In this document: positions 1-64,000 of the stretch, piece after piece
Layout of the letters: the number at the start of each line of letters is the position of its first letter
How positions within the stretch are numbered: the first letter of the stretch is position 1
DNA from: Bryoerythrophyllum caledonicum
Taxonomy: Eukaryota > Streptophyta > Bryopsida > Pottiales > Pottiaceae
Length of the DNA stretch: 64,000 nt
Direction: 5' to 3'
Assembly (NCBI GenBank): GCA_963971425.1
Contig: OZ020523.1
Location: forward strand, 12,458,867 to 12,522,866
Translations under genes and position numbers: made by a program
Notes under the pieces: model-generated
What the model was told of the DNA's origin: nothing
Databases searched by the model: none
What the model saw: the letters and a program-made list of their open reading frames with translations, nothing else

Positions 1-289
1 AAAAAAATTGATTCCAAAATTAGACGGGGAAGGGGTGGGGACTTAACCCTTTGAAGGTAGTAGAGGAACAAAGTTGGCCAAACTCCATTCTCGCCTTGAC
101 AAAGGCCTTCCTCCTTCCCATGCGTTGGAGAAACCATATTTATATTGTAAATCTAGTTTTCCTTCCAACTTCTAGGAAAAGACATGATTGTCGTGATGAA
201 TGAGGAATGCAAAGATCTTGTCTGAACCAAATATAGCGGCTCTTTGTTTTAAATGATTTCATTGGACTTGAATTAGAAGAAGAAGAAGA

Positions 290-560
290 ACTACGGTCTT
301 CCAATGGGACCGGCATGAATGTAGTGTTTGTTCATTCTGTTCACTAAACATATGGCCACGGGACATAGGCTAGTGTACATAGAACTACTTCCCCCTCTCG
401 AGGGTAAACACTTTTCTACACTAAGTGCTTTCCTACACTAATTGCATTAAAGATAACCGACATGTCATCTCCCACAAGGGCTTTGTGGGTCCCCATACAA
501 CGAGGCCGTGGGACCTCCCACCATAATTGGGTGGACTATGGTGGTACTTGAATTAGAATG
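290..560. repeat. Dispersed repeat R1, copy 1
   Basis: This non-coding stretch matches 29218-29430 in the same orientation. Shared landmarks are GGGACCGGC, TTGTTCATTC, CACTAAGTGC and the GGACTATGGTG near the end. No open frame or clear terminal inverted repeat is visible, so the class of repeat is unknown. Bases 1-289 hold only a fragment (about 1-48) resembling the left edge of the GC-palindrome repeat near 930-975. Confidence 0.55.
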
Positions 561-756
561 TTATATTACGCTATTAAAAACAAATTATTTTTGACATTTT
601 CAAAGAAGGTAATATTCTTTGCACAAGTAAAACCTCCTTTGTTATCGACGGACAAATACCATTGAGCAATGTAGTTTTAATGTAAAGACGTGTTTTTAAA
701 TGACTCATCTTAAGGTCATATTCAAATTTATGAAGCACAATGTTGAATCATCCAAT

Positions 757-1252
757 GTCCCCGCCCCTTCCCCCCCTAATTTTGAAATCAGAAAACTTTG
801 GATGGATACAACTCACTCAAAAATAGCCCAAATCAAGCGTTGGATGTACTTTCTGACATCCATATTTTCCGTAGATGCCAAAAACATCTCATGAGCTTAA
901 TTTGGACTATTTATAAGTGAGATAGGCCATTCAAAGATTGTTGATTTCAAAATTGGGCAGGGAGGGGTGGGGACGTCCCCGCCCTGGCTCTTTAGGGCGG
1001 GGGCGTCTCCGCCCGTGCCATTTAGGGGGGGGGACGTCCCGCCCCTGTCGTTTAGAGGCGGAGACATCCCCGCCCTAGTGCCATCATGACGTGACATGTC
1101 GGAATGTGACGTGTCCATCATAGTGAAAATTTCTAACCTGCAAAAAATTACAGGGCACATTTCAGGCAATTTGTCCGAAACGACCATCTGTCTGGTCTGG
1201 ACCGCCCGTCCGTTTGTTCAGTCCGACCACCTCAACCCGTCCGTTATGACAA
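757..1252 (+). repeat. GC-palindrome dispersed repeat, copy 1
   Basis: The unit begins with an inverted pair (about 757-798 against 925-972, both built around AAAATTnGG with a G-rich run). It continues with an array of GGGGACGTCCCC-type palindromes (about 956-1072) and ends in a unique tail finishing CGTCCGTTATGACAAC. The tail is nearly the same at 14960-15118 and is found inverted at 2526-2600. The open frame across the array on the minus strand is a by-product of the repeat and is not called as a gene. Confidence 0.7.
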
Positions 1253-2075
1253 CCGTGATATAAACATGTATTAGCACCAACTTTGACGTCACATGTGTTG
1301 ATACAAGTTTGTACTGCTATTTTGCTCATTCAAGTATGTATCTTGTATGCATGTCTCTGATTGAACGTCGTGATTTAACGGGTAGCAATTACTTCATACA
1401 ATGGGCACAAACATGGTTCAGGGGGGTCATCTACTTGTACGGGAATAACAGTGGCTCGAAGCATAGTACATGGGTTCAAACACAACAGTTCATTTAAAGT
1501 AGAATGTGTTAGATGTAGAATGTAGAATACTTGCCATTTCACAACTTCTTCAAAATGTAGGTGTAATTATGATCTAATTTTGAAATGCCATGTGTCATTG
1601 GATCAGGCTCAACACAAATACAAACTTTTGTAACTATCGTATATATCAATTATTACACCTTGTATGACAAATATTGTACATAGAAAACTTCATGTTGCAA
1701 CCCAAATGTGGCACCTCATACCTTTAAAGGTCAATCTAGAAGTTGAAAAGTTGGACTTATCCTCAACTTGTCTGAGTTGTCTCCCTGAATTATACTGTAT
1801 CAATCATTTTAGTTGCTGCAGAAACATCATTGAAAGGGTTTTTGGCTTGAATTATGATAAGTGAGTCTCAATACTGTATTGGGATTATAACTACCGATTG
1901 AAAAAGTTAGTTGAGATGTGATATTAGACTTCATGAGCCTGGGATATATCACTCCCACGTTCTACAAAGAGGATGGTTTCAAAAAGCTGAATTGCTTGAG
2001 TTTCAACTTTCAACTTTCAACTGTACCAGGCTCTGTACCAGGCTGGAGCCTGGAACTGATTAATCTGTAGACTTA
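1253..2075. other. Non-genic stretch
   Basis: I see no supportable gene. About 1584-1640 is an inverted match to 44045-44098 (shared CCAATGACACATG and ACAAATACAAAC words), so part of it is a dispersed repeat. Around 2008-2055 is a short local duplication of CAACTTTCAA and GTACCAGGCT. Confidence 0.5.
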
Positions 2076-2520
2076 GAGCATCTCCACCCTGCCACATAAT
2101 CCCGCTAAATTGGTAGGTTTGCCGTGGCGAGGTGGAGCAACCGCCCCACCGCATGCGCCAGAACGGGGAAGCGGGGCAGGGATTCCCCGGGACAGGGCCC
2201 CGTTGCCGGGGGACTACAGTAGTTCCCCGGGGCCCCGTTTAATTCCGCCTGGTGGCCACCCACTCACAGCCTGCCACGTGACATGCCGTGAGTGGCTGCG
2301 GCCACACGCATGCCGTGAGTGGCTGTGGCCACACGCATGCCGTGAGTGGCTGTGGCCACACGCATGCCGTGAGTGGCTGGCGTTGGGGCTGGCGTTCCCC
2401 CACATGCCCCATTACACGGACGGGTGCGGGGGGGAGAGGGCAACCCCCCTCCCATCTGCTCGCCCCATGGCATCTCCACCCTTTGCCGTGGGAGTTTCCC
2501 CGCTAGGGGTGGAGATGCTC
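2076..2520. mobile_element. GC-rich MITE with GAGCATCTCCACC ends
   Basis: The left end reads GAGCATCTCCACC and the right end is its exact reverse complement. The 445-bp interior is GC-rich and without a credible gene. The same terminal word (GAGCAYCTCCACC) bounds the 6.3-kb PIF/Harbinger element at 22366-28706, so this is probably a non-autonomous relative. The left flank is TTA, as expected for this superfamily. The right flank is CAG, so the target duplication is not clean, perhaps because the GC-palindrome repeat abuts it. Confidence 0.65.
2282..2380. repeat. 27-bp minisatellite, about 3.6 copies
   Basis: The unit starts CATGCCGTGAGTGGCTG and ends GGCCACACG. Copies start at 2282, 2309, 2336 and 2363. 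The unit contains the dyad GTGGCtgtGGCCAC. It lies inside the MITE and generates frames open on both strands that are not genes. Confidence 0.9.
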
Positions 2521-2523
2521 CAG

Positions 2524-2822
2524 GGTTGTCATACTGGACGGACGTTCGGTACGCCCGTTCGTCCGATTTGCCCGTCTGTTAGAGCTCTCGCCCGTCCGAT
2601 ACAGTCAACTGAGGGTTGACTTACCCGCTAGATAAAAAACAGGGACGTGGCAGCCATGTTGGCACCACATAGCTGCCACGTAGGAGAGGGTCAAGTTTGA
2701 GTAGGATCGGGGACTATTGGCAAGAGGGAGGTGGGGCGGAGACGTCCCCGCCCCTGCCCATAAAGGGGCAGGGATGTCTACGCCTCTACTAGTGCAGGGG
2801 CGGGGACGTCTCCGCCCCTTCA
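2524..2822 (-). repeat. GC-palindrome dispersed repeat, copy 2 (inverted)
   Basis: The segment begins GGTTGTCATACTGGACGG, the reverse complement of the tail that ends the copies at 1252 and 15118. It finishes with GC-rich palindromes around 2735-2820 (for example GGGGCGGAGACGTCC). It is therefore the same repeat in the opposite orientation. It lies downstream of the minus-strand kinase-like gene, so the family is not confined to promoters. Confidence 0.65.
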
Positions 2823-3164
2823 TGAGTTAGTTAATAGTGTTTAACTATTAACACTATGTTGGTAAACTAAAATTTATGTTTACTGTAGTATACACTAAAT
2901 GTGAACCCATACACCAATTGCAAATGAGGCACTTAGTGTAGTGACATAACCGGACACTAAATGCCATTTACTACACTATGTATCAATTTTTGTAAAAATA
3001 ATAAATTTATTTCTTTCACTTGTGCACATTTAGTGTATCAATAGTATATCAATAAATCTCGGATTGAAAATTTAAGATTTGGACGTATCCAATATTGATT
3101 AAAATATAACGTATGGCAATTGCCAAGTACACATATTCTTCTACGAAGATGCCGTATTGCCTAC
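2823..3164. other. AT-rich spacer with short inverted motifs
   Basis: No gene is seen. A hairpin (TAGTGTT, 8-nt loop, AACACTA) lies near 2834-2855. The words ACACTAAATG and CATTTAGTGT recur in both orientations between 2890 and 3045. Part of this would be the 3' untranslated region of the kinase-like gene. Confidence 0.4.
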
Positions 3165-4787
3165 TTAACCACCACATGCGAAATTAATGCAGCTAATTAA
3201 CAAAAAACTATTGTCGGTAACAACATAGAGGCATAGTCCAGTTGTGGGGGGTTTCATTAATGTGTCTAAAACATCTGGCACAAAAGACCGTTCTTTGAGC
3301 AGTTGTTTTTGCAATGCTGTAAATTTTAGCTTCAAGTTTACATATTGCTCCGTATTTTTGCTGGTGAAATACGAAGTGTTCCAATCTTCTTTCCAAATTT
3401 TTTCACAAATCCAACCTACCGCAAATGCATCTGCTGCCTTAGAGTAGAGGTGTGACCGTTGCATGACTTCAAGCGAGTTGGTGGAGTCCCGTGGCCCAAA
3501 AACATAGAACAGTTCTGGTGCCACAAACCGTTGCCGCTCTCTCTCTTGTTGAAGCTGCTCCTTGAATTGATAACCATACCTTGATGGCTCATTCTCCACA
3601 ACTCGACTAGAAAGCCTCCAATCACAAATTCCGATGTACACCGTATCGGGTTTCCACTCATCAAAGTGGAGCAAAACATTCGATGGAGAGATGTCATTGT
3701 GTATATAATTTGCGTCGTGGCATTTCCCCACAATGACAAGCAACGATAGCGCGAGGTTTAGTCGATTTTGGCGGTAAGTTTTTATCCACCGAAGCTCTTG
3801 GATCGACAACCCGGTATTCGGATGCATCTCAATCCGTTCAAATGGCAATGTTTCGTCCACTTTTGAGTCAAACTTGGACCAGAAACTCTGGAGAGATCCC
3901 CCATTCCACCAGAGCGTGTACCCTTCCATAGTTTTCGGGTGGATGTACGCAAGTCTAATGATCCCTAGATGCACTACCGGACACCCTCCAGCCTCATTGA
4001 TGATGTCTCGGCGCTTCTCCCTCTCGTTGGTGTTGGTTAGAGTCTTTCCGGCGAAGTAAATCCAACGTGGAATGTTTTCCAATTTGGTTATCATCACCTT
4101 CCGTATAGCCCCATAGCCACCCACCGCTTTCTGTCCTGGCATTGAAATCACCTTAGCGCAACTTTCAAGCCACTTGAAAGTTCCACCAACGCAGTGAGCC
4201 AAAATTTGCTCCTCAATAGTCGCTTTCCAAGGAGCTAGTTTCTTCTTACGGGAAGAAGAGTACTGTTGAACGAAGCCCTGGATCATCCTCATCTTTGCCA
4301 CTAGTGCGTGCTCCTCCAGGTTCCAGTCGCTTCCATCCTCCTTCTTCCCCGTGACGTAACACCAGTTCGCAACGATATTGGTGGTCAGTGCGGTCACTTG
4401 TGTGTCCAACCACTTCGAATGCAACCAATAATGTGAGAAATTATTAAATTTCTCAGATTTATCAAGGTTTGATATTAATTCGTGTCGCATGTCAACTGTC
4501 AACTTGTAGTATCCCTCTTCGTTGTGGTTCAGATAGCTCCTCATCAATGCCTGTCTCGTTCGGCGGTTGTAAAACTCAACGGCAATCCCTCTACATTCAA
4601 CCATGTGTTCGTGCGGGGGCATGTCCGGATTTGGTGACTTCTTCCGCCTCTTCCCGCTCGATGACGACGGATTCAATGATCCCGAAGTCAACTCCGTGTT
4701 GGTGGACGGAAGCACCATCTCATCAACATCATCCAAGTCCATAAATACTGGGCGCTTCTCCATCGACCTACTTCCTTCTCCCGCCAT
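3165..4787 (-). CDS. Divergent protein-kinase-like protein (540 aa)
   Basis: One uninterrupted frame encodes a basic, Ser-rich N-terminus (about residues 1-60), an unassigned region (60-215) and a complete kinase-like fold. Visible landmarks are a glycine-loop-like VGGYGAI (222-228), a candidate ATP lysine in YFAGK (K248), a hinge-like stretch ending NGGS (295-298), the catalytic loop HNDISPSN (363-370, with D365 and N370), DWR in place of DFG (389-391), APE (423-425) and an alpha-F-like DAFAVGW (453-459). HRD is changed to HND and DFG to DWR, but the catalytic Asp and Asn are kept and the metal-binding Asp is present, so activity is possible. Family knowledge supports kinase-like only; no subfamily or substrate is recognised. 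A TATA box lies 190 bp upstream. It is head-to-head with the RING-type pseudogene. The last residues (after about 515) may be non-native if an intron was missed. Confidence 0.75.
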   Translation of the reverse strand: MAGEGSRSMEKRPVFMDLDDVDEMVLPSTNTELTSGSLNPSSSSGKRRKKSPNPDMPPHEHMVECRGIAVEFYNRRTRQALMRSYLNHNEEGYYKLTVDMRHELISNLDKSEKFNNFSHYWLHSKWLDTQVTALTTNIVANWCYVTGKKEDGSDWNLEEHALVAKMRMIQGFVQQYSSSRKKKLAPWKATIEEQILAHCVGGTFKWLESCAKVISMPGQKAVGGYGAIRKVMITKLENIPRWIYFAGKTLTNTNEREKRRDIINEAGGCPVVHLGIIRLAYIHPKTMEGYTLWWNGGSLQSFWSKFDSKVDETLPFERIEMHPNTGLSIQELRWIKTYRQNRLNLALSLLVIVGKCHDANYIHNDISPSNVLLHFDEWKPDTVYIGICDWRLSSRVVENEPSRYGYQFKEQLQQERERQRFVAPELFYVFGPRDSTNSLEVMQRSHLYSKAADAFAVGWICEKIWKEDWNTSYFTSKNTEQYVNLKLKFTALQKQLLKERSFVPDVLDTLMKPPTTGLCLYVVTDNSFLLISCINFACGG

Positions 4788-4976
4788 ATGTGATAGTCAA
4801 CTCCCTACCGTGGTCGAAATTCCAAGTTGATGGTTTTAAAAAAAACCGCAAAGAGTCTGGATACAATAAATGGGCCAAACCCGATCACCCACCAAACTCA
4901 CTTTCAGGCCGCAAAGCGAACTGACACGTGAGGCCTAGGGAGTGGACTTGGCAGAGAATAAGGACAAAATGTCCCC

Positions 4977-4984
4977 TATTTATA
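4977..4984 (-). promoter_or_regulatory. TATA box of the kinase-like gene
   Basis: TATAAATA on the minus strand, inside CCATATAAATAGGGG, 190 bp before the ATG at 4787. It is a good plant TATA match at a plausible distance. Confidence 0.5.
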
Positions 4985-5175
4985 TGGTGTAGGGTTCTTT
5001 TTGCAAAGACATCCCCGCCTTACCTGGGCAGGGCGGGGACGTCTCCGCCCTTGCCGAGTAGGGGGCGGAGACGTCTCCGCCACTACCTAGGGTGGGGCGG
5101 AGACGTCCCCGTCCATGCCGCGAAGACGTCCCCGCCCCTGCCCGGGGACCCTAGACCAGTGCTTCGTCTATCGGC

Positions 5176-5184
5176 TATATAATA
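5176..5184 (+). promoter_or_regulatory. TATA box of the RING-type gene
   Basis: TATATAATA, 132 bp before the plus-strand ATG at 5316 and just outside the palindrome array. Confidence 0.5.
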
Positions 5185-5315
5185 TCGTGCACACCCCTAA
5201 TTGTCCCCGCCTCACATACTCCCTCTTCATCCACCTCTTTATTGAGTTGGTTGTGGGCGTCGTGTGAGGACTTCATCCATTCGCATCACATACATTATTC
5301 AGATTTTCCCCATTC

Positions 5316-6967
5316 ATGACCACGCCGGTAAAAATGAATATAGAAGAACGAGAGAAGAGTCTACTACGATCGGGAAACAAACAGCGGAAGAGGTTGCATG
5401 TGCTTCAGAATCCTGTTAAATTGGCTTTTAAAGGTTGGGAAGAAGGTCCGGAGCCATGGAGTTTCGAGGATTGCGCAAACTTCATCGAGTGGTGCCATAT
5501 GGACACGGCTTTCCCGGAGGAGCGACACAATTATGTCCGACACTTTCACAAAACAAATTTATGGAAGTGCACCAATGAGGCGTTTAAAAATCGGTGCATT
5601 GAAGTATACCAGGTCTTGTACGACATCCCTTATATCAAACGCAATAAAATAAATCTCTTTCTTGCGCGAGGTGTCCACGCGGAGGTATAGTTGGGCAAAA
5701 AGGTGGTTTGGTCCACCTTGAAGGTGCGGGGGGTGACGGCGGCAAAGAGCTCGCTAAAGCACTTGAAGAGAATTCAAGACTACAAAGTCGCTTGGATGTG
5801 TTGGTAGAACATTACTATCAATGGAAGTTGGCCTGCGTCTTCACGGTCGATCGGTCCCGACAATTGGTGGCGGAATTCCAAAAAGTCGACAACAAGTATA
5901 TCGAAAACAACTAGGAGAGGGTGTTTGGTTTGACATCGTGGGCCCTCGTAGATGATCTTTTCAAGATGGATAAAATGGCAATGGTGAAAACCGCTGGTGG
6001 GCAAACAACCATCGATTGGTCCCGTTACAAATGGGATTTCAAAAAGGAGGTTTCATCTACCCTCGATCATCGGGGCAAACCCATGTTATTGTGGCCACAA
6101 CCTTCGAGCTTCGTATCCGACGGTACGACTTGCTCAATTTGTCTAAACCCATTTGGTCCTGAAGGTGGGATGCATCTAGGCACTTGTGAGCACTTGTACC
6201 ATCCATTTTGCTTGATTAGCTTGATAGTTGTACGCCGGCGGTGCTCATTGTGCAAGGCCCCTTTTCACGAGCGATTGTACGAACTTTTTGGATTAGTTCC
6301 ATACATGCCCCCGCATTGGGAGTTCAATGTGACGAACGCTCCTGATCAATCACATATGTAGGGTAAGGATTTGGTGTGGAGCTCGAAACTGAAGATGCAC
6401 TCGTTGGATAAGATGCACCTCTCAAAGGAGTGGGGTTGGGAAAGGGACCCGGAGCAGATTGTCCGGGTGTGCAAGAATTTGATCTTGTTAAAGGACAAAT
6501 ACGGTCAAGGAAAACGAAATTTCTTCTACCAATGCTTTAATGGCCATTGGGACGAGAACGGGGAGCAATTTCGTTTCGGACCTCATCCACGGCAATGGTT
6601 GTGGGCCATTGACGGAGTTCGCATCACAGACGACAACGGGGATCGCATTTCTCACGACGTTGACCAACCGGACCCGTAAGAACTAAGACAATTATTGGAA
6701 TCAGAGTGGAAAGAAATTTTCCGAAATGACGGAATCGACTTCTTGCTCGATGTGCACAGTTCAGGGACACGGCAAGCGCTCGACCAGCTCATGCAATCCC
6801 AAATCCTAAGGGCCGTGTTGGATGAAGATGGACTAGCGAGGAGAACACGATCGGCGTCTCGTAGACTTGTATTGGGCTCAGATGAAGACCTCCCTATGCA
6901 CGTAGGGGCACACGACAACGAGGCAGGGGCGAGTGGCAGTACTAATAGCCCGATGAATATTGACTAG
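5316..6967 (+). pseudogene. Decayed RING-H2 protein gene
   Basis: The first 124 codons encode a domain also found whole in the gene at 8209 (both share KRLHVL.NP.KLAF.GWE, EPWSF.DCAN and FKNRCIEVYQVLYD). That frame ends in TAG exactly where the paralogue has Lys. From 5708 a second frame runs to 6967 but is crossed by stops at 5912, 6359 and 6677. It carries a RING-H2 finger (CSIC at about 6130, CEHLYHPFC, then CSLC near 6250; C3H2C3 ligand order), a Trp/Arg-rich segment (about 6460-6630) and an acidic tail. So it is broken by at least three in-frame stops, the early stop and one frame change. RING-H2 proteins are usually E3 ubiquitin ligases; that role for the ancestor is inference. An intron near 5690-5710 could explain the frame change but not the other stops. 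Confidence 0.65.
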
Positions 6968-7223
6968 GTGTATTTTTTGTTTATGCGGTACCAAGAGACA
7001 ATTTTCTTACAATGCTTCATCTTTTAACGTTTAATGTATTTTCCCATTTTCGTATTACATTATGGATACAAAAAAAAAATATGAATAGTACGGTCTACAT
7101 TTTACTTGATAATAGTGGTGTGAATCCGTGTGATTATGGATGTACTTAAGCTTCATAAGGATTTGTGCGTTTGTATAAAAAAAAATGGTGTGGACCAAGT
7201 TTTAAACCTCCAAACATTTTTAA

Positions 7224-7870
7224 TCCCTAAAGGACCAAGGCATTTTTGCACCAAAAACACTTCAAAACTGCGAGGCTATAGTATAATGCCTAAGAATGGA
7301 GACAAAACCTTTTTATTTCTACATCTAACCATAGGATCACAATAAATACTTCTTTGTTAATGTCCCCACAAAATTTCATAAATTTTAACCACACGGATTG
7401 AAAGGCTTGCATAGCTCCCATGCTATTCACTACTTGGTATCAAATTTTTGCACTAGATAAGGCCTAAATCCGTTAGTAATGGTAGTTTAGGATGATGTTA
7501 GTTCCTTATACACCAATTGTTAGAGGTAGAAAAAGGGTGTACCTTATTCAAGTCAACTATGCTAGTAGTGGAAGCTAAAAAATGGGCAAGTAACATTTTA
7601 GTTTTTAGATACTTGATATGTTTTAGATTGATGATCCAAACGGTCAATATGAAGGTCTATACCACATATTGTTGTGGAAAAAATCAAAAGTATAAAAAGT
7701 TAAAATCTCTAAGTTTTATGTGGTAAGACGTTTTTGTTTTTGGTACCTTGCCCATTATATTTTTGGCAATATGTGAAAATCTTTTACTTGAGTTGAAGCG
7801 TTATTTTCCACTACAGACAAGGAATTTTTTTTTAAATTTGGAAGGAAATAATTTTCTACACTCTTATGTT
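7224..7870. mobile_element. TTAA element family A, truncated copy
   Basis: The copy begins after TTAA with TCCCTAAAGGACCAAGG and follows the family A interior (ACTTCAAAACTGC, ACCATAGGATC, ACACCAATTnTTAGAGGTAG, GAAAATnTTTnACTTG). Its right end is lost near 7870. It is non-coding; the short frames through it are not genes. Confidence 0.7.
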
Positions 7871-8208
7871 TGCTCCAAAACTAATAGGGAGCTAATAAAG
7901 GTGTTCCTTATTGGAGAGCATGCCGTCAAAGTACAAAAATAAATCACCCCATATTTAATTGTGCACCCGCCTCATGGAGATGAGGAGTGCCTCGACCGAG
8001 GCAGGGGCGGGGATGTCTCCGCCCCCTACCGAGGCAGGGGCGGAGACGTCTCCGCCCCCATCGGATTACTATTTTAATGGAGGGGGACCTCATTTGTCTC
8101 TGCCTCGTATACTCCTATCCACCATCTCTTCATTGAGCTGGATGTGGGCGTTGTGCGAGGTCTCATTCATCCATCCACGCCATAATTTTGCATTCACACG
8201 TGCACACC
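7871..8208 (+). promoter_or_regulatory. Upstream region with GC palindromes (copy 4)
   Basis: GGGAGCTAATAAAGGTGTTCC at the left recurs at 9238. At 7995-8058 are two tandem GC palindromes, one a perfect 22-mer (8037-8058, core GAGACGTCTC). The 100 bp before the start codon match the region before 5316. No strong TATA is visible; CATATTTAA near 7953 is a weak candidate. Confidence 0.45.
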
Positions 8209-8865
8209 ATGTCTTCATCCGGACAATTGGCCAAGGAGGAGCGAGACAAGACCCGTGCACGAGCGAGGAACGTCCATCGGAAGCGGTTGCACGTTCTTCG
8301 TAATCCCGAGAAGTTGGCTTTTCGAGGTTGGGAGGACGTAGTGGAGCCATGGAGTTTTGATGATTGCGCGAACTACATCGAGTGGTGCCACATCGACAAG
8401 GCTTTCCTAGAGACGCGACACAACTATCACCGGCGCTTCCACAGGGCAAACTTGAAACATTGCATCGACGGGGCGTTTAAAAACCGATGCATCGAAGTTT
8501 ACCAAGTATTGTATGACGTCCCATTCGTCAAATGCAACGAAGTAAATCGCTTCATTGCGCGGGGTGTTCATGCGGAGGTGAAGTTGGGCAAGATAGTGGA
8601 TTGGTCCACTTTGAAGTCGATGCCGGGGAAGGTAAGAATTCCTCGCCCTGAAAATGGAATAATTCCAATGGGATGGCGCAAGTATCCGGAAGGTGGATTG
8701 GGCAAGTTCATGACTGTGATGGACGACACACCTAGCTATGATACTGACACGTCAAGTTCAGATGCTAACTTCGATGGAACCCACGTCCAAGTTGCGAGCA
8801 GAAAGGCACACGCACGTGGTAGGCTGAGGAGGACCGAACGAGCCCTTCACCAACGTTACTACTGA
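8209..8865 (+). CDS. Unknown protein, paralogue of the RING gene N-terminus
   Basis: An intact frame of 218 codons. I start at the ATG in CACCATGTC rather than the upstream in-frame ATG at 8188, because it has a better plant start context and matches the conserved block. Residues about 15-130 are homologous to the first part of the 5316 pseudogene (GWEDVVEPWSF, then IEWCHID, CIEVYQVLYDVPF). The rest (KLGKIVDWSTL, then a Pro/Gly segment, an acidic Ser/Thr/Asp stretch and an Arg-rich tail) has no RING finger. The domain is rich in Trp, His and basic residues; I do not recognise it. Likely a lineage-specific gene family sharing an upstream cassette. A downstream exon carrying a RING finger is not seen before 9233. 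Confidence 0.6.
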   Translation: MSSSGQLAKEERDKTRARARNVHRKRLHVLRNPEKLAFRGWEDVVEPWSFDDCANYIEWCHIDKAFLETRHNYHRRFHRANLKHCIDGAFKNRCIEVYQVLYDVPFVKCNEVNRFIARGVHAEVKLGKIVDWSTLKSMPGKVRIPRPENGIIPMGWRKYPEGGLGKFMTVMDDTPSYDTDTSSSDANFDGTHVQVASRKAHARGRLRRTERALHQRYY

Positions 8866-8971
8866 CTAGGAGTATTTAAAGGTGTAGGACGTAGCAAATC
8901 AATTTTGTGAACAATACTATTGCTCTAAATATTATATGATTTTAAATATCCTTTTTGTTTGTAATGGTAAA

Positions 8972-9232
8972 ATTTATTTAGAGAACTTGCACATTACATT
9001 CTACTAGAGGCTTATACTACCCGTTATGGATGGGGACTTGCATAGCTTCCATGCTATTCACTACTTGGTTTATTTTTTTCTTTAATGGTATGTGGTACAT
9101 TCCTAATCTTTTGTGGGGCAATTGTGTTTAAATTATTTATTTAGAGAACTTGCACATTACATTCTACTAGAGGCTTATACTACCCGTTATAGATGGGGAC
9201 TTGCATAGCTCCCACGCTATTCACCACTTGAT
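8972..9232. repeat. 163-bp-period duplication
   Basis: A 91-bp block starting ATTTATTTAGAGAACTTGC occurs at 8972-9062 and again at 9135-9225. Both end in GCTATTCACYACTTG. The end of the block also appears once at 7410-7435. It lies in the 3' flank of the 8209 gene. Confidence 0.85.
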
Positions 9233-9570
9233 CTAAAAGGGAGCTAATAAAGGTGTTCCTTATTGGAGAGCATGCGGTCAAAGGACAAAAGTAGTACTTT
9301 CCCGAAAGCCTTCCTTCGTAGACATAATCTACTTTTTATTTTAAGTGCGTTGCAATCTTGTTGGAACCAAAAATAAGGCACCCTATATTAAAACCTCTAC
9401 CCTCCTAATGGAGAGGAGGAGTGCCTAAGCACCCAAAATGCCCCAAAGGCCTCCGTCTCCTGGGTTGGGGAGACGTCCCAGCCCCTGCCCAAGTAAAGGC
9501 GGGGACATCTCCGCCCTTCCCTGGTGGGGCGGAGACGTCCCGGCCCTTGGCACGTCAGGTCCCACCCGTT
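9233..9570 (+). repeat. Third upstream cassette without a gene
   Basis: This repeats the left edge of the region before 8209 (GGGAGCTAATAAAGGTGTTCC at 9238), then has TATTAAAACC and a GC-palindrome array (about 9465-9545). No homologue of the 8209 protein follows. From 9571 to 9914 I see no gene. Confidence 0.55.
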
Positions 9571-10661
9571 CTTGGCTCGTATGTAAAAGGTTCGGGGAGG
9601 GCCGATTGTCCTCATGCTTGTCACCTTGGCCTCTATCTCTTGGACCTCAATTTAGTTTGAGCTCCTTGCGAGTCTACTTGGGTGGCAGGCGGCACTGGTG
9701 TGCGGCTGAGGTGATGTAAAAATTGGTTCAAGCAGTGCACCTGCGCTATCAGACCTCATATTTTCACCTGATTCTATTCTATAACTAGCCTTGTATTTTG
9801 GCTTAGACGGAACTTGCACATTAGTTGGCATAAGCCGTGAATGCAATAGGAAGTCAAAGGAAGCAATAAAAAAAATGGGAACCTTGGTACAATTTTGGTG
9901 ACAATGGGGGCAAAGTGAGTTGTGTTTTCTGTAACTATACTTTTAGCTACAAACGTGAGCGTGCGTTCGCTCACTTTGGATACGGCGCCAAGTCAGAGAG
10001 GTCGATTTGTCGTAGCCTACCTCCCTATGTGCGAAGTCGATTTGCCAATTGTGGTAACATTGTTCCGCAACGAATGACGGGCGGGGACATGTATGGCGGA
10101 GATTCAGGCCCGAGTGGTCCATCGAGGGCACCAACTATTGACACTTCAAGCCAATCCGACGCTTAAAATAATGTGGCGGGTGGGGTAACAAGTGGGCCTC
10201 AGGAAGGAGTGCCTAATCTCTCTGAAGGAAATGACCGCGAACATGTGTCGGCTGGTCTTACCGCCTCGAATTCCACTAGATCTGGGCAACTACATCAACA
10301 ACGGATGCTTGATGCTTTTAACATTGCAAAGAAGAAGGAACTTGATGAGAAGTGGGCGACTTTTTTCTATCAAGCGAATGTGCCTTTTAATGTGGCGCGA
10401 AATCAAGCGTTCATCGATGCAGTGAGGGCAACATCCGTGGCAAAGTTTGAGTACACTCCTCCTACATATCACCAGTTGAGGATTAGATTTATTGAACCTA
10501 AGAGGTTGCAAATTGAGAAAGAGATTGAAGCCAAAGTTGGTTTTGCAATCAAGAATTATGGGGTGTCGATATGCACGGATGGTTGGGATGATGTCCATCG
10601 GAGGCCCCTCATGAATTTAATGATGTCGTGCCCCACTGGTGACGTATTCTTGGGGAGCATA

Positions 10662-12008
10662 CACTATAAGAAACCCGTGTTTTTTGTGACAGGGCAACTA
10701 ACGTGCAATTATGTTTTGTGCAGCATCCGGCACGTCAACGTTGACGTCCAAAAAAATCCGTTATAATTGACATGCGAAAAACATGCCAAAATCTCTAAAA
10801 ACAGGCCCACGTTTTTTAAAACGTCACAAAAACTTGGGGGTTGAAGGTGTTAAAAATCTGCCATGTGGCTGCCACGTCGCGTCCACGTCATCGCCACATG
10901 GACGGGAAGTGCCACATCCCCAACTTTTTCATCCGGGCCCTTGATAATGTAGCCCATGATGTGGCGCATGACGTGGTATACGATTGTGACTAGGCTTGCA
11001 TACGTGGACCCGCCATTTTATGACGTGGCACCTTTAAAATATGACGTGTCACTTTTTAAAATATGACGTGGCATGTCCAATCAGCATAGTTTAATGCAAT
11101 AATTAATTGTGGACAGTGTAAATTGGGACGTCATTTCTAACACGGTATGTTTTCTGTGACGTTCGTTGAGATGGAGGTCACCAAAAGCAAGCACCAAGTC
11201 AGCAAAAGCAAGTGCCATGTCACCAAAAAGAAGCGCCATGACATCAAAAAGTACCATATCACTTTAAGTTTCAAGGGTAATTCAAATTCATCCAAATAGA
11301 TGGATGAAAGTGAATCACTCTTGATTCAAGTGTGATGAGATAGGAGAGAAGGCCTTACATATATATACAATGGGATGCACAAGTGGTGACAATCCATATG
11401 GGATTATTGGATTTGTCATGGTGTTAGCCTCGTGTTAGCATAAACATTAAAATGTCACGGTAGACGTCCATTCAGACGTTTGTTCCAACATCCTCTTTGC
11501 CTACGTGGCAGCTGATTTCAACCTTGCCTACATGGCACAAACATTTTAAAAAAAATCCAATTTCTACCTTGCCTACGTGGCTCAAACATGTTTTTTGTGA
11601 TGTCAGTAAGGACATCCACGTTTTTTGTGACGTCAGTAACGACATCCACGTTTTTATTTTTGTAGAGGTCAGCCCATCTCCATTGTGTTTTAACCGTTGG
11701 GCAGTGTTTTACGGGAGGTTGTAGTAACAATCTTGAAGTTACTCACAATGAAGCTAAACCCCCCTGCCGACGTGGCATTGTCACCTTTCTGAGGACGTTG
11801 TCTAAAACATGACTATGTTCACTAGGACGTCCCGCAAAACAAATATGTTTATGCTAACATCTCTGCGTTTTTCCGCCAATTTTTCCATGATTGGTGCAAC
11901 ATCCACCAGAATCCGAGAGCCCAAGGCTCGGCCCGTTCGCAAAAACATGTTTTGAAAAACACACTTGATCAGAGCTAACGTCACAAAAATCACGGGTTTC
12001 TTACAGTG
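10662..12008. mobile_element. CACTA (En/Spm) non-autonomous element
   Basis: The ends begin CACTATAAGAAACCCGTG and, on the other strand, CACTGTAAGAAACCCGTG; 29-bp inverted repeats differ at two positions. The element is bordered by ATA on both sides (10659-10661 and 12009-12011), the 3-bp duplication known for CACTA elements. Subterminal regions hold many copies of TTTTTTGTGACGTCAG-like and CACGT words in both orientations, typical of En/Spm subterminal repeats. No transposase is encoded in its 1347 bp. It interrupts the hAT DUF659 domain; the reading frame on both sides stays in phase because 1347 plus 3 is a multiple of three. Confidence 0.92.
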
Positions 12009-13550
12009 ATAGACACCAGTGGTGAGAAGAAGTCCATGCGGTACATAGCGGACCAAGTAAAAGTTTACATTGAAAAGGTGGGTTCCAAGAATGTGACACA
12101 AATTTGTACAGACAATGCTCCCAACATGCTTGGAGCGATGGATGATATTATTCTTACATACCCGCACATTCACAAGCAAGGGTGCATGGCACATGCATTG
12201 GATCTCATGTTGGAAGATTGGGCGAAGGTCCAAGAATTTAAAGATTTAATAGAGAGGGCAAAGAAATTGTGCAAATATATTAGAAACCATCATGCGACAA
12301 TGGGGACACTTCGTGAGTTGAGTCCAAACCTGCATATTGTAGTGTCCACTGAAACCCGCTTTGCTTGTAATTTCCTTATGTTGGATCGATTGGTGAGACT
12401 CAAAGGAGTGTTGGAGCAGTTGAAAGACCACCCCCGTGTTGTAAACTACTTTGCAACCCTACGGAATAAACAAAATGGAGAGCAAGTAGCAACCGCAGCG
12501 CGTAATGTGGTGCTCAATATCGAAGGTGTGGCCGTTTGGCAGCGATGTCAAAATTACGTGCACATGACTGAGGATCTTTTGAAGGCATTGCGTGTGTTTG
12601 ATGGCCGCGAACCAGCCATGGGTCGTGCGTGGCTCGTGATGCATAATTTGCAAGAACACGTGTACTCTTTGAGAGAGTCACCCTTTACTCTACGAGCTGA
12701 CATAGCATCCACTCTTGAGCAATCTTTTGATGCCCGGTGGCAAATGGTTTTTACCGATGTTCACAACGCCGGGGATCTTTTGAATCCGTACCTCAAGGAT
12801 AATGTGGCGCTTAGGGCTGACGGAATCGCACAAAGAGCATTGAATCGGGTTGTTCGCAAAATGATGGAGGTATTGGAATTCTCATATGAGGACGTCCAAT
12901 ATGAGTTAACACAGTACGAGGAGGGCACAGGACCATATGGCCCTACCGAGGCATCTGACATCCGCCAGACAAAGCTTCAACTCCACCAATGGTGGGCCAG
13001 GATCGCAGACAAGGCATTGTCTAAAATAGCTGTTTGTATTCTAGCCCTTACGTGTTCAGCTAGCTCTTGCGAATGAAACTGGAGTATGTACTCGTTTGTC
13101 CACAACAAGAGCCGAAATCGATTAGCGGCAGAAAAGGCTTCGTCATTGGTGTATATTTATACCAATAGCTGATGCCTTCAACAAAGACCAGGGGCCGATC
13201 CCGTTCGATGGTACGATGCGAATATTGACTCGGAGGATTTCGACCCAGATGCCCTGGGGCCGGTCCCAGTGGGTGAACCTAATCGTGAATTTGATGTGTT
13301 GATAGCCGAGGAAGAAGAAGAGCACAATATGGCAGCTCCCCGCACTCCGCTGGAGTACCGTGGACATTCTAATCTTTGGGCGGAAGGCGCCGATCATCTT
13401 GAGGAAACAAGAAACTATTACGGAGATGATGACGATGTAGAAGAAGAATTGGCTCAAGGTCGTTGGGGACCTTGGAATCAAAGTCCTCGTCGCAGTCCTT
13501 CGCCTCATCTTTCTCAAAATGAGGGCATTCATGAAGTGCAACCTTTGTCT

Positions 13551-13661
13551 AACCTTGAAGAGAGCAACATCCCAAATGTAACTAACCTTGAAGAGAGCAA
13601 CATCCCAAATGTGACTAACCTTGAAGAGAGCAACATCCCAAATGTGACTAACCTTGAAGAG
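13551..13661 (+). repeat. 33-bp repeat in the hAT gene
   Basis: Three and a third copies of a unit starting AACCTTGAAGAGAGCAAC, encoding NLEESNIPNVT each time. The copies are nearly identical, so the expansion is recent relative to the decay of the gene. Confidence 0.95.
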
Positions 13662-14235
13662 CCTGAAAAGGGAGGGGGGGAATGTCGGGAATGTTCGCAA
13701 CGAGGACAATTCCCCATCAGACTATGGTGGTGGAAATGGAGCTGGCGACAACAATGGAGCGGGAGAGAACGCAGTAAATACTGCGACTCGAAACAACCAA
13801 GGCTCGGTTAAAAACCCGTATGGCCAAGAGAGCCCTATTGGAATGGATGCATCATTTCATAGCACTAGAGTCGTTCAAGGAGACTCTAACGCAAATGTTG
13901 TAAACACAACAATTGTACGGACGACTCGAAGAAATGAAAGGGTTGTTAATCAGCGTCGGTGTTTTGACCCGGCATATGTAGACCCCGATGATGCTATTGC
14001 ATTCACAGAGGACCTTGAGCCACAACCATCTCCGGTTGTGGTGTTGCCTACGGTTATCAATGACCAGAATGTACCAACGCCGCCTTCCCGGAATTCCTCT
14101 TCTCCTAGAACAGCGAATGCCATGTATGGACCTTTCCAACGAAGTGTAGGCGTTGAGGAGATGGGTCTAAACACTTCTGCTACTACTACCAGAAATGGTA
14201 GACCCCCTTTGGCCGCTACAAGGACGCCTCTTAAA

Positions 14236-14331
14236 CGCTACAACGACGCTCTTCAACAACAACTCTACAACGACGCTCTTCAACAACATACGTTCTTCAA
14301 CAACAACGCTACAACGACGCTCTTCAACAAC
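14236..14331 (+). repeat. CTACAACGACGCTCTTCAAC repeat
   Basis: A degenerate array of units about 23-45 bp long built on CTACAACGACGCTCTTCAAC. The reading frame of the hAT C-terminus changes across it, so copy-number change is the probable cause. Confidence 0.8.
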
Positions 14332-14884
14332 TCCGGCATTTGTTGTTCCGAATCGAGCAATTCGTCCTACCAGCAGCCCAACTATAAATTCCGACTACGA
14401 TGATCCTCACGCACATCGACAAAAGAGATTCAGACGCTCGCGTTGCGATGGTGAAACAGCCGTAGAGCTTCGCAATGACAACTCTGAAATAGAGGGCTTC
14501 TGGACTACGGATGGTAGCAATGGAGAATTCTCAGATGAGAGCGGTGAAGGAGCTGATGATGACAATCGTCCAAATTGCGATGAGGCATCAGATGATGGTG
14601 ATATCGTCCTTCGAGATGCGGTTATGGGTGGCCCGTCCACCGAAGGAGTGCGCAGATCGGGCCGTTTGAATAATTAAAGGACAAGAAAAGTAACTACATA
14701 TATGTATGCGAAATCAAGAGAATTGTGATAATTCATGGAAGAAGCTAGGAGAGAAAAAGGTTTCTTAGATAACTACAAGATATTACTTCGTTTGGAAGTA
14801 TGAGATTAAGGAATTGTTGTTTTATCGTGAAATTTTTTAATGTAATAAACATATTTTGCTTCCAGACATTAAGGTCTCTCCGCT

Positions 14885-15122
14885 CAATGATGCAGGGGCG
14901 TGGACACCTACATGAGGGGCGGGGACGTCCCCGCCCCTCATGGAGACGTCCCCGCTCTAGTGCCACGGTGGCGTGACACGTCCGTATGTGACGTGGCCAT
15001 CACAGTAAAAATTTCTTACTTGCAAAAAATTACTGGGCGCTCTTTGGGCAATCCGTCCGATCCGTCTGTGCCATCCGGTTGTCCCGTCCGATCACCTCAA
15101 TCCGTCCGTTATGACAACTCTC
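14885..15122 (+). repeat. GC-palindrome dispersed repeat, copy 6
   Basis: It contains a 32-bp perfect palindrome at 14911-14942 centred on GGGGACGTCCCC. The tail (GTGACACGTCCG, AAAAAATTACTGGGC, then CCGTCCGTTATGACAAC) matches copy 1 over more than 150 bp. It sits 200 bp after the hAT stop codon. Confidence 0.8.
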
Positions 15123-15190
15123 AGATGCTCATGAAATGATATGCAAACTAACTTGTGGTAACTTCAGGTGGACTTTAAAGGAGATATTAA

Positions 15191-16114
15191 CTCCTAAAGG
15201 ATCACGACCACTTTCGCTCTAAAACCAGTCCAAAACTGCCACACCCAAAAAGAGACATGAAAATCACATTTGAAAGTGAATTTCGGATTTTCAACCGTAA
15301 GATCTTTAAATATACTTCTATATAAACATGCCATAAAATTTTGGTTTCAGTCCACCGCACGGATTGATAGATTTTAGTGTTTGAAGTCAAAACAATGGTT
15401 CATTTTCTTCCCTACGTTGAGTAGATCGGCAGACTTTGACTTCACTTTGTATCAAATTTTTGTATTGTACAAGGTCTAAATCTTTTACCATTGTCTTAAG
15501 CATGATGTTATTTCCCAACACACCAATGTTTAGAGGTAAAAAATGGGTGTAGCATATTCAAAACAAGTGTGCAAGGAGTGGAGATTCAAAAATTGCCATT
15601 TCACGTTTTATTTTTTTGTGAACTACGTATGTATTTGAATGATAATCCAAACGGTCAATAAGAAGGTTTTCACCACATACTGTTGTTGGAAAAATAAGAA
15701 GTGAAAAATATGAAGATCTCTAGGTTTTATGTAGAAAAGATGAATTTTTTTCCCCCGTTGCTCGAAAATGTGTGAAAATGTTTGACTTGGAATAAAATGC
15801 CTTTTAACACTAAAGACAAGATTTTTTTTGGAAAATTTCCAAAAAAGGAAATAATCTTTATATGTGTGAAAAATCTCAATGTCAATAGAAACTTTTGTCA
15901 AAGTTTTTGGAGGTGCCCGGAGTCCCCACTTTTGGCTTTATGTGGTACTAACTTTCAAACCACAAATCCAAAAAATAAAATAAAAATATGTCCACAAAGC
16001 TCTTATCAGATCCTATCTTGAAAAAAAAATTCAATCGAAAAGGATTTTTTTTGAATTGTAGGTACATGCCCAAAATTCAAAATGACCCCTAGGGGACGTT
16101 TGGTCCCTTAGGGG
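15191..16114. mobile_element. TTAA element family A (924 bp)
   Basis: Bounded by TTAA at 15187-15190 and 16115-16118. The ends are CTCCTAAAGGATC on the left and, read inward on the right, CCCCTAAGGGACC. TTAA duplication with terminal CCC is the signature of piggyBac-type transposition. No transposase is encoded. The interior matches 39658-40602 and, inverted, 59457-60377. Confidence 0.85.
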
Positions 16115-16118
16115 TTAA

Positions 16119-16323
16119 CCCTTCAACGTACTCAGTACTCGTAGGGGCATATATCATACTCTGTACAATACAAAAAATGTATTAAGTTTAGCAAGACTTA
16201 CATTGTTGGATTAAAGATTGTTCAACTTATATCTCTCATTTGGAGGTCATTTCAATATGTGATCCTTATCAAGTTAATATATGATGCTATACATGTAGAA
16301 TACTGTGGCCAATGTATAAGGGT
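16119..16323. mobile_element. TTAA element family B (205 bp)
   Basis: Starts CCCTTCAACGTA right after the same TTAA that ends the preceding family A copy, and ends AAGGG before TTTAA. The interior (GCAAGACTTACA, GGAGGTCATTTCAATAT, ACATGTAGAATACTGTG) is shared with 30207-30434 and 31650-31875. Confidence 0.8.
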
Positions 16324-16423
16324 TTAATAACCAATGATCTGACAACCTTCTCAATTTACTTTCTTCTCAAACTACAATTAAACCGGAGGACACATGATCA
16401 AATCCAAATTTACATGGATTATA

Positions 16424-18091
16424 CAGTGGTCAGCAGAAGTGTTCGGACAGGACGCTTCCACTTCCAATATGAGCTAGTTTTCTTACGTAACTCACATTCA
16501 AGTTGTAAAAATTTAAACATACAATCACATAGTTACAAAAAACATGTAACATAACATTCATAATAAAAAATGTCAATCAAGAAATCAATCAAAAATAAAA
16601 CACATGATGTGGGTGTCCAATTCTTTATGCAAAAAGTGAAGTGGTTATCTATTTACATTGGAAACAAAGCCATGAGCTACAAAATCAAGCTAAAAACTTG
16701 AATGTAGAATCATGAGGACTACCTAAAAACTTGAATGTACAATCATAATGACTACCATCGTGTATAGCCACCTTTTGCTTGATAAACATCTGCAGCTCTC
16801 TCAGGCATAGACATGATCAATTTCCTCACGGTATCAATCTCAATGCTATACCAAATTTCTTGCAATTTCTCCCACAAATCCTTCTTGTTAGTGGGTTTCT
16901 TCTTTGACATTCTCATACGACGATCTACTTCATTCCAAAGGTGTTCTATAAGATTCAAGTCAGGAGATTGAGCCGGATGCCAAATTAGTTGAAACTTCTG
17001 TGCTAACAACCAATCTGTAACATACTTAGAAGTATGTTTGGGATCGTTGTCGTGCTGAAAAATAACATTCTCCTCTCCTAAATCATACATGTGTATAGTA
17101 TTCATGAGCTCCATCTCCAAAATTTCACGATACACAAACTTATCCATGTTTCCTTCTATAAGACGAAGGTTGCCAATTCCCTCCCAAGTCATACATCCCC
17201 AAACCATAATGTTTCCACCTCCAAATTTGATAGTAGGTTGCACATGCTGATCTAAAAGATGCTCTCCTCTCTTCCTCCAACAATACTGCCTCCCATCTGA
17301 GCCAAACAAATTGAATTTTGACTCATCTGAAAAAACCACATAACTCCAGTCCATCCAACTTGCATGCCTACACTTCTTTGCCCATGCATATCGACGTGCT
17401 TTGTGTTTCTTTGACAAGAATGGCTTCTTAGTTTTCACTCGTGCTCTCAATCCTTGCCTCTGAAGACATCTTCTAATTGTATCATCACTCAAATCCAATC
17501 CTTGAGATCGCATTTCTCTACCCACTGCTGCAGCTGTACCATTAGATGGTGCATTCAACAACCTTACAACCTCACGATCACCACGTTCATCAAGAATTCG
17601 AGGTCTCCCTTGTGAAGGAGCATCTCTCAAATGACCTCTCATTGTAAACCTCCGCACAATAGCATGGCAAGTGCTTCGAGAGATGCCTAGAACCGCTGAA
17701 ATTTCGGAGTACGAATTCCCTCTCTCATGCATCTGAAGAACTAACTTACGTTCAGCAAGAGTCCTTCTAGGAGCCATAGCTAATCAAGAGCAATCTTATT
17801 CAATCACAATGTGTCTTGAAATGCAAGAGGTCTCCATAAATACATGTCGATTCTCAAGATTTTTCAGATGCACAACTTGTGTGCATAATGAATTGGACAC
17901 CCATGATTGACACATCATGAACTGCAGCCCATGCAAGTGGCTCAACGTGAATGATGGTACTCTTTCTAGTTTACAAGTGGCTCTTTAGTTATAATTAGCT
18001 GAAAAAATCAGCACCTACCTACCAAACTCGACAAGTGTTACTATTAAATTGAGATTGTAATTACTATCCGAACACTTCTGCTGACCACTGT
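16424..18091 (-). mobile_element. Tc1-type transposon with complete ends
   Basis: Perfect 24-bp inverted ends (CAGTGGTCAGCAGAAGTG...) are flanked by TA at 16422-16423 and 18092-18093, the target duplication used by Tc1/mariner. A second inverted match (GGGTGTCCAATTC.TTATGCA) lies about 190 bp in from each end (16612 and 17883), so the ends are bipartite, as in the IR/DR organisation of several Tc1 elements. The 1668 bp carry one open transposase. Perfect ends plus an open gene suggest a recent insertion. Confidence 0.95.
16752..17777 (-). CDS. Tc1 transposase, DD34E (341 aa)
   Basis: Full length for the family and without interruption. Residues 1-50 form the first helix-turn-helix (SEISAVLGISRST) and about 60-115 the second, separated by an AT-hook-like GRPR (57-60). 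The catalytic triad is D151 (FSDESKF), D243 (QHDNDPKH) and E278 (LNLIEHLW), with 34 residues between the last two, which defines DD34E. The glycine-rich box is KFGGGNIMVWG (184-194). It cuts and pastes its own element at TA sites in the nucleus. Most described plant mariner-like elements are DD39D, so a DD34E Tc1 here is worth attention. Whether it is active is not shown by sequence alone. Confidence 0.95.
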   Translation of the reverse strand: MAPRRTLAERKLVLQMHERGNSYSEISAVLGISRSTCHAIVRRFTMRGHLRDAPSQGRPRILDERGDREVVRLLNAPSNGTAAAVGREMRSQGLDLSDDTIRRCLQRQGLRARVKTKKPFLSKKHKARRYAWAKKCRHASWMDWSYVVFSDESKFNLFGSDGRQYCWRKRGEHLLDQHVQPTIKFGGGNIMVWGCMTWEGIGNLRLIEGNMDKFVYREILEMELMNTIHMYDLGEENVIFQHDNDPKHTSKYVTDWLLAQKFQLIWHPAQSPDLNLIEHLWNEVDRRMRMSKKKPTNKKDLWEKLQEIWYSIEIDTVRKLIMSMPERAADVYQAKGGYTRW

Positions 18092-18266
18092 ATATCTCAA
18101 GGTACTCATAACCCCACATCTCAGAAGGTGTTTTCCAATTTTCAAAGCTGCTGTATGTCATGGCCAACACCCTGTATTTACTGTATGAATCATTTTCCAT
18201 CCCATCCACATAAACTTGTCATCTTAGGCTAATTCACCATTACCATTTCATTGCATTGGTCTGCAG

Positions 18267-18443
18267 GCTGCTCATCGCATACTTGTTGGTCAGGCTACAA
18301 GTCACTATGATCAGTATCTGATGAAATAATATGGACGTGAAACTTCACCAATCTGGAATCCTTTTGTCCAGACTCCAATCATTGAGCATGAGAAATATTA
18401 CAGTGGATTGAAGCATATTACAAGGATTCCAACACAACTGTAG
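18267..18443 (+). pseudogene. Possible last-exon remnant
   Basis: After a good acceptor (TTGGTCTGCAG) comes a frame reading AAHRILVGQATSHYDQYLMK, one TAA, then YGRETSPIWNPF and on to GLKHITRIPTQL and a stop. The coding look on both sides of the TAA suggests a degraded exon. I do not recognise the protein. The Tc1 element lies just upstream and may have separated it from its other exons. From 18444 to 18813 I see nothing else. Confidence 0.25.
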
Positions 18444-18813
18444 TCTGTAAATTAGTGGAATGTGTTGGTACTTTTTCACAGAGCTGAAGGATCATGGGCA
18501 AGGATGATGCACTAGACCTGGGAGCTAAAGGGTTAAAAGCCCAAAACAACACATAAAGCCCACATTGCATCAGGACTTTTGAAAATAAGCATGTGAGCAA
18601 AACTGTGTGGTTCTAATGAAATAGCCCACCGAGCTCTCATTCCAACATTGAATTTGTGAATTCAGACTCTGAAAGAAACGTGATGTTCTCATCCATGTCC
18701 AACTTCACTGTACTCATCATGTACTGTAGATGAGCTCCAGCAAGACCAACTGTTCACCAAGTGATGGCTAAGGGAGCTCAATTTGTACTGACAACTCTGG
18801 TTTTGTGTAACTC

Positions 18814-19224
18814 CTACCATGCCGTCACTGGCGGCTGTGCACTGTCCTTGCCATCATCCATGTAACTTGAAGTTGAGATTTGAGATTCCAAATACTCCGT
18901 TCTACAATGGCACGTTAGCCCAGGAAAATACGCTCCAGAATCAACCTCAACTTTGGACGTCACCACCCTGGACGCCAAGCTGTGGATGATGCACTTGAGC
19001 GAGAAGGTCGCGGGCTTCTTCACGATGCTGCGGGTGGGTGCAGGTGCTGGAACCGGAGCTGCAGACTTTGTTGGTGCGGGAGCGGGCGCTGGAACCGTGT
19101 TTGCCAAGGCCACCATGGCCGAACCTTTTATTACGTAAGGCCCGATCGGGTTTTCGTACCGTTCATTTCGGCGCACGTTATAACCCGGAATGTGCATGGA
19201 ATGCGGGCGTTCCCAATTCCTCAC
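18814..19224 (-). CDS. Possible first exon of a host gene
   Basis: The better start is the internal ATG in GGCCATGGTGGCC (about 19115), giving MVALANTVPAPAPAP, a Pro/Ala linker and then SIVKKPATFSLKCIIHSLAS. The Ala/Ser/Pro-rich, acid-poor start would suit a plastid transit peptide. Possible splice donors follow the sequence for LAS. The part after that may be intron. Local base composition is GC-richer than the flanks. Function unknown; it could also be spurious. Confidence 0.25.
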   Translation of the reverse strand: MRNWERPHSMHIPGYNVRRNERYENPIGPYVIKGSAMVALANTVPAPAPAPTKSAAPVPAPAPTRSIVKKPATFSLKCIIHSLASRVVTSKVEVDSGAYFPGLTCHCRTEYLESQISTSSYMDDGKDSAQPPVTAW

Positions 19225-19244
19225 GCCATTTTTACCGGATAGAT

Positions 19245-19385
19245 TTTTTTTTTAAATCATACTGCCGTGATTGGACGTTACACGAGGTGAGGCCCTCGCA
19301 GTCGGGCCTCAGGGGCTGTGAGGTTCCCTCCACGTCGGGCACCTCACAGCCTGTGAGGCCCTCACACCAGGGCCTCACCCTATAC
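19245..19385. repeat. GC-rich GTGAGGCCCTC repeats
   Basis: A compact cluster of GTGAGGCCCTCRC and CCTCACAGCC words in both orientations. It lies directly before the duplicated segment. No coding signal. Confidence 0.5.
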
Positions 19386-19727
19386 TAAACCAAGCTATGT
19401 GCATATGTAGAAGAGATGAAAAGGTTAAAAGGTTATTTAGTTATAGTACTTAATATTACAATTTTAGCCCAAGTGATTTCAAGATTTTCCAATAAAATGT
19501 AGATTAGTTATGAAATTTTGAAGTGGTTTGCCATGTTTAGTCTATTTGCACCACCAGGTAATCCCATTAATGTTGACAACAAGTAAAGGATTATGTCCAA
19601 AGAAAAATCTTAACTTGCAACTGTGAATAAGTGAATTGGATGAAAATGGGATCGTTTATAGCAGCATATTTCTTGGTAGTTTTCCCATGTTCCCAAGTAA
19701 CTTTCATGGGTAGGACAACCTCATTAA

Positions 19728-19934
19728 CCCCTAAAGGACCAAGTGTCCATTTAAGGGTCAAATTTTTTCACTTTGATTGCAATTATCTTTTAATATATAC
19801 GGTTGGAATTCACAAACAAAACTTAACGAGAATCATTACACATAAGTTTAGAAGAAGATCCTATGGTTACATTCTCAAAAAAAATTATGAAAAATGAAGT
19901 AGATATTCCTCTAAAATGCCTCGGTCCTTTAGGG
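19728..19934. mobile_element. TTAA element family A, short form (207 bp)
   Basis: TTAA flanks (19724-19727, 19935-19938) and ends CCCCTAAAGGACCAAG and CGGTCCTTTAGGGG. The same insertion, more decayed, is at 51586-51772 in the other duplication copy, so it predates the duplication. Confidence 0.85.
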
Positions 19935-20305
19935 GTTAAAGTGGCAATCTGAAGGCGCTACAGTCTTGTCTCGTAGTGTGATGACAAAACAAAGACCAAA
20001 GTGTGCTGTAACCTGTTTCATAGGATGGGTGCAGAGAGACCAGGTGCAGTAACACTGAAACAGTAAACATTCTTCAATGTACAATGTGATGAGTACACTA
20101 AAGTTGGACAAGGACAAGAACATCACAGACTTTCAACAACGGAAAAGGAACACGTTAGGAATTGGAATACAGTGTATAATCTTAAAGGGTAAAACGTCCA
20201 CACTTCCATCAGTTCAGCTAGTCGAGCTCTTCAAGTAGAGTCAAGCTGCTAGAACACACTAGTCTTATTCTACAATCGTACGACACACTTATTCTGACTA
20301 TAGTC

Positions 20306-20451
20306 TATGAGAGGCAGAAACTAGAGCACCTTGTTCGCAGAAAATGCATACTCCTGTGTGGATTACCTTTTAGCCAAGGTCAGCCAGGGAAGGTTGGGAT
20401 CCATGTTATACTGGATGGAATGTTTGTAGTAGCCAACCTCACGTCTGAAAA
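20306..20451. other. Strongly conserved block of the duplication
   Basis: This block differs from its partner (52345-52490) at only two positions, 20342 and 20360, while flanks are far more diverged. On the minus strand its right edge coincides with a consensus acceptor (TTTTCAG, exon from 20444). The following frame starts REVGYYKHSIQYNM and runs to a donor or stop at 20366. Both differences lie outside that 78-bp stretch. The plus strand is also open here (starting YERQKLEHLVRR). I cannot decide which strand is used. Confidence 0.4.
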
Positions 20452-20527
20452 CTATATGACCCGATTGATTGTGAATAACAAAAAAACGGGCTCATACCTG
20501 GCAGCTGGGTTCCAGAATCTCATAGCT

Positions 20528-21166
20528 CTAGATCTTGGGAAATAAGTCCAACTTGGGTGGAGAATCCGCTAGAAAACCATCAACAATGTGGACAAGAAGA
20601 CGCCCTCCACCTCCCCCTCCGGCACCGGCGCCAGCGCCTCCGCCAACTCCAGCACCTCCACCTCCAGCACCTCCACCCCCAGCCCCTCCACCACCAGCGC
20701 CTCCACCTCCAGCGCCTCCACCTGCAGCACCTCCACCTCCCGCACCTCCTCCTCCGGCACCAGCGCCAGCGCCTCCGCGACCTCCAGCACCGACACCTCC
20801 CCCACCTCCACCTCCAGCACCTCCACATCCCGCACCTCCACCTCTGGCACCTCCCCCTCCAGCACCTCCTCCTCCGGCACCAGCGCCAGCGCCTCCGCGA
20901 CCTCCAGCACCGACACCTCCCGCACCTCGACGTCCACCTCCGGCACCTCGAGCTCCACCTCCAGCACCTCGAGCACCTTCACGCAAGCCGCCTCCACCTG
21001 GAGCGCCTCGGCCTCTCGTACCTCCATCTCCGGCACCGGCACCTCCAGTGCCTCCGCCTCCACTCCCACTCCCACCCCGGCCACCTGGACCACCTCCGCC
21101 CTGACGCGTTGGGGGGTCATTGTCACGTCCACCAACACCGCCACCCTGAGGGTTTAAGTTTGCCAT
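20528..21166 (-). CDS. Glycine-rich protein, long form (213 aa)
   Basis: I start at the ATG in GCCCATGGCAAACTT because the other duplication copy keeps this start and the residues after it (MANLNPQ here, MADLNPQ there). The centre is a long low-complexity Gly/Ala array (GGGGAGGGGA type) encoded by a minisatellite of CACCTCCAGCAC units. The C-terminus (FLADSPPKLDLFPKI, then stop) is identical in both copies at protein level although the DNA differs by silent change, which supports real coding. No signal peptide is visible. Glycine-rich proteins of plants act in walls or bind RNA, but nothing here decides. The Pro-rich frames on the opposite strand are shadows. Confidence 0.6.
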   Translation of the reverse strand: MANLNPQGGGVGGRDNDPPTRQGGGGPGGRGGSGSGGGGTGGAGAGDGGTRGRGAPGGGGLREGARGAGGGARGAGGGRRGAGGVGAGGRGGAGAGAGGGGAGGGGARGGGAGCGGAGGGGGGGVGAGGRGGAGAGAGGGGAGGGGAAGGGAGGGGAGGGGAGGGGAGGGGAGVGGGAGAGAGGGGGGRLLVHIVDGFLADSPPKLDLFPKI

Positions 21167-21226
21167 GGGCGATCGCCACTTACTAGCGCTTTTCCTGTCA
21201 CAACGGAACACTTTGGCTCGTCAGAT

Positions 21227-22184
21227 ATGAAACTCATGGCCGCAAATTTGAAAACGCGTGAGCTGGCCAACATCACTCTTCATGAGATGCAGACACTCTT
21301 ATATGCTGCAACTGTACAAGAAAATCAACACCACTTCCAAGAGATTGTGCTACCAGGACACCCTGGGCACCAGAGTCTCTTTCCAGATGCAAGGCGGTTC
21401 CAAGGGCCCACAGATGCTACATCCTATGATAATTCGGCCGGCGCATCATAGATCACATATTCTTTCATAAACTCGGAAAACAAGTTCGAAACCAAACTGG
21501 AATCAGATCATTCTATTGCGAACATGCAATACACAATTTTGGCGTCCGACGTAGCACATCGCTAGGGACTCAACTTCTCCTTACACCTGACAATGAAACC
21601 AGATCAGCACAAGGTGCAGCACATGTACCTTGGTCGGCGTCGTACGTGCAGAGAGAAGAAGTGTATCTGCGCCTTGATGTCGAGGTGGGGAAAGAGAGCA
21701 AAGACTGCCAAGTTTCTAATGCGAGAAGTTTTTATCCAGTGTTGGGAATGCCAAGATTGTACGCAGTGAAAGACTTCTATCGGAAAATGGTTTCTTCTCG
21801 GCATGATGGCAACAGCCCGCGCGTTATCGGACCGAACATTTCCCAGCGACGACATGTCACCGGCCGCTATACTGCTGCAGGTCCCCTCTTTTCCCTTCCA
21901 CCCTCCTTCCTATTCCGACTTTCCAGTTGAGATTGATGTATATTATTTCTATTTCCCTTCTTATCATTGGAGCTCTGGAACCCGACAACAAGAACGAGTC
22001 AACGACGTTCTTCACTGGTATCGGTCCGACAACTTGAAGGGCAAAATTTCCAGTCCAAATGGCGTTTTTCCTTGTGGCCGATCATTTTTTCCGTGACCAT
22101 GGAAGTGAGCTGGTGAAGTGTTTGACAAACTGCTTTCCTTGACAAATTTTTTAGCCACTTGCTTTATTGCAGATTTCAGGTAAT
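21227..22184. other. Non-genic part of the duplication
   Basis: Upstream of the glycine-rich gene on the minus strand. Short frames here are not conserved in the other copy (stops and shifts appear at 53620-53830), so I call no gene. The segment probably holds the promoter and 5' flank of the glycine-rich gene. Confidence 0.5.
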
Positions 22185-22201
22185 TGTACTTGGCAACTTT
22201 T

Positions 22202-22337
22202 TTTTTTTTTTTTTTTTTTGGACACAAGCAAAGAGAACCTTTACTGCAAAGGGACGGGGGAGAAAAACGAAAGGCCCAGGGCAAACCCGGCCAGGTCCGG
22301 CGAGGCAGAACTACCAGTCTACCACCCAGGCCAAGCC
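22202..22337 (-). mobile_element. LINE 3'-end insertion (136 bp)
   Basis: Starts with a T run and the LINE tail signature on the minus strand (GCAGTAAAGG, CTTTGCTTGTGTCC, then A-tail). It is flanked by a 17-bp target duplication, TGTACTTGGCAAC plus Ts, at 22185-22201 and 22338-22354. The other duplication copy has an empty site at about 55000. It shares its tail with 30800-31585 and 58319-59030. Confidence 0.85.
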
Positions 22338-22605
22338 TGTACTTGGCAACTTTTCCTACCTCTGAGAGCACCTCCACCGGGGACGCGCCATCCCGGCGAA
22401 GACTGCCCTGGGTTTTGGCCCTGAACCTTGCTCCGCGGTCGGGCTGCAGGGCGCCTGGCGCAGCGCCAGCCGGGAGCAAGGTTCTGTGGCCTGGAAACCT
22501 GTGACTCAAAATAAAAACCCACTGTAGGTCCCGCCGCAAACAGCCTGGCGCAGCCCAAGGCCGCAGGCCGTAGACAGTCTGACTGTCGCGTTTTGCGTTT
22601 TGCGT

Positions 22606-22606
<1 letters not shown>

Positions 22607-22681
<75 letters not shown>
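22607..22681. repeat. 75-nt T homopolymer
   Basis: An uninterrupted run of T preceded by GCGTTTTGCGTTTTGCGTG. Possibly the tail of a minus-strand retroelement, but no LINE tail signature follows it and no flanking duplication is visible. Frames through it (poly-Lys) are artefacts. Confidence 0.9.
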
Positions 22682-22989
22682 CCGGCTTGCTCTCTCCCCA
22701 GTACACTAAAAAAACCCTGTTCTTTATTTTAATTTTTTTATTGATGTGCAAAGAAAAAATTCATAGTTTTTGAAATATGAAGCACCTAATTGCATGTGTC
22801 TTCATCCACATGAAAAATGTAATACGTTGTTTTAGTTTGCGCTATCACATACTATTATGAGAAATTAGATACAAATATTACCAACACGTATTTTAAAACT
22901 TTGTGAATAAAATTGAAGTACCATCTCTAATATTCATTGACCAATTTTATTGTTTCAAATGTGAACTCATAAAGTTCTTTGAAAATTTA

Positions 22990-23830
22990 TCACCCAAACT
23001 CACTTAAAACTCCCATCTAATGCATTAAACTTGAAATACAAACAATTACAGTTTGTAAGATCTTGTACTAGGATTGTACAAGTGTATGCGCCAAAAAATT
23101 TGTTCAATTTCACTAAATAGATTCAATGATATTAGGGTTTGAAGTAAGACATACTCTCTTTTTGAGGTAATACTAAACACCTTCAACAAACTTTGATTAC
23201 CTCCTATAGCAAAGTTTTGCATATAAATTATAATTTTAAGTTTAAAAAGATCATGTTAGGTACATGTGCACCAAATGTTAAAAGTAGAAGAAGGGTAGAT
23301 GATGTCCTTAAGAATCTTGCATTGCAACTATATGAAATTAAATTAACAATAAACTAACAAGTTTTGAATGTAACATATCCTTCTCATATTTTTGAAATAT
23401 AAACTCCGTATGATAGATGCAAAGATTTCTATTCCCTTTCCAAGAGGAATTTCTCATTTTTGAAAATAGACATAAACTTGAATATCTATTGAACTAGGAA
23501 TAAATTATAGATTTGCTACACTATTTTTATATACCAGATAAAATCGCTGCACTATTTGTATATGTTATTGAAAATTGTTTGTAACTTTGGCCCATTAGTT
23601 GGATTTCCAGAAAAAAAACGTCAACGGAAAGCTATAAGAAAATTGTCCATCCAATTAAAATGATCAGACATACATGCTAGAATTAGAGATTGAGGAACTC
23701 GATTAAAATTGAAATTGTCTCCTAAGGAACTAATGTCATGTACGAGTAAAACTCTATGAAGCCAAGACCATTCCATGAAAAATTCAATTCCAACAACACA
23801 TACAAAATGTGTATCATGTACCATATGCTA
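22990..23830. mobile_element. Decayed TTAA element family A fragment
   Basis: The interior matches 54070-54700 (ACTCTCTTTTTGAGGT, CACCTTCAACAAACTT, GTTAGGYACATGTGCACCAAA). The ends are eroded. It lies within the Harbinger element, left of the transposase gene. Confidence 0.6.
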
Positions 23831-23976
23831 CAAGCAATATCAACTATAATAGTTTTTTCTAAATAAACTATAAGTATATTGGTAGAAAGATATAAAGAAT
23901 TCCCTGCAACAACACCCCATACCTAAGTCAAAATTTGACAAACACTTATGTTGTAATTTACATAGTTGAGAATTGA

Positions 23977-25359
23977 TCACATGTTGCCCTTGAACGTCCA
24001 AAGGTGCTCGATTAGGTCATCACGAACGTGGTAATGCTTGATTTGATCTTGAATGTTGACCACCTCTTTTGCAAACCGCTCAAAAGATAAGGGTTTATCG
24101 TGGTCTTCATGTTCTCCATGTTCAATGAAAGCGCTTGTGGATTGTAAGAGGTACTCTTGGTTCAACTCTGATTCAGGTTCTTCATCCTCAATAATCATGT
24201 TGTGTAGAATTACACAACATGTCCATATAGTCTTCATAGTAGCCTTGTCCCACAATCGTGATGGATTTTTAACGATTCCCCACCGTGCCTGTAATACTCC
24301 AAAGGCTCGTTCGACATCCTTACGTGCGCCTTCTTGCTTCATTGCATACCACTGCCTCTTCTCCCCTTGGGGATCACTGATTGTTTTTTGAAAGATTGCC
24401 CAATCAGGATATATCCCATCTGCTAGGAGATAGCAAGAGTTGTATTCATGTCCATTGATTTTGAATTTTGCATTCAACCCTTCTCCTCGCACATAATTTG
24501 TCATCAATGGGCTCCTATCAACAACATTGATGTCGTTGTTTGACCCCGGCATTCCAATAAACACATGCCAAAACCAGAGATTCCGAGATGCAATTGCCTC
24601 CATAACTACTGATCTAGTTCCATCTTTGTTTTGGTACTGTCCATGCCAACCAGTTGGACAATTTTTCCAGATCCAGTGTGTGCAATCAATAGAGCCAAAC
24701 ATTCCTGGAAAGCCCCGGAGCTCATTAAACTGCAATTGATGCAATATATCTTCTGCTGTTGGATGCCTCAAATATTCTGGTCCAAAAAACTCAACTATAG
24801 CAGTAGCAAACCTCTTGAAGCATTCCGTGGCAGTTGTCTCAGCAATGCGCACATATTCATCAACAGAATCCGCTGCCATGCCATAACTAAGGATGCGTAA
24901 TGCGGCCGTTATCTTTTGAATGGAAGATAATCCAGGCCGCCTGACAGCATCTTCTTTCTGCAAAAAATATGAGTCATGCTTCACTACTGCATCATGAATT
25001 CTAAAGAACAAGGACTTCCGCATGCGAAAGCGACGCCGAAATATTTCAGAGTTGTATACCGGAGTCTCAGCAAAGTAATCGTTCCATATTTGGTTGTGCC
25101 CTGCCGCAAAATTTCGTTCGATGTTGGTAGATCTCCCTTTTTTTGAACCACCGTGCATTCTGTCAAGGATCTTTCTACGTTCCTCGGCATATCCATTCTG
25201 AAGTCCTTCATGCATCATAGCAACAACAAGAAATTGTTCCTCTTCATCATCAGAGGCTAGTCGATCCTCCCCCCACTTTGAAAATTGCTCCTTTTGAATT
25301 GAATATTGGAAGCACAAAATCCTTGAAGGTGCCCACCATAAAGGATTAGAAATTTCCAT
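23977..25359 (-). CDS. Harbinger DDE nuclease (460 aa)
   Basis: Open over full family length. DDE_Tnp_4-type core with D225 in GSIDCTHW, D314 in LLADGIYPDW and E350 in KDVERAFGVLQARWG. A helix-turn-helix-like region precedes it (about 145-190, SSIQKITAALRILSYG). HNMIIEDE (386-393) is the usual family C-terminal motif. The first 30 residues are not obviously conserved and could come from an unspliced 5' region. In this superfamily the nuclease needs the Myb-like partner encoded next door for nuclear import and end recognition. I see no disabling change. Confidence 0.93.
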   Translation of the reverse strand: MEISNPLWWAPSRILCFQYSIQKEQFSKWGEDRLASDDEEEQFLVVAMMHEGLQNGYAEERRKILDRMHGGSKKGRSTNIERNFAAGHNQIWNDYFAETPVYNSEIFRRRFRMRKSLFFRIHDAVVKHDSYFLQKEDAVRRPGLSSIQKITAALRILSYGMAADSVDEYVRIAETTATECFKRFATAIVEFFGPEYLRHPTAEDILHQLQFNELRGFPGMFGSIDCTHWIWKNCPTGWHGQYQNKDGTRSVVMEAIASRNLWFWHVFIGMPGSNNDINVVDRSPLMTNYVRGEGLNAKFKINGHEYNSCYLLADGIYPDWAIFQKTISDPQGEKRQWYAMKQEGARKDVERAFGVLQARWGIVKNPSRLWDKATMKTIWTCCVILHNMIIEDEEPESELNQEYLLQSTSAFIEHGEHEDHDKPLSFERFAKEVVNIQDQIKHYHVRDDLIEHLWTFKGNM

Positions 25360-26089
25360 GCAAACATAAATACATGGGGGCTTTGTAACCTTCTTTTGCC
25401 CTTCTAATCTTAGAAAATGACACTAACAATAAAAGAGAAAGTTAGGAAACAAAAATTAAAAGTAAAACTTGGTCAACTTAGAAGGAATAATAAGTATTTA
25501 TATTGGATTGATGTCTTTACATGAAATCCATAAATAACATTGATGTGATCAGCATAGTCTAAAATGAAACCCTACATTTCCTAGATAGTTTAACATTGAA
25601 TTTATCTTTTCAGTTAATGGCTCTAGTGCAATGAGTAGAGAATGGAAAAAATACTTCTACTTTTATCAATAGCCGTAGGATCTAAATTATGAATATAAAA
25701 AGATTTGTATTGTGTATAATTTTGGACTCATATTATTAGAAAAATGAATATGAAATAACAAAAATGTCCAGAAGATTTTGGAATGTATATTTTCTGAAAT
25801 CATATTGTATCAAAACAATTGCGACAATCATTACAACATAAATTACAATGGTAGAGGAAACATAGTTTATAATATCACAAATGAAATACATAGAAAAAAG
25901 GAATTTACCACGTAAACCGTACTTGTAAAAACTCTAAAACATTAAGGACTAACTCTATTGGGAAAACTACAAATATGCAATACACGCCATGTAAGAATGG
26001 AATGCAACATATTCTTAAGAACATAACATATCCCAAAAAACCATAAGAAGAGTTCGTACAAAAGTATTTAGATGAAGTCCACCTACCTC

Positions 26090-27153
26090 TTGCTTGATTC
26101 TCCTTCCTCCACATCCGCACACGGAGGAGGCACTGCAGTAGCAATGGGGGAGGCAACACCATGTTCACTTATAGGAGTCTATACAACACGTGAAAATATT
26201 AGAGGCAAAAAAAAATTCAAAATACGTGACATAAGATATCCAGATTGTACACATTGGAGTTGAAGAGAGGGAGATTGCACAAAGTGTACCTGTACATTTG
26301 CACGTGGAGGAGCCACTACAGGTACTATGGCAGAGGAAGTGCCAGCTGGTTGAGTAGGTGGCATCAGCGAAGTTTTCAACTTCTCCAATGCTTGGGCACG
26401 TAGTAGAGTGAAGTACTCTACGGCATCAGGCTTCAAGGTGGTTAAATCTGTGGTGAAGAGTTGCAAATTTACAGCCTCCTTCAAAACCGCAGTCTTCTCT
26501 CTATTTGCAGCCACCATATCAGCAGTGGTCTTCGCGAAATCAATCTCAAGTTTCTTCGTCTTCATATCCACCAAGGCAAGAGCCTTGGATTTCTTCCTTC
26601 CTAGAGGCCGCACTGGAGAAGTAGCACTACTCTGTACAGGAGACTTGGCTTCATCGGGTTGAGACATTGATGTGGATAAAGATTTCCGCTTCCCCGAGGA
26701 TGTTTTAGTACTAGCAGTGTTTTGATTTCTCCACTTTGGGATGTCCCGCAGATACCTCCAACACTCTAAATGACGAAACAATTTACCACCACCATAAAGT
26801 GTTTGGTAAAGTTGTTGGGCCTTCTGGATGTTGTCGTCCTCATTTGTGCCGGATTCATTGAGATTCTCCACCTGTGCATAGAAAGACCCAAACTTTGTGA
26901 CATGTTTGTTGAGATCACCCCACTTGGACTCCAAGCTCCGCGCCGTCCTTGCATAAGCATTCTTGGGCCCATTGCTATCATAGGACTGCAATACTTTTGA
27001 CCAAAAAGCTTCTTTCTTTTGTCCTGTACCCGTCACAGGATTTTGTGAGACATGCACCCACGCACGGCACAATCGTAGGAGATCGTCCTCTTCAAAATTC
27101 ATGCCTCTTGTTACTTTGGCAGCCTCTGAAGGGGACACCTCCACTGAAGCCAT
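26090..27153 (-). CDS. Harbinger Myb-like DNA-binding protein
   Basis: Exon 1 runs 27153-26290 and begins MASVEVSPSEAAKV. A trihelix/Myb-like domain (about residues 18-70) has FEEDDLLRLCRAWVHVSQNP, then FWSKVLQSY and ARSLESKW, followed by RHLECWRYLRDIPKW near 130-145, the usual PIF/Harbinger ORF1 layout. The tail is charged and Lys-rich. After ANVQ there is a consensus donor (CAG/GTACAC) and an acceptor (GTATAG) at 26179, defining a 111-bp intron (26179-26289). Exon 2 (26178 down to about 26090) stays open (TPISEHGVASPIATAV...). The final stop depends on whether the GTAGGT at 26089 is used as a donor. If unspliced, the protein would end at 26179 after 324 residues. Confidence 0.85.
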
Positions 27154-27289
27154 AATCCTAAATCTGGTTTAATAAGCACCAACGATGCAAGGTGAAATTA
27201 GAACTTGAAACAACTACAATATGACTTGTAAACCCACCAATAACAAACAAATCTTTTGGCTAGGATATTCTACTCAAAGTGAGATTTTC

Positions 27290-27800
27290 AATATTAACAC
27301 ATGGTATTATTTCCTTTTAAATATGGTAAAAAATTGTGTTTAGTGGAAAATAGCACACTAACTTCTAAATGCAAAAAGTTCCAAAGTGGGCTTTTGCAAA
27401 TCTCGGGCACATTTTCATGGTTGCAATCCATATTAACATTTCTCAAAATTTTATTTAAAGATGCAAGAAGACAAGAGGTACATAGGGATATTATTGTTTC
27501 TCACTAGACTTCTTGAAAAAAAGGTATGCTATCTTGAAGATAAACTTCTAGAGTGCGGGTACTCCAGGCAAGTCAAAAACCTTTTTATAGGACACTTTGT
27601 CAATTGTGATATTTTCAATACTAGAAAGTGATATGTATTTCCTTTCATTTTGTCATAAATTATCTTTTGTCTTTAGTGAAAAATAGCATTTCAACCCAAG
27701 TCTAACATTTTCACACATTGTCACACATTGTCATGCAAGGTACCAAAAAAATCTTCTTTTAAACCTAAAACTTACAGATCTTCATGTTTTTCAATTTTTC
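27290..27800. mobile_element. Decayed TTAA element family A fragment
   Basis: Matches 32340-32620 (GATGCAAGAAGACAAGAGGT, GTGGGACTTTGC-like words) and the reverse end of longer family A copies (CAACCCAAGTCTAACATTTT, CACATTGTCA). Ends eroded. Confidence 0.6.
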
Positions 27801-27964
27801 TTTTTCCTACCAGAAGATGTGTTGTAAACTGAATTCCTCATTGTTAAATTGAATTCCTACCAAAATTAAGTTGAATTCCTACCAAAAAATTTCTATGTAC
27901 CAAAATAATTCAAATTTACGCTATCTACCATAATAATTCAAATTTATGCTATCTACCAAAATTT

Positions 27965-28140
27965 CACATGTGTATCATGAACATGCCGAGGAGACATGAT
28001 ATGAATTACAAAGCAGTCAATGTAACTCAGTACAGTACAAACATTTGATTTTCACATGTGCATCATGAACATGCTGAGGAGACATGATGTGAATTACAAA
28101 GTAGTGAATGTAACTGAGTACAGTACAAACATTTGAATTT
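27965..28140. repeat. Tandem duplication, about 89 bp
   Basis: Two adjacent copies beginning TTCACATGTGYATCATGAAC and ending AGTACAGTACAAACATTTGA, with a handful of differences. They lie near the right end of the Harbinger element. From 28141 to 28690 the interior is otherwise without a gene. Confidence 0.9.
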
Positions 28141-28918
28141 TCCCTTGCCTAAACTATGAAAACTGCCCACATGCAAGACCCTAACCAAACAATTAAAAAA
28201 ATTAAACTACACAACCTTCAGAAATTTTTTGCATACCAAAGTTAGGTGAACCTGCGTACCGAAGTTAGGTGAGCAGAACTGACAAGGAGTGTTGAAGCGC
28301 AGCAATGCACTATGAGGCCTCAAGGGTCAGAATATAAGCTGAAGAGCTTGAGAGAAATCTTTATGAAGAAGCAAAGTACTAGTAAGTCAATAAATTCAGG
28401 AAAGTCCAAGGGGAAGTAAAGTCAAGCCAGGTACATGCCAAAACGCGTCAGTAAAAGGATTGTCAGCGGCAGCCACTCCTGCAGCCATTGCTACTCCACC
28501 ACGTGCTAGAAATAGATTGGTGGCCCTACCCCGGTGAGATTTTCAGTCGCCCGCCATATTCCCTCCTTTTCCAGGCTTGCTCCCAACTCCCTCCATCCCA
28601 CCTGACCGGTTTGACGGCCCTGACGAGCGCGGTGGAGGAGCACCTTCCCCCGGACCCACCAAACCTGACAGGTCTGCCGGGATGGGGGCCTGCGGTGGAG
28701 GTGCTCTGAGTCAGCCAGGTTTCAAGGCAATGTCACTCATTATCATATATTTTCATGTATGAAGGCCCACATAAACTGGATATTAAATTCTGACATTAAT
28801 GTGCTACATACTAGAAGTTTCTAAGAGACCTGATGGCAACAATGGTTGGAATCGAATTTGCCAAAGCGAAAGTCATAATGATATTACCAAGAAACTGTTC
28901 AGGGATGCGTTATCCAAC

Positions 28919-29198
28919 GGCGCGGACAGGAAACCCCCCAAGCTCGGGGTCACCCGAGGTGGGGCCCGTCTTAATTGCATGGGCTCATTTTTCTGGCCCT
29001 CCCATTTTGGGGGGGTCAGAGGCTTTTTTTGGATTTTTTTAAAACAAAATTGGAGCCTACGGCCCCAATTTAGTCCAGAGATCCACCTTTGGCTAAATTT
29101 AGGGCCCCATCCAAAAACAAAATAGGGGCCAGGTTTTGGCCCCACCACCTCCTCCCACACCTGGCAAGTCTAAGCGTGGGGGGGTTTCCTGTCAAATC
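28919..29198. mobile_element. Small element with GACAGGAAACCCCCC ends
   Basis: Inverted ends around GACAGGAAACCCCCC (28924 and its complement near 29179-29193) enclose 280 bp without genes. A 10-bp near-duplication (GTTATCCAAC at 28909, GTTATTCAAC at 29199) flanks a slightly longer version of the ends. A 9-11 bp duplication would suit a Mutator-like MITE; an 8-bp hAT reading is less good. Confidence 0.6.
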
Positions 29199-29217
29199 GT
29201 TATTCAACTACCAAAAA

Positions 29218-29430
29218 ATAAAACTCTCGTCTCCAAAGGGGACCGGCGTGAATATATTGTTTGTTCATTCTCTTCACTAAGCCAATGGCCATGGGATATA
29301 AGTTAGTGTAATATAACTACTTCTCTCTTTTGAGGGTAAATAATTTTTTACACTAAGTGCCTTGAAGACAAGTGGCATGTCATCCCCCCAATGGCTTTTT
29401 GGGTAGACTATGGTGATAGGCATCATGCTG
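29218..29430. repeat. Dispersed repeat R1, copy 2
   Basis: Partner of 290-560, shorter because of internal loss. No coding content. It continues as unassigned sequence to about 29555. Confidence 0.55.
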
Positions 29431-29556
29431 GCATGGGGACTTGAATTCACAACCACCTCACTGGTGTGCCATGACCCAAACCATCACACTAGGCCAACTA
29501 CAATTGTAATTAAATGTGCCAAAGCAAACGTTGTAGTGTAACTACCCAATTACTTA

Positions 29557-30090
29557 ATCCCTAAAAATCCTTGACAATTCATACCAAACACACTTCATAA
29601 TTGTTGATTCTAGTGCAATGAATAAGGAAGTGAACAAAAACTTTCATTTTTAGTTTAACCATAGGATCTTAATTAAGATTTACTAATTAACATACTTACA
29701 CAATTTCATAAACTACGACTCTACGGATTGTAGATTGTAGTATTTGAAGTGGAGGGACAGTTCATTTTCTTCCTTGCGTTTAGTAGATGAGCAAACTTTG
29801 ATTCCACAGTAGTGTCAAAGTTTTGCACTATACAAGGTCTAAATTCATTACCAAGATGTTAAGCATATATTAGTTCCTTGTAGACAAATTTTAGAGGTAG
29901 AGGAGGGGTGTAGCATATTCAAAATAATAAGAAGGTTTACACCACATATTGTTGTGGAAAAATAAAAAGTCATAAATATGAGGATATCTAAGTTTTAATG
30001 TGGATAAGAAGAAGTCTTTTTGGTACCATGCTCGTCAATGTATGACAATGTGTGTAAATGTTTGAATTTACACACATTGTCATACCCAAA
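29557..30090. mobile_element. TTAA element family A fragment
   Basis: Starts TTAATCCCTAAAAATCC and follows the family A interior (TGCAATGAATAAGGAAG, ACCATAGGATCTTAA, TTTTGCACTATACAAGG). The right end is lost. Confidence 0.65.
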
Positions 30091-30206
30091 ATATCAAGAA
30101 TCGTAAATATAAATTGCAATTCTAGGAATGTGTGTAAGATTTGCACTAGCCCACATCAAGACCTTTGTAATTTAGGGGTTCAATTTAAGTAGTTGGGAGT
30201 CTTTAA

Positions 30207-30434
30207 CCCTGAAACGTCAATCGGGAACCATTATATACATGCACATATATTCTTTTGTAGAATACAAAAAAACATATTCAAGTTTTGCAAGACTTACACC
30301 TTCGGATTGAAGATTCTTCAACTAACATCTTTCATTTGGAGGTCATTTCAATATCTGAACCTTATCATGTTCAAATACAACACCATACATGTAGAATACT
30401 ATGACCACCGGTGGCACCTTCTGAAGTTTAAGGG
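30207..30434. mobile_element. TTAA element family B (228 bp)
   Basis: Between TTAA at 30203-30206 and 30435-30438. Ends CCCTGAAACGTCAATCGG and TTTAAGGG. Non-coding. Confidence 0.85.
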
Positions 30435-30438
30435 TTAA

Positions 30439-30799
30439 GACCAAGTGAAGCATTTTGAATGCAATAGCTCAGTTGATTTGCTCATTTGACCTTCTACAAA
30501 AATGTATGATCATCTGAGGGCCAATCATTTAATTTCGTTTTTCTCGTGTAGAAGTGTACTATTTTTTGTGGTCTATTATAAAAAAATAATCCACAGCTGA
30601 TATTTTTCATCTGTTGTTGTAGATTTCATCCCCTCTTGTAGATTTCCATCCATTAGTTCATTTTCAATCTCCGAATGCACTCGTCATACTCAACCAGAGT
30701 ACTCCCATCGGGGTTCCATGTCCGTGGGTCCAACATCGGGGTTCCATGTCCACTTTACATATAGAGTCACTAGACGATTTTGCTTAGATGCTCATTTTC
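30439..30799. other. Non-genic spacer
   Basis: No gene. GGGGTTCCATGTCC occurs twice (about 30711 and 30740), a small local duplication. Confidence 0.5.
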
Positions 30800-31585
30800 T
30801 TTTACTTTTTTTTTTTTGACACAAGCAAAGGAAAACTTTACTGCAATGAAAGAGAACAGGGCGAGCCCCCGCCACGGACGGCGAGGCCGGGCCGAAGTCC
30901 GGGCCAGGTCAGAGGTTAGAAGAAAGAACAGGGTTAGAGTGAGTCCTAGTACTATCCCTACTACTAATACGAACACTAACACTAACACAGGAAAAAAACT
31001 TCCATCTCGGTCTCTTATCAACCCACGAGGCGAGGACCTCATTGCAACACCACTGTTTCTTGAAGCGCTTGGCACAGAGCTCGCTCTTCTCCGGGGCTTG
31101 TTTGTAGAGGTTTAGAGTGTTGATCCAAGCGTTCTTGCCATAATCCAGGAGCCCCATCGAGATCTTGGCCTGGGACTTTTGATCCTGCCACCGAGTGTTG
31201 TTAAAAGCGGCGTCGTTCCTCTCCAACCACAAGTTCCAAATAATGAGGCCCCTAAGAAGCAATCAGATCTTACTGAAGGGTTTGAACCTGTTCTGCATGC
31301 GGTGCCCAAAGACGCCGTGTTTCCACGTCAGGGAAGGCCCAGCCACCATCGCAGTATCATCCATATTAACAAGATCAATCAACGAGTTTGACAGCCCATG
31401 CTTCGACCTCCCGTCTCGCTGCAGCCTGTGGTCCTGGGACATGGGCGATTGTTTACTATTCACAGGGAGCATGCTTGTAATAACCGTATCGCCCCATTGC
31501 CACGCCTTCTTAGCGGAATCACAGTCCCAAAACCTGTGAAGCACGGACTTCGGCATGCCGCACTTGCAGACCGGGCACTGCACAT
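30800..31585 (-). mobile_element. 5'-truncated LINE with zf-RVT C-terminus
   Basis: Flanked by a perfect 16-bp target duplication TTAGATGCTCATTTTC (30784-30799 and 31586-31601). On the minus strand it starts inside the reverse-transcriptase zinc-binding domain (CPVCKCGMPKSVLHRFWDC; Cys-x2-Cys, then His and Cys) and continues through IWNLWLERNDAAFNN to a C-terminus, then the tail GCAGTAAAG...TTGCTTGTGTC and A-run. One in-frame TGA stands where the 58-59 kb copy has Trp. The protein part is the end of ORF2 of a plant L1-like element. Confidence 0.92.
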
Positions 31586-31649
31586 TTAGATGCTCATTTT
31601 CAAAAGCCTTGATGCAATGTGGTCTTTATATGTTGCTTTGGGCTTTTAA

Positions 31650-31875
31650 ACCTTAAAACGTCAGTCGGTAACTGTATATAGAGGCACATATTTAATTCTA
31701 TAAAATACAAAAAAATATCAAAGTTTAGCAAGACTTACACCTTTGGATTGAAGATTCTTCCACTAACATCTTTCACTTAGAGATCATTTCAATATCTAAA
31801 CCTTATCTTGTTTAAATATGACACCCTACATGTAGAATATTGTCGCCATTAATGCCATCTCCTGACATTTAAGGG
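31650..31875. mobile_element. TTAA element family B (226 bp)
   Basis: Flanking TTAA at 31646-31649 and 31876-31879. Ends ACCTTAAAACGTCAGTCGG and TTTAAGGG. About 80 percent like the copy at 30207 by eye. Its right flank is family A sequence, so it may have inserted into an older family A copy. Confidence 0.8.
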
Positions 31876-31879
31876 TTAA

Positions 31880-32620
31880 CTGTAAGTTCTTAATAAGACT
31901 TTTAAATGAACATGTGATGACTTTTGGTTGCAATCCACTGCACACAATAAAGATTATAGCATCTGAAGTGAGAGAAGAAGTTTTCCATCCACCTGGTAGC
32001 CCACTTTGACTAAGCATTTTTTGGAACTTTTACACTGAAGAGTGTTCAAACCCTTTACCACTATGACCCATGTGAAGTAAGTTGTTTGTGTGCTAAATTT
32101 TAGATTGAATCAAGGGGTGAAACGTGTTGCAATGAACAAAATTTTGCATGGAGGTACAAAAAAGTGACAATGAATTCAAAAAATTGAGTGGTAATTTTTG
32201 TTCCATACAAGTTTACATATTTGAGAATTCCAATTGTTCAAATTGGACATTCCTTTTTCACTAACTTAAAGGGGGGGAATGGATAAAAATAATAAAGCAT
32301 CTCATTTCACTTCATTTATTGAATTATTTATCCCCTAAATGACAAAGTCTCAAGGTGGGACTTTGCTAATCTTGGGGACGTTCCCATGGTTGCAATTTGT
32401 ATTTCCAAATCTTGAAATTTTGTACAAGGATGCAAGAAGACAAGAGGTATATGGTAATATAACTCTTATTATCATCGGACCTATAGACAAAAAGTTATGC
32501 CATCCTAAAGAAAAACCTTTAGAATGCGCCTACATTTGCCAAGTGTAAAAACTTTTGCTAGGAGACTTTATTAAATGTGAGATTTTCAATACTAGCAAGT
32601 AATATTACTTGCTTTCATAT
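31880..32620. mobile_element. TTAA element family A fragments
   Basis: 31890-32290 matches 57160-57560 (GGTTGCAATCCACTGCAC, TTTGACTAAGCAT, GAGAATTCCAAT). 32330-32620 matches 27340-27640 and begins TTTATCCCCTAAATGAC. These are two neighbouring or rearranged copies. Confidence 0.6.
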
Positions 32621-32626
32621 GGTGTT

Positions 32627-35045
32627 TGGCAGTTTTAGGGTCAACTAAGGATTTTCAGTCGGGCCCCTCCGTCTTTATTCTTACAACTGACTGTAGGTTT
32701 AATTCTAGCACAGACTATCGTAATTACTTAACTAATTCTTTTTGTTTTTGCCGTATTTTTAGGTTAACTTCCGGCCTCATATGGAAACGGATTCCTACAA
32801 ACGGCCTTCTATTTCGGTTGTGGCCGGATGGGATTAGGCGCATAGTTCCCAGACCGAATCAAATGGCTTCGTTGGTTCAACAAGTACACGAAGACCTTGG
32901 ACATTTTGGCGTGCGACGGACTCATTCGATGTTGCGCAGCCAATATTGGTGGACTGGCATGTATCAGCAGGTCGCCACGTACGTTTCACGGTGTGAAGTT
33001 TGTGATCGGGTCAAATCCAACTTCAACACCTTGTCACCACAATTGCAGCCTTTGCCCATCATGGGTTTAGGCTACCGTCGGTCTCTGGATTTTGTTGGGC
33101 CACTTGTTGTCACCCCACGTGGAGCCAAGTACGTGTTGGTGATGGTGGAGCACTTCAGCAAGTGGATTGAGCTTGTGGCACTACCACAGAACTCCTTGGA
33201 GTTGGTAGCCATGGCATTCCTTGACCGGGTGCTGGCTCGTCTTGGAGCCCCAGCTGAGGTGTTGACTGACCAAGGGCGTGAGTTCCTTGGTGCTTTCAAG
33301 GCTTTGTGCACCAAGGCTTTGATTAACCACCGTACCACTTCTCGGGATCATCCGGAAGCGGACGGTTTGGCGGAGCGTGTGGTTCAGATCGTCAAGCGTG
33401 GACTACGGAAGTATGGATTACTTCAGGGTGGCCACGGTGATTGGGATCTGATGATACCATGGATCGCCATGGGATACCGGATTAGCCGGCAGGCCTCTTT
33501 GGCCGCTTTCAGCCCGTATCAATTGTTGTACGGACGGGAGCCGATTCTACACAGTTTTATTCCGGAGAAGTTGGCCCCAGTTGTGGACTTGGATGATCCG
33601 AAGGTCTGGATCCAGTGTCTGCGTGATTGGGCGGAGTTCTTTCAAGCGGGCCATGCCAATGGCCATGGAGAATTTATCCATCGCTCATCATCGCGAGACA
33701 TTACGGTACGCTCGCATTCGCAGCGGCACTTACCGACCTCAGTTGCGGCATTTCTCCACTGGAGATTACGTGTATTTGCAGCGTGAGGCGCCTACGACGT
33801 TGGACGTCAAGGCTGGGCGCACCATTCTTCGCGTGAAGGATGTGTTGCCCAATGGCAGCTTGTTGCTGGAAGGCAAAGATGGCCGGGAGTGTCGGGAGCA
33901 CTCCAAGAACTGTGCGCCCTGCCATTTGCCCATTGATGGCTCCGTGCATCCTGAGTTGGCCGTTGTGCCACAGGGTCTTCCATGTTTTGTATGTGGTGAA
34001 AAGAAGGGCGCGGCTACCATGTTGCTTTGTGACCATTGCCAGCGTGGTTGGCATATGGCTTGCCTAACGCTGCCCCTTTCTACTCTATTGTCCGGGGATT
34101 GGACTTGCCCTCGTTGTCGGAGGTCTTCGAGCCACGTTTCACCCGATGAAACGGCTTGAATTCCTCGTGGGCTTGTCAATGTATGGTGCGTTGCGATCCA
34201 GTTGGAGTTCCTGGTTTCGATTCAGGAATAGGCCACGTGGAGATTGACCAAGGGATTGGCAACAAAGTTGCCTAAGGCGATTAAAGATGGGGCTCACATT
34301 GTACCCGGCCTACCCTCTCTCTGTTACTTCTCCATATGCTTATTGATTTGGCGACGGGCGACATCTTCGATTGGATGCGTATAGTTGTTGCACCGACATC
34401 ACCATGGCGTTTAGTCTTGTTAGTGTTGTATGGTCCTAGCTGGATAGAGGGTCTCTTTATCCGCTAGGGGGGGCACTTGAGGGTGTATTACGTATATTTA
34501 TTTTAGTGTATGTTTTTCATTTAATGTTGGTTGTGATTCTCGATCTGTTGTATTTAGCAATCTTTGTTTACACGACAGCTGTCACGGGATGTGGCGTCGA
34601 GGACCACACCACATCTCGTGGTGTTAGCGTAGGTTAGATTAGTCTAATCTACGTTAATTTATGTTTAGGGATGTATGGCGGCGCACCCATTCATCCATGG
34701 ATGACTTTCATCCACTTAGGGTTGCACATGTATGCGTATAGCGCCGCACTTGTCCTTGACTTGACGTCTTTATCAAGTCAAGCTTTGTGAGTGTTTAGAG
34801 AGTGATTTGTGAGTGTTTACTTGTAAGTGATGGTTTTCATTAGTAAATGCTCCTCATTCTCTAATTCTACTTGCACTCGTTGATTCTCCCCTTGTGGAGT
34901 GCGAGAAGCTTGACTGTTGTGTGATTTCATTCTTGTTCTCTTGAGGGTGTATTACGTATACTTGTTTTAGTGTATGTTTTTTGTTTATTTGATGTTGGTT
35001 GTGATTCTCGATCTCAGTGTGTTTAGCGATCTTTGTTTACACGAC
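32627..35045 (+). mobile_element. Gypsy LTR retrotransposon fossil with PHD finger
   Basis: An incomplete, broken fossil of the Ty3/Gypsy group (a few breaks; only its 3' part is seen). Visible parts in order: integrase zinc-binding H2C2 region (about 32870-33010), integrase core (about 33050-33420, with DFVGP, TDQGREF and the Glu of GLAERV), a post-core region, and a PHD-type C4HC3 zinc finger (about 33966-34130: CFVCGEKKG, CDHCQRGWHMAC, CPRCR). A purine-rich tract precedes an LTR-like unit near 34483-34940. The start of that unit recurs at 34942-35045, so two LTR starts stand in tandem. The age is moderate; LTR divergence cannot be measured because no 5' LTR is visible. Confidence 0.85.
34483..35045 (+). 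repeat. LTR-like unit with repeated start
   Basis: TTGAGGGTGTATTACGTATA begins at about 34483 and again at about 34942. Each is followed by TTTTAGTGTATGTTTTT and GTTGTGATTCTCGATCT, then CTTTGTTTACACGACA. The unit is about 458 bp. The second copy is cut off near 35045, shortly before the Harbinger element at 35074. Confidence 0.75.
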
Positions 35046-35734
35046 ATGTCGCCTAAAATGGATAAGAAGCTAAGGGCCGCTTCACACCTAACGCCTGAGT
35101 TGAGAATCCGTCGGTTTCCACCTATGAAATTGCTAGAGTGGCCAAAGTCAAGCCTCTCGGCCTTCACACCAAAGGCCAAAGTCCAAAGGTTGTCGTCTTC
35201 CAATGTGCCTACATGGCAGCACTTTTGGAGAGTTTTGGCGCCAAGGTGACGGACTCTCGAGCAAAACTTGGGTCGTTGTTTTTAGTCGACCCAAACTTCC
35301 TTCGAGAGTCCATTGATTTTTTCAATAAAATAATCAAAATCTGACAAGGTCTGGATCGTTAGATGAAAGAGGCCGAATTTTTTGGCTAACTTGTTTTGGC
35401 ATAGGTGAACATGGTCGTTCCTTTGTTCACGGAGTGAAAGTGGCCACTTGTCTTCCTCTCTCGCTCTTCCTCACATTTGTTTTAGTTAGATCTTGATTTT
35501 TTTCAAGTGTTGGTGTTCTTGTTCTGTTTTTTTTTTTGACATTGTTAGAGAAGATGGATCATTTTTCTCAAAACCTCCAATACCGTAGCAACGAGAGTCT
35601 TGAAGGTTTGGAAAAAATTTATGGCCGAATTTGTATGGTGCATTTCAACCCTTTTCAGTTCAAGTTAGAGAAGAAAGAGTAAGATTGGAAGAATTGAAGA
35701 GAGGAATGTTGATGGAGAGGATTGTGAGATCGTA

Positions 35735-36744
35735 GGGTCCTCATTAAAGAGAGCTCTTTCAAAGAAGAAGGTTGCTCCAAAGAAGAAGGTTGCAAAAGAG
35801 GTGGTGGTCAAAATTGAAGGAGAGGAAGCAAATCGGACGTGGTTGGATTTGAAGGTCCTTCAATTGATTGCCTTAAAGGAAGAGATGGAATCCGAGTTTG
35901 AGAGAAACGGCAAGGAACAAGGTAAATTTTCAAACCCAGACCCTGAATTTTACAAAAGGTTTGATAATTGGAGGCCCAATTTGAGGCCAAGATGCCTTTG
36001 CCTTCGTAGGCGCCCGGCCCCGGCCACCACGGCCCCCCTTATCCCCCATTGCAAGGGCATGAAGGCCGTTGGCATAGGGATTTGAGCCTTAGTCTCCCCC
36101 AATTCAACCAAGACACTCTCCACCGAGCTCCTTGATGTCCAATGCCTCATTTTCTCCTTCTTTTATGCAAATACAGTGGCCGTTTGAGCTTCCCAAGGTG
36201 TGCTGAAATTGATTTTTCAAGGCCATTTCTGAGCATTTTCACTAATTTTTTTCATGTTTTTGGCATAGAAATTGGCACATGGGTGCGGCTCCATGCAAGA
36301 ATGGTTGCTATGCTTCCTAAATTCAACCGTTCGGCTGTGGCTTGCTGGAAAAAGTTCACTCAAGTTTTTGCTTCTTACAAGGAGGACAAAATGGCAAATG
36401 GCATTTCTAGAAACAATCGCTAAGAAAGTAAACTCTACGATGCCATGGACAAATGGTACCATGAAGTGGGACAAGTTTTCAAGCACGTTTCTGCTACAAC
36501 AAATGACAACTTCAACAATTTTAACAATTTTCCACCAGGAGCTGAAAGTGTACTGTCATCGACAGTGTCATCGACACCGTCATCAACACCATCCAAAGGT
36601 AAACAAAATTTTCAAGAGCATTCCCTTGAGATTTTTGAACGGATGGCAGAAATTAGTATAGGATTAATGAAAAACTTCGAGAAAAAGAATGAGCTATTAG
36701 AGAGGGTTGATCACCAATTTGATTGCCTAGTTAACAAGCTCTAG
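35735..36744 (+). pseudogene. Harbinger Myb-like gene, damaged
   Basis: An exon-like part starts near 35735 (SLKRALSKKKVAPKKKV, then RTWLDLKVLQLIALKEEME). Non-coding sequence resembling an intron follows to about 36267 (acceptor GGCATAG). A second part reads ACWKKFTQVFASYKEDKMANG, has a stop at 36421, then LYDAMDKWYHEVGQVF and a Ser/Thr-rich linker to FEKKNELLERVDHQFDCLVNKL. The layout is that of the trihelix-type ORF1 partner. Confidence 0.7.
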
Positions 36745-37011
36745 TACATACTTTACTCCAATTCAGAATCACTACTACTGTAGGTACAATTCTGAAATTT
36801 GAGGTTTGATTTTTGTACAAAATGGGCTTTGTAAAAGCTGTCCGCTAACAGTATATGAATCCGCCAACATGTTCTTTATATTTTTCTTGTCGCATTTTTC
36901 TTGTTTCGTCTTGTTCACCATCTTCTTCTTCCATTTCTTCTTCTTCACTTGGTTCTATGAACGATGTCTCTTCGGCTACAGGATTGTCCTTTTGTAATTC
37001 TCTCATTTCTC

Positions 37012-38336
37012 TTAGTGAAGATTCGAGGGCTTAAACATATCTACCTCCCGCATATTGCCTAGGTATGTATTTTCTTCCACTTGCAATTCAATTTCTGCAT
37101 CCTCTGCCCAATCCATATTGAATTCGTCCTTTTCTATGATACATAAGTTATATAGACATAGAGCTGCGGTAACCACGTCGGGTACATTTTGTAACGGCAT
37201 ATCTATCATTTTCAGTAATATATGCCATCTACCCTTTAGAATACCAAATGCCCTTTCGACCGCCATTCGAGTGCTTGATTGGATGAAATTCCAATGAGCC
37301 TTTCTCCTAGACAAACCATCCATTTCTCCCTTGAATGGTGAATAAAACCAAGGCCACATGGAATATGCAGCATCACCAATAAATTTGAAGGGTAAAAATG
37401 AACCTCTCATAGTTTTCTTCCATGTTTCTGATTTATGAAATAAAGCCCAATCATGGATTTGTCCAGCCACCCAAAGTCATAATCCCAAAATTTGCAATCT
37501 GCGTCTACAACCCCTTGAAGTAGACATGAATAAAATCTTTTTCTACAATAGTATGCAATAGGATCATGACACGGTGCTAGGATAGGGATATGACTACCAT
37601 CTATTGCTCCTAATATTAGTGGAATGCCATGTATTGCCTCAAAACCAGATGCAATATCCTTCATCCTCGTAAGAGTTGGCTTTTTCCTAAACCAATGGTT
37701 AGATAAATCCTAATTGCTTCACAACATTCCCTCACAATTACCGAAGTTGTACTCAATCCTATTCCAAATAAATCACCAATCATAACTAATGAATTTTCGG
37801 TTGCTAATCGAGAAAGTGTTACGGCAAGCCTACATTCAACGGTGATGCTTTCTCTAAACTTTGTATCTTTTTTTCTCAAAATCGGCCCCAAAAGGTTACA
37901 TAAATACTTAATAGTGTCTACCCTCGAGAGGAGGAAGTAGCCCCATACTTCTAATTCCTTGCATGGTGGGCATGGTCTTAGTGGTGGTGCGAACAGACAC
38001 TTTATTCACGTCAGTCCCTCCAGGACCGACAATCTCTTTGTTCTTTAAATACTCAAACGTAGATGGACTCACCCTCATTCGCTTTTGAAATTCTCTCTCC
38101 AAGTAAGACCCTATAAGACTATGCTCCAAAAATCCTCCATACCTCTGATATTGCCAACAAGTCCTCCTAAAATCCACCTGCCGTCTTTGAGCGATAAATA
38201 CTGCCATCATCATCATCATTTGAACATTTTGTTGGAAAATTGCAAGTTTTTGCAATGCCAAAATGCCTACTATAACATACTTCATTACCATGAAACCCGA
38301 AAGTAGAACAAGAATACGTTCCCTTCTAGAATCCAT
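37012..38336 (-). pseudogene. Harbinger DDE nuclease, damaged
   Basis: Catalytic motifs remain in order: AIDGSHIP (first Asp, about 37595), FIGDAAYSMWPW (second Asp, about 37360) and VERAFGILKGRWH (Glu, about 37235). The frame changes near 37670 and near 37460 and is discontinuous near 37900, so at least two single-base-type indels are present. The N-terminal segment (FRRTCWQYQRYGGFLEHSLIGSYLEREF...) is intact. It once acted with the Myb-like protein of the same element. Confidence 0.85.
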
Positions 38337-38591
38337 GGTAAAAGAATGAGAGAGGAAAATTTCAGAAAATTAATCCATCCACATAATAAAAAGTGAGTGG
38401 AATCTTGGCAAATGATATGGGGTTTGGACTTTGGACTTGGGTTTTGGGGCTTCACACCACAAGCGCCCAAAGGCTTCAATATGTATATTTTAATGTTTAT
38501 TTTTAATCCAAAAGTTTGGATTCTTCCCATAGTTTGGACAGAAATTTTGACGGATGGACTCTTGACTCGGCTAGGTGTGAAGCGGCCCTAA

Positions 38592-39356
38592 GCTGGATGT
38601 ATGATGAGTTAATGTTTGATTTTTAAAACTATCATATATTTTTCCCCTTTTATGGTTTGAGCTTCATGCGCCCACTCTGGAACATGACTCAGACCGAGTC
38701 ATGAAGAGTCAACTTTAAAGGAAAAACCTCATTATACAAATGATTTCTAAGACTTCTGCTAGAAGCATCTGTGTCAACCATTTTTTCATGTTAGTGGGAT
38801 AGCTACAGTGGCTAGAGAGGCTAGGGAGCTGTAGCACTTTTGGCTCTCTCCTGATTTGTGAAACGAAACAGAACCAATTTCTCTCCACAAATATCTATTT
38901 TGGAGAATTCATCTCCATAAACATAGAATTGTACATCCTTTTTGGTGATAGGATGGAGTCCTGGCTGTTCATTAGTGGCAATATGGCAATATGGCAACCC
39001 CCATTAATGAAGTTTTGGCCATATAAAATCATAATTTCCCCACATTTGGGGAATATTCCTTTTTGGGGAAATAATCGCCCCAGATCGCCAAACGAAAACA
39101 AAGAAGTCAGGACTGATATTTTCCATGTTCCAAAGTGGGCACGAGAATCCTACTTGCAGTAAAGGCTTCCATTATTTGTGTAAAAAAACAAAGTGGGCAC
39201 GTGAAGCTACCCAAATTCCAGCAGATTATGTTGGCAGATTTTGTTGGCAGATTATGTGGTGCTACCCCAATGTTCGCAGATTGTGTGTCTACCCCAATGT
39301 TTGCAGATTATGGAGTTTTCCTAAAAGTCACCAAAATACACTGGATAGGTACCCCG
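38592..39356. other. Non-genic stretch
   Basis: No gene. CGAAACAGAACC near 38863 and CCAAACGAAAAC near 39097 could be remains of a small element, but I see no target duplication. A degenerate GGCAGATTATGT repeat lies at 39225-39320. Confidence 0.4.
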
Positions 39357-39369
39357 AATCTTAGGGTCT

Positions 39370-39412
39370 CAGTAAAGGTTCGCCTTTCCTTGAGTCAAAA
39401 AAATAAATAAAA
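39370..39412 (+). mobile_element. Minimal LINE tail insertion (43 bp)
   Basis: Only the last bases of the LINE family (CAGTAAAGG...CCTTGAGTCAAAAAA) are present. A 13-bp target duplication AATCTTAGGGTCT flanks them (39357-39369 and 39413-39425). Extreme 5' truncation is normal for target-primed reverse transcription. Confidence 0.85.
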
Positions 39413-39657
39413 AATCTTAGGGTCTTATGTTAGTAATCGGGACCACATGCACATGGTGTCTTGTCTTGGGAAAGGTTTGGGGGAACTATTGGTCAACCCT
39501 GTGAGAACTATTGGTCAACCCTGTGAGAACTTAGATTATTATGGGGTAGTTTATTGCTTGCATGGGGTAGGGCCCAAGAACATTGATTGCAAAGCATTTC
39601 ATTGGTGCAGAAAAAGGCGTTATGAAATTTCCTCATGCTCTCTTTCATTCCGTTTAT

Positions 39658-40602
39658 CCCCTAAGGTACCAAGACAGTTTTACACCAAAAACACTTCAAA
39701 ATTGTTGGATTCTGGTGCAATGAATAAAGAAGGTAACAAAAACATTGATTTTTAGTTCTGACCGTAGGATCTCAATAAAGGCTTATTAAGTAATACATGT
39801 ACAAAATTTCATAAACTTTGACCGCACGGATTGAAAGATTATAGTGTTTGAAGTCAAGCAAATGGTTCATTTTCTTCCCTGCGTTTAGTGGATCAGCAGA
39901 CTTTGACTTCAGTTGGTGTCAAGAAATTTCACTACACAAGGTCTAAATCTATTGCCATCTTGTTAAGCATGACTTAAGCTCCTAACACACCAATTTTTAG
40001 AGGTAGAGACAGGGTGTAGCATATTCAAAACAAGTGTACAAGGAGTGGAGGCTCGAAATTTGTTAATTCACACTTTAATTTTTTTTGAACTTAATATGTT
40101 TTCGATTGATAATCCGAATGGTTAATAAGAAGGTTTACATTACATATTGTTGTGGAAAAAATAAAAAGTGAAAAATATGAAGATCTCTAGGTTTCATGTG
40201 GAAAAGAAGAAGTTTTTTTGGTACCTTGCCCGACAATGAGTGACAATGTGTGAAAATGTTTGACTTGGGTTGGTATGCTATTTTTCACTAAAGACAAGAA
40301 CTTTTTTTTGACAATATGAAGGGAAATAATATTACTTACAAGTACTGAAAATCTCACTTTCAATAGAGTGTCCTATCAAAAGTTTTTGGAGGTGCCCGAG
40401 GTGCCCGCCCTCCCCATTTAAAATTAAAAACCCTATAACTTTTTCATCAAATGTCCAATTTAGGAAAAAATTGTTTTCCCACTGAGCTCTTGGTAATGTC
40501 TTTCTATAGTAAAAATTTCAAAGTGGAATGTTGGAAATTGACACCATAGGAACCTGACCGATTTTTCAAAAAGCCAAATTTGGACACTTGGTCCTTTAGG
40601 GG
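39658..40602. mobile_element. TTAA element family A (945 bp)
   Basis: The left flank is TTAT (a changed TTAA), the right TTAA at 40603-40606. Ends CCCCTAAGGTACCAAG and CTTGGTCCTTTAGGGG. The best-preserved long copy in this orientation; non-coding. Confidence 0.85.
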
Positions 40603-40606
40603 TTAA

Positions 40607-41044
40607 AGGAAGTCGTTACTGCAAGAAGGATTCCTTTATTTGTGTATTTATTGCAAGGAGGCTTCCTTGATTAGATAGTGCAAGTAACTACGCCACTAGG
40701 ACTTAAATTGTATACCCTACGTGGAGGTCTACTTAGTACATAATTAATTCAAAATGGCCGGTGTCCAAATTTCTTGGAAAAAATATACATTTTGTCTAAG
40801 GTGATATCCATGTGATGCCAAGGTCATACTCATATAATATCTATGTGATATTTGTGTAATATCTAGGTGATACCCATTAAGTCCAAACCACTATGCGAGG
40901 AAAAAATAATTTATTCGACACAAGGTTGTTGAACTAGACCTTGGGGTACGGTATGCTACCAAAAGCTTGCGATTAATCATTTCCTTGAAGTTTCTCAGCA
41001 ATTCATCACAACATATGTGGCTATCACCAACATTTGAAAATCTC
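40607..41044. repeat. Spacer with GTGATAYC repeats
   Basis: Between 40798 and 40880 a degenerate short repeat (ATATCTAGGTGATACCCAT type) recurs every 18-25 bp. A related array lies at 50405-50510. No gene. Confidence 0.5.
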
Positions 41045-41275
41045 AGTACACTGAATTTGATGTTTTAGTGTAGTGGTACTGTGGTACTTTACAATTTGAA
41101 AGCGCTATAACTTTTTACTTTCTATGAAGAATTTTACTGAGAGTTCAACTGTCTACACTACTCAAAGAGAATGATAATTTTCAATATGGGTGGCAAAAAT
41201 ATTCATGGAGAGTAAAAGCTTATAGCATTTATTAATCATATAGTGTGCCTACACTAAACATCAAATTCAGAGTAG
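41045..41275. mobile_element. MITE family C (about 231 bp)
   Basis: Long inverted ends (ACTGAATTTGATGTTTTAG at the left; CTACACTAAACATCAAATTC at the right) and an AT-rich interior. Related to 51795-52020, which is a proven insertion. Confidence 0.7.
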
Positions 41276-41510
41276 TTTGTCCAGTAAAATATTTTTCCAA
41301 GTCCACTAATGTTTTAAACCTTCTTGCAAAAATACAAGCCATGTAATAAAGAAACAATTAAATTTAGACTCCCACCATTCCAAGTTTCTAAAATCATTGA
41401 CATGAGACCGGTAGGGTGGAATGACCCCTTGGAAGGCCCCCAAGGGAATGGACAAGGAAGGATGGGGTCATCCCCATTCCATTCCCCAAATGACCAAGTT
41501 TCAAGGTTCA

Positions 41511-41605
41511 ACGCTTTAGGGTTTAGGGGCTAGGGTTGAGGTGCTAGGGTTTAGGATTTGGAGACTATGATTTATTGGTGATATTTAGGGCTTTGGGTTT
41601 GAATG
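41511..41605. repeat. Degenerate telomere-like repeats
   Basis: TTTAGGG, CTAGGG and GGTTTAGG words are packed in about 90 bp. Plant-type telomere repeats are TTTAGGG. This is a short, degenerate interstitial cluster. Confidence 0.5.
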
Positions 41606-41856
41606 GGGTTGGGAAACATGTACAGGAAGGGAGTGGTAAATCTTACACATCCCAAGTTTTATTTCTTTAAAAATTGATTTACTTTTATAAAAAGTAATAA
41701 GATCGAGTTTATACTTAATATTTTTTGTAAAATATTTTGTAAAATATTTTATGATTTTCAATACAATCCATAATTAACTTTATTATTTCTAAAATTTTAA
41801 AACAAATCAAAAAGTGGTCGCATGGTCACTAAATAAACCCCTGGTTCGCCCATTAA

Positions 41857-42071
41857 CCCCTAAAGGACCAGAGTCTCCTTCGGGGGGATTCCTTGATTTT
41901 TGGGCAGGTTCCTAAAATTTGAAAAAAAATCAATTTTCTCTGAAATTTTTATTCTAGATTGCCTTTGATAAGGGCTTCGTGGACATATTTTTATTTTATT
42001 TTTTGGATTTGTGGTTTGAAAGTTAGTACCACTTATAGTTTTTGAGGGAAATTGTCAAGGAACTTTAGGGG
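41857..42071. mobile_element. TTAA element family A, short form (215 bp)
   Basis: TTAA at 41853-41856 and 42072-42075; ends CCCCTAAAGGACCAGAG and AACTTTAGGGG. Only the terminal parts of the long form remain. Confidence 0.85.
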
Positions 42072-42143
42072 TTAAAAAACAAGGAGGTTTGTAAGCTGCC
42101 CTTGTCTGTTCGCCGGGTTTGTAAACTGTGCTTGTCTGTATTT

Positions 42144-42194
42144 GTAGGCTTACAAGGGTTCACCGTAGGCTACGACGAACCCTTGTAAGCCTAC
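42144..42194. repeat. Perfect hairpin, 18-bp arms
   Basis: Arms GTAGGCTTACAAGGGTTC (42144-42161) and its exact complement (42177-42194) are separated by 15 nt that themselves contain the near-palindrome CGTAGGCTACG. No Helitron-type CTRR end follows. Function unknown. Confidence 0.9.
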
Positions 42195-43345
42195 GATGGC
42201 TGTTGTAACTTGTTATGGAAGCCTAGGGTTGTTGTGCTGATGGCTTTTATCTGCTAGTCCAGGGAACAATTGGGAACCTTGGAGAATCATGGGGAAACCT
42301 TGAGAACACATGGGAACGAAGAAGGAGAGTCATGACTCATGTTGCCTGCCGCCCGTTCGCCTAGGCTTAAGGGTCAGGCCTACGAGTTCTCTGTCCGCCA
42401 CTGGGAACTCTTAGGGAACCCTTGGGAATTATTGGGGACGAAGGAGGAAAGCCATGGCGCCGTCGTCGTGGTCGATTGCAACCAGTATATAGAGCTCTCT
42501 GAGGGCTCAGTGCTTGTTAAATCGGTCTAAGTGCACCGCGGCGTTGCTCCCAACTTCTCGTCCCTCGCCTTCACCTTCCACCGGAGGTTCATGCTACTTC
42601 CACCAGAGATTGACGCTACCAGAACGTTCGTGTTGCAATTGTGGATTCAATGTGGTTCCCCTGTTTGCTATTCGCTCTTTGTATTTGAAAGGAAGAGCAT
42701 ATCTTGGACATCCGTTTTTGACTTATTGATTTTTTCCTCTTGGACATCGGTGTGTCCGCATCATCTTCCATTCATGTTGTGAGATTGCCAATATTTGTTA
42801 GACTCGGAGAACATCTTATGTGTTTCGGGTTGCAGCCCAGGGTGTTTAGATGGAGTTTAACAAATAGATGGTAGTGTCAGGAACGAGGGCTGTCGTCTCC
42901 ATTTTTCTTGTGGCTAGAGTTTGGTGCGGATCGTCCAGTGTGGAGCATTTTTTTTGTGGAACCATTTCGTTCTGTTAGGTCCATTTTGTTTGGTCGAGTG
43001 GATCGTTTGATGGAGGGTGTTTGTTGGACGTGGGAATGGTAGTCGACTAAACCTACTGCTAGCTCTTAACCTCTACAAGTTCTTACCACTTTCATCTATT
43101 GGATGTAAATTTGGCTGTAAGAGTATAGGGTGCAAATTTGCATCGGCGGCATGGCGGTAGCCCAAGCGCAGTCAATCAAGAATATCCTCGTATTCAGATG
43201 TCATACCTGCAAGGAATCTAGTGACACTTCAATTCATCCTAGACCTCTTTGACTTCTAGGTTGCCTGTGATATGTTTGGCTCCGTGAATGACAAAAAGAA
43301 TTCTCTTGCTGGCAGACTCAACTAAGGGTTCTCATCTCACCATCC
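42195..43345. other. Non-genic stretch
   Basis: No gene that I can support. Near 42250-42440 GGGAACC words recur. About 43143-43185 (CATCGGCGGCATGGCGGTAG) is a near-copy of 43453-43490 in the following frame, a local duplication. Confidence 0.4.
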
Positions 43346-43609
43346 ATGGCAACCCAATCGAACGGAGGAGGCCCACCCATGGACGGGAACGGACGGAGGA
43401 GGCGTCCTTCCATCGCCAACGCGGCAGCTGATGTGGCGGGACCAGTCATCGGCGGCAGGGCGGTAGCCCAAGCGCAGCCAATCAACATCGCCAATCAACA
43501 TAATCATTTTGCAGGAGGACCTGTTTTTGACATTGAAGCCGGTCTTCTGGGATCACCGCCTCGGAAGAGTAACATTGGCCATCACATTCACACCAGGATT
43601 CAGTTGTGA
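43346..43609 (+). CDS. Small unknown frame (87 aa)
   Basis: MATQSNGGGPPMDGNGRRRR at the start, then an Ala-rich stretch and GGPVFDIEAGLLGSPPRK. It has a favourable start context (CACCATCCATGGC) and is GC-richer than its surroundings. It may be a first exon; the last residues after about 43565 could be intron. No family recognised. Confidence 0.3.
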   Translation: MATQSNGGGPPMDGNGRRRRPSIANAAADVAGPVIGGRAVAQAQPINIANQHNHFAGGPVFDIEAGLLGSPPRKSNIGHHIHTRIQL

Positions 43610-44109
43610 TGGCCTTCAGGAGCATCTTCATACCATATGTAATTTGTATTCTTGGTGTTTGCAGTCTGTACCTGTTTAGAGAACCGGAAACCTTTATTTG
43701 TGTATTTAAAAAACAAACAAACAAAATAAAAACGGAAACGGACCTGGGACAAGAAAGAAAAAGCACGATCTACAGTTACAGTATATTTCATGTTTGAAAT
43801 GAAGAGACTGGGTACATACTGTGGTTTCTGGTCCCTGTGTTGGTTACTGATCCTCCACCTCACAGTGTCTTGTTGGTAATTGAGAGGCATGCTTCATCTT
43901 GGCCTACAAGCTGGAGTCTCATTGATTATCTGTTTAGCTTGAGTCTGTTTTTACCCGTAAAGGTCGGAGAAGTCACATTTGGTTTGCAACATGATGTTTT
44001 CTGTGTATTTGACAAACAAGGTGTAAGAATTGATGTAAACAATAGTTACAAAAGTTTGTATTTGTGTTGAGCTCGATCCAATGACACATGACAATTTTCA
44101 TTCAGATCA

Positions 44110-44260
44110 TTATTGCACGTACTACATGCTTGAGAAGTTGCAGAATGGTCATGTATTCTACATGTACAGTGTTGTATGTGAGCATGATAAGGTCCAGATA
44201 TTGAAATGACCTCCAAATGAAAGATGTTAGTAGAAGAATCTTCAATCCAAAGGTGTACCG
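44110..44260 (-). mobile_element. TTAA element family B fragment, inverted
   Basis: Reads as the reverse complement of the family B interior (ATATTGAAATGACCTCCAAATG, GAATCTTCAATCC). Ends missing. An inverted family A scrap follows at about 44405-44460 (GAATATGCTACACCCCTCC). Confidence 0.6.
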
Positions 44261-44469
44261 CCAACTTCCTTTACAACAACCTTGGTAGTTCTGCATGTTG
44301 TACACAGAGGCTGCTATATTTAATAGTTGTTATAATGGAAAGACTTGCAAACATGGGAACGTTATGAAAGTGGCCCAAAATACGAAATGGTATACCATGC
44401 AGAGTTGTTTTGAATATGCTACACCCCTCCTCTACCTCTAAAAATTGGTGTATCAATTAGATAACTGTC

Positions 44470-47187
44470 TAAAGTGAAAGAGGACATGAAAGATAAACCA
44501 AGATCAACTTTGCAGTGGAGGTCAAACAACATGGAACCCACTAAGAGCATCATAAACCCATACATTGAAAATAGGCCCTAAATCTCATAAGAAAGAGCTA
44601 ATTAGAGAGCCGATTTAAATCATTGGCTACTTGAAGGTTGTTGCATCCCAACCCCTAGCCTCTAAATTAGCCTCAACTTCACTTTATGCACCTAATTTGT
44701 GTCATGTGGCAACACCTTACCTTTCATGGCACGAAGGTCGCGAAAAATTAAGTATCATTAATGTCAAAAGTGCCATCAATAATGAAGGGCTCTTGAAGGG
44801 CTATCAAATATTGCCAAATGTAGCATATGGGAGATATATGGTGGGTCCTCAATAATGAAGACCTTGTAGGAGCAACTCTACCATGATGCCAACTCGGCCA
44901 TGGAGGGCCGAGGGACGTCTGGAGGTAACGAGGCTCGGAGGGTGGCATGCCGGGAAAACCGGGCAGTGCTACCGGGAGATGCTGGAGCCGACGAAGTGTA
45001 TGTGACCGCATCATGCCGCTCTAATGGCCGTTGGCCACTACCACGTGGTGGGGTCCCTAAAGATAACTTGGGGCCGCATGCCCAAAATTTGTGACTTGCA
45101 ATTACGGGGACGTTCGGTTTGTTATGTCTGTTTCTCAAGATGGCACTGTCATTATTCCTGAGTCATTGCTATATCTTTGATTTGAATATAGGATTGAAAC
45201 AGTTCAAATTGAAGAAGACTCGTTTGATAGAAATTTTGATCTAGTCTAGTCCATTTACCAAGTGAAGGACCGTTGTTCTGTAGAGAGGAGTGCTCTTTGA
45301 GAATTTAGAGGGAATCTAGCTACGACTACGAATAGTTGGCTAGGGAGTTCTGTCGCCTCTTCAATTCTTCCGGCCTTCAAAATCTTCAAATCTTCTGATC
45401 TTCAAGATTCTAGCTGCTCCTCGTTGACCTATCATGTGATGGCTCTAAACAAGTTTAAGGATAAGGGTGGGATAATAAGATCTCAAGGGCTTCGAACGTG
45501 TAAAACGGGATGGCCAGACCACGAGCTGAAACCGTCTAAAAGATGGCTCCTAAATTTCAAACCCACGGTGACTAGCAATTGTGCCTCACCAGTGGGAACG
45601 ACATAATGACCATGTGGGTGATCAACTCCACTTCGCCACAACAATGTTTACGACGCATAATGGAAAACAACTGGCCTCCAGAACCGACTGGAAATAACAA
45701 ATAAAGACAACGAGCCTTCAAAGCTGGCTAGGAATAACAAACCACAAGTTGCAATACACGAATCTTCATATCTTCTTATTTTCAAGTCTTCAAATCTTCA
45801 AGTCTTCAAGACATACAAGAAACTCCCGAAAAATTACTTCTATACTAGCTGAGATCTTCAAACTCACTCCACACATGGCTCAAACCTCCAAATTCTATGA
45901 ATAATAGCTTTTTGGAAAGCCGATGCAACGAACTAATCACCATCTAAATTTTCAAATCATTCCAAACCTTTTTTCAAATGTTATAGACGTTCAAAGTTCT
46001 GAACACCTCTAGATGTTCAGTTCTCCATAACTTCTTTTTCAAAGCTTCAAATCTCATTTGTAATAACTTTCTACAAATCTATAATAATGATACAAAAACC
46101 CTTTTAAGCTCAAATCAAGATGAACAACCCAACAAAAGTTATGGCTTGTCAAAACCTCTGCTCTCTCAATGGATGGCCCCGGGTTTTCACAATTTCAAAC
46201 CTTCATAACTTTTGCAACACAACTCCAATTCCAACTTGCAAAAACAATTTGAAAAGCTCTCAACACAAGAAACAATCTCTCAAAGGTTCAATTCCAAAAT
46301 ACTCCTGCTCAATGAGCTACATCAAATCAAAACTCGGCTTGAAACCCTCAAAAAAACTCCCCCCCCACACACACAAACATCCACTAAGGAAGTTCCATTC
46401 TAACTCCTTCTCCTATCTAAAGTGGAAGTGGAACACATCAGCTGTGGAAGTCTAAAACTCCCACTTAGTTGCCCCTACCAAAAAATTAGTTAAATTGAGA
46501 TTTTTAGTTTAGATAATCGGCAAAGCAATTAGTATTGCATAGAATTAGATTGCATAGCAAATAGTGAAAGTAGGAAATTGCTCAACTAGTTAATTAGTGA
46601 TACAGTAGTGATAAAACCAGGGTCTTAAACCAACCAATTTTAATGCCCGAAAAAATCAAAAGAGAGTGTCTGGGAAAATCCCCGGGACAAAGGTCAAAAT
46701 CACCATTTAGGCCTAAACTAGCTAGCGAAGTTTTCATTAAGTAGATAGACTATTTGTTAGTCTTTCTTTTTAGTTTAATTGTTTGGATTTCCTTTTTAGT
46801 TTATTTGTTTGTTGGAAATTGAAATTCTTGTTTGAAAAAATAGGAATTTAATTTTATATGAATGAGAAAGATAAAAAAAAAAATTATAAAAAAAAAAAAA
46901 AAAAAACTAGATTGATAATCGGGTAGACCCGGATATCAACCGGGTATCGGGCTTCCAAGGAGACCAATAGAGAAGAAGAAGAGACTGCAACCTAAATGAG
47001 GGAGGAGAGAGGAGAAGAGAGGAGAGAGAGGAGGGAGACGAGAGGAGAAGAAAACAAGGGAGAAGAGAGGATAGAGAGGAGGGAGAGAAGAGGAGAAAGG
47101 AAGAGGCTGCGAACGAGGAAGAAGAAACCGCAACTGCGTGAAGGAAGGTTTGAAGGAGAGTTGCAGCCATGTTGATGAAGCCTAGTG
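44470..47187. other. Long non-genic stretch
   Basis: No convincing gene. 45350-45830 is rich in CTTCAAGTCTTCAAATC repeats. 46878-46907 is A-rich. 46985-47120 is a purine-rich GAGAGGAGAGA tract on the plus strand. Short frames here have no family resemblance. Confidence 0.5.
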
Positions 47188-47250
47188 CTTGAAGTTGCAA
47201 ACTAGGGTTTGAAGTTGCAAACTAGGGTTTGGAGTTGCAATCTAGGGTTT
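47188..47250. repeat. 20-bp tandem repeat x3
   Basis: Three copies of TTTGAAGTTGCAAACTAGGG starting at 47188, 47208 and 47228. The junctions create CTAGGGTTT telomere-box words. Confidence 0.95.
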
Positions 47251-47436
47251 GTGAAATATCGTGGCGAAGGGATTTTAGAGACAACGGAGGTGGCGATTAC
47301 TAGGCGTGGAAGGAGTGTGAGGAGGTTGACAACCGCGGCAAGAACATTCAGAGACTAAACTACGATTGCAAGGAGGTTGCAGGTGCAACAAGGAGGTCGC
47401 AAAAATTGTGAAAAAGGTGCTTCTGCCAATTGATGA

Positions 47437-47602
47437 GTTTATCTTGTTTGTAGAATATCCTTGTTTGTGAGTTCGCATCTTTCACTTGTTTATCTTGTTT
47501 TTAGAATATCCTTGTTTGTGAGTTCGCATCTTTCACTTGTTTATCTTGTTTTTAGAATATCCTTGTTTGTGAGTTCGCATCTTTCACTTGTTTATCTTAT
47601 TT
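47437..47602. repeat. 51-bp tandem repeat, 3.3 copies
   Basis: Units start GTTTATCTTGTTTKTAGAAT at 47437, 47488, 47539 and (partial) 47590. They are almost identical, so the expansion is young. Confidence 0.95.
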
Positions 47603-47622
47603 TCCCTTCCCTGGGATGAATT

Positions 47623-49932
47623 CCGGTTGTCTCGCTTCCGGTCTAGAGAAAGTCTCCCGGTAGACTCTACTTAAACCATGTGCATCTTAGAGTCTTGAAT
47701 TCTTGTTACTTGTACGTCTATCCTTTTATTTATTTTCTTCCGTTCTATTGTCCCGGCCTTGTGGCAAGTAGTCTTTGTGTTCTCCCTATTCTTCCCCTTT
47801 TCCTAATCTTGCCTAAAATTTCTGTCATTTTTCCGGTCTCTCCGGTCTCCCGAAAAAACCATCTACAATATCTCTTGTTCTCCTAGCATAAGAGTCATCT
47901 CTTTGGCTTGAGTGGTCATTTGTTATTTTGTTTCATCTAGTTGTGTTTCTAGATATGTGAGATGCCTACATCCACATTAATCCAGAAAAGTGTTCCGAAG
48001 AAAAGTATACCAGTTGCCCGGTATACTCGTGTGTTTTCCGGGCCAGACCGGAAATTGTGATAAGTCCAGTAGGATGATTGGCGAAAGTACAGGCACATCC
48101 CGGAGTTAGTCCATCCCGGACGACATGACTCCACCGGTAACATTGACGCTTTTCAAGATGGATCCGTACAAGTGGGAGGGGACTGAGAAAAAATGATAGT
48201 TGGAGGAAGACCTCATCCGGATGGGCTGCATGGAATTATACGAGAAACCTTGGGTCTTCCAAAAGGGCTATGCAGCTGCAGAGTTGCTAGCTCCCGGTAC
48301 ACCTCGGACAACCTACCAAGCTAATCCTCCGACATAAACCAAAAAATTATGGCGTAATGTGTATTCTTTTGCAGAAGAGGAATGATGAAAGTCCGGGGTC
48401 AACCGAGAGTTGTTGGATAAGCACCTGTCAAGCTCCTACGAAACATCAGAGTGCTACCGCAGTGAAGAGTTTAGGAATAACTGGTTTAAGAGTGTGATTG
48501 AGTTTTTAAACCCAATCTTCTATCCCAACCCACGTAAGAGAATTGCAACGCGGCTAGCCACAACATGTCTCCGATAGCTATGCTTGTTGATCCGATGGAG
48601 ACTTTCAATATACCGGTAGATACTCCCCATCTACTAGTAGATCTCCTTGTTGAGATTTCCAACCTTCCGGTCGATCCTCTTGACAATATACCTGTGGATA
48701 CTCCCAATCTTCCAGTCAATCTTCCCATGGATCTATCGGAAGATAATTCCACTCTTCCGGATAAGTCTTTTGAGTGAGCCTATGGTATAGGTTATTGTGG
48801 ATTTATCATATCTGTTGATAGGATGTTGCGGTAGATTAACGCTAGGGTGAGAGTAGTGATGTCGATGGGGCTCCATTGTGCACCCAATTACTACCACTTG
48901 AGTGAATTCTCCGGCTACCTACTTTTGTTAAGTATGTTTTATCAGTCTCGAACCGATAGTCTTCCAGTTTACCGGTCTAACCCGTAATCCGCCGGTGGCT
49001 AGGCAACCGTCAATTCTAGGATCTAGATGCTGTTTCCCACCTTTGGTGAACCTAGTTTTTGGAGGGTAGCTAGTGGCCTTTGTGTACTTAAAGAGCCTTG
49101 GGCTCTTGGTTTAAGTACTCTTCTCTTTGTTCCTTTGTTTGTGTCTTACCTTCATTGCTTGTGTCTAGAGTTATTGTTGAGTTTGCGTAAGTAGAGAGGT
49201 TGAGTGTTGAATCCTCCTAGAAGGTCTTTGCTAGGATGTGCAAGGTTGTGGCTTGTCGAGTGCTATATGGTTGAATGTAAACTAAGGCTTCCGGAGGGAG
49301 TAGGATGTTCGGACTAGATGGTGGAGTAAGATCCGAGATCTACTTCAAACCCCAGACCGGTTGGACCGGGTAGAGTTGTTTACCGGATGGGATTTGGAAA
49401 GCCCACTGCTATTTATGATAGCATCCCTTAAGCGGCAAGTGTTTGGATTGGTGGAGAGGAGGGGTAACATCCCCCCTCTTGGTACACTAGGAAATATCCC
49501 GGTTAAGCCTGAGTCCGGAGTATTCTGGGCTTTCTACCCTTGCAGTGGATGAGGTCCCTTGATTGCCGTGGAAAGTTGTCTTGCTTACGTGAATTATTTA
49601 GCAGTAGATTGTTGTGATTCTTGTATCTTCTTTGTTTGATTCATTGAGTGAGGTTGTAGTTGGAATCCGGCTTTGCGAGACCAGTTTACCGGGACTATTT
49701 TCCGGTAGATTGTGAAGGCCGGTAAACTAGCTGAAACCTTTTAACTCTTTCATGGTGTAGAGTTAGGTTGTGGAGATTGTGGCCCGTGGACTGTGAGAAC
49801 GGAGGGCATTGACTATCCGGGCACAGTGAAAACTTACTAGAAAACTACTATGACGTTCAACAAAGTTTAAGTTAAACAATTGTGGTTACTTCTTACCGGA
49901 CAATAAGGTACCGGGGAAGCCATTCTTCCGGA
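47623..49932. other. CCGG-dense tract of unknown nature
   Basis: I count about 35 CCGG sites in 2.3 kb, often as TACCGGT, TTCCGG or CCGGTA, in otherwise average-composition DNA. Fragments look coding (about 48128-48540, starting MTPPVTLTLFKMDPYKWEG, with several stops; 48565-48777 encodes repeated VDTP/LPVD motifs), but no frame is long. It could be the body of an old element or a decayed gene. Confidence 0.45.
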
Positions 49933-51224
49933 TGTGCTGAGGTATTGAGTATGAATTGTTGTTAGATATAGGAAGTTGAACACACGATAAAAATTCCTGG
50001 AAACGATATGGTTAGGTGGGGTTGGGTGAGGTTAATTTCGGTTAACTTTGGAAATTACGAATCACTGGACGACGATACTTATTCATGCATGCTCCAAGCT
50101 ATAGCTTCAACGAAGTCATGCGGATTCTAGAGCTTGCAAATATTGCCAAACAAGAGTTAGAAAGACTATAATGTTGTACTTCTTAAAAAGATCTTTGATC
50201 TTAGATTGCTCAGATGTAGAGTTGCACAATTGTAGACGTGGATGTGAATTTAGTTCATGTACCTATTGAGTTTGTTATGATCTGTTAATTGGCATACTTC
50301 ACATGCACTACTATACGCAATGGAGAGTTTTGTTCTAGGTGAATTCAAAGTAGAGACTATCAACCTTTTCTGGAAATCCCTTTGGATTTGTGTAAGTGAT
50401 CTCATTTAATGCCCATGTGAGGACCCTATAATACATGGATGATATCCAAGTAATGCCTAGGTCATACCCGTTCTAAACCTAGGCAATGCCCTTTTAATAC
50501 CTAAGTGATACCGTGCAGTATACCTTGTGCCCAAATCATTGGATATTTGTAAATAATAAATTTGGTTGTGCCTAGACCAAAATATTAAACATGTTGTAGA
50601 AGATTTAAATTTGATCATTCTAAATTTAAAAATATTGGACGTACTTTATTACCAAAGCAAAGAAAGAGAAGAAGGCCCAATAGTGACTAGTCCAAAAAAT
50701 TGTTCCACAAGTGACCACGATTATAGGCTACTTACTTAATTTAGTATTTAAAAAAGAAAAATGTTCAAAATTCAAAGTTTCGCCCAAATTTCCCACAATT
50801 TCACATTAAAAAAATGTGATACTTATTCAGTTTTCAAAGTTTTGTACGCTCACCACTCACTATTCACAAGACAACATCGTTGGAAATTGACACCATACTA
50901 ATTAAACTTTATGAAATTTTTTGGATGTTTTCTTGTAGTAGTTAGCTTGAAGGTCCTACGGTTAAAAATAATATTAAGCTAATCCAATCGGTCTTTCAAC
51001 GTCTCATATTAGAATGGCAATTTTGAGGTGGTTTTGTGAAACATTGTCCCTGTCCTTTCAGGAATATATACAGACTAAAATAGAGCATATTTGATTTCAA
51101 GCTCTTTTCTTTTGTACCTACACTCTCTTTCCCTTTTCTTTTCTTCTTTTGGAAGGAATTTTGTGAAAACTCTGTTACCATGAAAGAGCTTTAAGCTAGT
51201 GGTCTAAAGTGATCTAACCTATTA
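49933..51224. other. Non-genic stretch with old element scraps
   Basis: 50405-50510 is a degenerate CCTAGGTGATACC-type array related to 40798-40880. 50881-51065 is a decayed inverted family A scrap (TTGGAAATTGACACCATA at the left; GTCCTTTCAGG at the right). No gene. Confidence 0.5.
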
Positions 51225-51585
51225 TCACCAAACTAAGCAATGTGCATATTTGGAACAAATGAAAATGATAGGATTTCTTTCCAATCATAGTACTTAATGT
51301 AACACTTTCAACACAAGTAATTTGATAATTTTCCAATGAACTGCAAATAAGTTATGCATTTTCAAAGGAATTTGCCATGTTTAATCCATTTGCACCACTA
51401 GGTAACCCCTATTAATACTAACAAGAAGTAAGGGATCATGACCGATAATAAATCTTAATTTGTAGCTATGAATGAGTGGATGGGGTGAAAGTGGATGAAA
51501 ATGAGATCATTTACAGCCGCATCTTCCATGGTAGTTTTTCCATGTTCTCCAAAGTAACTTCCTACTAGTAAGGCAACCTCATTTA

Positions 51586-51772
51586 CCCTTGAAGTACCAA
51601 AATGTCTATTTGGGGGTCAATTTTTTTCACTTTTACCACAATTATCTTTCAATCAAAATTCACAAAACTTTTACCACATCACCTCATATAAGAAGATCCT
51701 AAGGTTACATTCTCAAAAATATTTTAAAGAATGTAGTAGATATTCCTTTGAAATGTCTTGGTCCTCTCGAGG
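51586..51772. mobile_element. Family A short form, decayed
   Basis: Orthologous position to 19728-19934. The ends are eroded (CCCTTGAAGTACC; GGTCCTCTCGAGG) and the flank is TTTA. Confidence 0.75.
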
Positions 51773-51794
51773 TCAGCGAAGCAATCTAAAGACG

Positions 51795-52020
51795 CTACAC
51801 TAAAATTGAGAATTAGTGTAACCACACTAATTAATTTGTAAATGCTCTAAGTTTTTACTTTAGGTGGAGTTCTTTTACTATGAGCACAACTATTGATACT
51901 ATTCAACGAAGTGAATCACTGTAAACATCCTTGGTAAAAACATTCATCACGAGTTATTAACCTTTTAGATCATTTACTGTGCTAAACACTAAATCTCAAT
52001 TTCAGTGTAGTCGAGTCTTG
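51795..52020. mobile_element. MITE family C, with empty site
   Basis: Inverted ends CTACACTAAAATTGAGA and its near complement TCTCAATTTCAGTGTAG. Copy 1 of the duplication (near 19962) reads GGCGCTACAGTCTTGTC without the element. A short target such as CTACA may be duplicated. Confidence 0.8.
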
Positions 52021-52566
52021 TCTCATAGTGCATAGTATGATGACAAAACAAAGACCAAAGTGTGCTGTTTCATAGGATGGGCACACAGACCAGGAAACAT
52101 TCTTCAATGTACATGATGAGTACACTAAAGTTGGACAAGGACAAGAACATCACGTTTCTTTCGACAACAGAAGAGGAATATTTTACGGAATTCGAATACA
52201 GTGTATAACCTTGAACTTTGAAGGGTAAAACGTCTACACCTCCATCAGACAGTTCAGCTAGTAGAGCTCTTCAAGGAGAAGAAAGCTGCCAGAACACACT
52301 ACATGTATGACACACTTAATCTACTTGCATGACACTTATTCTGACTATGAGAGGCAGAAACTAGAGCACCTTGTTCGCAGAGAATGCATACTCCTGTGTA
52401 GATTACCTTTTAGCCAAGGTCAGCCAGGGAAGGTTGGGATCCATGTTATACTGGATGGAATGTTTGTAGTAGCCAACCTCACGTCTGAAAATTATACGAT
52501 CCGGTTGATTGTGAGTACAAAATTACGCGCTGATACCTGGCGGTTGAGTTACAAAATCTCTTAACT

Positions 52567-52926
52567 CTAGATCTTGGGAAAAAGGTCCAACTTGGGTGGA
52601 GAATCCGCTAGAAAAGCATCAGTAACGTTGACAAGAAGACGCCCTCCATCTCCTCCGGCACCAGCGCCAGCGCCACCTCCAGCACCGACACCTCCGGCAC
52701 CTCGAGCTCCACCTCTAGCACCTCGAGCACCTTCACGCAAACCGCGTCCACCTGGAGTGCCTCTGCCTCTCGCACCTCCACCTCCGGCAGCGGCACCTCC
52801 AGTGCCTCGGTCTCCATTCCCACTCCCACTCCGGGCACCTGGGCAACCTCCGCTCTGACGCGGACGAGGGTCATTGTCACAGCCACTGCCGCCGCCGCCG
52901 CCAACCTGAGGGTTCAAGTCTGCCAT
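52567..52926 (-). CDS. Glycine-rich protein, short form (120 aa)
   Basis: Paralogue of the 20528 gene. Start (MADLNPQVGGGG), the internal GLREGARGA block and the C-terminus (FLADSPPKLDLFPKI) are shared. About 93 residues fewer lie in the Gly-rich centre, where minisatellite copies are missing. Start chosen for agreement between copies (an upstream in-frame ATG adds MAIVP). Keeping both ends while the centre varies is the behaviour expected of a functional gene with a repeat core. Confidence 0.6.
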   Translation of the reverse strand: MADLNPQVGGGGGSGCDNDPRPRQSGGCPGARSGSGNGDRGTGGAAAGGGGARGRGTPGGRGLREGARGARGGARGAGGVGAGGGAGAGAGGDGGRLLVNVTDAFLADSPPKLDLFPKI

Positions 52927-53969
52927 GGGCACGATCGCCACTCACTTGCACTTTTCCTGTCACAACCGAACAGTTTGGCTTGAAACTCATGGCCGCAATA
53001 GTGAAAACGCGTGACCTCACCATTGCTGGCCACCAACACTCTCCATGAGATGTAGACACTCTTATATACTGCAACGGACTCAATATCACTGTCAAGAGAT
53101 AATGCTCCCAGTTCACCCCACCGCTTCTCTCTCAGCGTCTCTTTCTAGATGTAAGGTGGTTTCAAGGCTCCACAGATACTACGTCCTCTGATAATTCGAC
53201 AGGCGCATCATAGATCACACCTTATTTCGTAGAATCGGAAAACAAGTTTACAACCAAACTGGAAATCAGAAAATTCGATGGCGAACAAACAATAACAGTT
53301 TGGCGTCCGACGCAGGAACGTAACTTTCACGGCATTTCACTACTTTGGCGTATGAACAGCGGCAGAAGGCGAACAAAAATGCATAATCTTCGCAAGGACA
53401 AGAGAACAAAGATGCAATTACACAGCAGACTACTAAGTTGGATCAGCAAGCTGGGCAATGCCGATCACTGGATGAAATCACTGGAGAAGCTAAAGAGTAG
53501 GAAAGCAACAGCGGAGAAGAATCAACTGCAGCAAACACCAGCGACTCAACTTCTCCTTACACCTCACTAACCAACCTTCAAACAGATCAGTACGTGGTGT
53601 AGTAGATGTACCTTGGTCGGCGTCGTGCAGAGAAAAGAAATGTGCCTGAGCCTTGATGTCGAGGTGGGGAAAGAGACTCGCAAAGACTTCCAAGTTTCTG
53701 ATGCGAAAAGTTTCGATCAAGATTGGAAGCAGAGATAAGAGTTCTATCGGAGAATGTTTCTTCTCGGCTAATTGCCAATAGCCCGCGCGTTATCGGACCT
53801 AATCATTTCCCAGCGTCGTGTCTCCGCTTTGCTGCTGTAGGTCCCATGTTTTCCCTTCCACCCTCCTTCCTAATCCTACTTTCCAATGGGATTATGAAAT
53901 TACTCCTATCACCTTTTCATCGGTGGAGCTCTGGAATTCGTCGACAAGAACAAGTCAACGACGTTCTTA

Positions 53970-54770
53970 ACCCCTAAAGGACCAAGGCAAATTTTCCTCA
54001 AAAACACTCCAAAACTGCCATTTTCAGCACATTCAACACAAAATAATACAAAATGTTTTTTTTGAAAACATAACCATACGATCTTGTACTAGACTTGTAT
54101 GAAAGTGTGTGGTGAAAATTTTGGTAAGTTTGATTGCACGGATTGAAAGATATTGGCCTTTGAAGTGAGACATAATCTCTTTTTGAGGTCATATTAAACA
54201 CCTTCAACAAACTTCGACCACCTTCTATGGCAATTTTTTGCACTACAAGCTGTGAATTTATTGTGTTAACTTGAAAAGGATCATGTTAGGCACATGTGCA
54301 CCAAATTTTAGAAGTAGAAGAGGTGTAGAAGATGTCCTAAAAAATCTTGCAATGCAACTATGTGCTGAGCATCAACAATACCCTTTATATTTTGCATATA
54401 TCATATCCTTCTCAAATTTTTGAAATTCACAAATCCGTACGGTAGATGCAAAGATCTCAATTTCCTTTCCAAGAGGACACTTTCTTTTTTTTAAATGGAC
54501 AAAAACTCAAATTTCTATTGAATTTAGAAGTTATTAAAGTTTAGTGACAGTATTTGTGATATGTCACACTAAACTGCTGCACTATTTGTATATGTAAGTG
54601 AAAATAAATTGTAACTTTTGAACCGTAAGTCGGAATTCTTCGAAATTTGTGTCTACCCAAAGCTAATCAAAATTTGTCCATACAATAAAAAATCTCAGAA
54701 AATAATTCCTAGAATTGAGAACGTGGTACCTTCAAAATGTCCCCCGAGGGGACATTGGTCCTTTAGGGGT
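53970..54770. mobile_element. TTAA element family A (801 bp), with empty site
   Basis: TTAA flanks at 53966-53969 and 54771-54774; ends CCCCTAAAGGACCAAGG and CATTGGTCCTTTAGGGG. The other duplication copy reads GTTCTTCACTGG at the same point (about 22010), an empty site, so this insertion is younger than the duplication. The interior is a variant related to 22990-23830. Confidence 0.92.
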
Positions 54771-55080
54771 TAACTGGAAACGGTCCGACAGCTGAAGGGC
54801 AAAATTTCCAGTCCACATGGCGCTTTTCATGCTCGAAGGAAATGCTCCTCCTTCCATAGATCTGCTTTCAATTATACATGTGAATCTACTACAAGTTGGT
54901 TTAATATCCTTTCTATCATGGGCTTGAAAGTGAGGTGAAGTGCTTGACAAATTGTTTTCCTTGAAAAAAATTCTACCTGTTGCCAATTTCAGGTAAGCAT
55001 ACTTGGCAACATTTCCTATCACTAAGTCCGCCAGGTTTCAAGGCTATGTCACTCATTATCAAACGTTTTCCATGTTGTTG

Positions 55081-55844
55081 AGGTGCACATACAATGAATA
55101 TCTCCATTTTTTATGTGTCCAAAAGTATCACTGGATTGAGAGATTCTTGCACAGAATGTCCCCTTAGTGAACTACATTACTTGAAAACTTTTTTTGTTTT
55201 TTTTTAAGTCCTGTAGCGGCTGAGCAGATTGTACGCTGGACCAGTAACCTAGTCGGATCATGCAGAGTAGTTTCGCTTTGTCCGATAGCTGGTTCGGGGT
55301 CTGGATCAATCATCCTAGAAACTTGGAATGGTGGGAGTCTAAATTTAGTTGTTAGTTGATTAGATGGCTTGTACTTTTTGCATGAAGCATTACAGCATTA
55401 GTGAAGTAGGAGAGAACCTTGAATATATTGCTTGGCGAACATCTGAGATTTAAGATACTCCCAAAGTATATCTTTCTGAGATTTGAGATACACCCAAAGT
55501 ATATCTTTCTGAATGTGGGCAGATGCTTGGAGGCAAGTTCTAGTTCCACGAGTCATGAGTGCTAGACATCATTTGAATCAATCAGGTTTATCCTTGTACT
55601 GTATGTTGACTCATCAAGACTTGTTCACACTATATTCAGTGCTTGGTGTAGTGAATTGGGCTCATTCTCAACTCAGTAGGACCTACCACCTTATTGAATT
55701 TCGCACTTGGCTGTCCATTTCGTAAATGATAAATTCACTCCATTTTCAAAGTCTTGTATAGCTTTACTAAAAGATTGTATCTAAAGACAACATGAGTGCA
55801 ACCTAAAACGAGCTTAGACATTCTCCCAGAGGAACTGGGGGAAC
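55081..55844. other. Non-genic stretch
   Basis: About 55310-55385 is an inverted match to 41325-41405 (AACTTGGAATGGTGGGAGTC). 55450-55510 holds two copies of AAAGTATATCTTTCTGAGAT-like sequence. No gene. Confidence 0.5.
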
Positions 55845-55848
55845 TTAA

Positions 55849-56775
55849 CCCCTAAAGGCCCAAGAGTCTCCCCAGGGGACTCTTGAAGGTTTGGGCAGGT
55901 TCCTATGGTGTCAATTTAAAAAATTCCTTTTTGAAATTTCTATTGTAGATGGACATTGCTAGAAGCTTTGTGTGAGTCCAACCTTTTCCTAAATTCGGCA
56001 TTTTATGAAAAAGTTATAGGGTTTTGAATTTCAAATGAGAAGATGGGGCAAATCAGGCAACTCCAAAAACTTTTGCTAGGACAAACTATTGAATGTGAGA
56101 TTTTCAATACTAGCAAATAATATTATTTCCTTTCATATTGTCAAAAAAATCTCTTTTCTTAAGTGGAAAATAGCATAATAATCTAAGCCAAACATTTTCA
56201 CACATTATCACACATACCAAAAAAACTTCTTCTTTTCCACATAAAACTTAGAGATCTTCATATTTCTTGCATTTTAGTTTTTCTGCTACAAGATGTGGTG
56301 TAAACCTTCTTATTGACCATTCCAATTATCATTCTAAAACATATTTAGTTCACAAAAAAATAAAACATGAATTGGCAATTTTTGAACCTCCACTCCTTGC
56401 ACATTTGTTTTGGATACGCTACATCCCTTCTCTACCTCTAAAAATTGGTGTACAAGGAAATAATATCATGATCAACATGATGGTAATGTTTTTAGACCTT
56501 GGGTAGTGCAAAATTTGACACCAAGTGTAGTCAAAGTCTGTTGATCCACTCAAAGTAGGGAAGAAAAAGAACGGTTCTCTCTAGTTAACACTATAATCTT
56601 TCAATTTGTGCAGTCAAAGTTTATGAAATTTTGTGAGGACGTTAATGAATAAGTATTAATTTAGATCCTATGGTTAGATGTAGAAATAAAAGGTTTTGAT
56701 TACCTCAATACTCATTGGACTAGAACGAGCAGTTTTGAAGTGTTTTTGGTGTGAAAATGCCTTGGGCCTTACGGG
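55849..56775. mobile_element. TTAA element family A (927 bp), inverted
   Basis: TTAA at 55845-55848 and 56776-56779; ends CCCCTAAAGGCCCAAGAG and CCTTGGGCCTTACGGG. The interior is inverted relative to 39658. Confidence 0.85.
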
Positions 56776-56792
56776 TTAACTTAGGGACATAA

Positions 56793-57036
56793 GAGCATCT
56801 CCACCGGGGCATGGGTCCCCGGCATATTTGCCCCTTTATTATTGAGAATCCTCCAAATGTCTGCACTATAGGCGCCATCCTCATAACTCGGGACGCCATT
56901 TTGGGGTATCTCACGCCACATCACGGTGAAATAAAAAAATTTGCAATCCCTCCAAAAATCTGTAGTGTTTGCTCCGCCACTTCTTGCCTTCCACGTGGCA
57001 GCACAGTAGTGGTTGCGGCCTCTCAATCCCATTTCA
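56793..57036. mobile_element. Truncated MITE, GAGCATCTCCACC end
   Basis: The left end GAGCATCTCCACCGGGG after TAA matches the Harbinger ends at 22366. No right end; a family A element begins at 57041, which may have replaced it. Confidence 0.5.
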
Positions 57037-57040
57037 TTAA

Positions 57041-58162
57041 CCTCTATAAGCCCAAGGCATTTTCCCTCATGAAACACTCCAAAACTGCCATCATCAACAA
57101 GTGGCAATGAAATCTAACATTAAAGTCTAATTTTAGAATTTTAATCGTACAATCTGAAAAAAGACATGTATATGAACTTTAAATATAAATTTGGCTCCAA
57201 TCCACCGCACGGATGTGAAGATTATAGCGTTTGAAGTGCAAAGAAAAGTATTTTTCCCCCCTTGCCCGGCAAGGTCTGTCTACTTTGACTAAGCATATCT
57301 TCTAGTTTTTACATTGAAATGTGATCAAATCTTTTTCCAATATGACTTATATGTTGTTAGCTATTTGTGTGCAAAATTTGAGGTCAATTCGAGGGGTAAT
57401 AGATGTAGAAATATATACTTTAGTGAAAGGGGGTACAAAATGATGACAAATTCTACATAAGTGATATGAAATTGTTTGTTTCATACAAGTTGTTGCATTT
57501 GAGAATTCCAATGGGGGAAACTTTCATTTTATTTTTTCACTAATTTTAGAAAAAGAAACGAATGAAATTAGTAAAATCCAAAATTTTCATGAATACATGG
57601 AATAAATAAAGCATTATGGGAAAAGGCAGTGCTTGAAATTGGGTGGCCAATTCGTCCCGCTGTTGACAGCCCTTGCAGCTGGATAAAAAAACTAAAACTA
57701 ATTTTTTTTTTAAAAAACTTTAAAAAAAGAGAAAATCTAGGCGGGCCCGCTTCTGGTGCGGGACGTCGGCGGGCCAGCTGCAACTGGTTGTTTGTTGTTT
57801 TAAAAAAAATACTTTAATGATTCTTTTAATAACTTTCAAAGATTTTTCCACTTGGACTTTGTGCATAGAAGTCTAGACTCCTTTCCTCGCCCTTTGTGTC
57901 TCAAAATTCTGCCCCATTTTTCTCATCAAATTGCATTGGTTGACATGGCTGCCCCTTTTGTCCAGATTCTCCATTTTGACCTTTGAAGGCTTATAACTTT
58001 TGAACCAAAAGTCCAAAATCATATTTGAAAAATTCTCCATGTAGATTTCATTAAGGACAATGCAGTGCAAAATTTTCATAAGAATCGGAGTATTTTTTCT
58101 ACTCAAAGGTACATGCCCAAAATCCAAAACGTACGTCCCAAGTACACTTGGGCTCTTAGGGG
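57041..58162. mobile_element. TTAA element family A (1122 bp)
   Basis: TTAA at 57037-57040 and 58163-58166; ends CCTCTATAAGCCCAAGG and ACTTGGGCTCTTAGGGG. About 57610-57800 looks like extra sequence (GC-rich, with long A runs) relative to other copies. Confidence 0.75.
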
Positions 58163-58318
58163 TTAAGTACCATGAATTTTGATCTCTGGTCTACTTTTCT
58201 CTGTTGATTCATGTTATCCATAAAATTTTTGGGATATATGTTTTTAAAAAAAATTGAACATGATGTATCGTTTCAACAGTGGCTACAAAAATTGGTAAAA
58301 AAGTATATATATATATAT

Positions 58319-59030
58319 TTTTTTGACAAAAGCAAAGAGAGCCTTTACTGCGAAGAGAGCGGAAAGAAAAAACATGAGGCCCAGGCCAACCCCGCCGGGT
58401 CCGGCGAGGTCAAGCTAGCACCCGGGCCGGGGTTAAACATTAGTAGGAAGGTTAGTCCTAGTGTTAGTGTTGATATTGCTAAGGGATCTATGAGTCCGGT
58501 GCCAATGAGGTTTCTCATCCACTCTGGAAGCCAAAACATCATTACAACACCAGAGCTCCTTAAATCTCTTAGAAAACTTAGCACTCTTCTCCGGGGCTTG
58601 CGAGCTTCTAAACTGGGTCTTGGTCCAAGCAGCACGCCCATAATCCACTAGTGCAAGCCACACTTTAGTTCTCAGCTTCTACTTGATCCACTTGATGTCA
58701 TTAAACACGTTATCATTTCTTTCACTTTACAGCTGCCAAAGAATGATACCCCTTAAGAGGAGCCAGATCTTGCTCACCGGGGAGAACCACTTCGGGATCC
58801 TGTGTCCAAAGATCCCATGTTTCCAGTTCGGATTGAACGTGTGAGAATTCGAATCGTCCCTGTGATCGTTATCCTCCCTACTCGTCCTGTAAACGTTAAT
58901 GCCACTGCTCCCGCTAATAGATTCTTCAAGAGAGTCCGCTGGGGATGGAGGAGCTTCATGCCTGGTTGGCTGCAGCAGGTTCGAACCCCTTCTCTGAACA
59001 CCCGAGGGAGTCTTATTCATGAGCAGTGAG
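58319..59030 (-). mobile_element. LINE 3' part (second long copy)
   Basis: Minus-strand tail (GCAGTAAAGGCTCTCTTTGC, TTTTGTC plus A-run), preceded by coding remains parallel to 30800-31585 (WKHGIFGHRI; WLLLRGIILW; ERNDNVFND; ELWCCNDVLASRVDEKP). Several stops interrupt it. The 5' border near 59030 and its target duplication are not clear. Confidence 0.8.
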
Positions 59031-59174
59031 CGGAGAGCGGAGAGCGGTGAGCAGAGAATTCAACCACGGAGAGCAGAAAATATTCGAATATTCCTTGAAT
59101 ATTCGAATATTTAATGAATATTTTTTCCATTTTCAGGATTTAGGGTTCATCGCTAAATTTAGACATGACCAAGA

Positions 59175-59452
59175 TTGATAATTGGTATTTGTTCTTCAAA
59201 AACAGATTCTACATTTTGTACTAACACTAGAACTTCTCGATACCAAAAGGTTACACCGTACCCTCTTCGTACCGATGTTTATACAATTACTTCTACATCA
59301 CAAGAGGTTAAACCGTACCCTCTCGACCCCAAGAGATTACGGTATAACCTCTTGGTACCAAGAGGTTACAGTATAATGGATCGGTACCAAGAGGTTTTGG
59401 TATAACCTCTCGATACCAAGAGGTTACGGTTTAGGGTCTCGATACCAAAAGG
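59175..59452. repeat. Palindromic GGTACC minisatellite
   Basis: Degenerate units (ATACCAAGAGGTTACGGT type) repeat about every 30 bp in both orientations. They create a 24-bp perfect palindrome at about 59343-59366 centred on TTGGTACCAA. The TTAA used by the next element lies at the array's end. Confidence 0.85.
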
Positions 59453-59456
59453 TTAA

Positions 59457-60377
59457 TCCCTAAAGGACCAAATGTCCCCTCGGGGTCAAATTGGATTTAG
59501 GGCATGTACCTACAATTCGGAAAAAAAACCTTGTATATTGAAAATTTTATACAAGATAGCCTCCGATAAGAGCTTCGTGGACATATTTTTATTTTATTTT
59601 TTGGATTTGTGGTTTGAAAGTTAGTACCACTTAAAGCCAAAAGTGGGGACTCTGGGCACCTCCAATTTTTTTGACCAAAGTTTCTATTGACATTGAGATT
59701 TTTCACACATATAAAGAAATTTTCCTTTTTTAGAAATTTTCAAAAAAAACTCTTGTCTTTTGTATGAAAAGGCATTTTATTCCAAGTCAAACATTTTCAC
59801 AAATTGTCGGGCAACGGGGGAAAAAAAATCAACTTTTCTTTATAAAACCTAGAGATCTTCATGTTTTTCACTTTTTATTTTTTCTTCAACAGTATGTGGT
59901 GAAAACCTTCTTATTGACAGTTTGGATTATCATTTGAATACATACGTAGTTCAAAAAAAAAACGTGAAATGGCAATTTTTGAACCTCCACTCCTTGCACA
60001 CTTGTTTTGAATATGCTACACCCCTTTTTTAGCTCAATTAAAATGTGTGTTGGGAAATATCATCATGCTTAAGACAATGGTAAAAGATTTAGACGTTGTA
60101 CAATGCAAAAATTTGATACAAAATGAAGTCAAAGTCAGCTGATCTACTCAACGCAGGGATGAAAATGAACCATTGTTTTGACTTTAAACACTAAAATCTA
60201 TCAATTCGTGCGGTGGATTGCAACCAAAATTGAATGGCATGTTGATATAGAAGTCCATTTTAAGATCTTACGGTTGAAAATCCGAAATTCACTTTAAAAT
60301 GTGATTTTCATGTCTCTTTTTGGCAGTGGCAGTTTTGGACTGGTTTTAGAGCAAAAGTGGTCGTGGTCCTTTAGGGG
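59457..60377. mobile_element. TTAA element family A (921 bp), inverted
   Basis: TTAA at 59453-59456 and 60378-60381; ends TCCCTAAAGGACCAAATG and GTCGTGGTCCTTTAGGGG. Close inverted relative of 15191-16114 (shared TGTCCAcraaGCTCTTATC-like and GGTGCCCrGAGTCCCCAC words). Confidence 0.85.
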
Positions 60378-60629
60378 TTAATATATAGTTTGTCTTGGTA
60401 CCAATAGGTAAGAATATAACCACTAAGCACCGAGAGATCATATTGTGAGGTCAAACTGGTAATATTTTTCAACACAACAAATATCTTGATATATATGTAG
60501 GTGTTCCCCGAGCAAAGTCATATTTTTTTTTTCAAACACCTATCCTATAACTAATCCTAGGTTCACACGTAGGTTTAGGGTATACGCTACTGATATACGC
60601 TAAAGACCCCGACTAGGTCCAAGCATGTG

Positions 60630-62979
60630 TTAGATGCCGGGTTTAAGAATTTGCTTGACCTCCTTCCAACTGAAGGTAGAAGCATGGATGAATTCTACAA
60701 TTCGATCAATTCCATAGATAGTGAGAAAGATGAAGTAGAGATGTTTACAGTGGGAGTATTGGCTCTTTCCACGGAACGCCTTCCAAGTCTTTGTGAAAAC
60801 TGGGCAGGTGCAATGAGGGAATACACTCACCGTAACGAAGTAGGTTTTAACTTCGGGCGGATCACCATATGAAACGAGAGAAATGTGGCACCCCAAGCCA
60901 GGACATGGGAGCATCCTCACGGCTTTAATGGAAGCATTTAGGGAATCAACAGACGCCATGGACTTCCTTTGTTTGTCATTGCGTAGTTTGGAGGTGCGCT
61001 TTACCGTCTTACCATCTCTCTTTGCAGGAATTCTGTTGGCGTCCGCTGGCACTGGGATGGAACTCAGGTCTCTTGGGGGCCTATCGTTAGTAAATAGACA
61101 TCTTGAAGAAACTTGCTGCTTTTGCGGGAGTTAAAATCCAACCGCTTCCAGATCTTCAATCTCGCCACGGGTCAGATTAGTACCCACTATGACAGGCCAT
61201 ACGTCTGGGATCGGAGGCCTATCGACGCCCTTCTTGTATTGAACCACCCAAACACGCCTTGTACCCTTCACAGACCTTTCGATGCCATCGTTGCAGAAGT
61301 AGAAATCCATGGTTTCTAAGACATTCTTCTTCGGGTGATGGTAAAAACCGGTGTATGTTGGTGCCGGGGGTTGCCTTTCCACCTCTCACAATCCTCTCTA
61401 CACATTTTGTCCTTGTTTTTGTGCGTTGCGCAAAACATTTCTTGGCAGAATTCTTTGACAAGCGGGCGATATGCCACTCTGTCAATTCAGCATGAGTCTC
61501 TTCCACCGTTGTGACGCGCCGCAAACCAGGTCTCCAAGCCAGAGTCGCCATTGGTGACTCATGTGCCGGTCGTACGTAGTAGACATCATTATTAGGGACG
61601 CCGTCGTCGGCATAGACACCATCGTCATCACCAATGCCATCGTCTTCGTTGATAATGGGCAGCGGATGTGAAGAAGTTCCTAAGGGTCCTAAAGAATGTT
61701 GAGGGCGAGAGAAGTTCACCTTATCCGGTCGATGTGACTCGTCATCGGCACTGATTGGCATGTTTGGCTTACGCTTCCGTGAACCGAACACCTCTTTCCT
61801 AGCCTTGTTTGTTGTGCGGGTACAGAATTCCTCTGCCCCGGGCATTTGCAACATGGACTCCTTCAGGATACTGGCGTCCCCTCTTCTTTGAGCTTTTCTC
61901 TTGGCCATCCTAAGCTTCAGTTCTTCCTTGCTAGGTCCGGTCCCACCAACATTGCCTTTCAGGAATTGGTGGTAGTTAACAACTTGCAAGAATCCGCGGA
62001 TGTAGTCGTCTACAGTGGCGACGTATTGGTCTGCCCCTCGGTCCCCAGAGGCTTGCTTCCACTTGTTGTGCACGGTCTCCGCTAGGTTGCAGAAAGGCAT
62101 CTCGGCTAGTTCGTCAATGAAAATGTTCTGCAAAAGTTGAACAATAATGTCAGGAATCAAGGACGAAGTAAGAAATGGACTAAGAGTGCACAATATTGAG
62201 AACGTAAGTGAGAGTGCCAGTGCCATACCGAGGTCATGAACCCGCCCCATTGACGGTACCTAAAGTACCACCATGTAATCCAGTTTGACATGGCCTCAAG
62301 CCCCTTTTCAGACACAACTCCAGATATCTTGTACCATGCCTGAAGCGCGTTGTACAATCAGTCGGTGTCCTCCATAGTTGTTGCTTCCCTTTATTGTTTA
62401 CATAAGCTCTTGTGCTGCTCTTGAAATTCCTCGGCAATCCATTTTTCTGTGTACTTGATCATACTCTGCATATAGTGAAATGGGCATGTACGTTCTTTGT
62501 CCGCCATGACGTTGCCACCCCCGTAGACAGCTCTTACTGCATTCCAATTGGCCTGAGTACCGTCCGCCCTTGACGTTCGGCTTTCCCACTCCGTATCGAC
62601 GCATGACGTCATTGAGGTTATTCCATAAAAGAATTTGAGCATCCTTATCCTCCGACATCAAGTCATAGATAGCAACGGTCATCACCCTACAGTACGTAGC
62701 GTCACAAACGTGACATCCCAATGTTGTCCAATCCGTCAGGCGCTTGACGTGATCGAACATCATCTACGCATTATCCAGATCATTACCCGGTTGCATCCGC
62801 TTGACAAGGTCAACGCCAGATCTCGGCCCGACCTCTGATATCTTGAAGATGAAGACCTTGGATTCTTCTCCCACGATGAGAACCCATGAGCGTGACATAG
62901 AATAGAAATCATTTAAATTAATGAAATGAAAACACGTGTTGTAAGCAAAGACGACGGAGAGCATATAAAAGTTTATCAT
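60630..62979 (-). pseudogene. Mutator-like transposase with SWIM finger, decayed
   Basis: In order on the minus strand: ISEVGPRSGVDLVKRMQPG and HVKRLTDWTTLGCHVCDATY (62860-62650), the DDE-region motif RADGTQANWNAVR (about 62560), KERTCPFHYMQSM, a segment ending YRQWGGFMTS, a 101-bp intron with good sites (62128-62228), NIFIDELAEMPFCNLAETVHNKW, a basic linker, and a SWIM zinc finger CTC...CKH (about 60750). This is MULE-type architecture. It is broken by stops near 62761, 62395 and 61133 and frame changes near 62575 and 61380. The N-terminus is missing. No terminal repeats identified. Confidence 0.75.
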
Positions 62980-63161
62980 GAATGTGCCAACATTTATCCT
63001 AATTAATATGGCAACTGTAATTGTTTAAATAAAGAGAAATTGTTTTGTACCTAATTTATGAGTTTTTAGGGTGTATTTGATATCATCTACAACACAATAT
63101 AAATTCTAGAGGACTTTGATATTGTTGGCACACCTTAGTAGATAGAACCGACATATCCCTA

Positions 63162-63505
63162 ATGACTGGGAAAACTATTGAAGCTGCCGTAGTTCCAACA
63201 ACCGTGAGGAAGCAGAAGCGGAGGAAGAGAGGCCTTTTGTTTTCAAGTAGTAAGCAACTGAAGAGGTATGAGATGGGAAGGAGAAAGGCACATATTTCCG
63301 AAGTTGACGTTTCCGATACTGCAAAGGTGTTGTCATATGCTTCGACAGAGCGTGATGGTGATGACGAACTACTCCCCATTTTGGAGATATACAAAGTTCA
63401 TGTTGTAAGTCTTCACAGAGAGTGGTGTCTAAATAAGATAATTATGTCTTGCTTTAATACTTATTGTGATTGCAGATACATAAATTGTTGATTGCCTCGT
63501 GTTGA
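63162..63505 (+). CDS. Possible small two-exon gene
   Basis: Exon 1 starts MTGKTIEAAVVPTTVRKQKR, is very basic, then acidic (STERDGDDELLPILEIYKVHV). A consensus donor (GTT/GTAAGT at 63402) and acceptor (TGATTGCAG near 63474) define a 73-bp intron. A short second exon ends at a TGA near 63505. The basic N-terminus resembles a nuclear localisation signal. Family unknown; it may be part of the neighbouring Mutator-like element. Confidence 0.3.
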
Positions 63506-63709
63506 CCTAGTTTGTGGATTCAAATTCTCGTGTATGTGGTTGCCTAAGGTCTTAGGATGGAGCCACAAAGATGACATAGGGGACTCTATCCCAGAAGAAC
63601 CTACAATGAAATCAAGTGCAGAAGCTTAGGCGAAAGCAACTCCAATTGCGATGTTGGTGACTCCAAACGTAGAAGTAAGTTTCTCATCTCTAAGTTTTGA
63701 TTGTGTTTT

Positions 63710-64000
63710 GGTACCGAAAGTAGCTCATATCTGTCATCGTTCAACAAAACTCCACAACTAGATTTTGATTTAGTAAGCCCAGAAGATTGTTTCGGTACCG
63801 AAAGTAGTCCATATCTGTCATCGTTCAACAAAATTCCACAACTAGATTCTGATTAAGTCAGCCGAAAAAGTTGTTTCGGTACCAAAAGTAGCCCATATCT
63901 GTCTTCGTTCAACAAAATTCCACAACTAGATTTTGATTAAGTCAGCCGAAAAAGTTGTTTTCGTACCAAAAGTAGCCCATATCTATCATCGTTCAACAAA
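63710..64000. repeat. 84-bp tandem repeat running off the window
   Basis: GGTACCRAAAGTAGYCCATATCT starts units at 63710, 63794, 63878 and 63962, each followed by GTTCAACAAAATTCCACAAC and GATTAAGTCAGCCG. Similarity between units is about 90 percent or more. The array continues beyond 64000, so its size is unknown. Confidence 0.92.

What the first reader, a model, noticed from the sequence alone, without database searches (positions are those of the whole stretch)
19390..55080. One duplicated segment gives paired filled and empty transposon sites
The segments 19390-22365 (+28707-28765) and 51225-55080 align co-linearly, and the main gaps are element insertions. A 6341-bp Harbinger and a LINE tail are only in copy 1; an 801-bp TTAA element and a 226-bp MITE are only in copy 2; a short family A element is in both. 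This orders the events: short family A, then duplication, then the four private insertions. Target sequences are read directly (TAA/TGA, TTAA).
Basis: seen in the sequence. Interest (0 to 1): 0.7.

Follow-up and report, generated by a model that had tools for sequence, protein, structure and literature searches.

The report
Dated transposon insertions in nested duplications
A stretch of plant DNA was copied twice, first as a roughly 3-kb piece and later inside a 70-100-kb block, and comparing the copies shows which jumping genes arrived before or after each copying; this is ordinary genome evolution that happens to be unusually easy to read here.

Summary

Two further copies (A, B) lie just upstream, and A-B versus C-D belong to a later tandem duplication of a 70-100-kb block (33 co-linear pieces, 4.9% different). 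This re-times the events. The MITE is in B and D, so it predates the block duplication and is not private to copy 2. The TTAA element is in D; B has the empty site, so it came later. Harbinger and LINE are in C only, but A has lost that part, so their date against the block stays open. "Family A" is itself a short TTAA element, older than both duplications.

Harbinger, LINE tail, TTAA elements and MITE are of known kinds. The host is a land plant with many piggyBac-type transposases (120 matches) and a very recent Tc1-like burst (111 of 118 scored places 98-100% identical), one copy lying beside C. Modest interest.

The parts
19384..28783 (+). Copy C of the duplicated segment (X lineage), interrupted by LINE tail and Harbinger
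   Evidence: block partner A at w -69612..-67741 (outside the window, truncated)
51225..55101 (+). Copy D of the duplicated segment (Y lineage)
   Evidence: block partner B at w -40594..-37043 (outside the window)
19724..19939 (.). Family A: short TTAA element with both TTAA repeats; older than both duplications
   Evidence: same site in A (whole), D (decayed), B (left half deleted)
51582..51763 (.). Decayed family A copy in D
22185..22354 (-). Truncated LINE-like tail (body 22202-22337) with 17-bp target repeats; in C only among B, C, D
22363..28709 (-). PIF/Harbinger element 22366-28706 (6341 bp) with TGA repeats; transposase 23977-25359 and second ORF 26179-27153
22983..23750 (.). Decayed TTAA element inside the Harbinger
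   Evidence: local alignment to D 53989-54773; spacing kept in 5 of 5 other copies with both pieces listed
51796..52009 (.). 210-bp TA-type MITE, in B and D, absent in A and C
53967..54773 (.). 799-bp TTAA element with TTAA repeats, in D; B and C empty
41853..42075 (.). 215-bp TTAA element in block II; block I has the exact empty TTAA
30800..31585 (-). Block II retroposon-like insertion with T-run and 16-bp target repeat; empty in block I
16424..18090 (-). Tc1-like element beside C, transposase 16752-17777; absent from block I
1334..58236 (+). First part of block II (continues w 80706-100390), co-linear with block I at w -71612..-2871

Best explanation
Two nested duplications with transposon insertions layered between them. 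(1) A short TTAA element (family A) entered the ancestral segment. (2) The roughly 3-kb segment was duplicated to a place about 29-32 kb away, giving lineages X (now A, C) and Y (now B, D). (3) A TA-type MITE entered Y; at undetermined times after step 2 a truncated LINE and a 6.3-kb PIF/Harbinger entered X. (4) A block carrying X and Y was tandemly duplicated, giving A-B and C-D. (5) Later the 799-bp TTAA element entered D, two roughly 400-bp TA elements entered B, B lost 281 bp, A lost its right part, and a Tc1-like element and others entered block II. Each element left its usual target repeat, and the paralogous copy serves as the empty site. Shown: the four copies, the block chain, the target repeats, the empty sites and which copy carries what. 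Inferred: insertion rather than precise loss, the mechanism of the block duplication (for example unequal exchange), and that A's truncation is a deletion.
For: Four copies only, A paired with C and B with D; 33 co-linear pieces over both blocks, 35884 aligned columns, 1757 differences; C/D 17.3% different, so the segment duplication is older; MITE in B and D and not in A or C, with TA on both sides in 7 of 7 loci read, two of them B and D themselves; TTAA element in D with B and C empty; of 17 block gaps with one side near zero, 8 show clear target repeats or element ends.
Against: B and D differ less in the segment (75 of 2758) than in all flanking pieces between 40600 and 58236 (697 of 12429; P 3e-11), and a 150-bp stretch is nearly the same in all four copies; conversion or constraint therefore disturbs the clock. 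The B site reads TTTA and C TTCA where D has TTAA. Eight of the 17 gaps had no clear ends and one is a deletion in B. The second part of block II lies beyond an assembly gap (w 76986-77185).
Confidence: 0.9

Rival explanations
1. One duplication only, followed by four private insertions.
For: It fits C and D taken alone.
Against: A and B exist and B carries the MITE.
Confidence: 0.03
2. Blocks I and II are two haplotypes of one locus, wrongly placed in tandem by the assembler.
For: 4-5% divergence with many insertion differences is what divergent alleles can show, and the blocks are adjacent and in the same direction.
Against: A, B, C and D and the block junction (w -2871..1334) lie on one stretch without N; the only N run in the 224 kb is at w 76986-77185. 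A stretch without N does not by itself prove the join. C and D remain a true duplication in either case.
Confidence: 0.06
3. The segment is itself a mobile element or a captured gene fragment that moved.
For: X and Y lie about 30 kb apart and the left edge is at the same place in all four copies.
Against: The inner 1508 bp matched only these four copies plus two 54-bp fragments beside A and C (only 6 candidates were scored). I saw no terminal repeats or target repeat at the edges.
Confidence: 0.04

Closest known systems
Tandem segmental duplication with paralogous empty sites (recalled as a general practice)
   Same: Co-linear paralogous blocks in which one copy is the pre-insertion site of the other
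   Different: Two nested duplications here, so insertions fall into more than two time layers
PIF/Harbinger DNA transposon
   Same: PF04827 transposase, second ORF with NAM-associated and weak Myb/SANT match, 3-bp target repeat, short inverted ends
   Different: Target repeat reads TGA where D reads TAA; carries a decayed TTAA element inside
piggyBac-type TTAA elements
   Same: TTAA repeats, inverted ends CCCCTAAAGGACC, piggyBac transposases (PF13843) in the same genome
   Different: No copy seen here joins these ends to a transposase
Tc1-like elements PpTc1/PpTc2 of the moss Physcomitrella (PMC4054914, abstract and passages)
   Same: TA repeat, transposase of about 340 aa with DD34E, recent amplification with intact copies (paper: 1584 and 1709 bp, 338-aa ORFs)
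   Different: 1667 bp and 341 aa here; identity to PpTc1/2 was not measured

Membership tests
Segmental duplication | Co-linear homology beyond chance outside the elements | tested here: met
   (1076 bits against at most 26.5 in 20 shuffles for C/D); for the blocks
Segmental duplication | Both copies present in one haploid genome | not testable with these tools
   no reads; A-D lie on one N-free stretch
PIF/Harbinger | DDE transposase of the Plant_tran/DDE_4 kind | tested here: met
   PF04827 E 1.7e-86, PF13359 E 2.8e-12
PIF/Harbinger | Second, Myb/SANT-like protein | tested here: inconclusive
   PF14303 over its cut-off; PF13873 19.6 bits against a cut-off of 21.7
PIF/Harbinger | 3-bp target repeat and inverted ends | tested here: met
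   TGA on both sides, 14-bp ends; empty site TAA in D
piggyBac | TTAA target repeats and inverted ends | tested here: met
piggyBac | Mobilised by a PF13843 transposase with the same ends | tested here: inconclusive
   120 PF13843 matches in the genome, but the one locus held (L055) shows no matching pair of ends
Tc1-like (DD34E) | HTH_Tnp_Tc3_2 and DDE_3 domains | tested here: met
   best solved relative is Sleeping Beauty
Tc1-like (DD34E) | 34 residues between second D and E | tested here: met
   counted by hand in the translation, catalytic residues placed by the alignment
Tc1-like (DD34E) | TA target repeat and inverted ends | tested here: met
   TA on both sides, 28-bp ends with 2 mismatches
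Stowaway-type / Tc1-mariner MITE (210-bp element) | TA target repeat and inverted ends | tested here: met
   7 of 7 loci read
Stowaway-type / Tc1-mariner MITE (210-bp element) | Ends shared with an autonomous element | not tested
   none sought
LINE | A/T run at the 3' end, long variable target repeat | tested here: met
   17-bp repeat, T-run
LINE | Tail belongs to an element with reverse transcriptase | not tested
   related tails lie in the region but no full element was aligned; a SINE is not excluded

The most novel reading that the evidence does not exclude
A seed-free land plant carries a native, greatly expanded piggyBac-type system (over a hundred transposase matches and thousands of TTAA elements) together with a Tc1-like burst that may still be under way, and this locus is a layered record of their succession, with TTAA elements inserting before the first duplication, inside an ancestral Harbinger, and again after the second duplication.
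Probability: 0.5. Interest if true: 0.5.

Novelty: new member of a known kind. Interest (0 to 1): 0.3.

Why it matters
Nested paralogous copies give clean pre-insertion sites and relative dates for several transposon families without a second species. Here they place TTAA elements on both sides of two duplications and tie a Tc1-like burst to the youngest layer. The method and the kinds of event are familiar, so the value is as a worked example and as a lead on the transposons of this plant.

Tried and rejected
Segment as a protein gene: the 107- and 99-aa frames of C and D have no Pfam match up to E 0.1; the shared 50 residues occur only in the four copies. The few changes there mostly alter amino acids and B has a stop near the end, so protein constraint is not supported. 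Segment as an RNA gene: in w 18100-22400 five Rfam matches up to E 5, all far below their cut-offs; D was not searched at that setting. Over the whole window one match reached its cut-off, IRES_c-sis at 5022-5184 in GC-rich repeat, which I take as chance. Segment as a mobile element: set aside on copy number. A first count of B/D divergence used four flanking pieces that I picked (56 of 2539 against 606 of 9857); with all flanking pieces between 40600 and 58236 it is 75 of 2758 against 697 of 12429, and two flank pieces are as low as the segment (18 of 973 and 5 of 325), so the contrast is weaker than first computed. Tc1-like transposase against plasmids: no match. Literature: rows listed by searches (12-15 rows each out of 19 to 743 papers) held no paper on native piggyBac elements of mosses; that is absence from those listings only. 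PMC10619864 (passages) has only 'piggybacking'. PMC6890710 (one passage) lists 1230 PiggyBac copies in a fern. PMC9033089 (passages) does not hold the word. PMC7466625 (passages) cites the moss Tc1 paper only in its references. One search (15 of 60 rows seen) gave no direct precedent for this dating by title.

Full report
Observation. Copies C (19384-28783) and D (51225-55101) are real and co-linear. Without elements they align over 2497 bases with 432 differences (17.3%; JC 0.197), and 20 pair-shuffles reach at most 26.5 bits against 1076.

Four copies and two duplications. The window is G000:C11:12458867-12522866 of a 437-Mb genome. With 160 kb of flank the segment was found twice more upstream: A at w -69612..-67741 and B at w -40594..-37043 (w = window coordinate, negative means upstream of the window). 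The inner 1508 bp matches only these four copies, plus two 54-bp fragments beside A and C (6 candidates scored). A pairs with C and B with D, and the flanks pair too: 33 co-linear pieces join block I (w -71612..-2871) to block II (w 1334..100390), with 1757 differences in 35884 aligned columns (4.9%), or 4.4% in the 24 of 33 pieces that differ by less than 9%.

Timing of each element. Family A sits at the same site in all four copies: whole in A and C, decayed in D, and with its left half lost in B by a 281-bp deletion. It has TTAA repeats and the CCCCTAAAGGACC ends of the 799-bp element. In the 224 kb, 38 starts and 36 ends of this kind (up to 4 mismatches, no shuffle control) gave 24 pairs within 1.1 kb. 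The MITE is in B and D, not in A or C, with TA on both sides in 7 of 7 loci read, two of which are B and D. The 799-bp element is in D; B and C are empty; A has lost that part. Harbinger and LINE are in C. B and D are empty at the LINE site; at the Harbinger site D is empty and B holds a different 398-bp TA element at the very same TAA. A's match ends at the equivalent of C 21388 and resumes at C 30460 after 363 bp without a relative in the region, so A cannot date Harbinger or LINE.

Other block differences. Of 32 gaps in the chain, 17 have one side near zero. Eight show clear target repeats or ends: 30800-31585 (16 bp), 41857-42071 (TTAA), the D element (TTAA), w -38066 and -37504 (TA, the first imperfect), w -32060 (20 bp with an A-run), w -31803 (TA) and w -7819 (TTA; block II reads GTA). 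One (51366-51646) is a deletion in B, since A, C and D have the sequence. Eight (248, 558, 137, 348, 439, 808, 151 and 123 bp) had no ends that I could call.

Elements. The Harbinger codes a transposase with PF04827 (E 1.7e-86) and a second protein with PF14303 over its cut-off and a Myb/SANT match just below. Among 90 genome matches this transposase copy has no stop, while the next five (88-93% identical) have 2-6 each; some more distant copies also have none. A decayed TTAA element lies inside it. Its distance to the transposase is kept (921-932 bp) in 5 of 5 other copies for which both pieces were listed, so it is part of the Harbinger family. Beside C lies a Tc1-like element (16424-18090) with an open 341-aa transposase. 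Of 118 places scored (4338 first-look candidates), 111, this one included, are 98-100% identical, and 98 of those 111 have no stop. Block I lacks it. Recently amplified Tc1-like elements are known in the moss Physcomitrella (PMC4054914, abstract and passages). The genome has 120 piggyBac transposase matches (some are two pieces of one copy) and 3243 exact copies of TTAACCCCTAAAGGACCAA against 0 for the reversed pattern.

Host. An rbcL with tRNA-Arg(CCG) and an accD-like frame beside it marks a land plant. That this gene order and the transposon mix point to a seed-free plant such as a moss is recalled, not tested.

Against the tidy picture. B and D differ at 75 of 2758 sites in the segment and 697 of 12429 in all flanking pieces between 40600 and 58236 (P 3e-11), though two flank pieces are as low as the segment. 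Over 1034 columns shared by all four copies A and C differ at 42 and B and D at 15. In 150 bp (52346-52495) X and Y differ at only 2-4 places, against 129-132 of 884 elsewhere; that stretch was picked after seeing the alignment. Within-pair change there is not significantly low (P 0.26 and 0.71), which leans to an old gene conversion, but constraint is not excluded. Divergence should therefore not be turned into years here. The same-site hit of Harbinger in C and the TA element in B would happen in about 7% of random draws of five insertions on 151 TA sites, so it is no evidence of a hotspot.

Verdict. The kinds of event and of element are known.

Noticed in passing
16424-18090: Tc1-like (DD34E) element with open 341-aa transposase; 111 of 118 scored genome places are 98-100% identical, a very recent burst in a land plant.
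   Followed up: partly
whole genome; relic at 38420-39025: 120 piggyBac transposase (PF13843) matches and 3243 exact TTAA+end 19-mers in a land plant genome; a 33%-identical transposase relic lies in the window.
   Followed up: partly
52346-52495: Stretch nearly identical in all four copies although they differ about 15% elsewhere; changes do not look like protein constraint; gene conversion or an RNA/DNA-level function.
   Followed up: partly
51225-55101: B and D differ less in the segment than in most of their flanks (75 of 2758 against 697 of 12429), while A and C do not show this.
   Followed up: partly
22363-22365 and B at w -37504: Two unrelated elements entered the same TAA in two paralogous copies; about 7% expected by chance.
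   Followed up: yes
18671-18724: 54-bp antisense fragment 91% identical to D 52109-52162 just upstream of C, and likewise upstream of A.
   Followed up: no
22983-23750: Decayed TTAA element that is a constant part of the Harbinger family.
   Followed up: yes
32596-33783: Retrotransposon integrase piece (PF17921, PF00665); described only.
   Followed up: no
w 76986-77185 (downstream of the window): Run of 200 N, an assembly gap inside block II.
   Followed up: no
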